Notes under the pieces: model-generated | What the model saw: only the letters and a program-made list of their open reading frames with translations | Database searches by the model: none | Told to the model about the DNA's origin: nothing | Shown here: one piece after another, positions 1-52,635 of the stretch | Layout: every line of letters begins with the position of its first letter | Numbering within the stretch: the first letter of the stretch is position 1 | Position numbers and translations under genes: made by a program | DNA from: an uncultured Prolixibacteraceae bacterium | Lineage (GTDB): Bacteria > Bacteroidota > Bacteroidia > Bacteroidales > Prolixibacteraceae | Reading direction: 5' to 3' | DNA: 52,635 nt | NCBI GenBank assembly: GCA_903834475.1 | Contig: CAILJH010000134.1 | Location: 1 to 52,635 of the forward strand

Positions 1-102
1 CTGTCTGTTATTGATTTCGAGAACAACTTCCTTAACGCTTCGCTGGAAGTTATTTCCCGTAATCAACAACAATGGATCATCAGCATTCTTTGAACCTATC
101 AT
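1..102 (-). CDS. Partial CDS, 5' end only, unknown function
   Basis: An ATG at 102 lies one base after the TAA of the DUF1080 gene. It opens a frame that stays open to the left edge of the window (34 codons). The visible residues begin MIGSKNADDPLLLITGN and continue as soluble, non-signal-like sequence. The tight spacing suggests the same transcript as the upstream gene. Too little is present to name a family. The lack of a signal peptide suggests a cytoplasmic product if this start is right, but it could also be a chance open frame. Confidence 0.4.
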   Translation of the reverse strand, partial: MIGSKNADDPLLLITGNNFQRSVKEVVLEINNRQ

Positions 103-103
103 A

Positions 104-1183
104 TTAAAAATTCGCATTTACTAATTGAATTTTGGACTTCACAATCGGGGTCAGCACAAGGTTCCGGTAGGTAACTTTTCCGTGGTCGCCCTGCAAATAG
201 ATTGGTCCCGGCGTATTTATATCCGATTTCATCGCGCCACCGGTTGGTCCGTAAACAGGTTGATTGTCGATGATTTTGGTTCCGTTTAGGATCACAGTCA
301 CATGCCGGTCACACAAAGTGATATCCATGGTTTCCCAGGTTCCTGCTGGTTTTTCGGCTGATACTGTGGGACAAATACGGCTGTACAATGCACCCATGTT
401 GTGCGGATCCAGTGGTTTTTTATACGAATCCAATACCTGAATTTCGTACATTCCACGCAGGTAAACGCCGCTGTTGCTGCCTTCCGGAACATTCACCTCC
501 AGTTTCAGGTTGAAATCTTCAAATTCCTGATCGGTCCGGAGGTTTCCGTAGCTGATGTGTTCCTGTCCTTCAACCTGAACCGGATCAGTTCCCAAAATTC
601 CGTCTTTGGCATAGAAACCGTTTTTCTGTTTCAGGTCAATCAACCGCCAACCGGTAAGGTCTTTCCCGTTGAACAGGTTAATCGGTGTTCCAAATTTAAC
701 TTTGGAAAGATCAGGAGCAGCAGGAGGAGCAGCCAGTTTGGTTCCGACAAACGAAGTTGAATCCACTCCTTTTCCGTCGCGATTTGGTTTTAAAAAATAT
801 CCGGCAATCTGATCACCCTTTTTAGATACCTGCAAGGTATTGGCAATTTGGTGAGTGCGAAGCGGATTGTTACTGGCATCCTTGGTGCGCACCACATTGT
901 CCACGCGGGTAACGATCAGATGGTTGTCGTTATCCATGTACACACTGGCTACCGGCGATACGCTTCCGCCAATCCAAAGCAGGTCGGCATCGAGGTAATC
1001 TTTTTCCTGGCGAACTTCGAGCCAGCCGACTCCGCCGTCCTGAATATCAATGGTCCACTGGCCCAAAAATTCACTGATGTCGGTTTTTTGTACGGGTGCT
1101 GGTGCAGGCTTTGATTTTTCCTGACACGAAGTAATTGACAACGAAATAAAAACTGCTGCGAATAGAATAAAAATAGTCTTCAT
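104..1183 (-). CDS. DUF1080 (3-keto-disaccharide hydrolase family) lipoprotein
   Basis: The 359-aa product has a lipoprotein signal ending in LSITSC, so it is probably anchored at the outer membrane or in the periplasm. Residues about 35-150 form an extra small beta-rich domain. Residues about 165-350 are a clear DUF1080 domain: it opens INLFNGKDLTGW, continues SGVYLRGMYEIQVLDS and GTWETMDITLCDR, and ends GPIYLQGDHGKVTYRNLVLTPI split by the usual turns. The family has a concanavalin-like jelly-roll fold, and some members hydrolyse or eliminate 3-keto-glycosides. The two Gfo/Idh/MocA oxidoreductases in the window could supply such 3-keto substrates. It lies 85 nt after a propeller/toroid gene and just before a partial gene. 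Family assignment is firm; the exact reaction is inferred. Confidence 0.92.
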   Translation of the reverse strand: MKTIFILFAAVFISLSITSCQEKSKPAPAPVQKTDISEFLGQWTIDIQDGGVGWLEVRQEKDYLDADLLWIGGSVSPVASVYMDNDNHLIVTRVDNVVRTKDASNNPLRTHQIANTLQVSKKGDQIAGYFLKPNRDGKGVDSTSFVGTKLAAPPAAPDLSKVKFGTPINLFNGKDLTGWRLIDLKQKNGFYAKDGILGTDPVQVEGQEHISYGNLRTDQEFEDFNLKLEVNVPEGSNSGVYLRGMYEIQVLDSYKKPLDPHNMGALYSRICPTVSAEKPAGTWETMDITLCDRHVTVILNGTKIIDNQPVYGPTGGAMKSDINTPGPIYLQGDHGKVTYRNLVLTPIVKSKIQLVNANF

Positions 1184-1268
1184 TGGTTCAATAATTTACT
1201 GATTAGTTTAAAATAATAGGATGTTTAAAATTAGGGATTATCTTCATCTTTAGGTGTAAAAATTCTTC

Positions 1269-3425
1269 TTATTTCTCCACAAAATAGCCATAATACCTGC
1301 CCATCCAGTATGGAAGCAAAAAGTAGGCGCCGTCGTCTTCGCTTGATCCGTTTGAACCTGCATCGTATTGATAGGTATTGTAATTCCATTTAGAAATTCC
1401 CCGTTCCGGGGTTGGAATTGGCCGTATAGCCTGTGCTTTTCCAAAACGGTCGACCAACTGATCTTTGGGTAAATCCCAACGGTGGCTGTTCTCCATCCGC
1501 CAGGTAATCAAATCCATCGGAATTTGCTGAAGTTCTTCCAGCGCAGTATTCAGGTCACAGTCTTTTTTAAGGGCCGAACTGGCAATGATGTTCCAGATTG
1601 GAATGCGGTCGGCTTGCTCCACATTCCAGCTTCGTTGCATGCTTTTTTCGTAAAATGGCAGTAATTCCGGATCGTTCGCATAACGGAACAGCGTGTAATA
1701 AGGCAGAAATGCAAGTTCATCGTCGGAGTGGTTGATGTCGAACGGTCCGTAATTTTTTTGCTGAATCATGTTTTCAACGTATTGATGTTTCTGCACGAGC
1801 GTTTGGTAAGCCGCCTGAAATTTCGGATCCTGAGTGACATGATAACCAGCCTTCAGGAATGCAAGAATTTGCAGCGAATTGATTCCTTTTTCGTACATCC
1901 AGTTGGTTTTGAAATTCAGCGAATCAGGCGTCCAGACTGCCCAGCGCGTGGGTTTTCCATCGAGATCGACCAAATGAAAATTGTTGTCAACGATGTGGTT
2001 CATGATCCGCTGAACAAGACTTTTTACCCGTTCTTTCATCGCTCCTTCAGCAACCAGATCGTAAAAAAGCGGATAGGCAAACAGGTGTCCTACTATTTCG
2101 TCGGAACTGGTATCTCCTTTCCATTTCCATTTTTTATCCGGAGTGAGGTGCCATTCGCCACCTTCACCAGTACTTTCATTGGCTGCTACCAGCGAACGAG
2201 CCGGAAATCCTGAAATTCCGGTGATGGTCTCCAGCCGTTCCATGGCCTCATAGGCTTTAATGGCATTTTTCTTTGCTTCCGGATCCTTGGTTACCGCATA
2301 ACGGTAACATTCGGCTGCCAGATAGATGGAAGTCCAAAGTCCGTCGTTATCGTTGGTGCCGGTGACACTGGTAGATAAATCGCCCGGAGTTTTCAATTGT
2401 GAATCGCTCACTAAACCATACCGGTCGTGCCTTAATTTGATGCGTTCTTCAAAAGCAGCCGCTTTCTGTTCCAAGGTCATTTCAACTTCCTGAATCTGGC
2501 TGATTCCTTCCGGGGTTGCAATCCATGCCGTATGTTGGTCAAGGACCAAAATATCATTCACTTTATTGTTCGGAATCCAGCGTTTACCATTGTAATAATG
2601 CCAGCTTTTATCTTTTTTAATGGCGCCCTTACTGGTTCCCAGCCACATTCCATCAGCAAAACTCCGAATGGTAGTAATCGGTCCATAGGGCAAACCGTCA
2701 GATCCTCTTAATATCCAGTTGTCACCATTTTCGGCGATGCATCCGACCGAGAAGAGTCCGCCAAAAAGCAGTTCAGCTTTTTCATTTCTGCTTTCCAGAG
2801 CGAAGTAGGTGCGTTTCAGACCATAGGCCATCATTGTTTCATCCATGTCGAGCCATTTTCCTTCAACACGGCGTAAAAGTCCGTCGGTAGTGGCCAGCCA
2901 AAGATCATTTTTCGAGTCATTTGCGATCGAATTTATACGCTTCCCGTTTGCAAAAGGAACTTTGGTCCAGGTTCCGTCATATGTCAGAAGGCCTTTTGTC
3001 GTGCCAACCTGCAGCGTTTTTTCATTCTCCCACAACAGGCAAAGGATCGTGTCTTTCCGGGCAAATTCAGGCAGTTCAATTTTCGTTGCACCGCTTTCAA
3101 TTTGAATGGCATTCACCGACGCCAGCCAGACTTCATTTTTTGCATTCAGGGCCGCAGTCCGCCAGTCTGAGCCGGAAACTTTGCTGGTCCATTTCCCATC
3201 ACGGTTTTTAAAAACGCCATTGGAAGTTACTGCTATCGGATTATTATTCAGACTGAATAATTTCACCACATTCTTTCCGGCTTCGGCAGGCAATTGAATG
3301 TCAGTTTTTACCTCCTGAAAGTAGGTGTTAATTGGAATTCCGGGGAAATTCTGTCCGCTTGAAGTAATGCAATAACTTAAAAATGTGATGGTCAGTATTG
3401 CAGCTATTTTGTTCTTTATGCTCAT
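1269..3425 (-). CDS. Exported beta-propeller / alpha-helical toroid fusion (paralogue 1 of 3)
   Basis: The 718-aa product has a Sec signal peptide and no histidine kinase or transmembrane segment. Residues about 25-325 carry short blades of the two-component-regulator propeller type (VWLASVNAIQ, LWLATTDGLLRR, MWLGTSKGAIKK). Residues about 330-718 look like an (alpha/alpha) toroid. Landmarks shared with the genes at 31162 and 40361 are TLEQKAAAFEERI, DNDGLWTSIYLAA, GDTSSDE (437-443), DGKPTRW (489-495), NHSDDE and a C-terminal LLPYWMGRYYG. The conserved acidic residues in the helical half are compatible with a glycosidase or lyase site, but no reaction is known to me. The URO-D-like gene ends 15 nt upstream on the same strand, so they are probably co-transcribed. 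An alternative role is a binding or scaffold protein. Confidence 0.88.
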   Translation of the reverse strand: MSIKNKIAAILTITFLSYCITSSGQNFPGIPINTYFQEVKTDIQLPAEAGKNVVKLFSLNNNPIAVTSNGVFKNRDGKWTSKVSGSDWRTAALNAKNEVWLASVNAIQIESGATKIELPEFARKDTILCLLWENEKTLQVGTTKGLLTYDGTWTKVPFANGKRINSIANDSKNDLWLATTDGLLRRVEGKWLDMDETMMAYGLKRTYFALESRNEKAELLFGGLFSVGCIAENGDNWILRGSDGLPYGPITTIRSFADGMWLGTSKGAIKKDKSWHYYNGKRWIPNNKVNDILVLDQHTAWIATPEGISQIQEVEMTLEQKAAAFEERIKLRHDRYGLVSDSQLKTPGDLSTSVTGTNDNDGLWTSIYLAAECYRYAVTKDPEAKKNAIKAYEAMERLETITGISGFPARSLVAANESTGEGGEWHLTPDKKWKWKGDTSSDEIVGHLFAYPLFYDLVAEGAMKERVKSLVQRIMNHIVDNNFHLVDLDGKPTRWAVWTPDSLNFKTNWMYEKGINSLQILAFLKAGYHVTQDPKFQAAYQTLVQKHQYVENMIQQKNYGPFDINHSDDELAFLPYYTLFRYANDPELLPFYEKSMQRSWNVEQADRIPIWNIIASSALKKDCDLNTALEELQQIPMDLITWRMENSHRWDLPKDQLVDRFGKAQAIRPIPTPERGISKWNYNTYQYDAGSNGSSEDDGAYFLLPYWMGRYYGYFVEK

Positions 3426-3440
3426 AGTGTTCTGTTTAAT

Positions 3441-4532
3441 TTATTCGTATTTTTCAGAAATCAGCTTACAGATTTTTATCAGTTCCAGTATTTTTTCGTC
3501 GGGCGTTCCGTGTTCGATATCAGCAGCAACAATATCGCAAGGGCCATATTTTTTGGCAATCAATTCCATGTCATTTCTGATTTGTTCAGAAGTTTTATTG
3601 GCCACATCCATTGGCGTGTACATAATGGCGCGGCGGGTTTCTGGGAAAAGAGTTTTTGCCGTTTCCAAATCCGAATCCATTCCCATGTCGAGGTAAGCTA
3701 CTTTCGGTACTTTGGCGTAATGATCGAGATAAGGAGTTGCGCTCAAGGCACAATTGTGGATTCCGATTGCATCGAACGATTCGGCAATTTTCTGGTCGAA
3801 AGGCAGGAGAAATTCTTCGTACAAATCCGGATCGACCATATTTACCAGACAGTTGCTTACAGTGAAAAATGATAGTGCATCCGGATCAAATTCTTTTTGT
3901 CTTTGCTGCAGACGTTTGGCGGCATCGATCATGGTGGTGCAAACACAATCGAGCAGATGTTTGGTCCGCTCTGGCGCGAGGTACATATCCATAAAAATAT
4001 CCTGACCACGCAATCGCTGTGCATTATTCAGAACTCCCTGCCAGTTCATAAATCCAGCAATTTCTCCTTCCTGCGATCCAATCCAATCCACTTGTTCCAT
4101 CAGTGACTTAAAGAATGGATTTTGGTCCAGATTAGGCGGAGTGAGGTTTTCAAGTTCATCCTCAGAAAAATACTGATGTTCAGAAGTTGGCCATTGTTCT
4201 TGGTCGTATCGGATTGGTACGCCATAAATGGCCGCAATGGCAGAAGCACCGAAAGTGCCGGTCAGAAAATCAACCGGATTCCCGTCCATTCGGCCAATAG
4301 CAGTTTCCGGGAAACGCTTTTCCAGTTCATCATACATTTTTAAGCGGGTTTCGCGGCGGTATTCCGGATTGGTATGCCATTTTTCGCCAAAGTCGATGCC
4401 CAAAGCGGTCCGGTACCATTTGGGCGTAAACCCGATTTCAGGTCTCAAAAATGGAATAGGACCTGAAACTGGTCTTCTGGTGGCAGGCGCCCCCGGTGCG
4501 ATATAGCTGATGAGTTGTATCGTCGGTTTCAT
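3441..4532 (-). CDS. URO-D family protein, probably a zinc methyltransferase-like enzyme
   Basis: The 363-aa product has no signal peptide and is presumably cytoplasmic. It has the uroporphyrinogen-decarboxylase superfamily fold: an early FLRPEIGF segment, a central substrate cleft, and a C-terminal DIEHGTPDEKI. It contains IGIHNCALS followed by GPCDIV, that is H-x-C-x70-C. This matches the zinc-binding signature of corrinoid-dependent methyltransferases of the MtaA/MtbA type rather than true haem decarboxylases. No corrinoid protein is visible in the window. The start codon overlaps the stop codon of the DapA-like gene (ATGA at 4529-4532), so the two are translationally coupled. Methyl transfer, for example from a methylated sugar or aglycone, is an inference. 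True HemE is unlikely given the context. Confidence 0.87.
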   Translation of the reverse strand: MKPTIQLISYIAPGAPATRRPVSGPIPFLRPEIGFTPKWYRTALGIDFGEKWHTNPEYRRETRLKMYDELEKRFPETAIGRMDGNPVDFLTGTFGASAIAAIYGVPIRYDQEQWPTSEHQYFSEDELENLTPPNLDQNPFFKSLMEQVDWIGSQEGEIAGFMNWQGVLNNAQRLRGQDIFMDMYLAPERTKHLLDCVCTTMIDAAKRLQQRQKEFDPDALSFFTVSNCLVNMVDPDLYEEFLLPFDQKIAESFDAIGIHNCALSATPYLDHYAKVPKVAYLDMGMDSDLETAKTLFPETRRAIMYTPMDVANKTSEQIRNDMELIAKKYGPCDIVAADIEHGTPDEKILELIKICKLISEKYE

Positions 4533-5431
4533 TTCAATTTGTTTTCAATGGCTACGATCCGGTCAATCAACTGATCTGCAATTTCCTGATGAACAGAATC
4601 AAATGGCAGTATGGGTTCACGGACATTTGCTGTAGGGTAGATACCCTGCCTGTTTAGCAGCCGTTTGAAAAAGTGAATGGAAATATCCAGATGCTGATTT
4701 GAAAATGCCAAAACCGGCAAAATCTGATGGAATAAAAGCGTTGCTTCCTCTACTTTCCCGGAAGTCCAGAGTCTGTAAATTTCGGCATAAATCCGGTGCA
4801 TTCCGGTGGGCATAAATGCATGAACGCCGCGTTTTAATCCTTCAATCATCTGCGAAACCGCCCAGCCACCGCTCACGTTCAATTGCCCATTGGTTAATTC
4901 AAGAATCCTCGAATATTTTACGCCTGCCGGAACTGTTTCCACTTTCAGACAACGAAATGCTTCCACGGTTTCAAAGAGTTCCAGAATCAGGTTGTCTGAC
5001 AGACCGTAACCTGTAGAGTCCCAGTCCTGCAGCATTATCATTTCAGGTCCTGTGGCAGCCAGTTCATAAAAATGGTTTTTAAACTGAGTTTCATTCAGAA
5101 AGGGAATCTGAAACAGTACATTTTTACAACCCAGACTGATGTATTCAGAAATGAGGCGTTTGCTTTTTCCCAGGTCGGTTTCGCCGGCACCGGCAATCAC
5201 AGGAACTTTTCCATTGGTTTCTTCCAAAACAGCGGCTACCATATCCATACGTTCGGTTTACGAAAGTTTGTAAACCTCTGATGCCATGGCGGGAACAAGG
5301 AACCCGGCGACACCGGCAACCAGAGCGTAATTCACGTTTCGTTTCAATGCAGGTAAATCAATTTCTCCTTTTGTAGAGAAAGGGGTGTTTAAAACCGTGA
5401 CGATGCCATGTAATGGAAAAAGTTGTTTCAT
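4529..5431 (-). pseudogene. DapA/NAL-family aldolase-like gene interrupted by in-frame TAA
   Basis: The frame starts at ATG 5431 (MKQLFPLHGIVTVLNTPF) and runs 57 codons to GFLVPAMASEVYKLS. It then meets TAA at 5258-5260 and continues in the same frame TERMDMVAAV to TGA at 4529. Read through the stop it is 300 codons, the normal length for the dihydrodipicolinate synthase/N-acetylneuraminate lyase family. A single-base change from GAA, CAA or AAA would explain the stop. Counting the stop as position 58, the Schiff-base lysine falls at Lys163 (RCLKVETVPAG). The family Tyr of YNVP aligns with Leu in MLQDWDSTG, and the GTTGE loop is replaced by AMASE. The 239-aa downstream fragment alone would lack the first strands of the TIM barrel. 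Options are a real nonsense mutation, a sequencing error or readthrough. Confidence 0.8.
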
Positions 5432-5452
5432 TTTTCAATCTTAGTTAAACTC

Positions 5453-5525
5453 CATTCCGTCCGCAACCGGTTTTGTTTTTCAATCCAGATACTTCGCAGA
5501 CGGAGTTTATTTGTCGCATTCTATT
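5453..5525 (+). repeat. 71-bp CCGTCCGCAA palindromic repeat, copy A
   Basis: The segment begins TTCCGTCCGCAACC, contains TTTGTTTTTCAATC, and closes TTCGCAGACGGAGTTTAT then TCGCATTCTATT. The arms CCGTCCGC and GCAGACGG pair with one mismatch (GCAGACGG against GCGGACGG in the other copies). Copies B (6963-7034) and C (7199-7270) lie in the same orientation. No coding content is seen. Confidence 0.8.
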
Positions 5526-5561
5526 GAGGCGGTATCAAAAGTCAAAATGCTTGCGAATCAG

Positions 5562-5629
5562 GTCATCCCGAATTTATTTCGGGATCTGGTATACAATGCG
5601 TTGGGATCCTGAAACAAGTTCAGGATGAC
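5562..5629. repeat. 68-bp double-hairpin intergenic repeat
   Basis: Outer arms GTCATCC (5562-5568) and GGATGAC (5623-5629) enclose two perfect hairpins: CCCGAA-tttat-TTCGGG and CCTGAA-acaag-TTCAGG. The first hairpin recurs in the opposite orientation at 31109-31129. Such short palindromic repeats are common between genes in Bacteroidota genomes. No run of T follows, so it is not a classical terminator. Confidence 0.7.
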
Positions 5630-5722
5630 GGGATCAATGACTTTTAAGACAGCCTCTTATTCATATTCAATCCTTTCAGGCTTTTTCCTTTCTTTTCCCC
5701 TCGGGGAACGGGAAGGGGCTTT

Positions 5723-6883
5723 TTACAGCTTCCGCAAAGTGCCCACGTTATCCTGAACAATGACTCCCTCTTTATGCTCTCCCAAATCGACAACCAATTG
5801 TTTTAATGCACCCAAATGCTGCACATTGTTCCTGATAACGGAGCTTTCAAGTCCTTTCACCACAATGCCATAATCGGGAGAATAAACCCCTGCACCATCG
5901 TCACGGCCCGAGTTGAGGGCATTCCCGGTGAAAACAATCCCCTGGGCATCTTCTATTCGCACGTGTGCATTGTCGTATTCATCATTTCTACCCCATTCTG
6001 GTTTTCCACTCCTGAAGATGACATTCCCGGTGATAGCCATGGTATGACAACCTCTTATTTGGTTCGGAAGGAGCAAAATTCCACAATGTCCCGACCTGTC
6101 GATATAATTTCCGGTGATGTTATATTGAGCCCCGCCTTTTATAACGATTCCGCCCTCTTTATTCCATTCAATACGGTTGCCGGTAATCGTGTTGCTGGCA
6201 TTTTCGTCATAAGCCGCAATACCGACCTGACCGTTTCCTGAAAACCAGTTGTCGAGGATAAACCCGTCCCAGCCACGAATTCTCAATCCGCAACCCTGAT
6301 TACAGAACGAATGGCTGTGGCGGACAACAAAACACCAGATTCTTTCAAGATGTATCCCGTCTCCCGAAAAGAACTCCACCCGACAGGTATCAATACGGGG
6401 AGTGTCTTCGTGCTTTCCATAATCCACCTGCTTGTCCACCATAATCCCGTGGATGTCTTTTCCCAGGTTATTTCCTTTCAGGCACAGTCCAAACAGATAA
6501 GCGCCCCAGGCTTCGGTGATGTTAATCAGGCATTTGGAAGAATCATCTTTCAAAGTCAGAATGGTGCCCATCCCTTTGCTGTAGCCCCAGGCCGGAAGAC
6601 CATGAACCCCGGTTCCTTCCCTGACTTTCAATTCGGAGCAGAGGTAATTTCCTTCGGGAATGAACACCGAGCCATTTGTTTTTGCTGCCTGGTCAAGCGC
6701 TTTTTGAATGGCGACTGTATCATCTGTCACACCATCACCTTTTGCCCCGAAATCCCGAACATTCAACATCCCTGAATACTGTTTCTCATCGTGAACTTCT
6801 CTGGCGTTGACTGCAAGTGGAAGAACCGAAGAAGCTGTCAGCAGGCTTCCTGCCGAAAGAAAATTCCGTCTTGAAAAATCCAT
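5723..6883 (-). CDS. Tat-exported pectate-lyase-superfamily right-handed beta-helix protein
   Basis: The start was chosen at ATG 6883 because MDFSRRNFLSAGSLL is a textbook Tat signal; an ATG 57 nt further upstream only adds a non-signal leader. The mature protein opens with NVRDFGAKGDGVTDDTVAIQ, the hallmark of the Pectate_lyase_3 domain also found in GH28/GH55-type enzymes. Parallel beta-helix rungs follow (ITGNRIEWNKEGGIVIKG, ITGNYIDRSGHCGILL, VFTGNALNSGRD). It is about 386 aa. Specificity cannot be read from the sequence; a lyase or glycosidase on an acidic or rhamnose-containing glycan is plausible. Both flanking gaps carry the 71-bp repeat in the same orientation, so the gene sits in a potentially recombinogenic cassette. 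Confidence 0.87.
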   Translation of the reverse strand: MDFSRRNFLSAGSLLTASSVLPLAVNAREVHDEKQYSGMLNVRDFGAKGDGVTDDTVAIQKALDQAAKTNGSVFIPEGNYLCSELKVREGTGVHGLPAWGYSKGMGTILTLKDDSSKCLINITEAWGAYLFGLCLKGNNLGKDIHGIMVDKQVDYGKHEDTPRIDTCRVEFFSGDGIHLERIWCFVVRHSHSFCNQGCGLRIRGWDGFILDNWFSGNGQVGIAAYDENASNTITGNRIEWNKEGGIVIKGGAQYNITGNYIDRSGHCGILLLPNQIRGCHTMAITGNVIFRSGKPEWGRNDEYDNAHVRIEDAQGIVFTGNALNSGRDDGAGVYSPDYGIVVKGLESSVIRNNVQHLGALKQLVVDLGEHKEGVIVQDNVGTLRKL

Positions 6884-6962
6884 AGGTTGTTCATTTAAAA
6901 TTTCTTGTAATTGATTGTTTACATCGGCAATTATTATCAACTCAATTTTCTTGTCCCCATTC

Positions 6963-7034
6963 GTTCCGTCCGCAACATGTTTTGTTTTTCAATCACGTTT
7001 CTTTGCGGACGGAGTTCATTGGTCTCATTCTACT
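6963..7034 (+). repeat. 71-bp CCGTCCGCAA palindromic repeat, copy B
   Basis: It begins TTCCGTCCGCAACATG, shares TTTGTTTTTCAATC with copy A, and closes TTGCGGACGGAGTTCATTGG then CATTCTACT. The arms CCGTCCGCAA and TTGCGGACGG are a perfect 10-bp inverted repeat. Confidence 0.8.
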
Positions 7035-7198
7035 CCAGGGGTTACGTTCGTTCCTCACTCACCCCGGGCTACCAATATTTCGCACCTACGGTGCTATTTC
7101 GTTCTTGTTACATCCTTTCATTTTTCAGCGACAGCGTCGCTAAATCTTTGTAGCAATCATCAACCTAATCCAACTCGAGCTCTGTAGGAGCGCAATGT

Positions 7199-7270
7199 TT
7201 TCCGTCCGCAACAACGATGGTGTTTCAATCTGATTTCTTCGCGGACGGAGTTCATTGGTCGCATTCTATT
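7199..7270 (+). repeat. 71-bp CCGTCCGCAA palindromic repeat, copy C
   Basis: It begins TTCCGTCCGCAACAACG, keeps TTTCAATC, and closes TTCGCGGACGGAGTTCATTG then GTCGCATTCTATT. Same orientation as copies A and B, and about 165 bp from copy B. Confidence 0.8.
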
Positions 7271-7405
7271 CCCGAGGTTAAAACCCCGGGCTATTCAAAT
7301 TAAAGCCTTTCAGGCTTTTGCATACATGGTATATATTCCTTTTTCGCCATTCCTTTGTTTTTCTTCAGCCTTCCCTCTAAGGGGGAACGGGAAGAGGGCT
7401 GTGTT

Positions 7406-9751
7406 TTATTGTTTCAATACCCAAACATCGGTAACCCGAGATTGCTGTCTCCAGTTCAGGTTTTCTTCGTTGGGTTTATCGAAGGTTATTTTCAGCTTGC
7501 CATCTTTAATCCGCTCTTTGGGAAGTGGAAATTCTTTGAATTGTTCCAGACCTTTGTCGTATTTCGTTGGTTTTAACCGTTCTCCATTGGCACGCAACAG
7601 CGCTTCGCCCAATCCTGAAACCCGGATCAGGTAATTCGAGTTCGGATCCAATTCGTTGTATTGTAATTCAGGAGTGAACTGGAACAGTTGGGTGGATAAG
7701 CGTTTCCGGCTGTATCCATCATTTTCCCAGAGATAATCGATGGCATCTTCGGTTTCGGAAGTGACATGTTTGGCATCGGCACTCGAAATATTATCGTAGA
7801 AACTACCTTCACCCGGATTTTCGTAGGTTCGAATAAACTCCAGCTTAACCAGTTTTTCCTCTTCCGATTTTAATTCCCTGATTTTCTTGAACTCATCTTC
7901 GAGCCACCAACGGTTATTCAGCGGATAATCGATAAAATCGCGCACACAACCTCTTTCTGAACCTGCAGCGTTGTACAACTTGACACTGGTTTGCAGTCCA
8001 ACTGATTTAAACAGTTCGTCGATATAGAATACAGCTTTTTGCTTTAAATCCTGGGCGACAAATTCCTTATCGGCTTTCTGAACCTGAGCCAAAGCCTGAT
8101 CCATGGCTTTATCCGCGCCGAGTGTTTTGGCATTGGCCAGAATGTCATTGGCTTCAGCCTCCAATTTTTTCTCGTAAGCCAAACGTTCCTGAATGTAAGC
8201 ATCGTAATAGGCGCGCATCACCAGTTGCTGCCAACGCCAGTTTCCGGCCAGTTGCGGATTTTCAGATTCTAGCTTTTTCCATTGGGCAAGAGTTTTTCCA
8301 ATTAAAGCGTTTCCAGTGATAGGACCTACCCAGTTTTGCTCCAGCGCCAGAATTCCATCTGCAGCCTCATTGGCAATACCTGATCCGAAGAAAAAGCTAC
8401 AATATTCCACCACCACATTCCGGACATCATTTTTTGTATTCCAGGCCATTTGGGTCCAGACAATTTTATTCACGTCATCATGAACTCCGTCGGAATAGGA
8501 GATGAATCCATCGGTGAAAGGTGCATCGTGGTTATGAATTCCGGCGTAATAAAGCGGCTGCGGATTGGTACATTCCCGTCCTTCGGTGAGTGCAAAAGCC
8601 TGATCCCATTTTTTCACCGGGAACTGGCAACGCACGGTGTGGGTCAGGTCGGGGTAGGAACGAAGTTTGTATTTTTTAGGCAAACGCTGGCGTTCTTCAG
8701 CAATGGGCGGACTACTTGGCCCATTGGCCACACCCGTCAGCCAATCCGGACTTTTCTCATCCACATATTTAAAGAAATAATCAACCTTTTCCTTATCGAA
8801 TCCCTGCAACGAAATCCACATTCCGGCTTTGGGATGGTATTTGTGCAGAATGGCAGTCATTTCTTCGAGGAAAGGCAGTACCTCGCGCGGATGGTTATCG
8901 CCCGGATCGCCGCCGGGAAAGAATACCCCGTCGAATCGGGGACATTCTTTGAAAAAAGCCTCATACTTTTCGAGCAGATCCTGCCGCTGTTTTTTATTCT
9001 TTAAATCAACTTCTGCTGCGGCCCAAACCCAGTAATCCGCATCATATTTATCACAGATTTTACTCAGCTCGATATTCATTACTGAACGGGGATATTTCAT
9101 CAATGTGTCGGGGCGTTCGTCCTGAAACGGAATTCCCTCGATACTGTTTGCCCCGAAAAGTACCTGTTCGCGGATATGTTGATCAAACTGGGCAATTGTC
9201 CACGAATCCCACGAATTGGCTGTCATTCGGTAGCCAAACTGATGTCCGCGGATCGGATATTCAGGAGAAGTGGCAAAATCAGTCGCTGATGCCACAAGAA
9301 TCTGCCGGTCTTTCGTTTCGGCGGTCATCAGCAATTTCCCTATTCCGTATATAATACCACGGGCATCAGACCCAATGATCCAGAGAATATTTTTTCCGTT
9401 CCGGACTTCATGATAAAGCCGGAAACCTTCTTTTTTTAATTCAGGCAAATTGTCGCCCTGACGTTTTGGAACAAGTTCTCCGAATAAGTCTTTGTCTCCT
9501 GAAAGGACGCAGGCGATAACCGTTTCATTGTTCCAGCTGTCGCTCAATTGAAGCTGAAGCTGGGTTCGTTTGGCAACTTCTTCAGTCAAGATTAATCCGG
9601 CAGATTCTTTTACCGGAGATTTAATTGATGGAGAAATCAAAATGGTAGCTTTCGATAAATCAAGCTGTTTTTTTGTTTCGTTGCTGCACGAAGAAATTAA
9701 TCCAAATATTGCAACTGCAAGCCAAATTCTGAATAAATTTTTCATTTTCAA
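7406..9751 (-). CDS. GH67/GH20-like exported lipoprotein, probable glycosidase (paralogue of 48523)
   Basis: The 781-aa product has a lipoprotein signal ending LISSCS. Residues about 30-165 resemble the GH67N/GH20b accessory domain, closing with DARGIIYGIGKLL. Residues about 165-480 look like a TIM barrel opening YPIRGHQFGYR, with GANSIEG, FFPGGDPGDNHP, YPDLTHTVRCQFPV, GRECTNPQP and ISYSDGVHDDVNKIVW. A helical region and a C-terminal beta-sandwich follow. The same landmarks appear in the gene at 48523, so both belong to one family. An alpha-glucuronidase-like or hexosaminidase-like activity is possible, but I cannot match the canonical catalytic pair of either family. It starts 15 nt after the Tat protein of unknown function and is probably co-transcribed with it. 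Confidence 0.82.
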   Translation of the reverse strand: MKMKNLFRIWLAVAIFGLISSCSNETKKQLDLSKATILISPSIKSPVKESAGLILTEEVAKRTQLQLQLSDSWNNETVIACVLSGDKDLFGELVPKRQGDNLPELKKEGFRLYHEVRNGKNILWIIGSDARGIIYGIGKLLMTAETKDRQILVASATDFATSPEYPIRGHQFGYRMTANSWDSWTIAQFDQHIREQVLFGANSIEGIPFQDERPDTLMKYPRSVMNIELSKICDKYDADYWVWAAAEVDLKNKKQRQDLLEKYEAFFKECPRFDGVFFPGGDPGDNHPREVLPFLEEMTAILHKYHPKAGMWISLQGFDKEKVDYFFKYVDEKSPDWLTGVANGPSSPPIAEERQRLPKKYKLRSYPDLTHTVRCQFPVKKWDQAFALTEGRECTNPQPLYYAGIHNHDAPFTDGFISYSDGVHDDVNKIVWTQMAWNTKNDVRNVVVEYCSFFFGSGIANEAADGILALEQNWVGPITGNALIGKTLAQWKKLESENPQLAGNWRWQQLVMRAYYDAYIQERLAYEKKLEAEANDILANAKTLGADKAMDQALAQVQKADKEFVAQDLKQKAVFYIDELFKSVGLQTSVKLYNAAGSERGCVRDFIDYPLNNRWWLEDEFKKIRELKSEEEKLVKLEFIRTYENPGEGSFYDNISSADAKHVTSETEDAIDYLWENDGYSRKRLSTQLFQFTPELQYNELDPNSNYLIRVSGLGEALLRANGERLKPTKYDKGLEQFKEFPLPKERIKDGKLKITFDKPNEENLNWRQQSRVTDVWVLKQ

Positions 9752-9766
9752 TATATTATTACTGCT

Positions 9767-11341
9767 TTATAAATGAACCAATTCCGCATCCAAACCATCA
9801 ATTTCAACAGTGATTTTATTGTCATCCATCCGGATGGTAAATGATTCTTTGGTTTCGGATAAGTTCCACAACAAAATCGTTTTTATTTCAGGATACCAGG
9901 CACATACAACCGGTTTATCTTCTTCGACAAATGGAATACCTTTTAACTGAGGAATAATTTCATGTTTCAGGGTAAATATTTCCTGCAGGTTTTCAGCCTG
10001 AAACCGCAATCCGTGGAGTTTTTGATCGGTACCTGAACCATATACGAAAGTTGTTCCATTTGTTTTTAGTTTTCCGGTATGCACGTCTTTTGCATCAAAA
10101 TCAGAAAGAAAAGTCCATCCATCGCTTGCCGGAGTTTCAGTGACTTCAAAAGGAATTCCGGAAGCCAGAAACAGGCTGTAAGGTTTATCAGTACCCACCA
10201 TCCGGCTGCTTTCGCCCCAATAGTGTTTGAGTGGTCCCCGTAGTTTTTGACCGGCTATCTTTTTATGCATGCTGGCTGCCTTTTTCATTACCGGTGCAAG
10301 CGTGGTCCAATGGGTAAAAGGGAAAGGTTCAAGACCGCTCATCATCATCGTATTCCGGACATCAGCAATCGTGGAAATATGCAGTTTGGCCGCCATGTTC
10401 GGGGCCGAAAGTTTGGTCGCAGGGTAGGCAGTCGTTTCGCTGAAAGCCATTTCAGGTGAAACAAATCTTCGGTGAAAAAGTGCGCTTAAGAGTTCATCGG
10501 TTTTGCCTTTTAGCGGTGAGAAATGCTTGTCTTCGAACATCAGTTCGCCTACCCGCATCAATGAGCCTTTGTAATCGGCCAGGCGGATCCCGGCCTTTTC
10601 CGAACCAAGATACATCACCATGATTCCAAGTTCCACATCTGGAGCAGCAGCCTGTTGAGCTATAAATGATGCTGTCAACTGATCGCAATTGAAGTTGATC
10701 CAACTGTTCAAAACGGATGTCAGATTTCGATCCTTAATGTTTTGTTTTAAGTCTGCCCAATCGATCTCCGCATAACCGTATTTGCTGAGAAAGTCCTTTT
10801 GATGTTCTGCACAAAAGCAGCCGCCAATATTTCCCGGCGATCGTGCCAAACGAAAATCGTCATCCAAAAATAATTTTTTGAACCCCGCCTGATTGACTTT
10901 TTGAATCACAGCCTTGTTTTCTTCGGTTACAATCGGATGTACTGAAGTTCCTGAATATAGTTTTCCATCGATGTCAACACTTCGTGGCCAGCGCTGGGGA
11001 GTGGTGTCAAATGAAGCATCATTTCCCAGCGAATTGCCCGGATGACCCAGTGGAACGCTCAGTGAATGAACTGCGATTCCTTTTTTTTCTATTTTTTTCT
11101 TCCAAAGCAATAAGTCTTCTATCGGATATGCCCAGTATCCGTTTAGGAAAACCGGTAACCATACATCGGTTACACCGCTCCCTGCGATCAACTCCAAAAA
11201 TTCAGGGTTGCTGTTGAGTACAGTGGTATTGGTACAAAGACTAAAACTCCGGATTCCGCCATTCTTAAACGAACTGAACCCAGCCAAAGTGCCGGTGCCA
11301 GCTACTGCAGAAATTTTCAGGAAATCGCGTCGGTCAATCAT
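9767..11341 (-). CDS. Tat-exported protein of unknown function, TIM-barrel-like
   Basis: The start at ATG 11341 was chosen because MIDRRDFLKISAVAGTG is a Tat signal. It also overlaps the preceding gene's stop codon as ATGA, implying translational coupling. The longer open frame upstream is antisense-like and lacks signal features. The product is about 524 aa. The N-terminal two thirds reads like an alternating beta/alpha barrel (ELIAGSGVTDVWLPVF, KKIEKKGIAVHSLSVPLG, GFKKLFLDDDFR). It has a cysteine pair GGCFCAEHQKDFL after acidic FLDDDF, reminiscent of cysteine-containing loops in GH-A clan relatives. The C-terminal third is beta-rich, ending IDGLDAELVHL. I do not recognise a named family. 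A hydrolase acting on the same substrate as its neighbours is inferred. Confidence 0.75.
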   Translation of the reverse strand: MIDRRDFLKISAVAGTGTLAGFSSFKNGGIRSFSLCTNTTVLNSNPEFLELIAGSGVTDVWLPVFLNGYWAYPIEDLLLWKKKIEKKGIAVHSLSVPLGHPGNSLGNDASFDTTPQRWPRSVDIDGKLYSGTSVHPIVTEENKAVIQKVNQAGFKKLFLDDDFRLARSPGNIGGCFCAEHQKDFLSKYGYAEIDWADLKQNIKDRNLTSVLNSWINFNCDQLTASFIAQQAAAPDVELGIMVMYLGSEKAGIRLADYKGSLMRVGELMFEDKHFSPLKGKTDELLSALFHRRFVSPEMAFSETTAYPATKLSAPNMAAKLHISTIADVRNTMMMSGLEPFPFTHWTTLAPVMKKAASMHKKIAGQKLRGPLKHYWGESSRMVGTDKPYSLFLASGIPFEVTETPASDGWTFLSDFDAKDVHTGKLKTNGTTFVYGSGTDQKLHGLRFQAENLQEIFTLKHEIIPQLKGIPFVEEDKPVVCAWYPEIKTILLWNLSETKESFTIRMDDNKITVEIDGLDAELVHL

Positions 11342-12642
11342 TGCTGATGGATTAGAGGTTTCGAGGTTTTGATGGCTTCGGTTGAAATCAGTTCGCCCAA
11401 TCCGGGTCCGTAGAAGCTGACACTGGATTCGTAACCTTCGCCATGGATATATTGGTCGCGGGTAAGGATATAGCTGATCCATTCGTTGGCCAATCCGCCT
11501 ATTGTGACATATTTTGAACCACTATTTTTCAGCGAATTTTTCACCTGAAGTCCCAATTCGGCGGTTAATTCACCGGGGATTCCGGCGATAATCAAATCAC
11601 CAATTTTCACTGCGCCCATCCCCACTTCTTTTGGGCCCAGCATGTCCATCACAATTTTAACCGTATTCTCATCCAAACCATATTCCTCACCTCCGGTTTT
11701 CATAAACGAAGGATGTGCCGCATGTTCGGGTAGGGTAATGGTGTTGTATGTGGAGCTGAAGTCTTTAACCGGGTTTGGCTTTATTTCCTGATAAATTTCA
11801 AAGGCTTTTGCGGCGATCTTCTTACCATAAATTTGAATTTTCTCGTAGCCATCCTGCGAACTATCCAATATGGGCGACTGATCTCCTTCGGCACCATTGT
11901 AATACATCGCAGTGACACCATTTCCGATTAAATTCTGAATTTCGCTTTGCAGATAGCCCGGCCATTCTGCCGAAACCTGCATGTCTTGTCCACCCAGAAA
12001 AGTAGGATGTGCTGTCCAGTTTACCAGAATAGCCAGTGGTTTTCCATCATTCAGATCGATTCGGGTAACCGTCATTTCCTTGTCCACATCCGGGTCTTTC
12101 CTTCTGTTGCGGTTCAATCCTTCCAGGATTTGGCAAGCGGTTCCAATTTTAACCAGTTGATAGTTCTGATCGGCAGCTTTGACCAGTGCTTCCAGTTTAT
12201 CCAATAAAAAAGCCAGCAATTCCGGCTGAAAAAGTCCCAGCTGAGGACTGTTCAGCAAATTTTTACTGTTCAGGGCTGCCATTTCGAGGCTTCCGTGCGA
12301 ATGACTGGGCAAAAGCATCACGTTTTCCATAGTCCATCCCAGTCCTGAAATCCGCTGGATCAGGTCACTTTTTACATTGGTCGGAAGTCCCAGAATGTCC
12401 AATGTAATGATTGCATATTTCCGCTTATCTTTCTTCACCACCAGCGCTTTGGCCCAAATGTGGTCATGGATGGCGGTGGCGGGTTTATTCATCCGTTCAC
12501 CATAACCACCCAAAGTGTACTTCATTTCTATGGGTGGAGTAATATCGATGGAGGCGACATGGGCAGTCAGGTTTTCTCCATAAGAGTTCAAACTAACAAT
12601 CAGAAAAAGTAATAATCCGTAAATAAACAATCTAACACTCAT
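11338..12642 (-). CDS. Neutral/alkaline ceramidase-like exported protein
   Basis: The 434-aa product has a Sec signal peptide ending near NSYG. The N-terminus (HVASIDITPP, LGGYGER, HDHIWAKALVV, IITLDILGL) and the PSHSHGS and NWTAHPTFLG histidine motifs fit the neutral/alkaline non-lysosomal ceramidase N-terminal domain, where these His bind zinc. The serine of GAEGDQSP sits where ceramidases have their nucleophilic GDVSPN serine. It is shorter than true ceramidases (about 650 aa or more) and lacks their C-terminal immunoglobulin-like domain. In Bacteroidota such short forms often sit in glycan loci, where amide or ester hydrolysis of a decorated sugar is more likely than ceramide cleavage. 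It starts 12 nt after the Gfo/Idh/MocA gene and overlaps the next by 4 nt. Confidence 0.85.
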   Translation of the reverse strand: MSVRLFIYGLLLFLIVSLNSYGENLTAHVASIDITPPIEMKYTLGGYGERMNKPATAIHDHIWAKALVVKKDKRKYAIITLDILGLPTNVKSDLIQRISGLGWTMENVMLLPSHSHGSLEMAALNSKNLLNSPQLGLFQPELLAFLLDKLEALVKAADQNYQLVKIGTACQILEGLNRNRRKDPDVDKEMTVTRIDLNDGKPLAILVNWTAHPTFLGGQDMQVSAEWPGYLQSEIQNLIGNGVTAMYYNGAEGDQSPILDSSQDGYEKIQIYGKKIAAKAFEIYQEIKPNPVKDFSSTYNTITLPEHAAHPSFMKTGGEEYGLDENTVKIVMDMLGPKEVGMGAVKIGDLIIAGIPGELTAELGLQVKNSLKNSGSKYVTIGGLANEWISYILTRDQYIHGEGYESSVSFYGPGLGELISTEAIKTSKPLIHQQ

Positions 12643-12654
12643 AAATCTAATATT

Positions 12655-14007
12655 TTAGCTTTTCCAAAGATCTTCGCCATATTCCCATCCTTTGCGAACC
12701 GGCTCCTTGATGTAGGTATCCAGTTCAGGATGATTCTTAATTTTCATATTTTGTGCATCATATTCCAGGCGCATATTTACCCGTTGTGACAGAACTCCAA
12801 CAGCAGCCATTTCAGACAAACGTGCTGAATATTCGAAGTTGGCGCCCGGAATTGGACCTTCACCCTTAATTGCACGGATCCATTCAGGTATTGGTCCACC
12901 TTCGACACGCGGAATGGTTTCTTTGGGCATATTTTTCTTGAAACTTTCCCAATCGGCATCGGGAATCAACAGTTTTGGACTTGCCGGTCTTCCGCCGGTT
13001 AAAAGCGAAACTTTATCGCCAACCATAATCATACCCCGGTTAGGCATTTCTTTTAGTCCCCACTCCGGACGATTTTCAGGCCTTTGTCCTCCGTCGAGCC
13101 AGGTAATGGTAACTGCCGGCATCGTCGCACGTGCAGCGAATTCGAATTTGATGGTCGATTTATCGGGAATAAATCCTTCCGGAGAATCGGGTCTTTGGAC
13201 TGGCTCTGCAGTTAAAGGCATTCCCAGATCAAGCGTCCAGAAAGGTGCATCGAGCGTATGGCATCCCCAGTCGCCAAGTCCTCCGTTGCCGAAATCGTAC
13301 CAACCCCGCCAGAATCGTGGCAGGTAATAGTAGCTGAATGGTCTCATTGCAGCCTGTCCAACCCATAAATCCCAATCCAATTCGGCTGGTACCTTGCTTT
13401 CTTTTGGAGGAAACGTGTCCGGTTTCATAAAATACCCTTTTGGGTCGAATTCCGGTCCGTCAATCCAGGCTATGATTTCTTTCACTTCGCCCAATACACC
13501 GGCTTCGTACCATTCTTTGATATTGCGAATTCCCGGAGTGGCGTGTCCCTGGATTCCCATGGCATTGATGACTTTATAATGTTGTGCTGCTTTCCGTAAA
13601 GTGCGGATTTGCCAGATGTTATGAGCGAGTGGTTTTTCAACGTACACATGTTTGCCCAATTGCATGGCAGCCATAGCTGCAGCAAAGTGCATATGATCGG
13701 GAGTTGCAATGATCACCGCATCAATGTCGCTGGCCATTTCGTCGAACATGACCCTGAAATCCTTGTAGTGTTTGGCTTTCGGGAAAGTCTTAAAGCCTTC
13801 TGCTGCTGCGGAATCACTCACATCGCAAAGGGCAACCACATTTTCGGGCATACAATCCGGAAAGTGATCTTTAGCCCGCCCGCCAACACCAATGAATGCG
13901 ATATTTACTTTCCCTGGTTTACAGGCGGATAGCCCTGGCAGTAAGCTTACTCCGGCCACAGCAATTGATGATTTTGCAATAAATGATCTTCTCGATAAAT
14001 CGGTCAT
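12655..14007 (-). CDS. Tat-exported Gfo/Idh/MocA family oxidoreductase (copy 1)
   Basis: The start at ATG 14007 (MTDLSRRSFIAKSSIAVAG) is preferred; a TTG 9 nt upstream is in frame but unneeded. After a Tat signal with a possible lipobox (LSACKPG), residues about 30-150 form a Rossmann fold with IAFIGVGGRAKDH, ATPDHMHF and the EKPLAHN lysine motif. The C-terminal domain contains DWDLWVGQAA, FGNGGLGDWGCHTLDAPFW and GMIMVGDK. Exported members of this superfamily include NAD-dependent glycosidases (GH109) and glycoside 3-dehydrogenases, both of which oxidise C3 of the sugar. Tat export fits delivery of a folded, cofactor-loaded enzyme. It is the closest relative in the window of the gene at 33649. 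Substrate unknown. Confidence 0.9.
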   Translation of the reverse strand: MTDLSRRSFIAKSSIAVAGVSLLPGLSACKPGKVNIAFIGVGGRAKDHFPDCMPENVVALCDVSDSAAAEGFKTFPKAKHYKDFRVMFDEMASDIDAVIIATPDHMHFAAAMAAMQLGKHVYVEKPLAHNIWQIRTLRKAAQHYKVINAMGIQGHATPGIRNIKEWYEAGVLGEVKEIIAWIDGPEFDPKGYFMKPDTFPPKESKVPAELDWDLWVGQAAMRPFSYYYLPRFWRGWYDFGNGGLGDWGCHTLDAPFWTLDLGMPLTAEPVQRPDSPEGFIPDKSTIKFEFAARATMPAVTITWLDGGQRPENRPEWGLKEMPNRGMIMVGDKVSLLTGGRPASPKLLIPDADWESFKKNMPKETIPRVEGGPIPEWIRAIKGEGPIPGANFEYSARLSEMAAVGVLSQRVNMRLEYDAQNMKIKNHPELDTYIKEPVRKGWEYGEDLWKS

Positions 14008-14049
14008 AAATCTCAATTTAAATGTTTAGTTTTTAACTTTCCAGAATTG

Positions 14050-17000
14050 TTATTTGGCTACTTCAATTTTCCAGTCGGTAAATTCAACCCAATATTGCCG
14101 TTTGTCCGGTCCTCCTGCAGCAAGTCCAAGATCGACTGATTCTGCAATTCCCGGGATATCGGCGGTATGCCGTTCGATGATCCAGTTTTTATTGTCCAGA
14201 CTGATATACCCGCTGAAACTGTTTCCATGACGGACTATTTTCAAATAAATAGGCGTTTTGGAATGCTCCGGAAGGTTTGTACTGCTGGCCTTGTGCATGC
14301 AACCGTTGGCAAATTCGTCGTATTCAATTCCTGCGCGTCCGGGAGTTCCGAAAACCAGAACCGAACCTTTGCTTCCGGGTTGAACATCGAAACTTTGCGA
14401 GATATCGTTCCGCACAAACAGTCCCGAACGGAACCATTCGTGCGTACGATCTCCAAATTGATTGATTTTAACGGTGGCAACAAAGTCGCCTTTAATTCCT
14501 TTCAGATAGGCAGCGGCATACGAATCTTCAGCATGGTAAAAATCTGAACCGCCGGCTGCAATTTTAAACCGGTTTGCTTTGGCATCGGCTTCAATTTCGT
14601 AAGGTTTTGCTTTTACTGAGCAATATTGATGAATTTCCATTCTGGAAATATCAAGCGGAGCTGCATCAAAAACCGTCAGACTTTTTTCGGCACTGTTCCC
14701 AATGCGCACCATATGGATTCCGACCTGAGGATTCACTGCAAAGCTGATTTCGTGCGACTCGCCGGCTTTTAATTCAATCGATTGACTTTCTGTTTCTGAA
14801 TTATCAACGAAAAACTTCGCTGTCACCTTTTTTAAATCTGAAGTCAGGTTTCTGGCAGTAGCCGTAGTTTTCAGCTTTTCGCCTATTAAAAACCGGTCTC
14901 CCGAAAGTTTGAAATCTTCGAATACTACGGATGGCTTTTGTCCTTCAATTTGTACTGCTTTCGATGGGGTAGTGCCAATCGCCAGCTGATGTTCACCGGC
15001 ATCGTAAATCCGAACTTCGAATTCAATTTTCCGGTTGTTGTTTTTAATTACCGGGAAAAGTTTTTTCTCATAGACCTTACCGTCGAGGTACAGCTCAACC
15101 GGTGCCATTCCGCTGGAGCCATGGTTGAGCACATCCGAAGAAAGGTGAATCACACTTCCGGCAGCAACTGCTCCTGAAGCTGATCTGGAAGCTGCATCAA
15201 TTTTCAGGTTACTGAATTCAAATTCAGGTTCACCTTCAATAATGGTTTCCGGAGCATTTATTGGCGCTTCGATTTTGAAATTATTCTGGTAGATATTGTC
15301 TTCGGCCAGGGCCGCACAAAGTTTCCATTCGCCCTGTTCCAGATTGTAATAGATATTTTCTTCGGAAGTCCAGCCCTGCGACATGTTGTCGAACCAGAAA
15401 CCCACATTGTCGTTGAAGAATCCGGCACGAACATCATGAATCAGGTTTCTCCGGACAACTGAATTGAAGGTCATTCCGGCAGTTTTGATGGCTCCCGAAT
15501 CGTCGGCATCGCGCTGAACATCGTCCAAATGATTGTATTCAACCACGTATCCGCCGTCAATGGCTTCTTCCTGATTCGACCAACCACCGACATCAATTCC
15601 GTAACGACCGCGGGTTTTGGTAATATAATTGTGCGAAATGATCGTCATCAAGGTGTTACTTGCGTAGATGTTGATGCCTCCGCAATCTGAAAATTTATTG
15701 TACGAGATTTTTGTTTCGCGAATGATTGCCCTTCCGTTGCCGGGATTTGCAGATCCAATCACACTGACTCCGCCATTGTCGATGGCCTCGAATTGGTCTC
15801 TTAGTATCTGCGTTTGATAGCAACCTTGTTTCACCGCAATACCGGTTCCGTTGCATGAGCGGATTTCTCCGTCGACCAATTCACACGCGTGGGCAAATTC
15901 AAGGCTGACTGCGCTATTTGATGCTGCCGGAGTTTCTGCGACACCTGTTTCCCCGTCCACCCCGTCTGTATTGACTTTGGCGGTATTTTTCCCGGTAATT
16001 CCACCTTCAAAAGTTAATCCGTAGAACCGCAAATTCCGAACTGGCTGCCCCAGCTTTCCGTGCACATCAATCAATTGGTTGAGTGTGGCAACCCCTGTAG
16101 GAACCTGATTCGGATCTGAAATTCCATTTGCAGGAATGTAGCTGATTTCTTTTAGTTTCGGGTCAAAAAACCATTCGCCCGGGGCATCGAGCAAGGATTT
16201 TACATTTTCGATGTAATATCGCGGAGGAACAATAACAACTCCTTCCTGAGGGGCTTTAAAGTTGGCTACTCCGGTTTTTTCATCTACTTTGACGAACGAA
16301 TTAATGCCGGTATGCCAGCGCAAAAGCATAACCACCCGGTTGCCGTCCAGGTCTTTCCAGTTTTTCAGATTGCCTTTTTTGAAATAAAGTACATCAGTAG
16401 TTTTTGATATCGCAGGAGGAACAAAATAGCCTTCATTCGGAGTGCGGGCCAGTACCTGCTTTTTCCCATTGACAATGAGCATGGCAGCGGTGTCGGCATC
16501 GAATGGAGCGGTCCAGATTTTGCCGTTTTTTGTCCATCCTGAAACCGGAACTTCTCCTGAAATGACCGGTTTTTCGCCCGGATAGGCAGCATAGGTTACG
16601 TAATGATCTTTCAGTTTGTGGTATTCGAAAGCGCCGGTCGGAAGATTGGTTTCAACCCGTTCGCCGCCGTCTGCCGGCCGGAATACCAGTGTTTGTTTCA
16701 AGCCGTATTGCCCGCCACGGATGTAAACCAGAATATCTTTTCCACGTCCCAGCGGATGAGGAGAACCAATCCAGCGTTTCTCTATCGGTGCATCCTTCGG
16801 AAAAAAGACTTTTGATTTTAATTCACGGACTGCCTTCTGCGCCTGCCCGAAAGTTAAAAATGGTCCGTCAGTTTTTGTGGCATTAGGTTCAGCTAAAGTT
16901 CCCGACCACGAATCGTTTCCCTGGGTTGAAACATAGAAATCTGCCTTTTCGGGATAGCTGAAAGGAAGCCATTTGTCGCCTTGCAGGAGTTTGCCATCGC

Positions 17001-17133
17001 GGGATGGACTATTCGTTTGTGAAAACGCATTGAGATTTTGAACCCCGACAAGAAGGACCAAAACGAAAATTCTTAGAATTGCTTTTGAATGCGTGTTTTT
17101 GAATGGAATTTTACCCGAAAATACTCGATTCAT
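14050..17133 (-). CDS. Large right-handed beta-helix glycosidase-like protein with CARDB and C-terminal lectin-like domain
   Basis: The 1027-aa product has a Sec signal ending near NAFSQ. Residues about 60-330 (DFYVSTQGNDSWSGT, GPFLTFGQAQKAVRELK, VYIRGGQYGLKQTL, AYPGEKPVISGE, ARTPNEGYF) are the N-terminal signature of GH141-like and related beta-helix enzymes. Helix rungs run to about 620, with RYGIDVGGWS, RDADDSGAIKT and FWFDNMSQGW. Residues about 640-830 hold two CARDB-like beta-sandwiches (SDVLNHGSSGMAPVELYLDG; KTTATARNLTSDLKKV). The last 190 residues resemble a DUF1349-type concanavalin fold (EWFRSGLFVRND, GFVSLD-like GYISLDNKNW). GH141 includes alpha-L-fucosidase and xylanase members, so specificity is open. 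It is the first gene of a compact minus-strand operon. Confidence 0.85.
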   Translation of the reverse strand: MNRVFSGKIPFKNTHSKAILRIFVLVLLVGVQNLNAFSQTNSPSRDGKLLQGDKWLPFSYPEKADFYVSTQGNDSWSGTLAEPNATKTDGPFLTFGQAQKAVRELKSKVFFPKDAPIEKRWIGSPHPLGRGKDILVYIRGGQYGLKQTLVFRPADGGERVETNLPTGAFEYHKLKDHYVTYAAYPGEKPVISGEVPVSGWTKNGKIWTAPFDADTAAMLIVNGKKQVLARTPNEGYFVPPAISKTTDVLYFKKGNLKNWKDLDGNRVVMLLRWHTGINSFVKVDEKTGVANFKAPQEGVVIVPPRYYIENVKSLLDAPGEWFFDPKLKEISYIPANGISDPNQVPTGVATLNQLIDVHGKLGQPVRNLRFYGLTFEGGITGKNTAKVNTDGVDGETGVAETPAASNSAVSLEFAHACELVDGEIRSCNGTGIAVKQGCYQTQILRDQFEAIDNGGVSVIGSANPGNGRAIIRETKISYNKFSDCGGINIYASNTLMTIISHNYITKTRGRYGIDVGGWSNQEEAIDGGYVVEYNHLDDVQRDADDSGAIKTAGMTFNSVVRRNLIHDVRAGFFNDNVGFWFDNMSQGWTSEENIYYNLEQGEWKLCAALAEDNIYQNNFKIEAPINAPETIIEGEPEFEFSNLKIDAASRSASGAVAAGSVIHLSSDVLNHGSSGMAPVELYLDGKVYEKKLFPVIKNNNRKIEFEVRIYDAGEHQLAIGTTPSKAVQIEGQKPSVVFEDFKLSGDRFLIGEKLKTTATARNLTSDLKKVTAKFFVDNSETESQSIELKAGESHEISFAVNPQVGIHMVRIGNSAEKSLTVFDAAPLDISRMEIHQYCSVKAKPYEIEADAKANRFKIAAGGSDFYHAEDSYAAAYLKGIKGDFVATVKINQFGDRTHEWFRSGLFVRNDISQSFDVQPGSKGSVLVFGTPGRAGIEYDEFANGCMHKASSTNLPEHSKTPIYLKIVRHGNSFSGYISLDNKNWIIERHTADIPGIAESVDLGLAAGGPDKRQYWVEFTDWKIEVAK

Positions 17134-17164
17134 CAGTCGATTTGTTAGTTTGAGTTAAATCAAC

Positions 17165-17196
17165 CAAACTTATCGAAATGGTCTGGATTATTTCAA
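17165..17196 (-). promoter_or_regulatory. Candidate Bacteroidota-type promoter for the 17133-to-left operon
   Basis: On the minus strand TAAGTTTG (17172-17165) matches the -7 element TAnnTTTG exactly. A TTG (17196-17194) lies 21 nt upstream, where the -33 TTTG element is expected. The predicted start of transcription would be roughly 25 nt before the ATG at 17133. Found by eye only. Confidence 0.45.
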
Positions 17197-17394
17197 TGAG
17201 TTTTTGTCAATTCGTTGTGGTATTTTAACTTTTTTAATTCGAATTCTTGTTCATCAGTCCAAAAATTGGCGAATTAATCATGGAAATGGATTAAGATTCC
17301 GGAAGTTTATCTCTTCTAAGTTTACATTCTTTGTTTTACAGACTATCTTTAAATAGAAATTCTGGCCGGCAGATTTTCTCTTAAAATCGAATCT

Positions 17395-20300
17395 ATGAAA
17401 CGAATTGCTATAATTTCCGGACTAATTCTTTTTTCAGTACTACTTTCTGTAGCCCAAAATGCAGTAAATCCGGATGATTTAATCCAAAATTTCAAAAAAC
17501 CACCTGCTGATTGCTGGCCGCATACCCGCTGGTGGTGGCCCGGAAATCCGGTTTCGAAAGAGGAAATTACCCATGAACTGGAAGAAATGCGCAGTCATGG
17601 CATTCGCGGGGTGGAGCAAATTACGATGGAACCGGTTTACGAAAAGGGAAACATTCCTTATTTGTCGGATGAATATCTGGAGATGCTGAAGTACACTGTC
17701 AAAGAAGCGAAGCGGCTGGGAATGGAAGTTTCACTGAATTTTGGCGGACCAGGCTGGGTCATTGGTGGTGAATGGGTAAAAGAAGAAGATAAGAGCAAAG
17801 ATATGGTTCCGACATCGGTCGTTCTGGAAGGAAATCAAACTTACTCAGGAAACTTGCCGGATGGATTGACAAAAACCAAACGCTCGTGGGAACATTTCGA
17901 ACCCAAACTGGATGGTAACGAAACCTTGCTGGCTGTTATAGCCGGAAAGATAGAAAAGGATGGAAAAGTTAGTGAAAAGTCTCTGATTAACCTTACCAGT
18001 TTGGTATCCGGAAATAAAATTTTCTGGAAAGTTCCGGAAGGCGAATGGCGACTGATGGCTTTCTGGTTGAAGAAAAACGGCATCAGCAATGCGGTCGATC
18101 ATTTCAGCAAAAGCGCGATGGAAGGCTATTGTAACATTCTGGGCGGCAAAATCTATGCAGCAATTGGCGATGAATTCGGGAAAACGGTAGAATCTTTATT
18201 TGCCGATAGTTTTGAACTGGCAAATCTGGCCAGTGGAATCAACTGGTCGACCGGATTACTCGATGAATTTAGAAAGCAAAAAGGATATGATCTGACTCCG
18301 TATCTACCTGCCATTTGGTGGGAAGTGGGTGATATTTCGCCCAAAATCAGGTTCGATGTGAATGAATTTTTGCATCAGACCGGGCTGAATGTCTTCTTTA
18401 AAACCTTCCTCGGATGGTGCGAAGCTCACCACATTCAGGGACGGATTCAGGCCTATGGTTTTAATACGGATAACATCGAAGCGTCGGGCATGAGTCACAT
18501 TCCGGAGATGGAAATTACCGCCGGAGAGAAAGATGCCGCCGATTGGTTCGATACCCGGATTGGACCCAAGCAATATGTCGCTTCCGGAGCACATATTTAC
18601 GGGCGAAAAGTGGTTTCTGCCGAAGTTTACACCTTCATTCACTGGGAACGCTACCGCGAAACACTCGAAGAACTGAAGATCGCAAGCGATGGTTATTTGT
18701 TGGCAGGAGCTACTAAATTTTACAATCACGGCTTTAATTTTTCGCCCGAAAAACAAGTTTCCCCTACCCGATCACTTCCTTTTGCAGCCTACATTCAGCC
18801 GCAGAATGTATGGTGGAAGTATTATCCCAAACTGGCTGAATACATTGCGCGATGTTCGTATTTGTTGCGGCAGGGAGACTTTGTACCCGACATTGCACTC
18901 TATTCGCCATTGGCCAATCAATGGACCAAAAATGTGTTAAATCCGCGCAAATGGACCCGCGAATTTGAGTGGGGCGAACTGGGTAATTTACTCATATCGA
19001 ACGGCTACAATTACGATCTGATGAACGACGATGCGCTGCAAAACCTGTCGGAAATTAAGGATGGAAAGATCAAAATCAGGAACATGGAATATAAAATATT
19101 GATTCTTCCGAATGTAGAATCCATTCCGTTGAAAACGATTCAATTCATTGAAAAATATGTGAATCAGGGTGGAATAGTAATCGCACTGGAACGCCTGCCT
19201 GAAAAGTCAACCGGATTTCAGGATTATCAACAATCTGATCAGCAGGTTCAGGCCCTCACCAACCAAATATTCCGGACTCCTAAAAAAACGGAAGATAAAA
19301 CAATGAATCCTTACGGCTTGAATGAACCGAAAATTGCTGATGGAGTGCTCATGAATCCTTACGGAAAAGGGAGAACTTACCAGATTAAGAATGTAATTGA
19401 CCGAACCATCTGGTGGGACAAGCGAAGCAGCGCGCTCGATCCGTTTCTGGAAACCATTCGCACACATCTGGCTCCTGATTTTGGAATTGATTTTGCATAT
19501 GAAGGCCTTCGTAAAAACGATGGATTAACCTTTATACACCGGAAAGTTGGAGAAAAGGATATTTATTTTGTGTCGAATATTCAGGATAAAGCAAGCACGA
19601 TTCCGGTTACTTTCCGGGTAAAAAATAAACTGATCCGAAAATGGAATCCTTATTCCGGCGAAATCACTCCGGTTTATAATTTTAGCGAAGTTGCAGATGG
19701 AATTAAGGTTCCGCTCAACCTATCACCATACGAATCGCTATTCCTCGAATTTGTTCCCGGTGAGCCTGAAAGTTATGTCAGTAAAACAGGTTTTTATCAG
19801 ATTACTGATGCAACAAAAAATGAATTGACCGCATCGGCCGATCACAACGGAACATACATTTCTACCATTATTTCAGGTGATCAGGAGAAAAAAATCACTT
19901 CAGTGGTATCCGGAATTCCTGCTCATTACCAGATTTCCGGAAGATGGTCGATGGAAATAAAAGGCGAAGGATTTTCAACTTTCACCAAACAAACTGATGA
20001 GCTGTTTTCATGGGTTGATGATCCGGCAACCCGGAATTTCAGCGGAACCGGCCGGTACGAAATCAATTTTCAAATTCCGGCTGAATACCTGAAAAAGGAT
20101 ATCAAACTCATGCTTGATTTGGGAAAAGTCGGAAATGTTGCCGAAGTGATTCTCAACGATCAAAATATTGGTACGGTCTGGATGCGTGGACAAAAGCTGG
20201 ATCTTACAAAGGTTGTAAAAGAAGGTGAAAATAAGCTGATCGTTTTGGTTACCAATACGCTGATTAACCGGATTTCGGCGATGAAAGTGGCTCCGGCTGT

Positions 20301-20445
20301 TCCGGCAGAATTGGTTACCAGATTTGGAAGCGGTTCTGTTATCAAAGAAACTCCGAGAGAATTCGGGTTCAAACCTTTGCCTGCTTCAGGATTGATTGGG
20401 CCGGTAGAGATTATTCCGGAGAAAGTGGTGACGGTAAATTTCTAA
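17395..20445 (+). CDS. GH106-type alpha-L-rhamnosidase
   Basis: The 1016-aa product has a Sec signal (ends LLSVAQ). The first mature segment NFKKPPADCWPHTRWWWPGNPVSKEEITHELEEM, seen here in parts of under 20 residues, with HGIRGVEQITMEPVY, is the classic GH106 opening: tryptophan-rich strand, then a TIM barrel. Further landmarks are LGMEVSLNFGGPGWVIGG, IGDEFGKTVESLFADSFE, GRIQAYGFNTDNIEASG, SAEVYTFIHWERYRETL and the SPTRSLPFAAYIQ region. The last 230 residues are beta-sandwiches ending in a galactose-binding-like module (LMLDLGKVGNVAEVILNDQ, WMRGQKLDLT). Its length matches the family (about 1000-1100 aa). It is transcribed divergently from the beta-helix operon and in line with GH78, so the pair probably strips rhamnose from one substrate. 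Family assignment is strong; linkage specificity is not visible. Confidence 0.9.
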   Translation: MKRIAIISGLILFSVLLSVAQNAVNPDDLIQNFKKPPADCWPHTRWWWPGNPVSKEEITHELEEMRSHGIRGVEQITMEPVYEKGNIPYLSDEYLEMLKYTVKEAKRLGMEVSLNFGGPGWVIGGEWVKEEDKSKDMVPTSVVLEGNQTYSGNLPDGLTKTKRSWEHFEPKLDGNETLLAVIAGKIEKDGKVSEKSLINLTSLVSGNKIFWKVPEGEWRLMAFWLKKNGISNAVDHFSKSAMEGYCNILGGKIYAAIGDEFGKTVESLFADSFELANLASGINWSTGLLDEFRKQKGYDLTPYLPAIWWEVGDISPKIRFDVNEFLHQTGLNVFFKTFLGWCEAHHIQGRIQAYGFNTDNIEASGMSHIPEMEITAGEKDAADWFDTRIGPKQYVASGAHIYGRKVVSAEVYTFIHWERYRETLEELKIASDGYLLAGATKFYNHGFNFSPEKQVSPTRSLPFAAYIQPQNVWWKYYPKLAEYIARCSYLLRQGDFVPDIALYSPLANQWTKNVLNPRKWTREFEWGELGNLLISNGYNYDLMNDDALQNLSEIKDGKIKIRNMEYKILILPNVESIPLKTIQFIEKYVNQGGIVIALERLPEKSTGFQDYQQSDQQVQALTNQIFRTPKKTEDKTMNPYGLNEPKIADGVLMNPYGKGRTYQIKNVIDRTIWWDKRSSALDPFLETIRTHLAPDFGIDFAYEGLRKNDGLTFIHRKVGEKDIYFVSNIQDKASTIPVTFRVKNKLIRKWNPYSGEITPVYNFSEVADGIKVPLNLSPYESLFLEFVPGEPESYVSKTGFYQITDATKNELTASADHNGTYISTIISGDQEKKITSVVSGIPAHYQISGRWSMEIKGEGFSTFTKQTDELFSWVDDPATRNFSGTGRYEINFQIPAEYLKKDIKLMLDLGKVGNVAEVILNDQNIGTVWMRGQKLDLTKVVKEGENKLIVLVTNTLINRISAMKVAPAVPAELVTRFGSGSVIKETPREFGFKPLPASGLIGPVEIIPEKVVTVNF

Positions 20446-20464
20446 GGAGAAAAAAAGCAGAGTT

Positions 20465-20627
20465 CGTCATTGCGACCGAAATGAAGCAATCCTAACATTC
20501 AGTATACCAATAGTATGAGATTGCTTCGTGCCTACTAATGACAACATTATTTATTGTACACATAATGAGGCGGATAATGTTGTCATAAAACCTGGTGTAC
20601 TGATAGGTATGGGGACTCGCAATGACG
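20465..20627. repeat. 163-bp nested palindromic intergenic repeat
   Basis: Outer 11-bp arms CGTCATTGCGA (20465-20475) and TCGCAATGACG (20617-20627) are perfect. Inside are GAAGCAATC (20483-20491) with GATTGCTTC (20519-20527), and a perfect 13-bp pair ATGACAACATTAT (20538-20550) with ATAATGTTGTCAT (20574-20586). No ORF is present. The outer TCATTGCGA...GAAGCAATC pattern is a familiar Bacteroidota intergenic repeat type. The inner 13-bp palindrome looks like a later insertion or extension. It sits between GH106 and GH78. Confidence 0.72.
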
Positions 20628-20700
20628 CGCTTTGAGGCTTTCCGGAATAAGCCCAATTTTCAGTATATTACGCTTGCAAAAATTAACCTACATAAATACC

Positions 20701-23367
20701 ATGAAACCATCACTTTTAATTGCCGGTATTGCTTTTATTTTCCTTCTTTCAGGATGTGTCGGACACGGAACACTGCGGGTTTATGAACCAAAATGTGAAA
20801 ACCTCCGAAACCCTTTGGGCATCGATAAAACCACTCCCCGCTTCAGTTGGAAAGTCCGTAGCCAGAAAAACGGAACTGAACAAAAATCGTTTCAGGTGAT
20901 GGTTGCCAGCAATACTGACTTGCTCAAAAAAGATCAGGCTGACCTTTGGGATTCTGAGGGAATTGCTTCTTCAGCCAGTATTTTGGTTCCATACAGTGGG
21001 AAACCGCTGATTTCAGGATTGGCATATTACTGGAAAGTACGTGTTTGGGATGAAGCCGGAAATATTTCGCCGTGGAGTGAGGTTGCAGAATTCAGTATTG
21101 GATTACTAAAAAAGGAAGATTGGCAAGCTTCCTACATCGGTTTCCCAACCGATTCCGGTTATCGCGATTGCCCTCAACTAAAAAAATCCTTCAACCTGGA
21201 TCAGACCGGAAACCGGATGCTGCTTCATGTCAATTCGCTGGGTTATCACGAAGTTTACCTGAACGGACAAAAAGTGGGCGACGGAGTTCTTGCGCCTGCA
21301 GTTTCACAGTTCAATAAGCGATCATGGTCAATCACTTACGATGTTTCTTCATTGGTGAAAAAAGGGAAAAATGATCTGATGTTATGGCTGGGAAGTGGCT
21401 GGTACACCGAAGGTTTGCCTGGAGTCGCCAACAATGGCCCACTGGTGAAAGCGCAGTTGGAAAAGCTGTCTAAAAATAAAAGGGAAATCATTTTAAAAAC
21501 TGATGCAGAATGGGTTGGACGAAAAAGTGGTTATTCCCGGCATGGCAACTGGCAGCCGCATCAGTTCGGCGGCGAAATTCTGGATGGATCGCTGGCAAAA
21601 AACGATTTGTCGGCAGAAAATACGGTAGGCAGAAATTGGAGTCCGGTTTCCGTAATTTCGGTTCCGAAATCTGAAGTCAGTCCGCAAATGGTGGAGCAAA
21701 ACTGGATTGCAGAAACAATTAAACCTAAGGAAATAAAGTCGATTGCTAAAGACACTTTCCTGATTGACATGGGAAAAAGCCTTACCGGCTGGACCGAAAT
21801 CCATTTTCAGAAACTGCAGAAATCGCAGGAAATCGTTCTGGAATATTCCGATCATCTGGATGAAAATGGAAAATTTTATGATCAGGGCCAATCCGACCGT
21901 TATATTGCTTCCGGAGTCGGGACTGAAATTTTCAAAAACAAATTCAATTACCACGGATTCCGGTACATTCGTATTTCTAACCTGTCGGAAGCGCCCAGCG
22001 CCGAATCGATTACGGCCTATCTGATTCATACCGGATTTGAGCTGGCTTCCGGATTTCAGTGTTCCGATCCGGAGATGAACCAAATTCACGATATGGTTTT
22101 TTACACCCTGCAGTGTCTCAGCATGGGCGGCGATCTGGTAGATTGTCCAACAGTTGAGCGACTGGGATATGGTGGTGACGGAAATGCCTCCACTGAAACA
22201 GCTCAAACAATGTTCAACCTGAACCCTTTGTATATGAACTGGCTGCAGGCCTGGGCCGATTGCATCCGGGAAGATGGCGGAATGCCACACACAGCACCCA
22301 ATCCGTATAAAGCTGGTGGTGGTCCGTACTGGTGCGGCTTCATTATCACGGCTTCGTGGAGAACCTATCAGAACTACGGCGATGCAGCCATCCTTGAAAA
22401 GTATTATCCGGTTATGCAAAAATGGTTGGAATATGTGGATAAATATTCTGCTGATGGTTTGCTGAAAGGCTGGCCGGAAACCGACTATCGTGGCTGGTAT
22501 CTCGGAGATTGGGCCACACCGACCGGAATTGATCAAAAAGCTGAAGCATCGGTTGGCCTGGTCAATAATTGTTTTTTAGCGGTTTGTCTGGATAAAATGC
22601 AAAAAATTGCACAGGTACTTGGGAAAACGGAAGATGCCGGAATGTACGCTCAGAAAAAAGATTTGCTTCAGAAAAGTATCCATCTTCGATTCTTTGATCC
22701 GGCGAAAAATACCTATGCGACCGGAACACAGATTGATCTGGCGTACCCGATGTTGTCGGGTGTAGTTCCTGAAGAGCTGAACAGAGCAGTTACTCAAAGT
22801 CTGATTAATGAAACCGAAAATAACCGCAGCGGACATTTTGGCTGCGGACTGGTCGGTATTCCGGTTTTGACTGAATGGGCTGTTAAAAATCATTCATCAG
22901 ACCTGATGTATTCCATGCTGAAAAAGAAAGATTATCCGGGATATTTGTACATGATTGAAAACGGCGCTACCACGACCTGGGAACATTGGAATGGAAACCG
23001 AAGCCGGATTCACAACTGTTACAACGGTATAGGTTCATGGTTCTATCAGGCTGTAGGCGGCATTCGTCTGGCAGATGATGTTCCTGCTTACCGGAAGGTG
23101 CTCATTCAACCTCAAATTCCTCAGGGGATTACCTGGGCCAAAACATTCAAAGAAACGCCTTACGGAAAGTTGATTGTCAACTGGAAACTGAAGGAAAAAA
23201 CAATGGAACTGAATGTTGAAATCCCGGTTGGAACCGATGCCGGAGTTGTGATTCCTTCCGGAGTAAAAAAATACAAATTGAACGGCAATGAAAACGATTT
23301 GACCGGAGAAAAAAATTCTGTTGTCGAAGTGAAAAGTGGAAAATACAAGATCGAATATACTCTGTAA
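20701..23367 (+). CDS. GH78 alpha-L-rhamnosidase, lipoprotein
   Basis: The start at ATG 20701 is preferred over an upstream in-frame ATG because it begins a lipoprotein signal (MKPSLLIAGIAF, LLSGC). The product is about 888 aa, normal for GH78. Domains in order: an Ig-like N-terminal segment (FSWKVRS, YYWKVRVWDEAG), two beta-sandwiches (YLNGQKVGDGVLAP, GSGWYTEG), an (alpha/alpha)6 barrel, and a C-terminal beta-sandwich. The catalytic motif DCPTVERLGYGGDG places the expected general acid at Glu486. TTWEHWNG places the likely base at Glu761. It removes terminal alpha-L-rhamnose by inversion in the family. The GH43-like gene follows after 3 nt, so they are co-transcribed. Confidence 0.94.
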   Translation: MKPSLLIAGIAFIFLLSGCVGHGTLRVYEPKCENLRNPLGIDKTTPRFSWKVRSQKNGTEQKSFQVMVASNTDLLKKDQADLWDSEGIASSASILVPYSGKPLISGLAYYWKVRVWDEAGNISPWSEVAEFSIGLLKKEDWQASYIGFPTDSGYRDCPQLKKSFNLDQTGNRMLLHVNSLGYHEVYLNGQKVGDGVLAPAVSQFNKRSWSITYDVSSLVKKGKNDLMLWLGSGWYTEGLPGVANNGPLVKAQLEKLSKNKREIILKTDAEWVGRKSGYSRHGNWQPHQFGGEILDGSLAKNDLSAENTVGRNWSPVSVISVPKSEVSPQMVEQNWIAETIKPKEIKSIAKDTFLIDMGKSLTGWTEIHFQKLQKSQEIVLEYSDHLDENGKFYDQGQSDRYIASGVGTEIFKNKFNYHGFRYIRISNLSEAPSAESITAYLIHTGFELASGFQCSDPEMNQIHDMVFYTLQCLSMGGDLVDCPTVERLGYGGDGNASTETAQTMFNLNPLYMNWLQAWADCIREDGGMPHTAPNPYKAGGGPYWCGFIITASWRTYQNYGDAAILEKYYPVMQKWLEYVDKYSADGLLKGWPETDYRGWYLGDWATPTGIDQKAEASVGLVNNCFLAVCLDKMQKIAQVLGKTEDAGMYAQKKDLLQKSIHLRFFDPAKNTYATGTQIDLAYPMLSGVVPEELNRAVTQSLINETENNRSGHFGCGLVGIPVLTEWAVKNHSSDLMYSMLKKKDYPGYLYMIENGATTTWEHWNGNRSRIHNCYNGIGSWFYQAVGGIRLADDVPAYRKVLIQPQIPQGITWAKTFKETPYGKLIVNWKLKEKTMELNVEIPVGTDAGVVIPSGVKKYKLNGNENDLTGEKNSVVEVKSGKYKIEYTL

Positions 23368-23370
23368 CCA

Positions 23371-24453
23371 ATGAAGGCGCATGTTTTCAAACTCTTGACC
23401 GGATTATTCCTGATGACTTTTCATTGGATTGTTCAGTCCCAAACTGTTCCTGAACATCTTATGCAGAAAATTTATCAGGAGGTAAAAACACCTTTCAAAT
23501 TCGGACTGGTACTGGTTCCTGAAAGCAGCAAAAAAATGGTGGATTGTCCAAGTGTCTTTCGCTATGGGACCAGCTGGTACATGAGCTACATCGTTTTCGA
23601 CGGAAAAGGCTACGAAACCTGGCGGGCGAAAAGCAACGATTTACTCCATTGGGAGACGTCTGGAAAAATCATGTCATACGCTGAAAATACCTGGGATGCG
23701 AACCAGAAAGCCGGGTACATTGCCTTGCAAGATTATGAATGGGGCGGATCATACGAAGTTGAAAAGTATTCCGGAAAGTACTGGATGTCGTACCTTGGCG
23801 GAAGCACACCCGGCTATGAAGCAGGAATTTTGGGAATCGGGATGGCCAGTTCCGAACATTTGGAAAAAGTCGCTGAATGGCAACGGCTGGATCATCCGGT
23901 GATTTCAGCAAAGAATACAGACGCCCGCTGGTACGATCACGAAACAATCTATAAAAGCACCGTCATTTGGGATAAACAGAATACACTCGGGCATCCGTTT
24001 GTGATGTATTACAATGCCAAGGGCAGCGACAAAACGAACGGAAAAGAACGTGCTGAGCGCATTGCTATGGCTGTTTCGGATGATATGGTGAACTGGAAAC
24101 GCTTTGGGGAAAAGCCTGTTATCGATCACCAAACCGGAATTTCAGGCGATGCTTTTATTACCCGGATGGATAATTTGTGGGTGATGTTTTATTTTGGCGC
24201 ATTCTGGAAACCAAAAGCTTTCGACCGTTTTGCCTGCTCGTATGACCTGGTGAACTGGACCGACTGGACCGGAGAAGATCTGATCAGACCTTCGGAACCG
24301 TATGACGAACAATATGCCCACAAACCATTTGTAATCAAACATCAGGGAATAGTTTACCATTTCTATTGTGCTGTCGATGCAAAAAACAGACGGGGAATTG
24401 CGGTTGCTACTTCAAAAGATATCGGGAAAAGTAAGCTTGGATTTCCTGAATAA
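23371..24453 (+). CDS. GH43-like five-bladed beta-propeller glycosidase-like protein
   Basis: The 360-aa product has a Sec signal ending near IVQSQ. Blade motifs DCPSVFRYGTSWYMSYIVFD, WRAKSNDLLHWE, YSGKYWMSYLGG, HPFVMYYNAKG, AVSDDMVNWKRFG, NLWVMFYFGAF and YHFYCAVDAKNRRGIA fit the GH32/43/62/117/130-type propeller. Asp58 in MVDCPSVF is a candidate for the conserved Asp near the start of blade 1. The acid and base residues cannot be fixed by eye. It begins 3 nt after the GH78 stop, so it is likely to act on the product of the rhamnosidases, for example on an arabinose, xylose or galactose residue. It could alternatively be a DUF-type relative without activity. Confidence 0.8.
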   Translation: MKAHVFKLLTGLFLMTFHWIVQSQTVPEHLMQKIYQEVKTPFKFGLVLVPESSKKMVDCPSVFRYGTSWYMSYIVFDGKGYETWRAKSNDLLHWETSGKIMSYAENTWDANQKAGYIALQDYEWGGSYEVEKYSGKYWMSYLGGSTPGYEAGILGIGMASSEHLEKVAEWQRLDHPVISAKNTDARWYDHETIYKSTVIWDKQNTLGHPFVMYYNAKGSDKTNGKERAERIAMAVSDDMVNWKRFGEKPVIDHQTGISGDAFITRMDNLWVMFYFGAFWKPKAFDRFACSYDLVNWTDWTGEDLIRPSEPYDEQYAHKPFVIKHQGIVYHFYCAVDAKNRRGIAVATSKDIGKSKLGFPE

Positions 24454-24467
24454 ATGGTGCGTAATGA

Positions 24468-24494
24468 GTAGCTTCTTGAAATGAGCAAAGCTAC
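24468..24494. terminator. Weak hairpin between convergent genes
   Basis: GTAGCTT (24468-24474) and AAGCTAC (24488-24494) form a perfect 7-bp stem with a 13-nt loop. It lies in the 37-bp gap between the convergent GH43-like and haloperoxidase genes and overlaps the TAG of the latter. A bidirectional terminator is plausible, but there is no strong T-run. Confidence 0.3.
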
Positions 24495-27400
24495 CTGACC
24501 ATTATTTTCCAGGCCAACCCTTCAGAAAGTAAAATGTAAATTCCCGGTGTAAGATTTCCGATACTTATTTCCGTAGTTCTACTCTGGTCGGAATAATTCA
24601 GCTTTTTCAGCTGTAACACATTCCCTTGTAAGTCGATTAATTGAAATGCCTGATTGTTTCGTGTATGAGTTAGCTTCAACTCCTGTCCGTTTTCAACAGG
24701 ATTCGGGAAAATCTCAACCTTTGCCTGAAGTTCCCTGGATATTCCGGAAATACTGTCATTGACAAAATACTTTTTAGCAAATTCAACCGCATTCTTTCCA
24801 ATTTTTTCACCGATTACACGTCCGGGAATGTCATCACACGGAGGATGTATTCCACCCCATATTCGCGACAAACTGCATTGGTCAGACGCATCGCGGTAGG
24901 TGGCCCACCTCAGTTTAACATCCACACTTGGACCTGCTTCAAAAACAAGAAATCTATTCTTTTGAGCAATAAATTCTCCATAACCGCCGGGGAAATATTC
25001 ACTGCCGGTAATTTTTGTCATCACTTCAGCAGCGGCTCTTGAGAATGTTGAATGACCTGAAATATAACCGGAAAAAGGTGGTGTAACAAAAGATGGTCTT
25101 TGATACGGCCACCAGTTGTCGGCCAATATCCAGCCCACTCCAGCCCGATCAATAGTAGGATCTTTAATATAACTATGCCCCTTCCAGGTGAATAATTTTA
25201 TTTTACCGACATTTTCATTTTTGGTTCCAGCCAAAGTATCACCTTGCTCAACCACCTCAACATATCCTTTTACCAGAGGTATTCCCTGTTTATTGTAGTT
25301 CTGCAAGGTTTTGTCAGTACTCTGACCTATTCCGGCCAGGTATCGAATAGCTGAAACTGGTCGTATGTAATCATAGTATCCTTTGATACCCCAGGCAGCG
25401 ATTGCTGCGTCATGCATGGCTCCTCCCAAAATAAAATACGATTTGACATCCCATTCTAAATTATCCAGAACTTGTCCTTTGCCTTCCAGTTTCCTTTCAA
25501 ACAACTTGTGGTCGCCCACATAGTTTAAAATGGTAAACCAATGCCCCGGTGGTGTTTCCGATTTCGGCCCATCGGCCCAAAATTCAGCCAACACCCGGGT
25601 ATAATCTCCCCGTGGAACCAACTCAACTTCGTATGGCTCGCCGGTAACCGGATTCAAAGTTCTTCCTTTCCCGATATCTCCTCCATCCAAATACTTATAG
25701 AACTTAGAATAGTCTGAAAATTTTCCGGGAAACGATTGTCTGTCCACATTTCCGATTGATCCGGGCGAAACATCCCAAATCACACCATCGGATGGATCCA
25801 AATGGCTTCCCCAGATTGAAACCATCGAAAAGTTCCATTTGTAATCAGTTCCATCATCAGCACTGTTGAGATATGGAGGGGCGCCAGGCTCATCGTACAC
25901 CTTAAAGTTACCGTGTATTGTGGCATCCTCGTTTCCTAAAGAGAACGGTATGACATTTCCCCATTCCGGACTTAGGAATTTAGGAGTTGATCCCACAATC
26001 AGATTTCCATTTTGATCAATAAATGTTTTTAGTGAAAGTGGCTGCCACCGATTTGGATCAATAAGGCTTGGATTTCCGGGTTTGACGGGTTCAAGAGGCG
26101 GATTAAACGGTTTATAGAATGCATTATCATATCCTGTTGATTCGCGCGAACCATCCTGAAGACCAAAGTCGATAACTGTTTGAGCAATGTAATTACCCAT
26201 AGCTGCCGGATCACCATTCGAATAGTCTGTACCGGTGATGGATGTGTCATATCCCATTTGATTCATTATTTCATCGAATCTCCGGATTGATTCTTTTACA
26301 TTCGGAGAGAGACCAAAACAATGCAATAAAAGCCGGTAAGCAGCATAGCTGATGGTTTTATTCCGGGCTGAGACTTTTTCTTCACTGCTTTGAAAGCCTT
26401 TATATGAACTTTCAAAATTGCCTATCTTATTCCCCAGCAGATAGGTCTTTGAGTTTCGGTCGTAAATGGCCCAGGCATCATACATCGCCAACGAAGTGTG
26501 AAATAAATTCCGGGCATTAACTGTTGGTCTGGCATAATCGCCCCGAATGCCGGCCAGTATTGCTTCATTCCATACTCTTGCAATGGAATGTTCGCCGAAC
26601 AATTTATCCAGACTGATTTTAACGGGCATGGAAACCACTTCACTATGACAGGTCCCTTTTTCGTAAACAGAAACTTTACCCTGACCAGCAATTCCCCATC
26701 GTACTTTAATTGTCGGGGTGCCGTAGCCCTCTACGATATCGCCATTTTCAACGGTCCAAACCATTTCATTCCCATCGGCAACATCATAGGAGTAGGTTTC
26801 TGTACTGAACATGTCGGACTCAGATGCTCCGGAAAGTTGTCCTCCTGCTAAATAGGTACATGAAACGCCATCGTCAATCGTTGCTATGGAATTAAAGGAA
26901 CAGCTGTTGATGTCGGTGCAACCATAGACTTTTTTATTGCCGGGCATATTCATAATTTTATAACCACTTTTCTCCTTGACTTCAATTAGGGTATTTGTCG
27001 GTACAGAAGTTATGGTATCAATTTCTCCGGAAGGCCAGTTCACAAGGACCGTGTCAATTTGAGCAGTGCTACCTACTCCAAAATGAATGGGTTGGATACT
27101 CTGGGAATACAAACCAACTCCATGGTATAAACGGAACTGTTTTTTTCCACCATACCGTATTTCAACTGTTGCCCCAAAGCCATTCCGGTTTGATTTCTTC
27201 CCTTCCAGCGAAACTTTGAACCAATTTTTTCCGGCAGGAAGATTTTGATCGATGGTTTTATTGTTGTAAAAAACCGGACTTTTTCCATCCAGTTCGCTGG
27301 AAACCAATAGATCCAGATCACCGTCATTGTCGTAGTCGAACGATTCGAAACATTCACTCAAAAAGAATATTCCTAATTTTGAACTTTCTGAAATATCACT

Positions 27401-28474
27401 GAATCCTCCCCCATTTTCGACCAATAAATTATTATACAGAACATTCTGATAGGCCACGCCTTCATAGCCATTGACCACATAGAGATCCTCATCTCCATCA
27501 TTATCGAAATCAGCAAACCTCGTTCCCCAGGCCCAATCGGTTTTTTGAACCCCATTGGAGACTGCCTCATCAGTAAAAACAGAGTTCTTATTTCCTTTAA
27601 ACAAGGAGTTTACATTGATATCGGTACAAAAAATATCAAATATCCCGTCATTATTGTAATCACCGGTAGTCAATCCCATATTGCTGCCCGGACTGTTCAA
27701 ATGATAGTCCGCCGCTTTTTCAGTAAATGAAGTTCCGGAGTTATTTATAAACAACTGATTTTCACCAAAATCTACAGCGGATAAGACATCAACAAACCCA
27801 TCATGATTTACATCAATTGGAATTGTCATATACGACAGGGTACCACTTATGTTATTCATTCCCAATTGAGTGGTAACATTTTCGAATGTTCCGTTTCCCA
27901 GATTTTTATATACTCGGTTATTAGAACACGACAAATTTCCACTGATAAAAATATCCAACAGCCCATCGTTGTTGTAATCGAACCACATACTGCTGCTAAT
28001 CTGGCAATCGGTGAAGTTGATATTGGCTGATTGACTTACATCCTTAAATTTACCATTTCCAAGATTTTGATAGAGCTGAACCCCATTTTGGTAGGTAAGC
28101 ATAAGATCGGGCCAGCCATCGTTGTTATAATCAGCCCACGAAGCACCTTTTTTATTATAAAATGAAGAGATACCTTTGTCCAGATTGGCGTCTTTCGTTA
28201 CCTCAGTGAAGGTTGCATCATTATTGTTCCGGTATAGTTTACTCCAGGACTTTACATTTAAACTATCGTAGGCTTGCTGGACAACAATAAATACATCCAG
28301 ATCACCATCACCATCGTAATCAGCGACAGCTATTCCCCTTGAACTTTCTTTTAAATTGAATCCTGCTGTCGATTCAATTCTTGAAAATTCCTGTGCTGAA
28401 GCCGGTTCAATAAGCAGATTTGCTAAGCCAAGTATGGTCACAAATATTAACAGCCGGGCAGTTTTGCTTTTCAT
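24491..28474 (-). CDS. FG-GAP/ASPIC-UnbV plus vanadium-haloperoxidase-like protein with T9SS sorting domain
   Basis: The start at ATG 28474 gives a clean Sec signal (MKSKTARLLIFVTIL, ends EPASAQ); total 1327 aa. Residues about 30-420 are FG-GAP/VCBS repeats with calcium-type loops (DYDGDGDLDVF, DYNNDGIFDIF, DFDNDGDEDLY). An ASPIC/UnbV module follows (GFGATVEIRYGG, LVNWPSGEIDTI), then a Cys-rich GCTDINSCSFNS linker and a PKD-like domain. From about 620 to 1230 there is a PAP2/vanadium-haloperoxidase domain with all three vanadate-site motifs: K1031...R1038-P, S1139-G-H1141, and S1203-R...H1210. The last 80 residues (VEIFPNPVENG, LTPGIYIL) are a type A T9SS sorting signal, so it is secreted or surface-bound. 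Activity may be halide oxidation or phosphatase-like. Confidence 0.9.
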   Translation of the reverse strand: MKSKTARLLIFVTILGLANLLIEPASAQEFSRIESTAGFNLKESSRGIAVADYDGDGDLDVFIVVQQAYDSLNVKSWSKLYRNNNDATFTEVTKDANLDKGISSFYNKKGASWADYNNDGWPDLMLTYQNGVQLYQNLGNGKFKDVSQSANINFTDCQISSSMWFDYNNDGLLDIFISGNLSCSNNRVYKNLGNGTFENVTTQLGMNNISGTLSYMTIPIDVNHDGFVDVLSAVDFGENQLFINNSGTSFTEKAADYHLNSPGSNMGLTTGDYNNDGIFDIFCTDINVNSLFKGNKNSVFTDEAVSNGVQKTDWAWGTRFADFDNDGDEDLYVVNGYEGVAYQNVLYNNLLVENGGGFSDISESSKLGIFFLSECFESFDYDNDGDLDLLVSSELDGKSPVFYNNKTIDQNLPAGKNWFKVSLEGKKSNRNGFGATVEIRYGGKKQFRLYHGVGLYSQSIQPIHFGVGSTAQIDTVLVNWPSGEIDTITSVPTNTLIEVKEKSGYKIMNMPGNKKVYGCTDINSCSFNSIATIDDGVSCTYLAGGQLSGASESDMFSTETYSYDVADGNEMVWTVENGDIVEGYGTPTIKVRWGIAGQGKVSVYEKGTCHSEVVSMPVKISLDKLFGEHSIARVWNEAILAGIRGDYARPTVNARNLFHTSLAMYDAWAIYDRNSKTYLLGNKIGNFESSYKGFQSSEEKVSARNKTISYAAYRLLLHCFGLSPNVKESIRRFDEIMNQMGYDTSITGTDYSNGDPAAMGNYIAQTVIDFGLQDGSRESTGYDNAFYKPFNPPLEPVKPGNPSLIDPNRWQPLSLKTFIDQNGNLIVGSTPKFLSPEWGNVIPFSLGNEDATIHGNFKVYDEPGAPPYLNSADDGTDYKWNFSMVSIWGSHLDPSDGVIWDVSPGSIGNVDRQSFPGKFSDYSKFYKYLDGGDIGKGRTLNPVTGEPYEVELVPRGDYTRVLAEFWADGPKSETPPGHWFTILNYVGDHKLFERKLEGKGQVLDNLEWDVKSYFILGGAMHDAAIAAWGIKGYYDYIRPVSAIRYLAGIGQSTDKTLQNYNKQGIPLVKGYVEVVEQGDTLAGTKNENVGKIKLFTWKGHSYIKDPTIDRAGVGWILADNWWPYQRPSFVTPPFSGYISGHSTFSRAAAEVMTKITGSEYFPGGYGEFIAQKNRFLVFEAGPSVDVKLRWATYRDASDQCSLSRIWGGIHPPCDDIPGRVIGEKIGKNAVEFAKKYFVNDSISGISRELQAKVEIFPNPVENGQELKLTHTRNNQAFQLIDLQGNVLQLKKLNYSDQSRTTEISIGNLTPGIYILLSEGLAWKIMVR

Positions 28475-28609
28475 CAGGTAATGTGATATCATAAATCCAT
28501 GGATTTCAAAGTTCTGATCGGATAAACTATACGACAGGCTAATTTAGAAAAATAAACCAAACAGAAAAAAAATTGACTGACAAAAACAAATTCCTGGTTG
28601 CAACGCATA

Positions 28610-30988
28610 TTACTTCTTACTCATCGATGGCGGAGCATCTTCCGGTTTGTTTCCCCATTTCATATTTGGTTCCGGTCCCATTTCGAAGACAACCGTTCCA
28701 CCATCCGTAATTTCCTTCTGAGAAAGCCAGGTTTTAGTCATGGATTTGCCATTTAAAGAAGCCGACTGAATGTATTTATTGACGTGTGAGTTATTGTTTG
28801 CCTGAATTACAAAGGTTTTTCCTTTGCCCAGATCAAGGATCGCTTTTCCAAAAAGCGGACTGCCAATGGCATAGACAGGACTTCCAGGAGTAACGGCATA
28901 AATACCCATGGCACTTAAAACATACCACGATGAAAGCGAACCCATGTCTTCGTTTCCACACAAACCTCCAGGACCACTCCGGTACAATTCTTCAGTAACC
29001 TGACGGGCACGAAGTTGTGTTTTCCATGGTTCTCCGGCGTAATCATACAAATAAGCCACATGATGTGATGGCTGATTTCCCTGCACATATTGACCAATTG
29101 TTCCTACAACACCTACATATTTCGGTGGAGTAATATTCGGACTCATTTCAAAAAATGTATCCAGTTTTTCAGTAAAAGCCTTGTTGCTGCCAAACAGGTT
29201 AATCAGTCCCTGAACGTCGTGCTGAACCGCCCAGATGTATTGCCAGGCATTCGATTCGGTATAATGACGATTCGGTCGCTTGCCAACCAAAAGCGGATCG
29301 AAATACTTGTAATACGAATGCTCTCCTACTTTGACAATGTCCTGTTCCCGGCCATTCAGTGCCTCGAGCCAGGAACCATCGGTCATTTTCGGGCGCATAA
29401 ACTGAGTCTGCGAATCCCATAGATTTTTGTAGTTTCCTGCCCGTTTCATAAACAGCCGGTAGTCTTCTTTTTTACCCAATTCGTTGGCCAGTTGAGCAAT
29501 GCACCAATCGTCGTAGGCCAGTTCCAATGTATTCGGAACTGATTCTGTGACCTGATCAACCGGTGCATATCCTAATTCCAGGTAATATTTCAAACCTGAC
29601 CTTCCGGCAGAATGCGGAACCGGAAGTTTTGGTTCTTCCAGCGCTTTTTTGCGCATGGCTTCGTAAAGGAATTTTACATCAAAGTCGCGGAATCCTTTCA
29701 TATAAGCATCAACAATGATCGGAATCAAATGGTCACCGACCATGGCTTCACCATAAACTCCCAGAAAATGTTGCGCCGGAAGCCAGCCATAATCCCTGGT
29801 TTTTGCTTCGATTGACCGGATGAAATCATTGACATGTTCAGGTGCAGTCAGCGTCAAAAGTGGATGTTGCGACCGGTAAGTGTCCCAGCACGAAAATGAA
29901 CCGTAGAAATCAAATCCTTTGGCTTCGTGCACTTTTTTGTCCGATCCCATGTATTTTCCGTCCACATCCTGCGAAATGTATTGCGCCAGAAATGAGTGGT
30001 AGAGCGAGGTATAGAAAATTTCTTTCTGATCATCGGTGGCACCCTCAATTTTGATGCGCGACAATTCTTTTTCCCAGATTTTACGCGATTCATTCCGGAT
30101 CCGGTCAAAATCCCAATCGGTAATTTCAGCTTTCAGGTTCTTTCTGGCACCCTCGACACTGGTGTACGAAATCCCGACTTTCACCAGAATCTGTTCATTT
30201 TCAGAAGTCCGGAAGCAAACAAAAGCTCCGATATTTACTCCTGCCTCCGCATTTTTATAGGGCCAGATGCTGCCTCCTGATTCCGGAGTTTTCAGGTCGT
30301 TATCGAATGTTCCGTAATACCTGAACGGCTTGCTGAATTCGGCTACGAAATAGACTTTGCCCAATCCGGCACTCTTCACCCCTTCAATCCGGTTGTTGTC
30401 CAGAATCTTTAATTCCGAAAGTTCCCCGGACGAATTGTTTCCGATCTGATGCCCCAAATCCAGAATAACCCTTGAATTCTCAGCTTTCGGAAAAGTGTAG
30501 CGGTGAAATCCGGCCCGTTGGGTAGAAGTCAGTTCAACTTTGATATTTTCATCTTTCAGCAGCACTGAATAGTATCCCGGTGAAGCAATTTCGCTGGAAT
30601 GATCAAAGCGCGAACGGTAGCCTTCATCCGGGTTTTCAGGAGATCCGGGAGTCGTTTGAAGCTTGTCTCCGGACGTTGGCATCAGCATCACTTCACCACC
30701 ATTCACCATCCCTACCCCACTCCAGTGCGTGTGGCTGAATCCCATGATGGAGTTTTCGGAATAAATATATCCGGCGCAATAGGTCCAGCCTTGCGTATTC
30801 ATATCCGGACTTAGATGAACCATCGCAAACGGGCGCGATGCTCCAGGAAAAGTGTGTCCGAAAAAATCAGTTCCCAGAAACGGATTGACATGATCTGCCG
30901 GATTATCCGATTGAGCAATTGCCGGATACTTTAGTCCGGAACTAAGCACAACACCCAAAATTAGTATGCGGAAAAAGAAGCGCTTCAT
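28610..30988 (-). CDS. GH92 family alpha-mannosidase
   Basis: The 792-aa product has a Sec signal (ends AIAQ). The GH92 opening is clear: DHVNPFLGTDFFGHTFPGA, MVHLSPDMNTQGW and GFSHTHWSG, an N-terminal beta-sandwich. An (alpha/alpha)6 barrel follows with CWDTYRSQHPLLTL, HSAGRSGLKYY and TESVPNTLELAYDDW, in which Glu489 is the expected general acid. GNEDMGSLSSWYVLSAMG carries the calcium-proximal base (Asp681 in GNED). GH92 enzymes are calcium-dependent exo-alpha-mannosidases acting with inversion; linkage cannot be read off. Length is typical. It lies between the haloperoxidase-like gene (117 nt downstream) and propeller/toroid paralogue 2 (173 nt upstream). Confidence 0.94.
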   Translation of the reverse strand: MKRFFFRILILGVVLSSGLKYPAIAQSDNPADHVNPFLGTDFFGHTFPGASRPFAMVHLSPDMNTQGWTYCAGYIYSENSIMGFSHTHWSGVGMVNGGEVMLMPTSGDKLQTTPGSPENPDEGYRSRFDHSSEIASPGYYSVLLKDENIKVELTSTQRAGFHRYTFPKAENSRVILDLGHQIGNNSSGELSELKILDNNRIEGVKSAGLGKVYFVAEFSKPFRYYGTFDNDLKTPESGGSIWPYKNAEAGVNIGAFVCFRTSENEQILVKVGISYTSVEGARKNLKAEITDWDFDRIRNESRKIWEKELSRIKIEGATDDQKEIFYTSLYHSFLAQYISQDVDGKYMGSDKKVHEAKGFDFYGSFSCWDTYRSQHPLLTLTAPEHVNDFIRSIEAKTRDYGWLPAQHFLGVYGEAMVGDHLIPIIVDAYMKGFRDFDVKFLYEAMRKKALEEPKLPVPHSAGRSGLKYYLELGYAPVDQVTESVPNTLELAYDDWCIAQLANELGKKEDYRLFMKRAGNYKNLWDSQTQFMRPKMTDGSWLEALNGREQDIVKVGEHSYYKYFDPLLVGKRPNRHYTESNAWQYIWAVQHDVQGLINLFGSNKAFTEKLDTFFEMSPNITPPKYVGVVGTIGQYVQGNQPSHHVAYLYDYAGEPWKTQLRARQVTEELYRSGPGGLCGNEDMGSLSSWYVLSAMGIYAVTPGSPVYAIGSPLFGKAILDLGKGKTFVIQANNNSHVNKYIQSASLNGKSMTKTWLSQKEITDGGTVVFEMGPEPNMKWGNKPEDAPPSMSKK

Positions 30989-31108
30989 GATGATCTGTTT
31001 TATGGGAATTAAATGTAAAAATATGCTAAAAAATTTAGTCTTGCGTTAATTTAAAAAATGACGGATCGTCAAACCGAACACGTTCGGCATCTCTTAATAG
31101 AATCAGAC

Positions 31109-31129
31109 CCCGAAATAAATTCGGGGTGA
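31109..31129. repeat. CCCGAATTTATTTCGGG hairpin, second copy
   Basis: ACCCCGAA and TTCGGGGT form a perfect 8-bp stem around ATAAA. With its flanks it is the reverse complement of the first hairpin at 5562-5590 (GTCA.CCCGAATTTATTTCGGG.TCTG). It is located between GH92 and propeller/toroid paralogue 2, next to a small CCGAAC-ac-GTTCGG hairpin. Confidence 0.65.
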
Positions 31130-31161
31130 CTAAATCATGACAGAATCAAATTAACTCAACT

Positions 31162-33459
31162 TTAATACAACTTAGGTCTGTCGGGGCCATCATAAGGTTT
31201 TGCTCCCTGATTTTTATTTCCGGATGGTTTTACTGAAATTAAATCAGGATCGGTTGTTTCAGGAGCCTGAATAAAACCGTAATAACGCCCCATCCAGTAA
31301 TCTCTCAGAAAATGAGTTGGTTCCCTGACCACATTTCCATTTCCGCCTCCATCCAAAGTGGTTGGACCTGAAGATTCTCGCGGTGAAAATGCACGTTTGG
31401 CGCCTTCATACGAAATATATCCGGGCTCCATGAATAAGTCGTCACGGTCTGAATTATGAAAATTGTATTCCCTGCAATCCAGTTTGCATTCACGTAAATA
31501 TTTCACCGATTGTTCCAGTTCGCAATCGTTCCCGGTTAGAGCACCATAGGAAAAATTGTACCATGGCAAATGCTCAATCCGTTTCACTTCCCAGGTGCGT
31601 TCCAGACTGCGCAGGTAAACTGACCGGAGCGCCGGATCTTTGGCATACCGGAGCAAAGTATTGTAGCTTTCGAATGCCAGATTATCATCCCAGGGAGCCA
31701 GAGTGGCAGGCGGAAAGGTATTTTTCTGACGCAGCGTGTTGGTATGATAGCCCCATACGATGAGTTGTTGCAGACCTTTATTGTACTTTTCGTCTCCTGA
31801 AATGGCGAAGGCTGAATGCATAAACGCCAATACTTCCAATCCATTTACGCCGCGATCGTTATATCCATAAGGACGCAAAAGGTACTCCGGATTCCAGCGC
31901 GCCCAGCGTGTTGGTTTCCCGTCCATGTCGTTCATTGTCCAACCGCATTTCAGAATGTAAGAAGCCATGCGTTCCAGATGCTCTTTGGCCATTTCCTTCT
32001 CTTTGCCTTCAGCGACCAAATCGTAAAACAGCGAAACAGCATAAAAATGAGAGGTCACTTCATCACTCGAGGTGTCGCCTTTCCAGAACCATTTGCCATC
32101 AGGTGTAGGATACCATTTGGCAGGTAATCCGCCCGATCCCTGAGTTGACCGTTCACCCTTATCCGCCGTTGCCGACCAGATTGAACGGGCAATGAAACCT
32201 TCAGTTCCGGTAATTTTCTGAAGCCAGATCATGGCTTTAAACGATTCAACCGCAGCAGCCCGTGCTGTCTGATCACCGGTTGCGGCGTATTTATAGCACA
32301 TGGCAGCCAGATAAGTTGCCGTATTACCACCGTCATTATCGGTTATCTCGCGAATCCATTCTCCATTTTTCTGATAAAGCACATGAATGAATCCGAGCCG
32401 AAGATGGCCCCATTCATTGATATGATTTTCGTAATAAGCAGCCTTCTTTTGAAGTGTATAGGATTCATACCGAATGATTCCAATACCTTTATCGGTAGCG
32501 ACATACACGACTTTGTCGCCAACCGCTATTCCATTCACATGATCTCCAGGCAGCCAGTTACCGGCACCAAAGTACTGCCACTCGTTTCCAAGTTTTCTGA
32601 CCGCACCCTGTGATGTTCCAATCCAGATGTCATCATCGAATCCTTTTTCAAGGCAGGTCGTATTTTCAACCGGCAGGCCATCGGAACCTTTGACGGTGGT
32701 CAGTGTTGCGCCACGCAAAATTCCAAGTCCTTTACTTGAACTGATATACAAGCGGTTGCCAAGACTCAGCAGGTCACGGGTATCTTTGGATGGAATGCTG
32801 CCCCAGTCAATGAAATCTTCATTCACAATCAGACCATCAAACTGAATTAATTTATCAGGACGAAGAACATAAAGGGTTCCGCTGTAGGATTGTATTCGCC
32901 TGATCGGGCCCAATTCCACCGGAGTATCATGAATTTGCGAACCATCTTCCATCAGCATGGTAATGTCGCTTGAATAATATCCACCCTTAGGTTTTATCGA
33001 AACAAATTTTCCATTTTCAAGCCTGAAGATTTCATCTTTTGTAGCAGCATGTATGCTTCCCTGATGAATGCAAAGATCAACATAGTCGCGATCGTCCATC
33101 TTTTCCCAATTTGAACCGGATATTCTGTAAATTCCTTTTGAGGTAAGTGCCCAGAGAGTGCCAGCTTCTGACATTAGTCTGTTTACTGACTCAGGAGCAT
33201 TTTTTTCAACGGAAAGAATTCCATCATTCAAAGAATAGATTTTCTGATCGACAACCGCGAAGCACTTTCCGTTCTGAATTGCGATTGACTGAACCGGGCT
33301 GTCAGTTGGAATCTTTTCGGCAAGCTCCTGCAAATAGACATTATCCGCTTGCGGTTTCCACAAATGTTGTGAAGTCTTGTTCAAATCCTGAGCCATCATT
33401 GTATCAGAGAAAATGCTCAATAAAAACAAGATCGGTACTGATTTAAAAAATGATTTCAT
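31162..33459 (-). CDS. Exported beta-propeller / alpha-helical toroid fusion (paralogue 2 of 3)
   Basis: The 765-aa product has a Sec signal ending TMMAQ. The N-terminal blades include LWALTSKGIYRI, LYISSSKGLGIL, IWIGTSQGAVRK and VYVATDKGIGII (residues about 45-350). The linker TLQKKAAYYENHI leads into the helical toroid, with DNDGGNTATYLAAMCYKYA, GDTSSDEVTSHFYA, DMDGKPTRWARWNPE, WDDNLAFESYNTLLRYA and a C-terminal DYWMGRYYGF. A 35-residue charged or Pro-rich tail follows that the other two paralogues lack. The acidic TSSDE and DGKPTRW motifs are kept, while HSDDE is replaced by WDDNLAF. Function unknown; the family context argues for a carbohydrate enzyme or binder. Confidence 0.87.
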   Translation of the reverse strand: MKSFFKSVPILFLLSIFSDTMMAQDLNKTSQHLWKPQADNVYLQELAEKIPTDSPVQSIAIQNGKCFAVVDQKIYSLNDGILSVEKNAPESVNRLMSEAGTLWALTSKGIYRISGSNWEKMDDRDYVDLCIHQGSIHAATKDEIFRLENGKFVSIKPKGGYYSSDITMLMEDGSQIHDTPVELGPIRRIQSYSGTLYVLRPDKLIQFDGLIVNEDFIDWGSIPSKDTRDLLSLGNRLYISSSKGLGILRGATLTTVKGSDGLPVENTTCLEKGFDDDIWIGTSQGAVRKLGNEWQYFGAGNWLPGDHVNGIAVGDKVVYVATDKGIGIIRYESYTLQKKAAYYENHINEWGHLRLGFIHVLYQKNGEWIREITDNDGGNTATYLAAMCYKYAATGDQTARAAAVESFKAMIWLQKITGTEGFIARSIWSATADKGERSTQGSGGLPAKWYPTPDGKWFWKGDTSSDEVTSHFYAVSLFYDLVAEGKEKEMAKEHLERMASYILKCGWTMNDMDGKPTRWARWNPEYLLRPYGYNDRGVNGLEVLAFMHSAFAISGDEKYNKGLQQLIVWGYHTNTLRQKNTFPPATLAPWDDNLAFESYNTLLRYAKDPALRSVYLRSLERTWEVKRIEHLPWYNFSYGALTGNDCELEQSVKYLRECKLDCREYNFHNSDRDDLFMEPGYISYEGAKRAFSPRESSGPTTLDGGGNGNVVREPTHFLRDYWMGRYYGFIQAPETTDPDLISVKPSGNKNQGAKPYDGPDRPKLY

Positions 33460-33648
33460 AGGTTTTGGTTTTAACAGTTAATAGAAACAACATTTTTCAA
33501 GATCAAATATGTTTCGTCCGAAAGAAAGAAAAAGCCTTAGTGTTCTTTATTTCGTGGACAATTTGCTTTGAACTATTCTCTTGCCCCGGGGCTCCACTTC
33601 TTCGTCGTTCACCCCGGGCTACTCATATTACGCCCTGTTAGGGCTTTT
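33460..33648. repeat. Intergenic region with CCCGGG and GCCC/GGGC palindromes
   Basis: It holds CCCCGGGG, a downstream CCCCGGGCTACTC (33612-33624) and a GCCC-tgtta-GGGC hairpin (33632-33644). The order resembles the CCCGGGCTACC block at 7057-7070. A TTCGTCCG...TTCGTGGAC stretch further left may be a decayed relative of the 71-bp repeat. No gene is seen. Confidence 0.45.
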
Positions 33649-35055
33649 CTATTTCCACAAATCTTCACCATATGACCATCCCTTGCGGGCAGGTACATTG
33701 ACGAATGCATCGACATCCGGATTATTAGTAACTTTCAAATTGGCAGCATCATACTCAACTTTTGTGGCAAATTTCTGAGCCAAAACACCAATCAGTGCCA
33801 TTTCGGATAATTCGGCTGAATAATCGAAATTCGAACCGGGCAGCGTGTTATTTTTAATACAATCAATCCATTCCTGCTGTGGCATTTCTTCTCCGATTCT
33901 TGGAAATTTCTGAGCCGGTGGATTTTTCAGGAATTCTTTCCATTCTTCCTCCGGAACGATCAGTTTCGGATCATTTGGTCTTCCACCTGTTATTAAGGTT
34001 TTCTTCTCGCCAATCATCACCATGCCTGAACCCGGCAATTTGTCGATTCCCCATTCCGGACGAATTTCAGGTTTAGAACCACCTTCGTGCCAGAATAAAT
34101 TAACCGGAGCTTTATCTCCGCGGGCGCCAAACTGATAGGCAATCACCGATTCATCGGGTATAAAACTATGATCAGGAACCGGATTTGGAACCGTTGCTTC
34201 AACGGTATGCGGCATTCCAAGATTAAGCGCCCAGAATGGACCATCGAGTGTATGGCACGACCAATCGCCTAAAAGACCATTGCCGAAGTCGTAGAAACCT
34301 CTCCATGATTTTGGACAATATGCGCTGTTGTATGGATGTTCGGCAGCCTGACCCAACCACAAATCCCAGTCGAGGCCGGCACGCACAGGCTCTGCCGATG
34401 GAGGAAAACTGTCAGGTTTGGTCCAGTAACCACCGGGTTTAAAATCATAAGGACCAAACCATGCATGAACTTCTTTGACTTGTCCAAGAACATCCGCTTC
34501 ATACCATTCTCTGATTTGCCGGATTCCATTGGTCGTATGACCCTGATTCCCCATCTGCGAAACGATTCCGTAATGTTTGGCCGCTTTTTTCATGGTACGT
34601 AACTGCCAGATATTGTGCGCCAAAGGTTTCTCCACATAAACATGTTTTCCCAACTGCATGGCAACCATTGTCGCAGCAAAGTGAGAATGGTCAGGAGTCG
34701 AGATGATCACTGCATCGATCTGGTTGGCCATTTCGTCGAACATGACACGGAAATCTTTATATCTTTTAGCTTTTGGAAATGCTTTAAAACCATCAGCGGC
34801 ACGTAAATCATCCACATCACAAAGGGCAACCACATTTTCAGCCAAAATCTTCCTTTTCTGACCATCCTTTCCTGCGCTATCTTTGGCATCCACAAACAGT
34901 TTCTCCCAGTTATCTTCTCCCCGGCCACCAACACCAATTATTGCAATATTTAATTTGTTATTTGCTGAGCAACTAAACAGGTTTGGAATTATTAATATTC
35001 CTGCCGCCGCAACCGAAGTTGATTTCAGGAATGTTCTGCGCGAAAAATCTTTCAT
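33649..35055 (-). CDS. Tat-exported Gfo/Idh/MocA family oxidoreductase (copy 2)
   Basis: The 468-aa product begins MKDFSRRTFLKSTSVAAAG, a Tat signal, with a following LFSCSANN that could be a lipobox. The Rossmann part has IAIIGVGGRGEDN, STPDHSHF and VEKPLAHNIW. The C-terminal domain has DWDLWLGQAAEHP, FGNGLLGDWSCHTLDGPFW and GMVMIGEKK. It aligns along its whole length with the gene at 12655, except for an insertion of roughly 16-20 residues after GRGEDNW. Like that gene it may oxidise C3 of a glycosyl residue with bound NAD. Together with the DUF1080 gene it fits a 3-keto-glycoside route. It is preceded by two metallophosphoesterase genes on the same strand. Confidence 0.9.
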   Translation of the reverse strand: MKDFSRRTFLKSTSVAAAGILIIPNLFSCSANNKLNIAIIGVGGRGEDNWEKLFVDAKDSAGKDGQKRKILAENVVALCDVDDLRAADGFKAFPKAKRYKDFRVMFDEMANQIDAVIISTPDHSHFAATMVAMQLGKHVYVEKPLAHNIWQLRTMKKAAKHYGIVSQMGNQGHTTNGIRQIREWYEADVLGQVKEVHAWFGPYDFKPGGYWTKPDSFPPSAEPVRAGLDWDLWLGQAAEHPYNSAYCPKSWRGFYDFGNGLLGDWSCHTLDGPFWALNLGMPHTVEATVPNPVPDHSFIPDESVIAYQFGARGDKAPVNLFWHEGGSKPEIRPEWGIDKLPGSGMVMIGEKKTLITGGRPNDPKLIVPEEEWKEFLKNPPAQKFPRIGEEMPQQEWIDCIKNNTLPGSNFDYSAELSEMALIGVLAQKFATKVEYDAANLKVTNNPDVDAFVNVPARKGWSYGEDLWK

Positions 35056-35070
35056 ATGTTAATAATTTTT

Positions 35071-35106
35071 AAGCCCCCTCCAAACCTCCCCTGAAGGGTG
35101 AGGCTT
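35071..35106. repeat. AAGCCCCCTCC...GGCTT intergenic repeat
   Basis: AAGCC (35071-35075) and GGCTT (35102-35106) enclose a pyrimidine-rich CCCCTCCAAACCTCCCC and GAAGGGTGAG segment able to fold back. It lies 15 nt upstream of the Gfo/Idh/MocA start codon on the minus strand, so it would form structure in the leader of that cistron. This repeat type is common between Bacteroidota genes. Confidence 0.4.
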
Positions 35107-35198
35107 TAAAAAAGCATGTCTTCATTTTTGGTTTTATAATCATCCTCCTATGCGTCAAAATTTTGTCATGGAGGTTTCATTTTTATGATTTTTTGTTT

Positions 35199-36191
35199 CT
35201 ATTTCCTGAACGAATCTGGCCATCGGTACTCAAGAACCTTCTGACCGCCTTTCTCACGAATCCAGGTATCGAACTGTCGCTGACCTTCCTTTAAAACTAT
35301 TACACGTCCACCCGGCTTCGGATCATGAACCGGATCTTTCATCACTTTAGTAATCCGCCCATAAGCCAGAGCAATGTTGTGATAGGTTCCAATGTAATCA
35401 TTCATATGATCATGTCCCACAAACGTACCCATCACATCGCCACATTCGAGCATGGCGGTAAACATTCCGCTATTGATTTCAGGACTGCAAATTTCCTCAT
35501 TTTTAACTCCAAAAGTCATTGAAGCTGGATTATTCAAGGCAATTTTATATTCAGGAAGCGGAATATGAAAAAAAGCAAGTGCCGGTAACGGAATCCCTTT
35601 GTTAACATGAGTGAATTTTTTGCTGCTATTTCGGTACCATTCAATCTGTGAGAAATCGAACCAACCGTAACCGTCAACATTGGGCTGAAGTGTACTATAG
35701 TCATTCGAATCCATGCAATATAACAAAGCTTTAGGATTTTTTTCTTTTCCATAAACCGGAAAAATAAAATTCGAATTTCCTTTGATCTTGCCTTTATCAT
35801 CGTTATAACAAAATGGAAGTTTTTGCAGAAAGTCAGCAACCCGCTTCCGGTCATAACCGCGCTCCGATTCGTGATTTCCAAAAACGACTATCCAAGGAAC
35901 TTTTGCTTTGCTAAAAACGGCAGAAAAGCGCCGGAAACCTTCTTCAGGATTTTCCTCGGTAACAATATCGCCGGTAAGAACAACCAGATTGGGCTTCTCT
36001 ATTTCCAAAACTTGCCGGATGGTTTCATAAACATCCAAATTGTCGCCATCGACAACATGCACGTGCGTATCGGTAAACTGAACGATTTTAAACTCCCCGT
36101 TCCCATTGAATTTTAATTGGCTGGCAGGTTGTGCACCAACTGATACGATGAGGGCACAGAATAATAGATTGAATATGAATAAATTCTTCAT
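35199..36191 (-). CDS. Exported calcineurin-like metallophosphoesterase
   Basis: The 330-aa product has a Sec signal ending VSVGAQ. The metal-site motifs occur in order: FTDTHVH, LTGDIV, VFGNHES, then AFFHIPLPE and VGHDHMND. This is the binuclear metallophosphoesterase arrangement close to purple-acid-phosphatase/DcrB-like bacterial enzymes. It probably acts in the periplasm on a phosphate ester. It is followed by the Gfo/Idh/MocA gene and preceded, after 64 nt, by a second, larger metallophosphoesterase. Within a glycan locus it could remove phosphate from phosphorylated sugars or supply phosphate; the substrate is not visible. Confidence 0.9.
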   Translation of the reverse strand: MKNLFIFNLLFCALIVSVGAQPASQLKFNGNGEFKIVQFTDTHVHVVDGDNLDVYETIRQVLEIEKPNLVVLTGDIVTEENPEEGFRRFSAVFSKAKVPWIVVFGNHESERGYDRKRVADFLQKLPFCYNDDKGKIKGNSNFIFPVYGKEKNPKALLYCMDSNDYSTLQPNVDGYGWFDFSQIEWYRNSSKKFTHVNKGIPLPALAFFHIPLPEYKIALNNPASMTFGVKNEEICSPEINSGMFTAMLECGDVMGTFVGHDHMNDYIGTYHNIALAYGRITKVMKDPVHDPKPGGRVIVLKEGQRQFDTWIREKGGQKVLEYRWPDSFRK

Positions 36192-36207
36192 TGTATATTT
36201 TGTTTTT

Positions 36208-36242
36208 TACCCCTGACAGGGTTTCAAACCCTGTCAGGGGTA
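36208..36242. repeat. 35-bp near-perfect palindrome CCCCTGACAGGGTTT
   Basis: Arms 36208-36224 and 36226-36242 are perfectly complementary (17 bp) around a single C: ACCCCTGACAGGGTTT with AAACCCTGTCAGGGGT. A T-run precedes it on the plus strand, so it does not form a minus-strand terminator. It would be a very stable hairpin between the two metallophosphoesterase cistrons. It resembles a widespread Bacteroidota intergenic repeat. Confidence 0.75.
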
Positions 36243-36255
36243 CTACTGCACTATC

Positions 36256-38037
36256 CTATTTTTTTATACTGAATGAGTCAATCAACTTATTCGCTGAATT
36301 TAATGCAGTATAGGTCATTTGATTACCGTCAATTTTCATATATTGATAAAGATCGCCATCAGTATTTCTGACTGCTGCATACGGTTCGTCGGTAATTGCC
36401 CGGGGACCGGTCGGAATTCCAACCGAAATCACATAAGCAGTTCCGTCATTGTAAGACTTTACAACCTTTCCGGCTTTCATCGGGTTGGAGCGCATGTAAT
36501 AGTGAATATGTCCGCTCATCACCATGTCCACATGGTATTTGTCAAAAATCGGACCCCATGCTTTCTGGATGTTGAAATACGGTTCTTCCCAGTTATATGG
36601 AGGAAAATGAAACATCACAAATTTCCAGGTCGCTTCGGTATGAGCGAGTTGATCTTCAATCCAGGAAGTTTGGATATCAATCGGGGAAGTAACATCGACC
36701 ATCAGGAACAAGGCATTTTTATACCGGAATGAATAGCTGTGTTCCGGAGGAACACCAACAGGTCCGATTTTCGGATAGCTGAACAATTCGCGGTACATCA
36801 GCGCACCCAAACCGCTGCGGTTATCGTGATTTCCAAGCACATTCATAAACGGTTTGCGGGAAATTACATCTTTGGAAAATTGAAACAAATCGTCCCATTG
36901 ATTCCGGAACAAACCATCGCTAACCATGTCGCCGGCAATGGAATAAAACGCAGCATCCGGATGTGCCTTTTCAGCGATATTGTGCAACTCTCCAAATTTA
37001 GGATCGTGGTGCGTATCGCCAAACCAGATGAAAGAGAATTTGTTATCAGCAGCCGCAGTAGCAAAAGTGTGATTTTCAGTCCAATCGGTTTGCGGAACTA
37101 TTTGATATTCATAAGTCGTTCCTGGTTTTAAATTCCGAAGCTGAACGGTAAAACGGTTGATATACCTATCGTTCATCAAAACGCGGTCTTCCAACCGATA
37201 TCGTTCGGCTTTGGCTGCCAACTCTTGTGTGCCGCCTTTCTCGCGGTATTTTACTTCACCGCTTGAAACCGTTGTATCAGTTCGCCACTGAATATCCATT
37301 CCGGTTGAAGCATCCGAACTCCAGGTTAACATGAGCTGATCAGGCGTTTTAGAAGATGGATAATCGGTTGTCCGAAAAGCGCCAATAATGTGCGTTTCGG
37401 TTCCCCGTCCACGAATGGTGGTGAGCAACTTTTGGCCTTTCATAGCTTCCGGAACATGCCTTAAAACCAACTCATCCCAGTCGTGATAAACAAAAGCACT
37501 GTCTTCCAATACTCCGACAAACTGATTTTCAGGAAAGAAATTACTGAGTTCCAGCTTGTCATTTTTATTCTGAGGAGCCACTGAGACGAAATAATGAAGC
37601 ATGTAATTTTCAAAGCCATTGATTCCCAATTCGACCTTCCCGGCATCAAACGGTTTTTGCCAAACTTCATAGGTAACCTGTTCGTTATTCATCTTCAGGT
37701 CAGTTTTTTTGAATCCGCTTTCGCTCAGCCAAAAAGGGATATCCTTCTGTTCAATACTTCGCATGATTGACACCACGACGGGAACATTCACAGTAAACAT
37801 CCAGTGACGGGTAGCCAGAGCGTGAAGATCTTCTTTAGAAAAAAGAGCCATGACCTGATCGTATTTCAGGTCAGACAACTGTTTGGCATCCATTGTCTGG
37901 TATAACCTTGAAATGGTTTTGTCCATCACACTTTTCACCGATTCTTCTTCCGTTTTCTGCTGACAGGAATCCAGAGTGCCGAAAATCAGGAACATAATCA
38001 GGTAAGCAGATAACTTTGAAAATTTGCTATCTTTCAT
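36256..38037 (-). CDS. Purple-acid-phosphatase-like metallophosphoesterase lipoprotein
   Basis: The 593-aa product has a lipoprotein signal ending GTLDSC. Residues about 30-210 are a domain of no clear family. Residues about 215-315 look like a fibronectin-III/purple acid phosphatase N-terminal domain (LMLTWSSDASTGMDIQWR, VQLRNLKPGTTYEYQI). Residues about 320-540 are the metallophosphoesterase: IWFGDTHHD, IAGDMVSDG, NVLGNHDNRSG, MFHFPPYNWE and MSGHIHYYMRS. The usual metal ligands are present. It starts 11 nt after the polytopic membrane protein gene, so the two are probably co-expressed and may act together at the envelope. It probably hydrolyses phosphomonoesters or diesters; substrate unknown. 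Confidence 0.9.
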   Translation of the reverse strand: MKDSKFSKLSAYLIMFLIFGTLDSCQQKTEEESVKSVMDKTISRLYQTMDAKQLSDLKYDQVMALFSKEDLHALATRHWMFTVNVPVVVSIMRSIEQKDIPFWLSESGFKKTDLKMNNEQVTYEVWQKPFDAGKVELGINGFENYMLHYFVSVAPQNKNDKLELSNFFPENQFVGVLEDSAFVYHDWDELVLRHVPEAMKGQKLLTTIRGRGTETHIIGAFRTTDYPSSKTPDQLMLTWSSDASTGMDIQWRTDTTVSSGEVKYREKGGTQELAAKAERYRLEDRVLMNDRYINRFTVQLRNLKPGTTYEYQIVPQTDWTENHTFATAAADNKFSFIWFGDTHHDPKFGELHNIAEKAHPDAAFYSIAGDMVSDGLFRNQWDDLFQFSKDVISRKPFMNVLGNHDNRSGLGALMYRELFSYPKIGPVGVPPEHSYSFRYKNALFLMVDVTSPIDIQTSWIEDQLAHTEATWKFVMFHFPPYNWEEPYFNIQKAWGPIFDKYHVDMVMSGHIHYYMRSNPMKAGKVVKSYNDGTAYVISVGIPTGPRAITDEPYAAVRNTDGDLYQYMKIDGNQMTYTALNSANKLIDSFSIKK

Positions 38038-38048
38038 TTTTAACTTCT

Positions 38049-40169
38049 TTATTTGTGATCTGCATTTTTCAGATTGGGATGAACTTTCCAGGTTGCATCG
38101 GGTCCAAAACGGTATTGATAGTTGTACTTATTCATCTTTTCATAAGCAGGATATTGGTAGATCAGCCGGTTTGTTCCCAGGAACAACAGACTTGATAAAA
38201 CCATTACTCCAACTGCCTTCACCCATAATTGCTTATAATAAGGCTTGTAATTTTCTACTTCATTTATCACAAACTTCTCTTCATCGCGTGGCAACAGGAG
38301 TACCAATACCGTTGCCAGAATGGCATTTACAAAAATCACCCATTCGGTTAGCATCCGACTCGGATGCCATCCGGTTAAAGCCCGTTCAAAATTGGCAACC
38401 ACCATGATCCAGAGAATAATCAGGAAAATGAGCTGTCCTTTGGCCAGGTTGCTTTTGGGAATAATTGGAAGCGGCGAGCGATAATGTCGCACAACGATTA
38501 TGATGCAGGCTGCAACCAAGAGCACCCAGGTCAGGTTAAACCAACCGAGCGGTGAGGCATGGAGGAAATCCAGACCGGGAAATCTTCCGAGGTAAGGCAA
38601 ATCCCATTGCGCAGGCAAAGTCTCAGTAGTTCCATCAACATGAGTGATCAACTTATTCCAGATTTCAGGTTTCAATTGTTCGCTCCAAACGGCTACATTT
38701 TTAACGACATTGAAATAAGTCAATGCCAGCATTACAAATAAAGCAGCGAAAGCTTTTGTCCATCTTCCTTTTAATAATAAGCCTTTTTCCTCCTGATCGT
38801 TGTGCAAGGTGATTCGCGAAGCTAAAAAACCCAAAGCCACTGCGATCGAGATTCCATTCACGAATCCATAGCTTTGCTCCAGAAAACTGTGCCAGTTTTG
38901 CGACTGCCAGTTGGCCCAGGTTGATGTGATTGAATTGAATTCAGGACTTCCGGGTAAAATACCCTTGTTTTCGAGAATACGCGGATTTCCAAACGAGGTC
39001 ATGATTTGCTGAACCCAAAGAATTCCGGAGAAACCAAGTCCGCCAATTGTTCCGCTGATGAGCGAAGCCACAGCAACAGGCCGCAGATTGTTGCGCCACA
39101 ACCAGATGCTTGTTGCGACAAAAACTCCGAGGATTCCGGCCCAGTCATCAGAGCGCGGTGGAGTCATCCGCAGTCCTCCAATTGAGGTAAAGAACAAACT
39201 CCCGAAAACCGGAAAAATTAAGAAAGAAATCAGCCAGCCACTTCCCATCCAGGCAATCAATGAAGATCCGTTCTTGAATTTACCATGGATAACAAAATAG
39301 ATCGAGATTCCGATGATCAGCCCGATAAACCAACCAATATGTTGCGGATAATCACTAAACCATTGCGGCCAGTTATTCAGCAAATTCGATGCTTCGTAGG
39401 CTTGTTTCCCGGTTTCAGGATTGATATACGATGGATCGCCCTGAAAGTAAGTCAAAGCAGTTGCAAATTTACCATCCAGACCTGTTGAATGGAGCAGCAA
39501 TTGAAAGCCGCCTCCTGAAATAGCTCCGCCTAAAGCAAAAACAGGCAAAAACAAGCGAGTCAGGTCACCTTTTCGGTTATAGAGGTCATAAATCCATGCA
39601 CTGATGAGTGCCAAAAATGCAGGAAGATAATCGGCATCGAACCAGTAGAGCGGATTTTTGTGCCGCGACCAGGTATCGTCAAAAAGAGCATTAGGCTCCA
39701 GGATTTTGGCGATGGAATCTTCGGCCAGATCTAGAAAAATCCAGGCTCCCCAAAGAAAAAGGAGTGGTTTGAAAATGCTGATCAGCCGTTCCCTTGAAGC
39801 GACTCCGGCAAAGGCAGTTCCGGCAACACCCATTCCGGCCCATGTAAAACCAAGCAGGAATGTGGCCGCAAATCCGTAGACTTGTGAAACTGCATGTCCG
39901 CTGTTGGCATATGAAAGAACCTGCATATAAGATTGTGATGCCCCAAACCCCCAGCCCAGAGCGCCGAAGAAAGCAAAATAAGGAATGCGTTCACGCCAGT
40001 CTTCACGACCTGACAAGAGTGCCACTGTAATGGCTGCAAGACAACCGGCAAATGCGGCACCATATTCATGACCAAAATTTCCCCGGATTCCCCATCCAAT
40101 TGAAAGGGACAGTCCAACCAGCAAGATTGTTCCCAAACGCCGGCTTGGATTTAGTTTAGTTGAATTCAT
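38049..40169 (-). CDS. Large polytopic inner-membrane protein, unknown function
   Basis: The start at ATG 40169 (MNSTKLNPSRRLGTILLVG) is preferred; the open frame extends 117 nt upstream through a hairpin with no signal or RBS logic. The product is about 706 aa with roughly 13-15 hydrophobic helices from the first residues to about residue 660, including GLSLSIGWGIRG, YGFAATFLLGFTWAGMG, WLISFLIFPVFGSLFF, WVLLVAACIIIVV and LVLLLPRDEE. Glycine-rich helices and conserved-looking charged loops (RMTPPRSDDWAGILG) suggest a transporter or membrane-embedded enzyme. I do not recognise a family. It is the only obvious inner-membrane protein in the window, and no MFS or SSS sugar permease is present, so a role in uptake of the released product is an attractive inference. 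Confidence 0.82.
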   Translation of the reverse strand: MNSTKLNPSRRLGTILLVGLSLSIGWGIRGNFGHEYGAAFAGCLAAITVALLSGREDWRERIPYFAFFGALGWGFGASQSYMQVLSYANSGHAVSQVYGFAATFLLGFTWAGMGVAGTAFAGVASRERLISIFKPLLFLWGAWIFLDLAEDSIAKILEPNALFDDTWSRHKNPLYWFDADYLPAFLALISAWIYDLYNRKGDLTRLFLPVFALGGAISGGGFQLLLHSTGLDGKFATALTYFQGDPSYINPETGKQAYEASNLLNNWPQWFSDYPQHIGWFIGLIIGISIYFVIHGKFKNGSSLIAWMGSGWLISFLIFPVFGSLFFTSIGGLRMTPPRSDDWAGILGVFVATSIWLWRNNLRPVAVASLISGTIGGLGFSGILWVQQIMTSFGNPRILENKGILPGSPEFNSITSTWANWQSQNWHSFLEQSYGFVNGISIAVALGFLASRITLHNDQEEKGLLLKGRWTKAFAALFVMLALTYFNVVKNVAVWSEQLKPEIWNKLITHVDGTTETLPAQWDLPYLGRFPGLDFLHASPLGWFNLTWVLLVAACIIIVVRHYRSPLPIIPKSNLAKGQLIFLIILWIMVVANFERALTGWHPSRMLTEWVIFVNAILATVLVLLLPRDEEKFVINEVENYKPYYKQLWVKAVGVMVLSSLLFLGTNRLIYQYPAYEKMNKYNYQYRFGPDATWKVHPNLKNADHK

Positions 40170-40243
40170 CCTGATTTTGAATGTATTTAATTGATTTGTC
40201 TTCGAGATAAAAGTTTTGCTATTGTTGCAAATTGGAAAGTTGT

Positions 40244-40280
40244 AAAAGCATGCGCCTGACCTAAAGATCAGGACACATGC
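40244..40280 (-). terminator. Hairpin with T-run downstream of propeller/toroid paralogue 3
   Basis: On the minus strand GCATG...CCTGA...TCAGG...CATGC folds into a stem with a small internal loop, followed by TTTT (40247-40244). It lies in the 191-bp gap before the membrane protein gene and could attenuate transcription. Modest U-tract, so confidence is limited. Confidence 0.45.
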
Positions 40281-40360
40281 CATCAAACCAAACCAAACCT
40301 AACTAAAACAAAAACAAAAAACTGTTATCGAGAGTCATGTCAATATTTGATAACACGACG

Positions 40361-42601
40361 CTATTTTTTATCTGCAGGTTCATTGATTACTCCCAGGTAT
40401 CTTCCCATCCAATAGGGTAATAACCAGATATCACCGGCACTACTTTCGGAAGTTCCGTTGGCGCCTGTCCTGTCGATGTTAAACATGTTTCCGTTGTGCC
40501 GTTGAATTGGGCGTTCATCAGGGGGAAGAACTTCTTCAGTAGTTTGATTCCTGAAATTGGGAGCAATTAATTGAATATCTTTCCGTTGACTATTCCTGAT
40601 GTCCCATTCTATCAAATCCAAAGGATGTTCTTTCAGGAAACATACCGATTCGTCCAGGTCAAATTTTGTAGTAACCATCGCTGTAAAAATATTCCAGGCC
40701 GCTTCCTTTTCAGGCCGCTCAATTTCCCAATGGTCAATAATCGCGTCTTTGAACTTGGCTTTCAGTTCATCATTCAGAGCATAACGATAAAGACCCCAGT
40801 AACCAATGAAATACATTTCATCATCGGAATGGTTCCAGCCGTCTGACAGTTCTTTGCTTAACTGATCAGCATCTTCAGGTGCATGTCCGATTGATTTCAT
40901 TGGCCGCATTAAGTTTTCGAGATAACCGTATCTGGTTAGTAATTCAAGAGCTTTCGTTTTATAAATCTCCTTGTGGGTAAAATGGTATGCGGTCTGGAGC
41001 ATTGCGGTAATGTTTGACGAGCAGATTTTCCGGTCGCCAACATTGATTGGCCTTGCATTCACATATTCCGGATTCCAGCGGCCCCAGGTTGTTGGTTTTC
41101 CGTCAAAATCGACCAGGTACATGTTGTGATCAACAATGTGCTGCATCAGAATATCTATCAGGTGGATTGCCCGTGTTTTCATTTCAGGCACATCAACCAG
41201 TTCGGCCATTGCACCCAGGGCAAATATATGTCCGATTGCTTCGTCGCTGCTTGTGGTTGCTTTCCAGTCCCACTCCGGATCTTTGGCATGACGCCAGCGA
41301 TTGGAATCAGATAGTTTTTCGATCATACCGCTGCGTTCAAATGAACGGGCAGGAAATCCGACTTCATTAGAATTAATGGTGTAGAGTCGTTCCAATGCAT
41401 CGAGCGATTCGCGGCAATTCTGCAAAGCATCGTCCGATTTGGTTACCGCATACCTGAAAACTTCTCCTCCAAGGTACATAGAAGTCCATAAACCATCATT
41501 GTCTGAATCACTCAAATATCCGGTTGACAGGTTGCCGTTTTTCAATCCGTCCCATGATGCATTAAATCCATTCCGGATGTGACGTTGGCGAACCTGCTGT
41601 TCGTAATACATGGCCTTTTCTTCCAATGTCTGGTTTTTAAAACAGATCTGACCCAATCCCCTGTGGGTCAATACCAAAACTGAATGATCAGGTCCTTCAG
41701 AAATATGACTAACCTGATCGCCCGGGAGCCAGCGTTCGCCGTTGTAGTAATTGTATTTTCCATCTTCACGAAGCATGAATGCCCCGAGTGTTGAACCGAA
41801 CCAGACTTTTCCGTTGATGTCATCCACACAAGTAATATCTGTGCAAGGAAGTTTCCGGTGGATTTCACCGTTTTGTTTTTTAGAACTATTATTGAATTCG
41901 ATGTAGCCATTTTTGGTTCCGATAAAGGTTTTAGTTCCTTTATCAGTCAGGTCGAAGGACGTAAAATTAGTTCCTTCAAAAACTTTAGTCAACTGTTGAG
42001 CTGCCAGTGAAAAAGTGCTCAATGACTTTGTTCCCAAAATCCAGAACAGATTGTTATCAGCTGAATACCGGATGTCAATGATTTCATCGGTCAGTTTTCC
42101 GGTCCAGAGTGTTTTTGAATCCTTGATGCATTTGATTGTATTTCCATCGGAAACCAGGAATGTAAAATCAGGACTTCCGGCGAACAGTTTGGCATTGGGT
42201 AATTCGTGTTTTGAAAAGATGCTTCCAGCCCAGGAATTGCTGAAAACGGCAACCTGATCGAGGTAAATCAATTGGTTTTCGTACAAGGAAATATTGGCCA
42301 ATTTCTTATTGTCCATTGCCCGGTAACTCTTGTCGGGCTCAATCATTCCGGGATAAAGGAATGCACCTCCAGATGGTTTAAGCAAACCTTCAGACGAAAG
42401 TATTTGAATGTTCCCGTTCCGGTCGGAAGCTACTTTTTTAAGTTGGGTTGATGCACTGGTAATGTAATATTTTACACTGTATTCCTGTTGGAAAGGCACA
42501 TCCTGATAAACAGGCGGCTGGTTATTTTGTGCCAATAATCCTTTAGGTTGGATCACCAAAAAGCAAAAAAATAAAATTATAAGGGTTCTTGTTTCTAACA
42601 T
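40361..42601 (-). CDS. Exported beta-propeller / alpha-helical toroid fusion (paralogue 3 of 3)
   Basis: The 746-aa product has a Sec signal ending GLLAQ. Propeller-like blades span about 30-330 (TFIGTKNGYIEF, VWFGSTLGAFML, YYNGERWLPGDQV, VLVLTHRGLGQI). The linker TLEEKAMYYEQQV leads to the toroid, with DNDGLWTSMYLGGEVFRYA, GFPARSFE, ATTSSDEAIGHIFALG, DFDGKPTTWGRWNPE, NHSDDEMYFIGYWGLYRYA and LLPYWMGRYLG. In DGKPTTW the Arg of the other two paralogues is replaced by Thr. It is the first gene after SusCD, 20 nt beyond a rho-independent terminator, a place usually taken by a locus-defining enzyme or surface glycan-binding protein. The reaction is unknown. Confidence 0.88.
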   Translation of the reverse strand: MLETRTLIILFFCFLVIQPKGLLAQNNQPPVYQDVPFQQEYSVKYYITSASTQLKKVASDRNGNIQILSSEGLLKPSGGAFLYPGMIEPDKSYRAMDNKKLANISLYENQLIYLDQVAVFSNSWAGSIFSKHELPNAKLFAGSPDFTFLVSDGNTIKCIKDSKTLWTGKLTDEIIDIRYSADNNLFWILGTKSLSTFSLAAQQLTKVFEGTNFTSFDLTDKGTKTFIGTKNGYIEFNNSSKKQNGEIHRKLPCTDITCVDDINGKVWFGSTLGAFMLREDGKYNYYNGERWLPGDQVSHISEGPDHSVLVLTHRGLGQICFKNQTLEEKAMYYEQQVRQRHIRNGFNASWDGLKNGNLSTGYLSDSDNDGLWTSMYLGGEVFRYAVTKSDDALQNCRESLDALERLYTINSNEVGFPARSFERSGMIEKLSDSNRWRHAKDPEWDWKATTSSDEAIGHIFALGAMAELVDVPEMKTRAIHLIDILMQHIVDHNMYLVDFDGKPTTWGRWNPEYVNARPINVGDRKICSSNITAMLQTAYHFTHKEIYKTKALELLTRYGYLENLMRPMKSIGHAPEDADQLSKELSDGWNHSDDEMYFIGYWGLYRYALNDELKAKFKDAIIDHWEIERPEKEAAWNIFTAMVTTKFDLDESVCFLKEHPLDLIEWDIRNSQRKDIQLIAPNFRNQTTEEVLPPDERPIQRHNGNMFNIDRTGANGTSESSAGDIWLLPYWMGRYLGVINEPADKK

Positions 42602-42621
42602 GGTTCAGGGCTTTTCTTCAG

Positions 42622-42653
42622 AAAAAAAGTGCTGTCAACAAAATCAACAGCAC
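42622..42653 (-). terminator. Rho-independent terminator 2 downstream of SusCD
   Basis: On the minus strand GTGCTGT and ACAGCAC form a 7-bp stem around TGATTTTGTTG (more pairs possible with G-U). It is followed directly by seven T (42628-42622). It lies only about 20 nt before the start codon of the propeller/toroid gene. Confidence 0.8.
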
Positions 42654-42672
42654 CTTTATAAAATTTAGCATT

Positions 42673-42710
42673 AAAAAAAGAATGCCACCTCCAATAGGTG
42701 GTGGCATTCT
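42673..42710 (-). terminator. Rho-independent terminator 1 downstream of SusD
   Basis: On the minus strand AGAATGCCACC and GGTGGCATTCT form a perfect 11-bp stem with a 10-nt loop, followed by TTTTTTT. It starts about 30 nt after the SusD stop codon. Together with terminator 2 it should sharply reduce transcription from SusCD into the downstream genes. Confidence 0.88.
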
Positions 42711-42738
42711 GTATAAAGAAATTAAGAGTACTTGAAAA

Positions 42739-44457
42739 TTATTGTAACAACCACATTTTTGACCATGAACTGTCGTTGCCATCTTGAGCAGTAAATGCTG
42801 TCTGAACCAATTTATCAATGGCGACCTTTGCATTAACACCATTCTGGTTTAATTCATTCTGGTCATAACGGAAACGAATTGGTAAAGCAAGTCGCTGACC
42901 TTTAGTTCCAAAAGATAACACTGGGAAACCTGTTCTTCTCCAATCGCACCATGATTCCATAGCTACCTGATAGTTAGCAATGTATTTCTGAGTTATGATT
43001 TGTTTCAAAGAGCTATCAAAAGCTACGCCGGCATTCTTGATATATGAACTATAGCTGTCACCAACACCCCAGGCGTTTAATGAAGCCTGAATTCCTTTTT
43101 CATACCAGGATTTTTGTGCTCCAACGGAATACCCTTTTTGGGCAGCTTCCGCCAAGATGAAACAAACTTCAGAATAGGATATGATTTTGGCTTTTAACAT
43201 GTCGCCATTTGTGGCTTTGAACATATCGCTGATAGCCGATACGGAAACATTGGCCCCACCTTGTTTTGGAGTTGGGTTCAAATTGTATCCCATTGGTTCC
43301 GCTTTCATATATGCAAGCGGAAGTCCAACGTATTGTGCAGTATCGATTAATGTAGCAGAAATCGGTCCATTCGCACCGGTAATTACCTTGTCATTATCAG
43401 CTGCCCATGTGTTTTTATTATAAATGATAAAATTGTGGGTTGCGGTAACCAATGAATCCGGATTTACATACCTGACATTTTCAACGATTACATCGGCTGC
43501 AGGAGCATACTCTTTAGAAATCTTAACCTGAAGAATAACTTTATTGAACCAAACCGAAATACGCGGATCGTTCACGCCTGTAAGAATATCCCGGAATCCG
43601 GAACAAAGTTGCAACCTGGTAAAATTACTTGATGAACCTGCATCATCTACTGTATTTGCAGGCCACCGTTGGTTAGGATTACCGGTGTATGCCATTTCTG
43701 CATTATCATCATTCGAGGTGAAAATGGGAAATTGTGCTGGATTAGACATTATTTCTTCAATTCCGGCTTTTGCAACATCAGGAAGTTTAGCCGAAATACG
43801 AAGGTAATATCTTAACAATAATGAGTTGGCAAATTTTCTCCACTTCGCCGGATCACCACTATACAATACGTCTGCATTTTGGTTAATCTGCTTGTAGGAA
43901 TCAACGGATTTAGACAACAGCGTATTCGCTGACTTAAGATCTGCAATAATTCCTTTGTAAATGGTTTCCTGGGTATCAAATGCAGGAAATAAATCGGCTT
44001 GTGTTCCACCAGCAGCATTAACTGCAGCAGTGTAAGGAGCATCGCCCCAGCCATCAGTAATCTGGCCAAAGTTGAATGCTTTCAATACAAGTCCCAATCC
44101 TTCCTGAAATTCCATTCCTTCAGTTTTTGAACGGTCAATCAGATGATAGATATTCCTGAGATTTCCATAATAGCCACCCCAGTCACGACCGTCAACCCAA
44201 GTGAAGTTATTTCCACCGGAGCCCCAGCCACTTTTCTGAACATACGACATGGCGCCAGCCACATCTCCCTGATAATTATTATCCTGATATGGCAGTGCCG
44301 TTGCAGTGATAACTGTTGGCACCATAAAATTTGGATTTACAGTGGTTGGATCGACAGCATTCGGGTTCACATTTAATTCGGTAAGGTCTTTGCAGGAGGC
44401 AAAAACTACCATTATCAGAACCGGAAATAATTTATAATGTGTTTTCATAAATTTCAT
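42739..44457 (-). CDS. susD: SusD/RagB family outer-membrane lipoprotein
   Basis: The 572-aa product has a lipoprotein signal ending MVVFASC, so it is surface-anchored. The sequence opens KDLTELNVNPNAVDPTT and continues with the SusD-like_2 type TPR-rich fold: GNNFTWVDGRDWGGYYGNLR, FGQITDGWGDAPYTAA, YSGDPAKWRKFANSLLLRYYLR, a late FILAEAAQKGYSVG and WCDWRRTGFPVL. The two ATGs at 44457 and 44448 are equally plausible starts. It binds the glycan at the SusC lid. It starts 18 nt after SusC and is followed by tandem terminators. The substrate cannot be predicted from sequence alone; SusD-like_2 members are common with diverse, including non-polysaccharide, ligands. Confidence 0.95.
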   Translation of the reverse strand: MKFMKTHYKLFPVLIMVVFASCKDLTELNVNPNAVDPTTVNPNFMVPTVITATALPYQDNNYQGDVAGAMSYVQKSGWGSGGNNFTWVDGRDWGGYYGNLRNIYHLIDRSKTEGMEFQEGLGLVLKAFNFGQITDGWGDAPYTAAVNAAGGTQADLFPAFDTQETIYKGIIADLKSANTLLSKSVDSYKQINQNADVLYSGDPAKWRKFANSLLLRYYLRISAKLPDVAKAGIEEIMSNPAQFPIFTSNDDNAEMAYTGNPNQRWPANTVDDAGSSSNFTRLQLCSGFRDILTGVNDPRISVWFNKVILQVKISKEYAPAADVIVENVRYVNPDSLVTATHNFIIYNKNTWAADNDKVITGANGPISATLIDTAQYVGLPLAYMKAEPMGYNLNPTPKQGGANVSVSAISDMFKATNGDMLKAKIISYSEVCFILAEAAQKGYSVGAQKSWYEKGIQASLNAWGVGDSYSSYIKNAGVAFDSSLKQIITQKYIANYQVAMESWCDWRRTGFPVLSFGTKGQRLALPIRFRYDQNELNQNGVNAKVAIDKLVQTAFTAQDGNDSSWSKMWLLQ

Positions 44458-44475
44458 ATTTAATATTTTTATAGT

Positions 44476-47400
44476 TTAGAAACTTACATTGAGTTTGAAA
44501 CCTACAGGAATAGTCCATGGAGTAGCATTGTACCTTTCAATACCTTGTTTAAACTGGGTACTTCCAGGTCCGGTAACTCCATTTTCAGGTTGAAACGCCA
44601 TTTCAGGATCGATACCGATTTTGGCTTTTGTCCATAAAATGACATTGCTTGTATATACAGAAACAAATGCGTTCTGAATGCCAATAGATTTTAATGAAGG
44701 AAGTTTATAGGAAAGCGTTAAGTCTCTTAATTTGACAAAATCAGCATCGAAAGTTGCAGTTTTGGTTAAACCCCATCCATACATGTCACCATACCGGTCA
44801 GAGGTATCACCTGTTGGAGTCAACCATTCCTGTTCCATCGTAAATTTACCGTTGGCATCATAAGATCCGCTAACACCTGGAACAAATGTTCCATCATTCA
44901 ATGTAATTCCGGAATCGGTATATGGTAAACCGCCCTGCGCAGCAGTTGGACCACCTACTACAGGAAACGCTGTGCCGTTAGGACCAAATAAACTGGCATT
45001 TTGTTTTAACCAGGTTGCCATATCGACGCCTGCAGGTACATGGATAAATGTATTCAGAATCCGGTTTCCATGCATGTCCGACTCTTCATAACGCATGGTT
45101 TGAGAAACAAACTGACCTCCCTTTCTCCAATCGATAGTTGCGCTGAGGGTAAAGTCTTTATATCTCACCGATGTATGAATTCCCATAGTAAAGTCTGGAT
45201 TGAAGTTGCCAATTACAGGAGCAACCCTTTTTCCATTTTTCTCAAGTGTTCCATCTTCCTGATCCCAGCCGCCATCGAGAAGTGGCCATCCGTAATAAGG
45301 CGATGTTTTATCTTCAACCCTCAAATATTTTTTATCAACAATATTTCCTATTTGCTCTCCAACCCAGGTCATTGCACCACCTTTGGCATCAGTCCATAAG
45401 GTAATATGAGTAAACCCAGGAGCAAGTTCTTCAACTGTTGACCTGTTTTTGGAGTAAATCACATTAAGATCCCAGGTCCAGTCGTTGGTTTTGATTGGAG
45501 TACCACCTATCGAAAGTTCGATACCTTTACTCGAGATCAAACCTGCATTGTATTGCATATAAGAACTACCCGTTGAAGGAGTAAGATTTGTTGAAAGAAT
45601 CTGGTTTCTGTTTTCAGAAGAATAATAGGTTCCTTCAAATTTCAGTCGGTTTTCCAAAAGTCCCAGATCTAACCCAATTTCCTTTGAAGTTTTAATTTCA
45701 GGTTTTAAATTAGGTAATAACAAAGTGCCTGAAGTGGTAAGTTGTGTTTGGTCTCCCCATGATCCGGCATTGCCCATTGAATTCTGCAACATATATGGAT
45801 TAGTATCATTACCAACCTGTGCCCAACCCGCTCTTACTTTTAAAAGCGAAACTTTAGGTCCCAAATCGAACATGTGATTCACCAATAAGCTTAAAGATGC
45901 CGATGGGTAAAAATAAGAACGGTTTTCAACCGGTAAGGTACTTGACCAATCATTTCTGGCGGTCAGATCGAGATAAGCCATATCTTTATATCCAACAGAA
46001 CCTAATGCGTAAATACTATAAATTCCTTTTTGACCGATTCCTGAGCCAGTAATAATATTACTCGGAGCCATGTTACCTACATTAAAGATTCCGGGAAGAA
46101 TTAATCCTGAACCTCCACTTTTCCCTTGGATAGTACTATAGTTAGAGAACTGGTACATCGCGTTTCCTCCCAAAGAGGCAGTAATATTAAAATCGGTGGC
46201 TTTCTTGGAATAGCTTAACAGGAAATCTGCATTTCGTTCTCTTCTGTACGAATTTATTAACCCATATAAGCCTTTACGTTCACCAGTATAACTTTTTGAA
46301 ATTTTGGTATCCTGGAATTCATGGTAAGCATCCAGCGAATAGCGCGCAAAAAATGCCAGGCTTGGAAGAATCTGATAATCTAATTTCACATTTCCGTAAA
46401 TCCGGTCTCTCTGGAAGCCATTATTCACTTCATTAGCAAGGAAATATGGATTATTTACATAGCTCGTAGGATCATCCAATGTATAAGGACTATTCTGCAT
46501 GATACCTTCCTGACCTGGTTTCCAGTAATTTTTCATGGAAAGAATATCGATGGAAGGATTGATTTGATAAAACGCCTGCATCGGGTTTGTTCCTCTATTA
46601 CCAGCAGGACGGTTTTTAGCACCGGTGGAACTAAAATTAAAGTTAGAATTTATCTTTAGTTTGGAGGTCATCTTTACAGTAGAGTTCAACGATATTGAAT
46701 TTTTATGCAAATCGTCGTTTGGAATCAGACCTTTACCTTCCATATTATTATACGAAATACGGTAGTCAACCCGATCAGTAGCATCAGCTACTTCGATGTT
46801 ATTGGTTGTAGTATATCCTGTCTGGAAGAAATTTTTAGCATTATTTGTATGGTCGACCAACGCAGTTGCAGTCAGTTTACCACTTGCATCATAATAAGGC
46901 CATTGGTAAGCCAACATCCCTTTATTCAACTGAGGACCAGCCCAGTTGGTTTCTGTTGGATCAATGGAAATGTAATCCATATTGTTACTTGGCCGGTTAT
47001 CTTGTGTAAACGGACGCTGACCATAAGCAAATCCATTATTCAAGAGGTTATCAAGGTACTTATAGGGAGAATCAATAACTGTATTAGAAGTGATAGTAAC
47101 TCCCAGGCCTTTCTTTTTCTTTCCTGATTTGGTTGTGATCAATACAACTCCGTTACCAGCTCTTGATCCATAAAGTGCCGCAGCACTTGGACCTTTTAAA
47201 ACTGATAACGATTCAATATCATCAGGATTAATGTCGGAAATGGCATTTCCATAGTCAACCCGGTTATCATTACCTATTTGTGAAACGTTATTCACTGTAT
47301 TAGACATAGGAACACCATCGACAACAAAAAGCGGCTGATTGTCGCTGGTTAGGGAAGACGCCCCACGAATAACCATACTTACAGAAGACCCCATACCACC

Positions 47401-47871
47401 TGTTGAACTAATAGCTACACCGGAGACTTTTCCAGCGAGTGAATTCAACACGTTGTCCGTTGCAACCTTTTGTAACTCTTCACCTTTAACTTCACCTACA
47501 GAGTAACCCAATGATTTCTTTTCACGGGAGATACCCAATGCAGTGACAACTACCTCATCAAAATTGACTGTCACGGTAGTTAAAGTAGCATTAACTACTG
47601 CTTTACCGTTTACAGGAATTTCCTGAGTTGCCATTCCGATAAAGGTAAAAACCAAAGTCGACTGAGCATTTGGAACAGCAATGTTGTACTTACCATCGCT
47701 ATCAGTAACAGTAGCACCTTTTGTGGTACCTTTTACTACGACAGTTGCTCCGGGAAGAAAACCGCCATCAGAGCTCTTCACAACACCACTCACTTTAATT
47801 TGGGCAAATGCTGTGCTTGTCATAAAAGCAAACATTCCCAAAAGGAGCAATTGCAAGAATTTTCTTTTCAT
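44476..47871 (-). CDS. susC: SusC/RagA family TonB-dependent transporter
   Basis: The 1131-aa product has a Sec signal ending TAFAQ. Residues about 24-105 are a carboxypeptidase-regulatory-like domain (VSGVVKSSDGGFLPGATVVV). A TonB-box-like DEVVVTALG (about 113) precedes the plug, with VLNSLAGKVSGVAISS, IRGASSLTSDNQPLFVVDG and GPSAAALYGSRAGNGVVLI. The 22-strand barrel region then runs to the terminal FKLNVSF, with the usual aromatic last residue. It has no STN extension, so it is not expected to signal through an anti-sigma factor. It imports oligosaccharides released at the surface. It is the first gene of the right-hand minus-strand unit and faces a 651-bp divergent regulatory gap. Confidence 0.95.
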   Translation of the reverse strand: MKRKFLQLLLLGMFAFMTSTAFAQIKVSGVVKSSDGGFLPGATVVVKGTTKGATVTDSDGKYNIAVPNAQSTLVFTFIGMATQEIPVNGKAVVNATLTTVTVNFDEVVVTALGISREKKSLGYSVGEVKGEELQKVATDNVLNSLAGKVSGVAISSTGGMGSSVSMVIRGASSLTSDNQPLFVVDGVPMSNTVNNVSQIGNDNRVDYGNAISDINPDDIESLSVLKGPSAAALYGSRAGNGVVLITTKSGKKKKGLGVTITSNTVIDSPYKYLDNLLNNGFAYGQRPFTQDNRPSNNMDYISIDPTETNWAGPQLNKGMLAYQWPYYDASGKLTATALVDHTNNAKNFFQTGYTTTNNIEVADATDRVDYRISYNNMEGKGLIPNDDLHKNSISLNSTVKMTSKLKINSNFNFSSTGAKNRPAGNRGTNPMQAFYQINPSIDILSMKNYWKPGQEGIMQNSPYTLDDPTSYVNNPYFLANEVNNGFQRDRIYGNVKLDYQILPSLAFFARYSLDAYHEFQDTKISKSYTGERKGLYGLINSYRRERNADFLLSYSKKATDFNITASLGGNAMYQFSNYSTIQGKSGGSGLILPGIFNVGNMAPSNIITGSGIGQKGIYSIYALGSVGYKDMAYLDLTARNDWSSTLPVENRSYFYPSASLSLLVNHMFDLGPKVSLLKVRAGWAQVGNDTNPYMLQNSMGNAGSWGDQTQLTTSGTLLLPNLKPEIKTSKEIGLDLGLLENRLKFEGTYYSSENRNQILSTNLTPSTGSSYMQYNAGLISSKGIELSIGGTPIKTNDWTWDLNVIYSKNRSTVEELAPGFTHITLWTDAKGGAMTWVGEQIGNIVDKKYLRVEDKTSPYYGWPLLDGGWDQEDGTLEKNGKRVAPVIGNFNPDFTMGIHTSVRYKDFTLSATIDWRKGGQFVSQTMRYEESDMHGNRILNTFIHVPAGVDMATWLKQNASLFGPNGTAFPVVGGPTAAQGGLPYTDSGITLNDGTFVPGVSGSYDANGKFTMEQEWLTPTGDTSDRYGDMYGWGLTKTATFDADFVKLRDLTLSYKLPSLKSIGIQNAFVSVYTSNVILWTKAKIGIDPEMAFQPENGVTGPGSTQFKQGIERYNATPWTIPVGFKLNVSF

Positions 47872-48522
47872 AGATTAAAATTTATAGTTATTAATAATGT
47901 TGGCCGCTTCCAAATTTGAAGTATAGCTCAAGAACATTCAACAGGTCAAAGATTAGAATTTGAAAATGATAAAGCTTATAGAATATTATTTTTATTGCAT
48001 CATATTTTAACATCCGTGATCATATATTAACATCAATTTTTTAGCTAAACCGATTTAAGAATTGAATAAAGTTAAAATTCAATCACAAAAATGATAATCT
48101 TCCTTAAATGAAGAGCGACAAATCAATTGCCTGTATGTTTCAGGAAAATTGAAAGCAGATATTCATTTCACTATTCTCTGTCGAATATTTAATTCCCTTT
48201 AAATCCGAAATTCGTGCAATATCTGCCAGAAATACTGATTATCAGGGGTCCAACTAACTTCAGTATTCAGATTTGGCCGATATAGAGATTTCAATACAAT
48301 CAAAAATAGAACAAAAATCTTCAATTTACCAGTTTTTTATTGCATGAAACACATCGAATTTTAACCTTTTATCCTTCTGTATAGTTTTATCTGACAAATA
48401 GTTATTATTACAATAAGCTGCTGATAAGCTAAACTATTTTGCTATTTTATCATTAGAATTATTCATTATTCTTTCGGATTATTGTTTTCACGAGTATTAT
48501 TTTCGGGTAAACTTACTAAGTC
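47872..48522. other. 651-bp AT-rich divergent intergenic region
   Basis: It separates susC (minus) and the GH67-like gene (plus). No ORF above about 40 codons with a sensible start is seen, and no tRNA-like structure. It is distinctly AT-rich. A minus-strand TATTTTTG (48308-48301) matches the -7 consensus but lacks a well-spaced -33 element and is 430 nt from susC. A plus-strand TATTTTG (48435-48441) is one base short. A long susC leader or regulator site is plausible but not demonstrated. Confidence 0.5.
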
Positions 48523-50955
48523 ATGGAACGATACCAAATAGCAGTTACACTTTTTTTATTCATTGCCATATCTTCTGCCGGTTTTGGCCAGTCAGCAGAC
48601 TTTTCCAATGCATCGATACTTTTTCCTGAGAAGAAAAATTTTCATATAGCAAAAGCCGTTCAGGTTTTGAGTGAGGAAATTCAAAAACGAACAAACCTTG
48701 ACCTTCCGCTTACTGAAAAATATTCATTGAAAGGAAGACCCGTCATCGTTGTTGGTGTGGAAGCCCAAATGAATAAAATTCCGGAAACTTTTACCGCTGC
48801 ATTAAATAAGCTTCCGGATACCGGAAAGGACGGCTATAAAATTATTCTTCCTGATAATCACACGATTGTCATTGCAGGTCACGATGAACGGGGTGCACTT
48901 TACGGTGTTGGTCGTTTGTTGAGGCAGGCAGAACTGCGTAACGGACAAATTCTTATTCCCGGAGATTTAAATATTTCTTCCACACCAATGTATCCGATTC
49001 GTGGTCACCAGATGGGTTACCGCCCCAAAACCAATGCCTACGATGCCTGGACAGTTGCCCAATACGACCGGTATATACGCGATCTGGCCATCTTCGGAGC
49101 CAACAGCATTGAAATTATGCCACCCCGCACAGACGACGACGCCACCAGCGTCAACATGAAAATGCCAGCCATTCAGATGATTGCCGAGCAATCGCGCATT
49201 TGCAAGGAATATGGGCTGGACGTCTGGATGTGGTATCCAAACATGGGGAAGGATTACACTTCACCCGATTCCATACGAAAAGAACTGGACGAACGGGAAA
49301 AGGTATTCAGTGTACTTCCCAAACTGGATGCACTTTTTGTTCCGGCGGGCGATCCGGGCGATCTGGAACCGGATGTACTTTTTAGCTGGCTCGAAAAAGA
49401 AGCCGTGGTGCTGCACAAATACCACCCGAATGCTAAAATTTGGGTTTCACCACAGGTTTTTAAACCAAGTAAAGAATGGTACCGGAAATTTTACGAGCAC
49501 GTCAACCGGCAATACGACTGGTTTGGAGGGATCGTTTACGGACCATGGATAAAAACTCCGCTTCCTGAAGTCAAAAAACTGATCAATCCATCGGTTGCCA
49601 TCCGACTTTATCCGGATATCACGCACAGTTACAGTTGCCAGTATCCCGTACCGGATTGGGACATCGCTTTTGCCATGACTCTGGGCCGGGAATGCATCAA
49701 TCCTCGTCCTGAAGATGAGAAGTACATCCACAACTTATATGCTTCTTTAGCTAACGGAAGCATCAGCTATTCGGAAGGCACCAATGATGATGTGAATAAA
49801 TTCGTTTGGAGCGATCAGGATTGGAATCCAAAAAAACCAGTTTTGGAAACACTTCGCGATTATTCACGCTATTTTATCGGACCTGATTTCACCGAAGGAG
49901 TAGCGCAGGGATTGATCGCTCTTGAACGGAATTTCCGCGGACCGCTTTTATCGAATGAGCAGGTACAGCGCACCTTTCAACAATGGCAGGATATGGAGAA
50001 AAATGCTCCTTCAGGTGTTCTGAGTAATCCACGCTTTCAAAGCGGATTGATCAGAGCATATTTCGATGCCTATACTCAGCGGAGGCTAATTTATGAAACT
50101 TCACTCGAACGTGAAGCCAGGAATATTCTTGAAAACTCGAAAGCGGCCGGTTCAAAAACTTCAATCGCCGAAGCCCAAAATACGCTCGCTCTCGCTCATG
50201 AAAAGCCGGTTTCTCATGAATTAAAAGAACGATGTCTGGCTTTAGCTGATTCGTTATTCCGAAGTTTTGGAGCACAATTGACCGTTGAAAAGCACCATGC
50301 CATGAGCGGAAGGGGAAATTTCATCGACAACCTTGACATTCCGCTGAACGATGCACTTTGGATTCTCGATCAGCTGAACCGGATTGAAAAACTAATCACC
50401 GAACCGGAACGACTGGCGGCAATCGACCGGATGTTGCACCGCACCGATCCCGGTCCCGGTGGATTTTATGACAACTTTGGAAATCCGGAAGCATGGAAAC
50501 GGGTCAAAGCAAAAAAGACATGGAAAGAAGATCCCGGAAGTCTGGAATCACCACGGGTGAGCTTTGGCGTTGGACTTTCCGGAGTGGATTGGGTACACGA
50601 AATTGTTGCCAAAGGTTTTGAAGGTCAGACAACGCCTTTGGCATGGATGAATCAGATCAACACCTTATATGATACTCCGCTCGAAATGGAATACGACAAT
50701 CTGGATCCTCATGCTGAATACACTTTGAAAATTGCCTATACCGGCCGGTTCCGTTCCAACATGAAATTGGTTGCCGATGGAGTGATGATTCACAATTTCA
50801 TCCGCATGGGAACTCAGCCTTTGTTTGAATTTCAACTTCCGAAGGAAATAACTAAAGACGGAAAGGTAACATTCACCTGGACCTGCGGTGATGATACCAA
50901 AGGCGAAGGCGAACGCGGCTCGCAGGTTGCTGAAATCTGGCTGATCAGGAAATAA
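48523..50955 (+). CDS. GH67/GH20-like exported protein, probable glycosidase (paralogue of 7406)
   Basis: The 810-aa product has a Sec signal ending SAGFGQ. The N-terminal GH67N/GH20b-like domain (about 25-155) ends DERGALYGVGRLL. The barrel opens YPIRGHQMGYRPK and carries GANSIEIMPP, LFVPAGDPGDLEP, YPDITHSYSCQYPVPDWD, GRECINPRP and ISYSEGTNDDVNKFVW. A helical region and a C-terminal sandwich (YDNLDPHAEYTLKIAYTG, GERGSQVAEIWLIRK) follow. Every landmark has a counterpart in the lipoprotein at 7406, but this one lacks a lipobox and should be periplasmic or secreted. Conserved acidic residues in GDPGD, GRE and DDVNK are candidate catalytic positions. Activity unknown; acting on an acidic or N-acetyl sugar is a guess from the fold. 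Confidence 0.83.
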   Translation: MERYQIAVTLFLFIAISSAGFGQSADFSNASILFPEKKNFHIAKAVQVLSEEIQKRTNLDLPLTEKYSLKGRPVIVVGVEAQMNKIPETFTAALNKLPDTGKDGYKIILPDNHTIVIAGHDERGALYGVGRLLRQAELRNGQILIPGDLNISSTPMYPIRGHQMGYRPKTNAYDAWTVAQYDRYIRDLAIFGANSIEIMPPRTDDDATSVNMKMPAIQMIAEQSRICKEYGLDVWMWYPNMGKDYTSPDSIRKELDEREKVFSVLPKLDALFVPAGDPGDLEPDVLFSWLEKEAVVLHKYHPNAKIWVSPQVFKPSKEWYRKFYEHVNRQYDWFGGIVYGPWIKTPLPEVKKLINPSVAIRLYPDITHSYSCQYPVPDWDIAFAMTLGRECINPRPEDEKYIHNLYASLANGSISYSEGTNDDVNKFVWSDQDWNPKKPVLETLRDYSRYFIGPDFTEGVAQGLIALERNFRGPLLSNEQVQRTFQQWQDMEKNAPSGVLSNPRFQSGLIRAYFDAYTQRRLIYETSLEREARNILENSKAAGSKTSIAEAQNTLALAHEKPVSHELKERCLALADSLFRSFGAQLTVEKHHAMSGRGNFIDNLDIPLNDALWILDQLNRIEKLITEPERLAAIDRMLHRTDPGPGGFYDNFGNPEAWKRVKAKKTWKEDPGSLESPRVSFGVGLSGVDWVHEIVAKGFEGQTTPLAWMNQINTLYDTPLEMEYDNLDPHAEYTLKIAYTGRFRSNMKLVADGVMIHNFIRMGTQPLFEFQLPKEITKDGKVTFTWTCGDDTKGEGERGSQVAEIWLIRK

Positions 50956-50980
50956 CGGATCAATCGGTTATTGGGATTTT

Positions 50981-51114
50981 ATCAATAGCCGAAGCCTTCA
51001 GGCTTCGAAAAAAAGTGAATCGAATAAAGGCTTTAGCCCAAAAGGTTTTCAATTTTGGCTAAAGCCAATACAAGACGGAATCTTTTCAACGGCATAAATG
51101 CCGTTGCTATTGAT
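50981..51114. repeat. 134-bp MITE-like element with three hairpins
   Basis: Perfect 9-bp terminal inverted repeats ATCAATAGC (50981-50989) and GCTATTGAT (51106-51114) enclose three hairpins. These are GAAGCC-ttca-GGCTTC, GGCTTTAGCCcAAAA paired with TTTTGGCTAAAGCC, and CAACGGCA-taaa-TGCCGTTG. There is no coding capacity. The hairpin series could also slow transcription between the GH67-like and DUF4838 genes. Confidence 0.7.
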
Positions 51115-51178
51115 TATCTCCAAATAACCGAAAGTTCAGAAAATAATGGAATGATATCTAGCACATAAAGAATACACT

Positions 51179-52635
51179 ATGAACCGAAAATTTATCCTCT
51201 GCATCTTGATTTCTATTTTCCTTTTCGGAACAATAGATGCTCAGCAACTATCACCGCAACCCGCTGTTTCCGGGCAATGGCTCAAAACGTGGTTTTTGTG
51301 CGGACCAATTCCCCTAAAAGTGCCGGCCAATCCTGCCGAAACATACAGTCATCTGGCTGGTTTTGATACCGACTACCTGGTAAAATCCGGTGGTGAGCAA
51401 AACCTTTCGGTCAAAACAGGAGATTTGGTAAAATACTCCGGCGGATCGGCAAAATGGAAGCTCTACAATTCTCCGGATTCGATTATTGATCTGGATAAAG
51501 CCGTTTCAAAGGCTGATCCGGTTTTTGCATATGCCTATACTGAAATTCAGGCCAGAGAAGACAAAGTCTGGTTTATTGGTTTTGGTACAAACGATGGCGG
51601 AAAGCTTTGGGTAAACGGCCTGAATTTTTGGGACTTTCAGGAACCACGCGGAATTTCGGTTGACGGAGATATGATTCCGGTTTTGCTGAAAAAAGGAAAA
51701 AACACCTTGCTTTTTAAAATTGAAGAACGCGGCAATCGTTGGGGTTTTTGTGCCCGTTTTCTGACATTTTCAACTGAAAAACTGGCTGCAAGAACTGATC
51801 TTTTCAGGATTACAACAGATGAGAAAGGTGAATCTGCCATTGCTTCTGCTTATGTGGCACCTGTACTTCAACAATTGATTCAAAATCTGAACATTGAAAT
51901 CATCAATCATCAAAACACTTCGGTGCTGAAAGAGGATCGTTCGACCAATTTCACCGGAAAGTTGGATATAAAATCAGACCGGTACCAATCCTATGATGCG
52001 GTTCTGAACATTCAGTTTAAAGATGGAAATAAAATTGAACAGAAATATTCACTCTTCGCCGGAAAACGCGAAAAATACAATCTGTTTTCAGATCAGAAAT
52101 CTGACTACCGGATTGCAATCAGCAAACAGGCATCCGAATCGGAACAATGGGCTGCGAAAGAACTTCAGCATTGGCTGAAAGAAATTGGCGGTGCCGAATT
52201 GCCCATTCAGGATCTGAATCAAGCTTTTGCAGGTCATCAGATTATTATTGGCTACAACGAACTGGTCAAAGCCGAAACCGGTGAAAATGCTCCGGCTGAT
52301 CTGGATGAATCGTTCCGTTATTTCAATTCAGGAGCGGATATCCTGATATATGGTGGGAAAATGCGAGGAACGATGTATGGAGTCATGGCTTTTCTTGAAA
52401 ATGAGTTGGGTTGTCGCTGGTACACTAAGGAAGTATGCGTGATTCCAAAGCGAAAGGAGTTTAGTTTCAATTGGCTCGATCATTCTGAAAAACCTGGAAT
52501 ACGCGTTCGGAATGATTTCTATTTTGAAGCTTTTGATCCCATCTGGGCTGCCCGAAACCGGATGAATGGAACGCTGGGATTCAGTGAATCCCGAAAACAA
52601 CCCGGTGGAATGGAGAGTTACTGGGCCGTGCATAC
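51179..52635 (+). CDS. DUF4838-type protein, 3' end beyond window
   Basis: The ATG at 51179 opens a frame that stays open to the right edge (485 complete codons). It begins with a Sec signal (FLFGTIDAQQ). Residues about 35-200 form a beta-sandwich (WLKTWFLCGPIPLKVPA, FGTNDGGKLWVNGLNF), probably galactose-binding-like. Residues about 305-430 resemble the GH67N/GH20b accessory fold (SEQWAAKELQHWLKEIGG, RGTMYGVMAFLENELGCRWY). The segment from about 450 (KPGIRVRNDFYFEAFDPIWA) is the start of a DUF4838 region, a barrel found in Bacteroidota and Planctomycetes glycan loci. No activity is established that I can name. It is co-directional with the GH67-like gene after 223 bp and probably completes the same unit. 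Confidence 0.82.
   Translation, partial: MNRKFILCILISIFLFGTIDAQQLSPQPAVSGQWLKTWFLCGPIPLKVPANPAETYSHLAGFDTDYLVKSGGEQNLSVKTGDLVKYSGGSAKWKLYNSPDSIIDLDKAVSKADPVFAYAYTEIQAREDKVWFIGFGTNDGGKLWVNGLNFWDFQEPRGISVDGDMIPVLLKKGKNTLLFKIEERGNRWGFCARFLTFSTEKLAARTDLFRITTDEKGESAIASAYVAPVLQQLIQNLNIEIINHQNTSVLKEDRSTNFTGKLDIKSDRYQSYDAVLNIQFKDGNKIEQKYSLFAGKREKYNLFSDQKSDYRIAISKQASESEQWAAKELQHWLKEIGGAELPIQDLNQAFAGHQIIIGYNELVKAETGENAPADLDESFRYFNSGADILIYGGKMRGTMYGVMAFLENELGCRWYTKEVCVIPKRKEFSFNWLDHSEKPGIRVRNDFYFEAFDPIWAARNRMNGTLGFSESRKQPGGMESYWAVH

Follow-up and report, generated by a model that had tools for sequence, protein, structure and literature searches.

Three homologous genes in the window, that is, the whole 52,635-nucleotide stretch of DNA from an uncultured Prolixibacteraceae bacterium that was analysed, encode a beta-propeller joined to a helical toroid, and we propose that the toroid is the putative catalytic domain of an undescribed (alpha/alpha)6-barrel family of carbohydrate-active enzymes. 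The active site would lie where the six inner helices begin, at their N-termini, near D361, D442-E443 and D568, with D651, R410, R649 and W425 in a helping role. The propeller, which in many relatives is reduced to its last blades, may serve as an accessory domain that binds substrate or a partner. Several paralogues are presumably exported in the source bacterium, encoded with a SusC/SusD-like importer, a GH92 enzyme and phosphoesterases, and their substrate may be a glycan or glycolipid head group that carries phosphate and alpha-mannose, whose bonds they would hydrolyse.

The toroid is probably an enzyme: its acids stay near-invariant across many phyla, at least two members seem to be cytoplasmic and are encoded next to importer-like genes, and the parts of a sensor are missing. 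A hydrolase is our first choice, with a lyase or an epimerase as alternatives. The combined reading, a putative (alpha/alpha)6 carbohydrate-active enzyme, likely a hydrolase, with a phosphorylated, alpha-mannose-containing substrate, is given a rough probability of 40%, and any single named substrate ranks below it. The family has hundreds of detected members in many phyla, in which curated libraries recognise the propeller only, if at all; the other half of these proteins is a conserved, enzyme-like barrel that could add an enzyme family to glycan breakdown. The candidate catalytic residues, a natural variant clade and strict partners within the family Prolixibacteraceae make activity and substrate directly testable.

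Table 1 Coordinates of the toroid genes, candidate residues and neighbouring genes in the window. Residues are numbered as in copy 1, and fractions out of 152 refer to the toroid relatives in the tree.
Feature	Position	Strand	Remarks
Copy 1 (P0001, 718 aa)	1269-3425	minus	ORF and translation
Copy 1 propeller	2478-3323	minus	about residues 35-316; seven blades by reading of the strand list
Copy 1 (alpha/alpha)6 toroid (predicted)	1272-2477	minus	residues 317-718
D361 codon	2343-2345	minus	DNDG motif, N-terminus of inner helix 1; 151/152
D442-E443 codons	2097-2102	minus	TSSDE, N-terminus of inner helix 2; 152/152 and 149/152
D568 codon	1722-1724	minus	NHSDDE, N-terminus of inner helix 4; 149/152
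D651 codon	1473-1475	minus	NS.R.D loop; 151/152
Copy 2 (P0002, 765 aa)	31162-33459	minus	toroid 31165-32457
Copy 3 (P0003, 746 aa)	40361-42601	minus	toroid 40364-41629; next gene after the SusC/SusD-like genes
URO-D-like gene	3441-4532	minus	directly upstream of copy 1; near copy-1-type toroids in L009, L011, L017, L129
DHDPS/aldolase-like gene	4529-5248	minus	recurrent neighbour of copy-1-type toroids
Weak GH67 N-domain match (below cut-off)	7406-9751	minus	recurrent near copy-1-type toroids
GH92 alpha-mannosidase-like gene	28610-30988	minus	
MPE1, calcineurin-like phosphoesterase	35199-36191	minus	linked partner; homologues in 3/3 Paenibacillus toroid loci
PAP, purple-acid-phosphatase-like phosphoesterase	36256-38037	minus	linked partner
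SusD-like gene upstream of copy 3	42739-44457	minus	sequence reading
SusC-like TonB-dependent receptor gene	44476-47871	minus	sequence reading

Three homologous genes and the spread of their family

The three encoded proteins start with a hydrophobic stretch, followed by a propeller and, at the C-terminus, a helical domain, and they align over their full length, in agreement with the original prediction. All three ORFs are real and lie on the minus strand, and the plus-strand translations of the same regions are broken up by numerous stops. Full-length identity to copy 1 is 35% for copy 2 and 32% for copy 3; in the toroid it is 38% and 39%, respectively. The motifs TSSDE, DGKPT.W and WMGRY, which had been called invariant, are present in all three copies, and TSSDE is nearly universal among the 152 toroids compared (S440 in 151 and S441 in 150), but DGKPT.W is looser, with D kept in 119 and K in 94 while T493 (151) and W495 (149) hold. 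The number of three applies to the window, and the 66%-complete genome has five copies, two of them (L004 and L005) on another contig. A recent tandem duplication was rejected, as the three copies fall in separate clades of a FastTree phylogeny, in which the copy-1 clade also includes two KSB1 members (152 distinct sequences among the 174 long ones of 192 domain hits; backbone support <=42). The tree, weak as its backbone is, supports the copies as probably old and not recent duplicates.

A scan of named genomes matched at least 589 stretches, at least 559 of them encoding relatives, and 80 loci were kept. Analysis A4 covered 71 of these loci and the five own copies (without L014, L036, L050, L051, L055, L057, L061, L066 and L082), and analysis A5 covered 75 loci and the five own copies (without L009-L012 and L014). 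The relatives listed belong to Bacteroidota, KSB1, Armatimonadota, Poribacteria, Acidobacteria and Planctomycetota, with further ones in Verrucomicrobia, Elusimicrobia, Caldithrix, Paenibacillus, Dyadobacter, an archaeal MAG and others. Among the matches listed, the nearest relative of the copy 1 toroid is found in an uncultured Prolixibacteraceae MAG (L009, 94% identical). The distribution is patchy: counting the source genome, the toroid occurs in 6 of 296 genomes of the phylum, 3 of 99 of the order and 51 of 140 of the family, the last in 9 of 23 genera and with up to 10 matches per genome. The central role once suggested for the family is thus too strong a wording. Eight toroid matches, some partial, were found in the KSB1 genome behind L018. 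The archaeal MAG (L022) has one strong toroid and another that is highly diverged (G537:C15:1560-2666, E 8.6e-37), hinting at a wider superfamily, with contamination possible.

Library searches returned no described family for the toroid. None of the 80 toroids scored above cut-off in Pfam (19 families at E <=1, best E 0.02, each in one or two members) or in NCBIfam (10 unrelated families in one member each), where the best score was to a transposase model at E 0.0025. A PDB hmmsearch with the 80-row toroid alignment gave no chain below E 1.6, and the literature matches listed contained no paper on the toroid family. The claim of an undescribed family is therefore upheld against the Pfam, NCBIfam and PDB sequence libraries, and a confident match to a characterised CAZy family was absent from the same searches. 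Two candidate memberships were rejected: GH127, whose Pfam model reached E 0.17 in 1 of 80 toroids and for which hhalign against one neighbouring GH127 protein gave a probability of 0.6%, and GH78, on profile comparison with one GH78 protein. In our judgement the toroid family is new but its fold class is known, and it is not a new kind of system.

Predicted barrel and candidate active site

AlphaFold models, which cover copy 1 alone among the three copies, reached pLDDT 93.3 and pTM 0.92 at full length, and pLDDT 94.7 and pTM 0.94 for the isolated toroid. The toroid model has six inner and six outer helices, which bears out the earlier idea of an (alpha/alpha)6 barrel; helices 318-333, 382-400, 462-480, 534-546, 589-606 and 625-634 alternate with helices 361-379, 441-457, 513-531, 566-582, 609-619 and 700-711. 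The TLE.KA..YE segment, formerly described as a linker, is actually the first helix of the barrel in these models. A Foldseek search of the PDB with the full-length model listed almost only propellers, including HTCS sensors, and the toroid was therefore folded alone. Most of its best PDB matches were (alpha/alpha)-barrel sugar enzymes, and the matches included cellobiose 2-epimerases, D-mannose isomerase, GH88, BT_3782, GH76, GH146 and terpene cyclases, with TM <=0.55 and nearly always about 10% identity among the best 50. No match at E <=0.001 came from a viral fold search. In the model, the fold class is a known one, and the fold does not identify the family.

With TM values of at most 0.55 and epimerases as the best matches, hydrolysis does not follow from the fold. 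The toroid could instead be a sugar epimerase or isomerase of the AGE type, or a lyase, that acts on free or oxidised sugars and feeds a keto-sugar route, as nearby MocA-, PF06439- and DHDPS-like genes would suggest, a reading that we consider rather unlikely. It would explain why 9 of the 10 best PDB matches, several entries of which are one protein, are cellobiose 2-epimerases, a ruminal sugar epimerase or D-mannose isomerase, and it is consistent with the conservation of H447 (146 of 152) and Y549 (148 of 152), with the DHDPS-, URO-D- and GH67-N-like genes near copy 1 and its relatives, and with the MocA and PF06439 genes in the window. However, those nine matches have TM 0.41-0.52 at about 11% identity, and homologues of the window MocA genes lie near 9 of the 80 loci and those of PF06439 near 3. 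The AGE superfamily (cellobiose 2-epimerases 7d5g and 4z4l) resembles the toroid in its barrel of about 400 residues and gave the best Foldseek match (E 2.2e-5), but differs in its 11% identity, TM of 0.49-0.51 and lack of any sequence-profile match to the toroid. The barrels of GH88/unsaturated glucuronyl hydrolases and GH76 (4q88, 3wiw, 4c1s and 4v1s) are also of the (alpha/alpha)6 type and carry acids at the inner-helix N-termini, whereas their TM of 0.41-0.55, their 8-10% identity and the absence of a Pfam match set the toroid apart. GH127 and GH146 (8qf8 and 6yqh) share the fold with TM up to 0.51, yet the GH127-model score mentioned above is not significant.

Conservation across the 152 toroids points to one end of the barrel. 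Besides the acids of Table 1, R410 (150), R649 (150), W425 (152) and E674 (147) are kept. Conserved polar residues fall at inner-helix N-termini in 18 of 50 cases, against 21% of positions (hypergeometric P 0.006), compared with 7 of 50 at outer-helix starts (P 0.88) and 9 of 50 near inner-helix C-termini. The conserved acids are concentrated at one end of the inner helices in the copy 1 model. The active site of (alpha/alpha)6 enzymes is often on the face made by the inner-helix N-termini, and it is therefore likely that the conserved acids, placed here by helix positions, meet in one pocket. From the predicted fold and the computed conservation we infer both this single pocket and catalysis.

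A natural variant is found in a paralogue clade formed by L004 and two relatives, in which all three members have changed H333, D359, N360, E443 and H447 and keep D361 and D442. The joint change is one evolutionary event. Since the five residues changed together, they may form a functional unit, as far as sequence comparison can suggest.

The same clade can be read as favouring a non-catalytic module for glycan binding or sensing, either a surface glycan-binding protein or a detached HTCS sensor, which we regard as unlikely. The position of copy 3 directly after the SusC/SusD-like genes, where one copy had been predicted to follow SusCD, fits a binder as well. So does the propeller, which is of the HTCS-sensor kind, as had been stated: Pfam Reg_prop (PF07494) matched copy 1 above cut-off (E 1.7e-4) and copy 2 below it, with no match in copy 3; the PDB sequence matches of copy 1 are HTCS sensors only, all in the propeller and with BT4663 best (E 8e-6); and the propeller is closest to those of BT4663 (4a2l), BT4673 (3va6) and BT3049 (3v9f), which are also of the Reg_prop type. 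By reading, the strand order of copy 1 gives seven blades closed by an N-terminal strand; HTCS sensors carry two propellers. Unlike these sensors, the toroid proteins have no Y_Y_Y part, membrane segment, kinase or receiver. In the three copies, no 19-residue hydropathy window exceeds about 1.1 after residue 40, leaving the N-terminal hydrophobic stretch; the Pfam scan gave no Y_Y_Y, histidine kinase or receiver match; and the NCBIfam scan gave nothing near family cut-offs. The earlier statement that membrane segment and kinase are missing was correct, and an HTCS sensor was rejected on these grounds.

The near-invariant acids in 152 relatives also argue against a pure binder, as do the size and location of other members. 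The residues before the toroid, counted in 79 of 80 loci (L014, with a broken frame, was left out), number <100 in 3, 100-199 in 28, 200-279 in 8, 280-350 in 33 and >350 in 7, and these lengths are upper bounds because start codons were taken mechanically. The RW motif of the last blade is kept in 19 of the 28 members of the 100-199 class and in 30 of the 33 of the 280-350 class. These short N-termini suggest the accessory role of the propeller, as judged from sequence. A crude hydropathy rule, applied to residues 1-60, makes 50 of 79 members look exported and 29 not. The Paenibacillus proteins L063 and L073 have no signal peptide or hydrophobic start, and their genes lie downstream of genes for an ABC sugar permease and a binding protein (by reading only); the location of a third, L057, depends on the start codon, as a hydrophobic stretch lies in the upstream frame. 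Of the catalytic or glycan-recognition role originally proposed, the catalytic part is thus favoured as a prediction, and pure recognition is less likely because L063 and L073 are without a signal peptide and the propeller is shortened in many members.

Gene partners and the proposed substrate

Gene contents were compared across 140 genomes of the family. At the preset cut-off, PAP is confined to toroid-bearing genomes, of which 43 have it and the other eight of the 51 do not. The distance from PAP to a listed toroid is at most 5 kb in 31 of 44 places and 5-19 kb in three, and ten places are on contigs without a toroid among the matches listed. Genes of the GH92 family in general are found in 129 of 140 genomes, and a close orthologue of the window gene (>1100 bits) in 47, all with a toroid, even when tens of kb separate the two. 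MPE1 is present at the preset cut-off in 68 genomes, 41 with a toroid (counted by hand) and 27 without, and above 400 bits in 27 genomes, 26 of them with a toroid; the stricter GH92 and MPE1 cut-offs were chosen after seeing the lists. Genus-stratified z values were 8.2 (PAP), 8.8 (close GH92 orthologue) and 6.6 (close MPE1), with relatedness within genera remaining in them.

Gene order agrees in part. In 20 stretches from 16 relatives (L129-L148), SusC/SusD-like genes repeatedly have one or two copy-3 toroids, PAP and copy-2 toroids as neighbours; the sample is non-random because these stretches were chosen for their toroids, mostly several. The arrangement changes from genus to genus, some of the stretches include MPE1, and GH92 is adjacent only in genera g1 and g245. 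The copy-1 type is accompanied by DHDPS-, GH67-N- and sometimes URO-D-like genes, not by phosphatases.

PAP keeps the GDTH, GD, GNHD and GHIH signatures usual for metallophosphoesterases in alignment with kidney bean PAP, and has S in place of that enzyme's tyrosine, a residue typical of purple acid phosphatases. The window GH92 protein can be aligned across the catalytic-acid region, and the GNDD of two solved relatives reads GNED. Other phosphoesterases were found by Pfam in one stretch each, namely MetallophosN/C (L140), PHP (L141) and GDPD (L137), with look-alikes in other stretches by reading, and the Paenibacillus toroid neighbours include His_Phos_1, Metallophos and Exo_endo_phos. Activity on Man-PO4-Man has been reported for the GH92 enzyme CcMan5 (PMC5930347). 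GH92 together with the phosphoesterases suggests a phosphorylated alpha-mannoside; both the substrate and the type of bond are suggested by co-occurrence and partial synteny. The earlier emphasis on rhamnose and uronate is not specifically supported, as linkage points to GH92 and phosphoesterases and not to the GH106 and GH78 alpha-rhamnosidases that the window also holds.

A further possibility, somewhat unlikely in our estimate, is that the toroid is an (alpha/alpha)6-type enzyme with a substrate unrelated to phosphate and that the phosphoesterases were merely co-inherited in a large locus; since this overlaps with the first part of the main reading, the odds of the two are not exclusive. 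Gene blocks are inherited together, GH106 and GH78 alpha-rhamnosidases share the window, MPE1-like genes are common without a toroid (27 of 68 genomes), and sampled neighbours in other phyla show no phosphatase theme. On the other hand, several unrelated phosphoesterase families lie beside toroids in Prolixibacteraceae and, separately, in Paenibacillus, and the GH92 orthologue co-occurs even at tens of kb. At its boldest, the reading of a phosphorylated alpha-mannosidic substrate would make the toroid a new class of enzyme, spread over many phyla, that breaks open alpha-mannosyl head groups linked through phosphate (of the GIPC, GPI or phosphomannan kind) in series with GH92, several phosphoesterase families, and the copy-1 module of GH67-N-like and aldolase-like enzymes, with the propeller positioning the charged substrate; this we hold to be quite improbable.

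A universal genomic partner was rejected. Among 658 neighbour ORFs of the 80 loci, no cluster was present in more than 11 loci, and 122 sampled neighbours (of 220 near-neighbour ORFs, from 72 of 80 loci, proteins >900 residues left out) matched 206 Pfam families, none in more than three members. Outside Bacteroidota and Paenibacillus, neither set contained a shared partner.

Several other genes near the toroids were observed. The DHDPS/aldolase-like gene (4529-5431, minus strand) has an in-frame TAA at 5258-5260, which leaves just the later portion in the ORF list; the gene is uninterrupted in relatives (302-306 residues), with two pieces also in L134, and the break is either a real interruption or an assembly error. 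A PF06439 (3-keto-disaccharide-hydrolase-family) gene and two MocA-type oxidoreductases, the second with a TAT match below cut-off, lie at 104-1183, 12655-14016 and 33649-35055; genes of these types are possible parts of an oxidative 3-keto glycan pathway, and those of the window might fit such a route. Neutral-ceramidase-like genes are found near toroids in the window (11338-12642) and in L012, L013, L022 and L086, and in unrelated lineages too. A DUF3748/TolB-like protein, possibly a cross-phylum partner, lies near toroids in Prolixibacteraceae, Dyadobacter and Caldithrix (L140:5243, L141:15926, L142:11813, L145:5529, L076:9272, L088:9203 and L039:5931), with DUF3748 confirmed by Pfam for L140 and two sampled neighbours and the remainder assigned by reading. 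Between PAP and copy 3, a gene at 38049-40286 (minus strand) encodes a 745-residue protein, multi-pass membrane by reading and without a Pfam match, which has a close homologue in L143. Beside GH92, a gene at 24491-28492 (minus strand) encodes a 1333-residue protein with FG-GAP/ASPIC repeats, DUF6851, a VCPO (vanadium-haloperoxidase-type) part and a type IX secretion tail.
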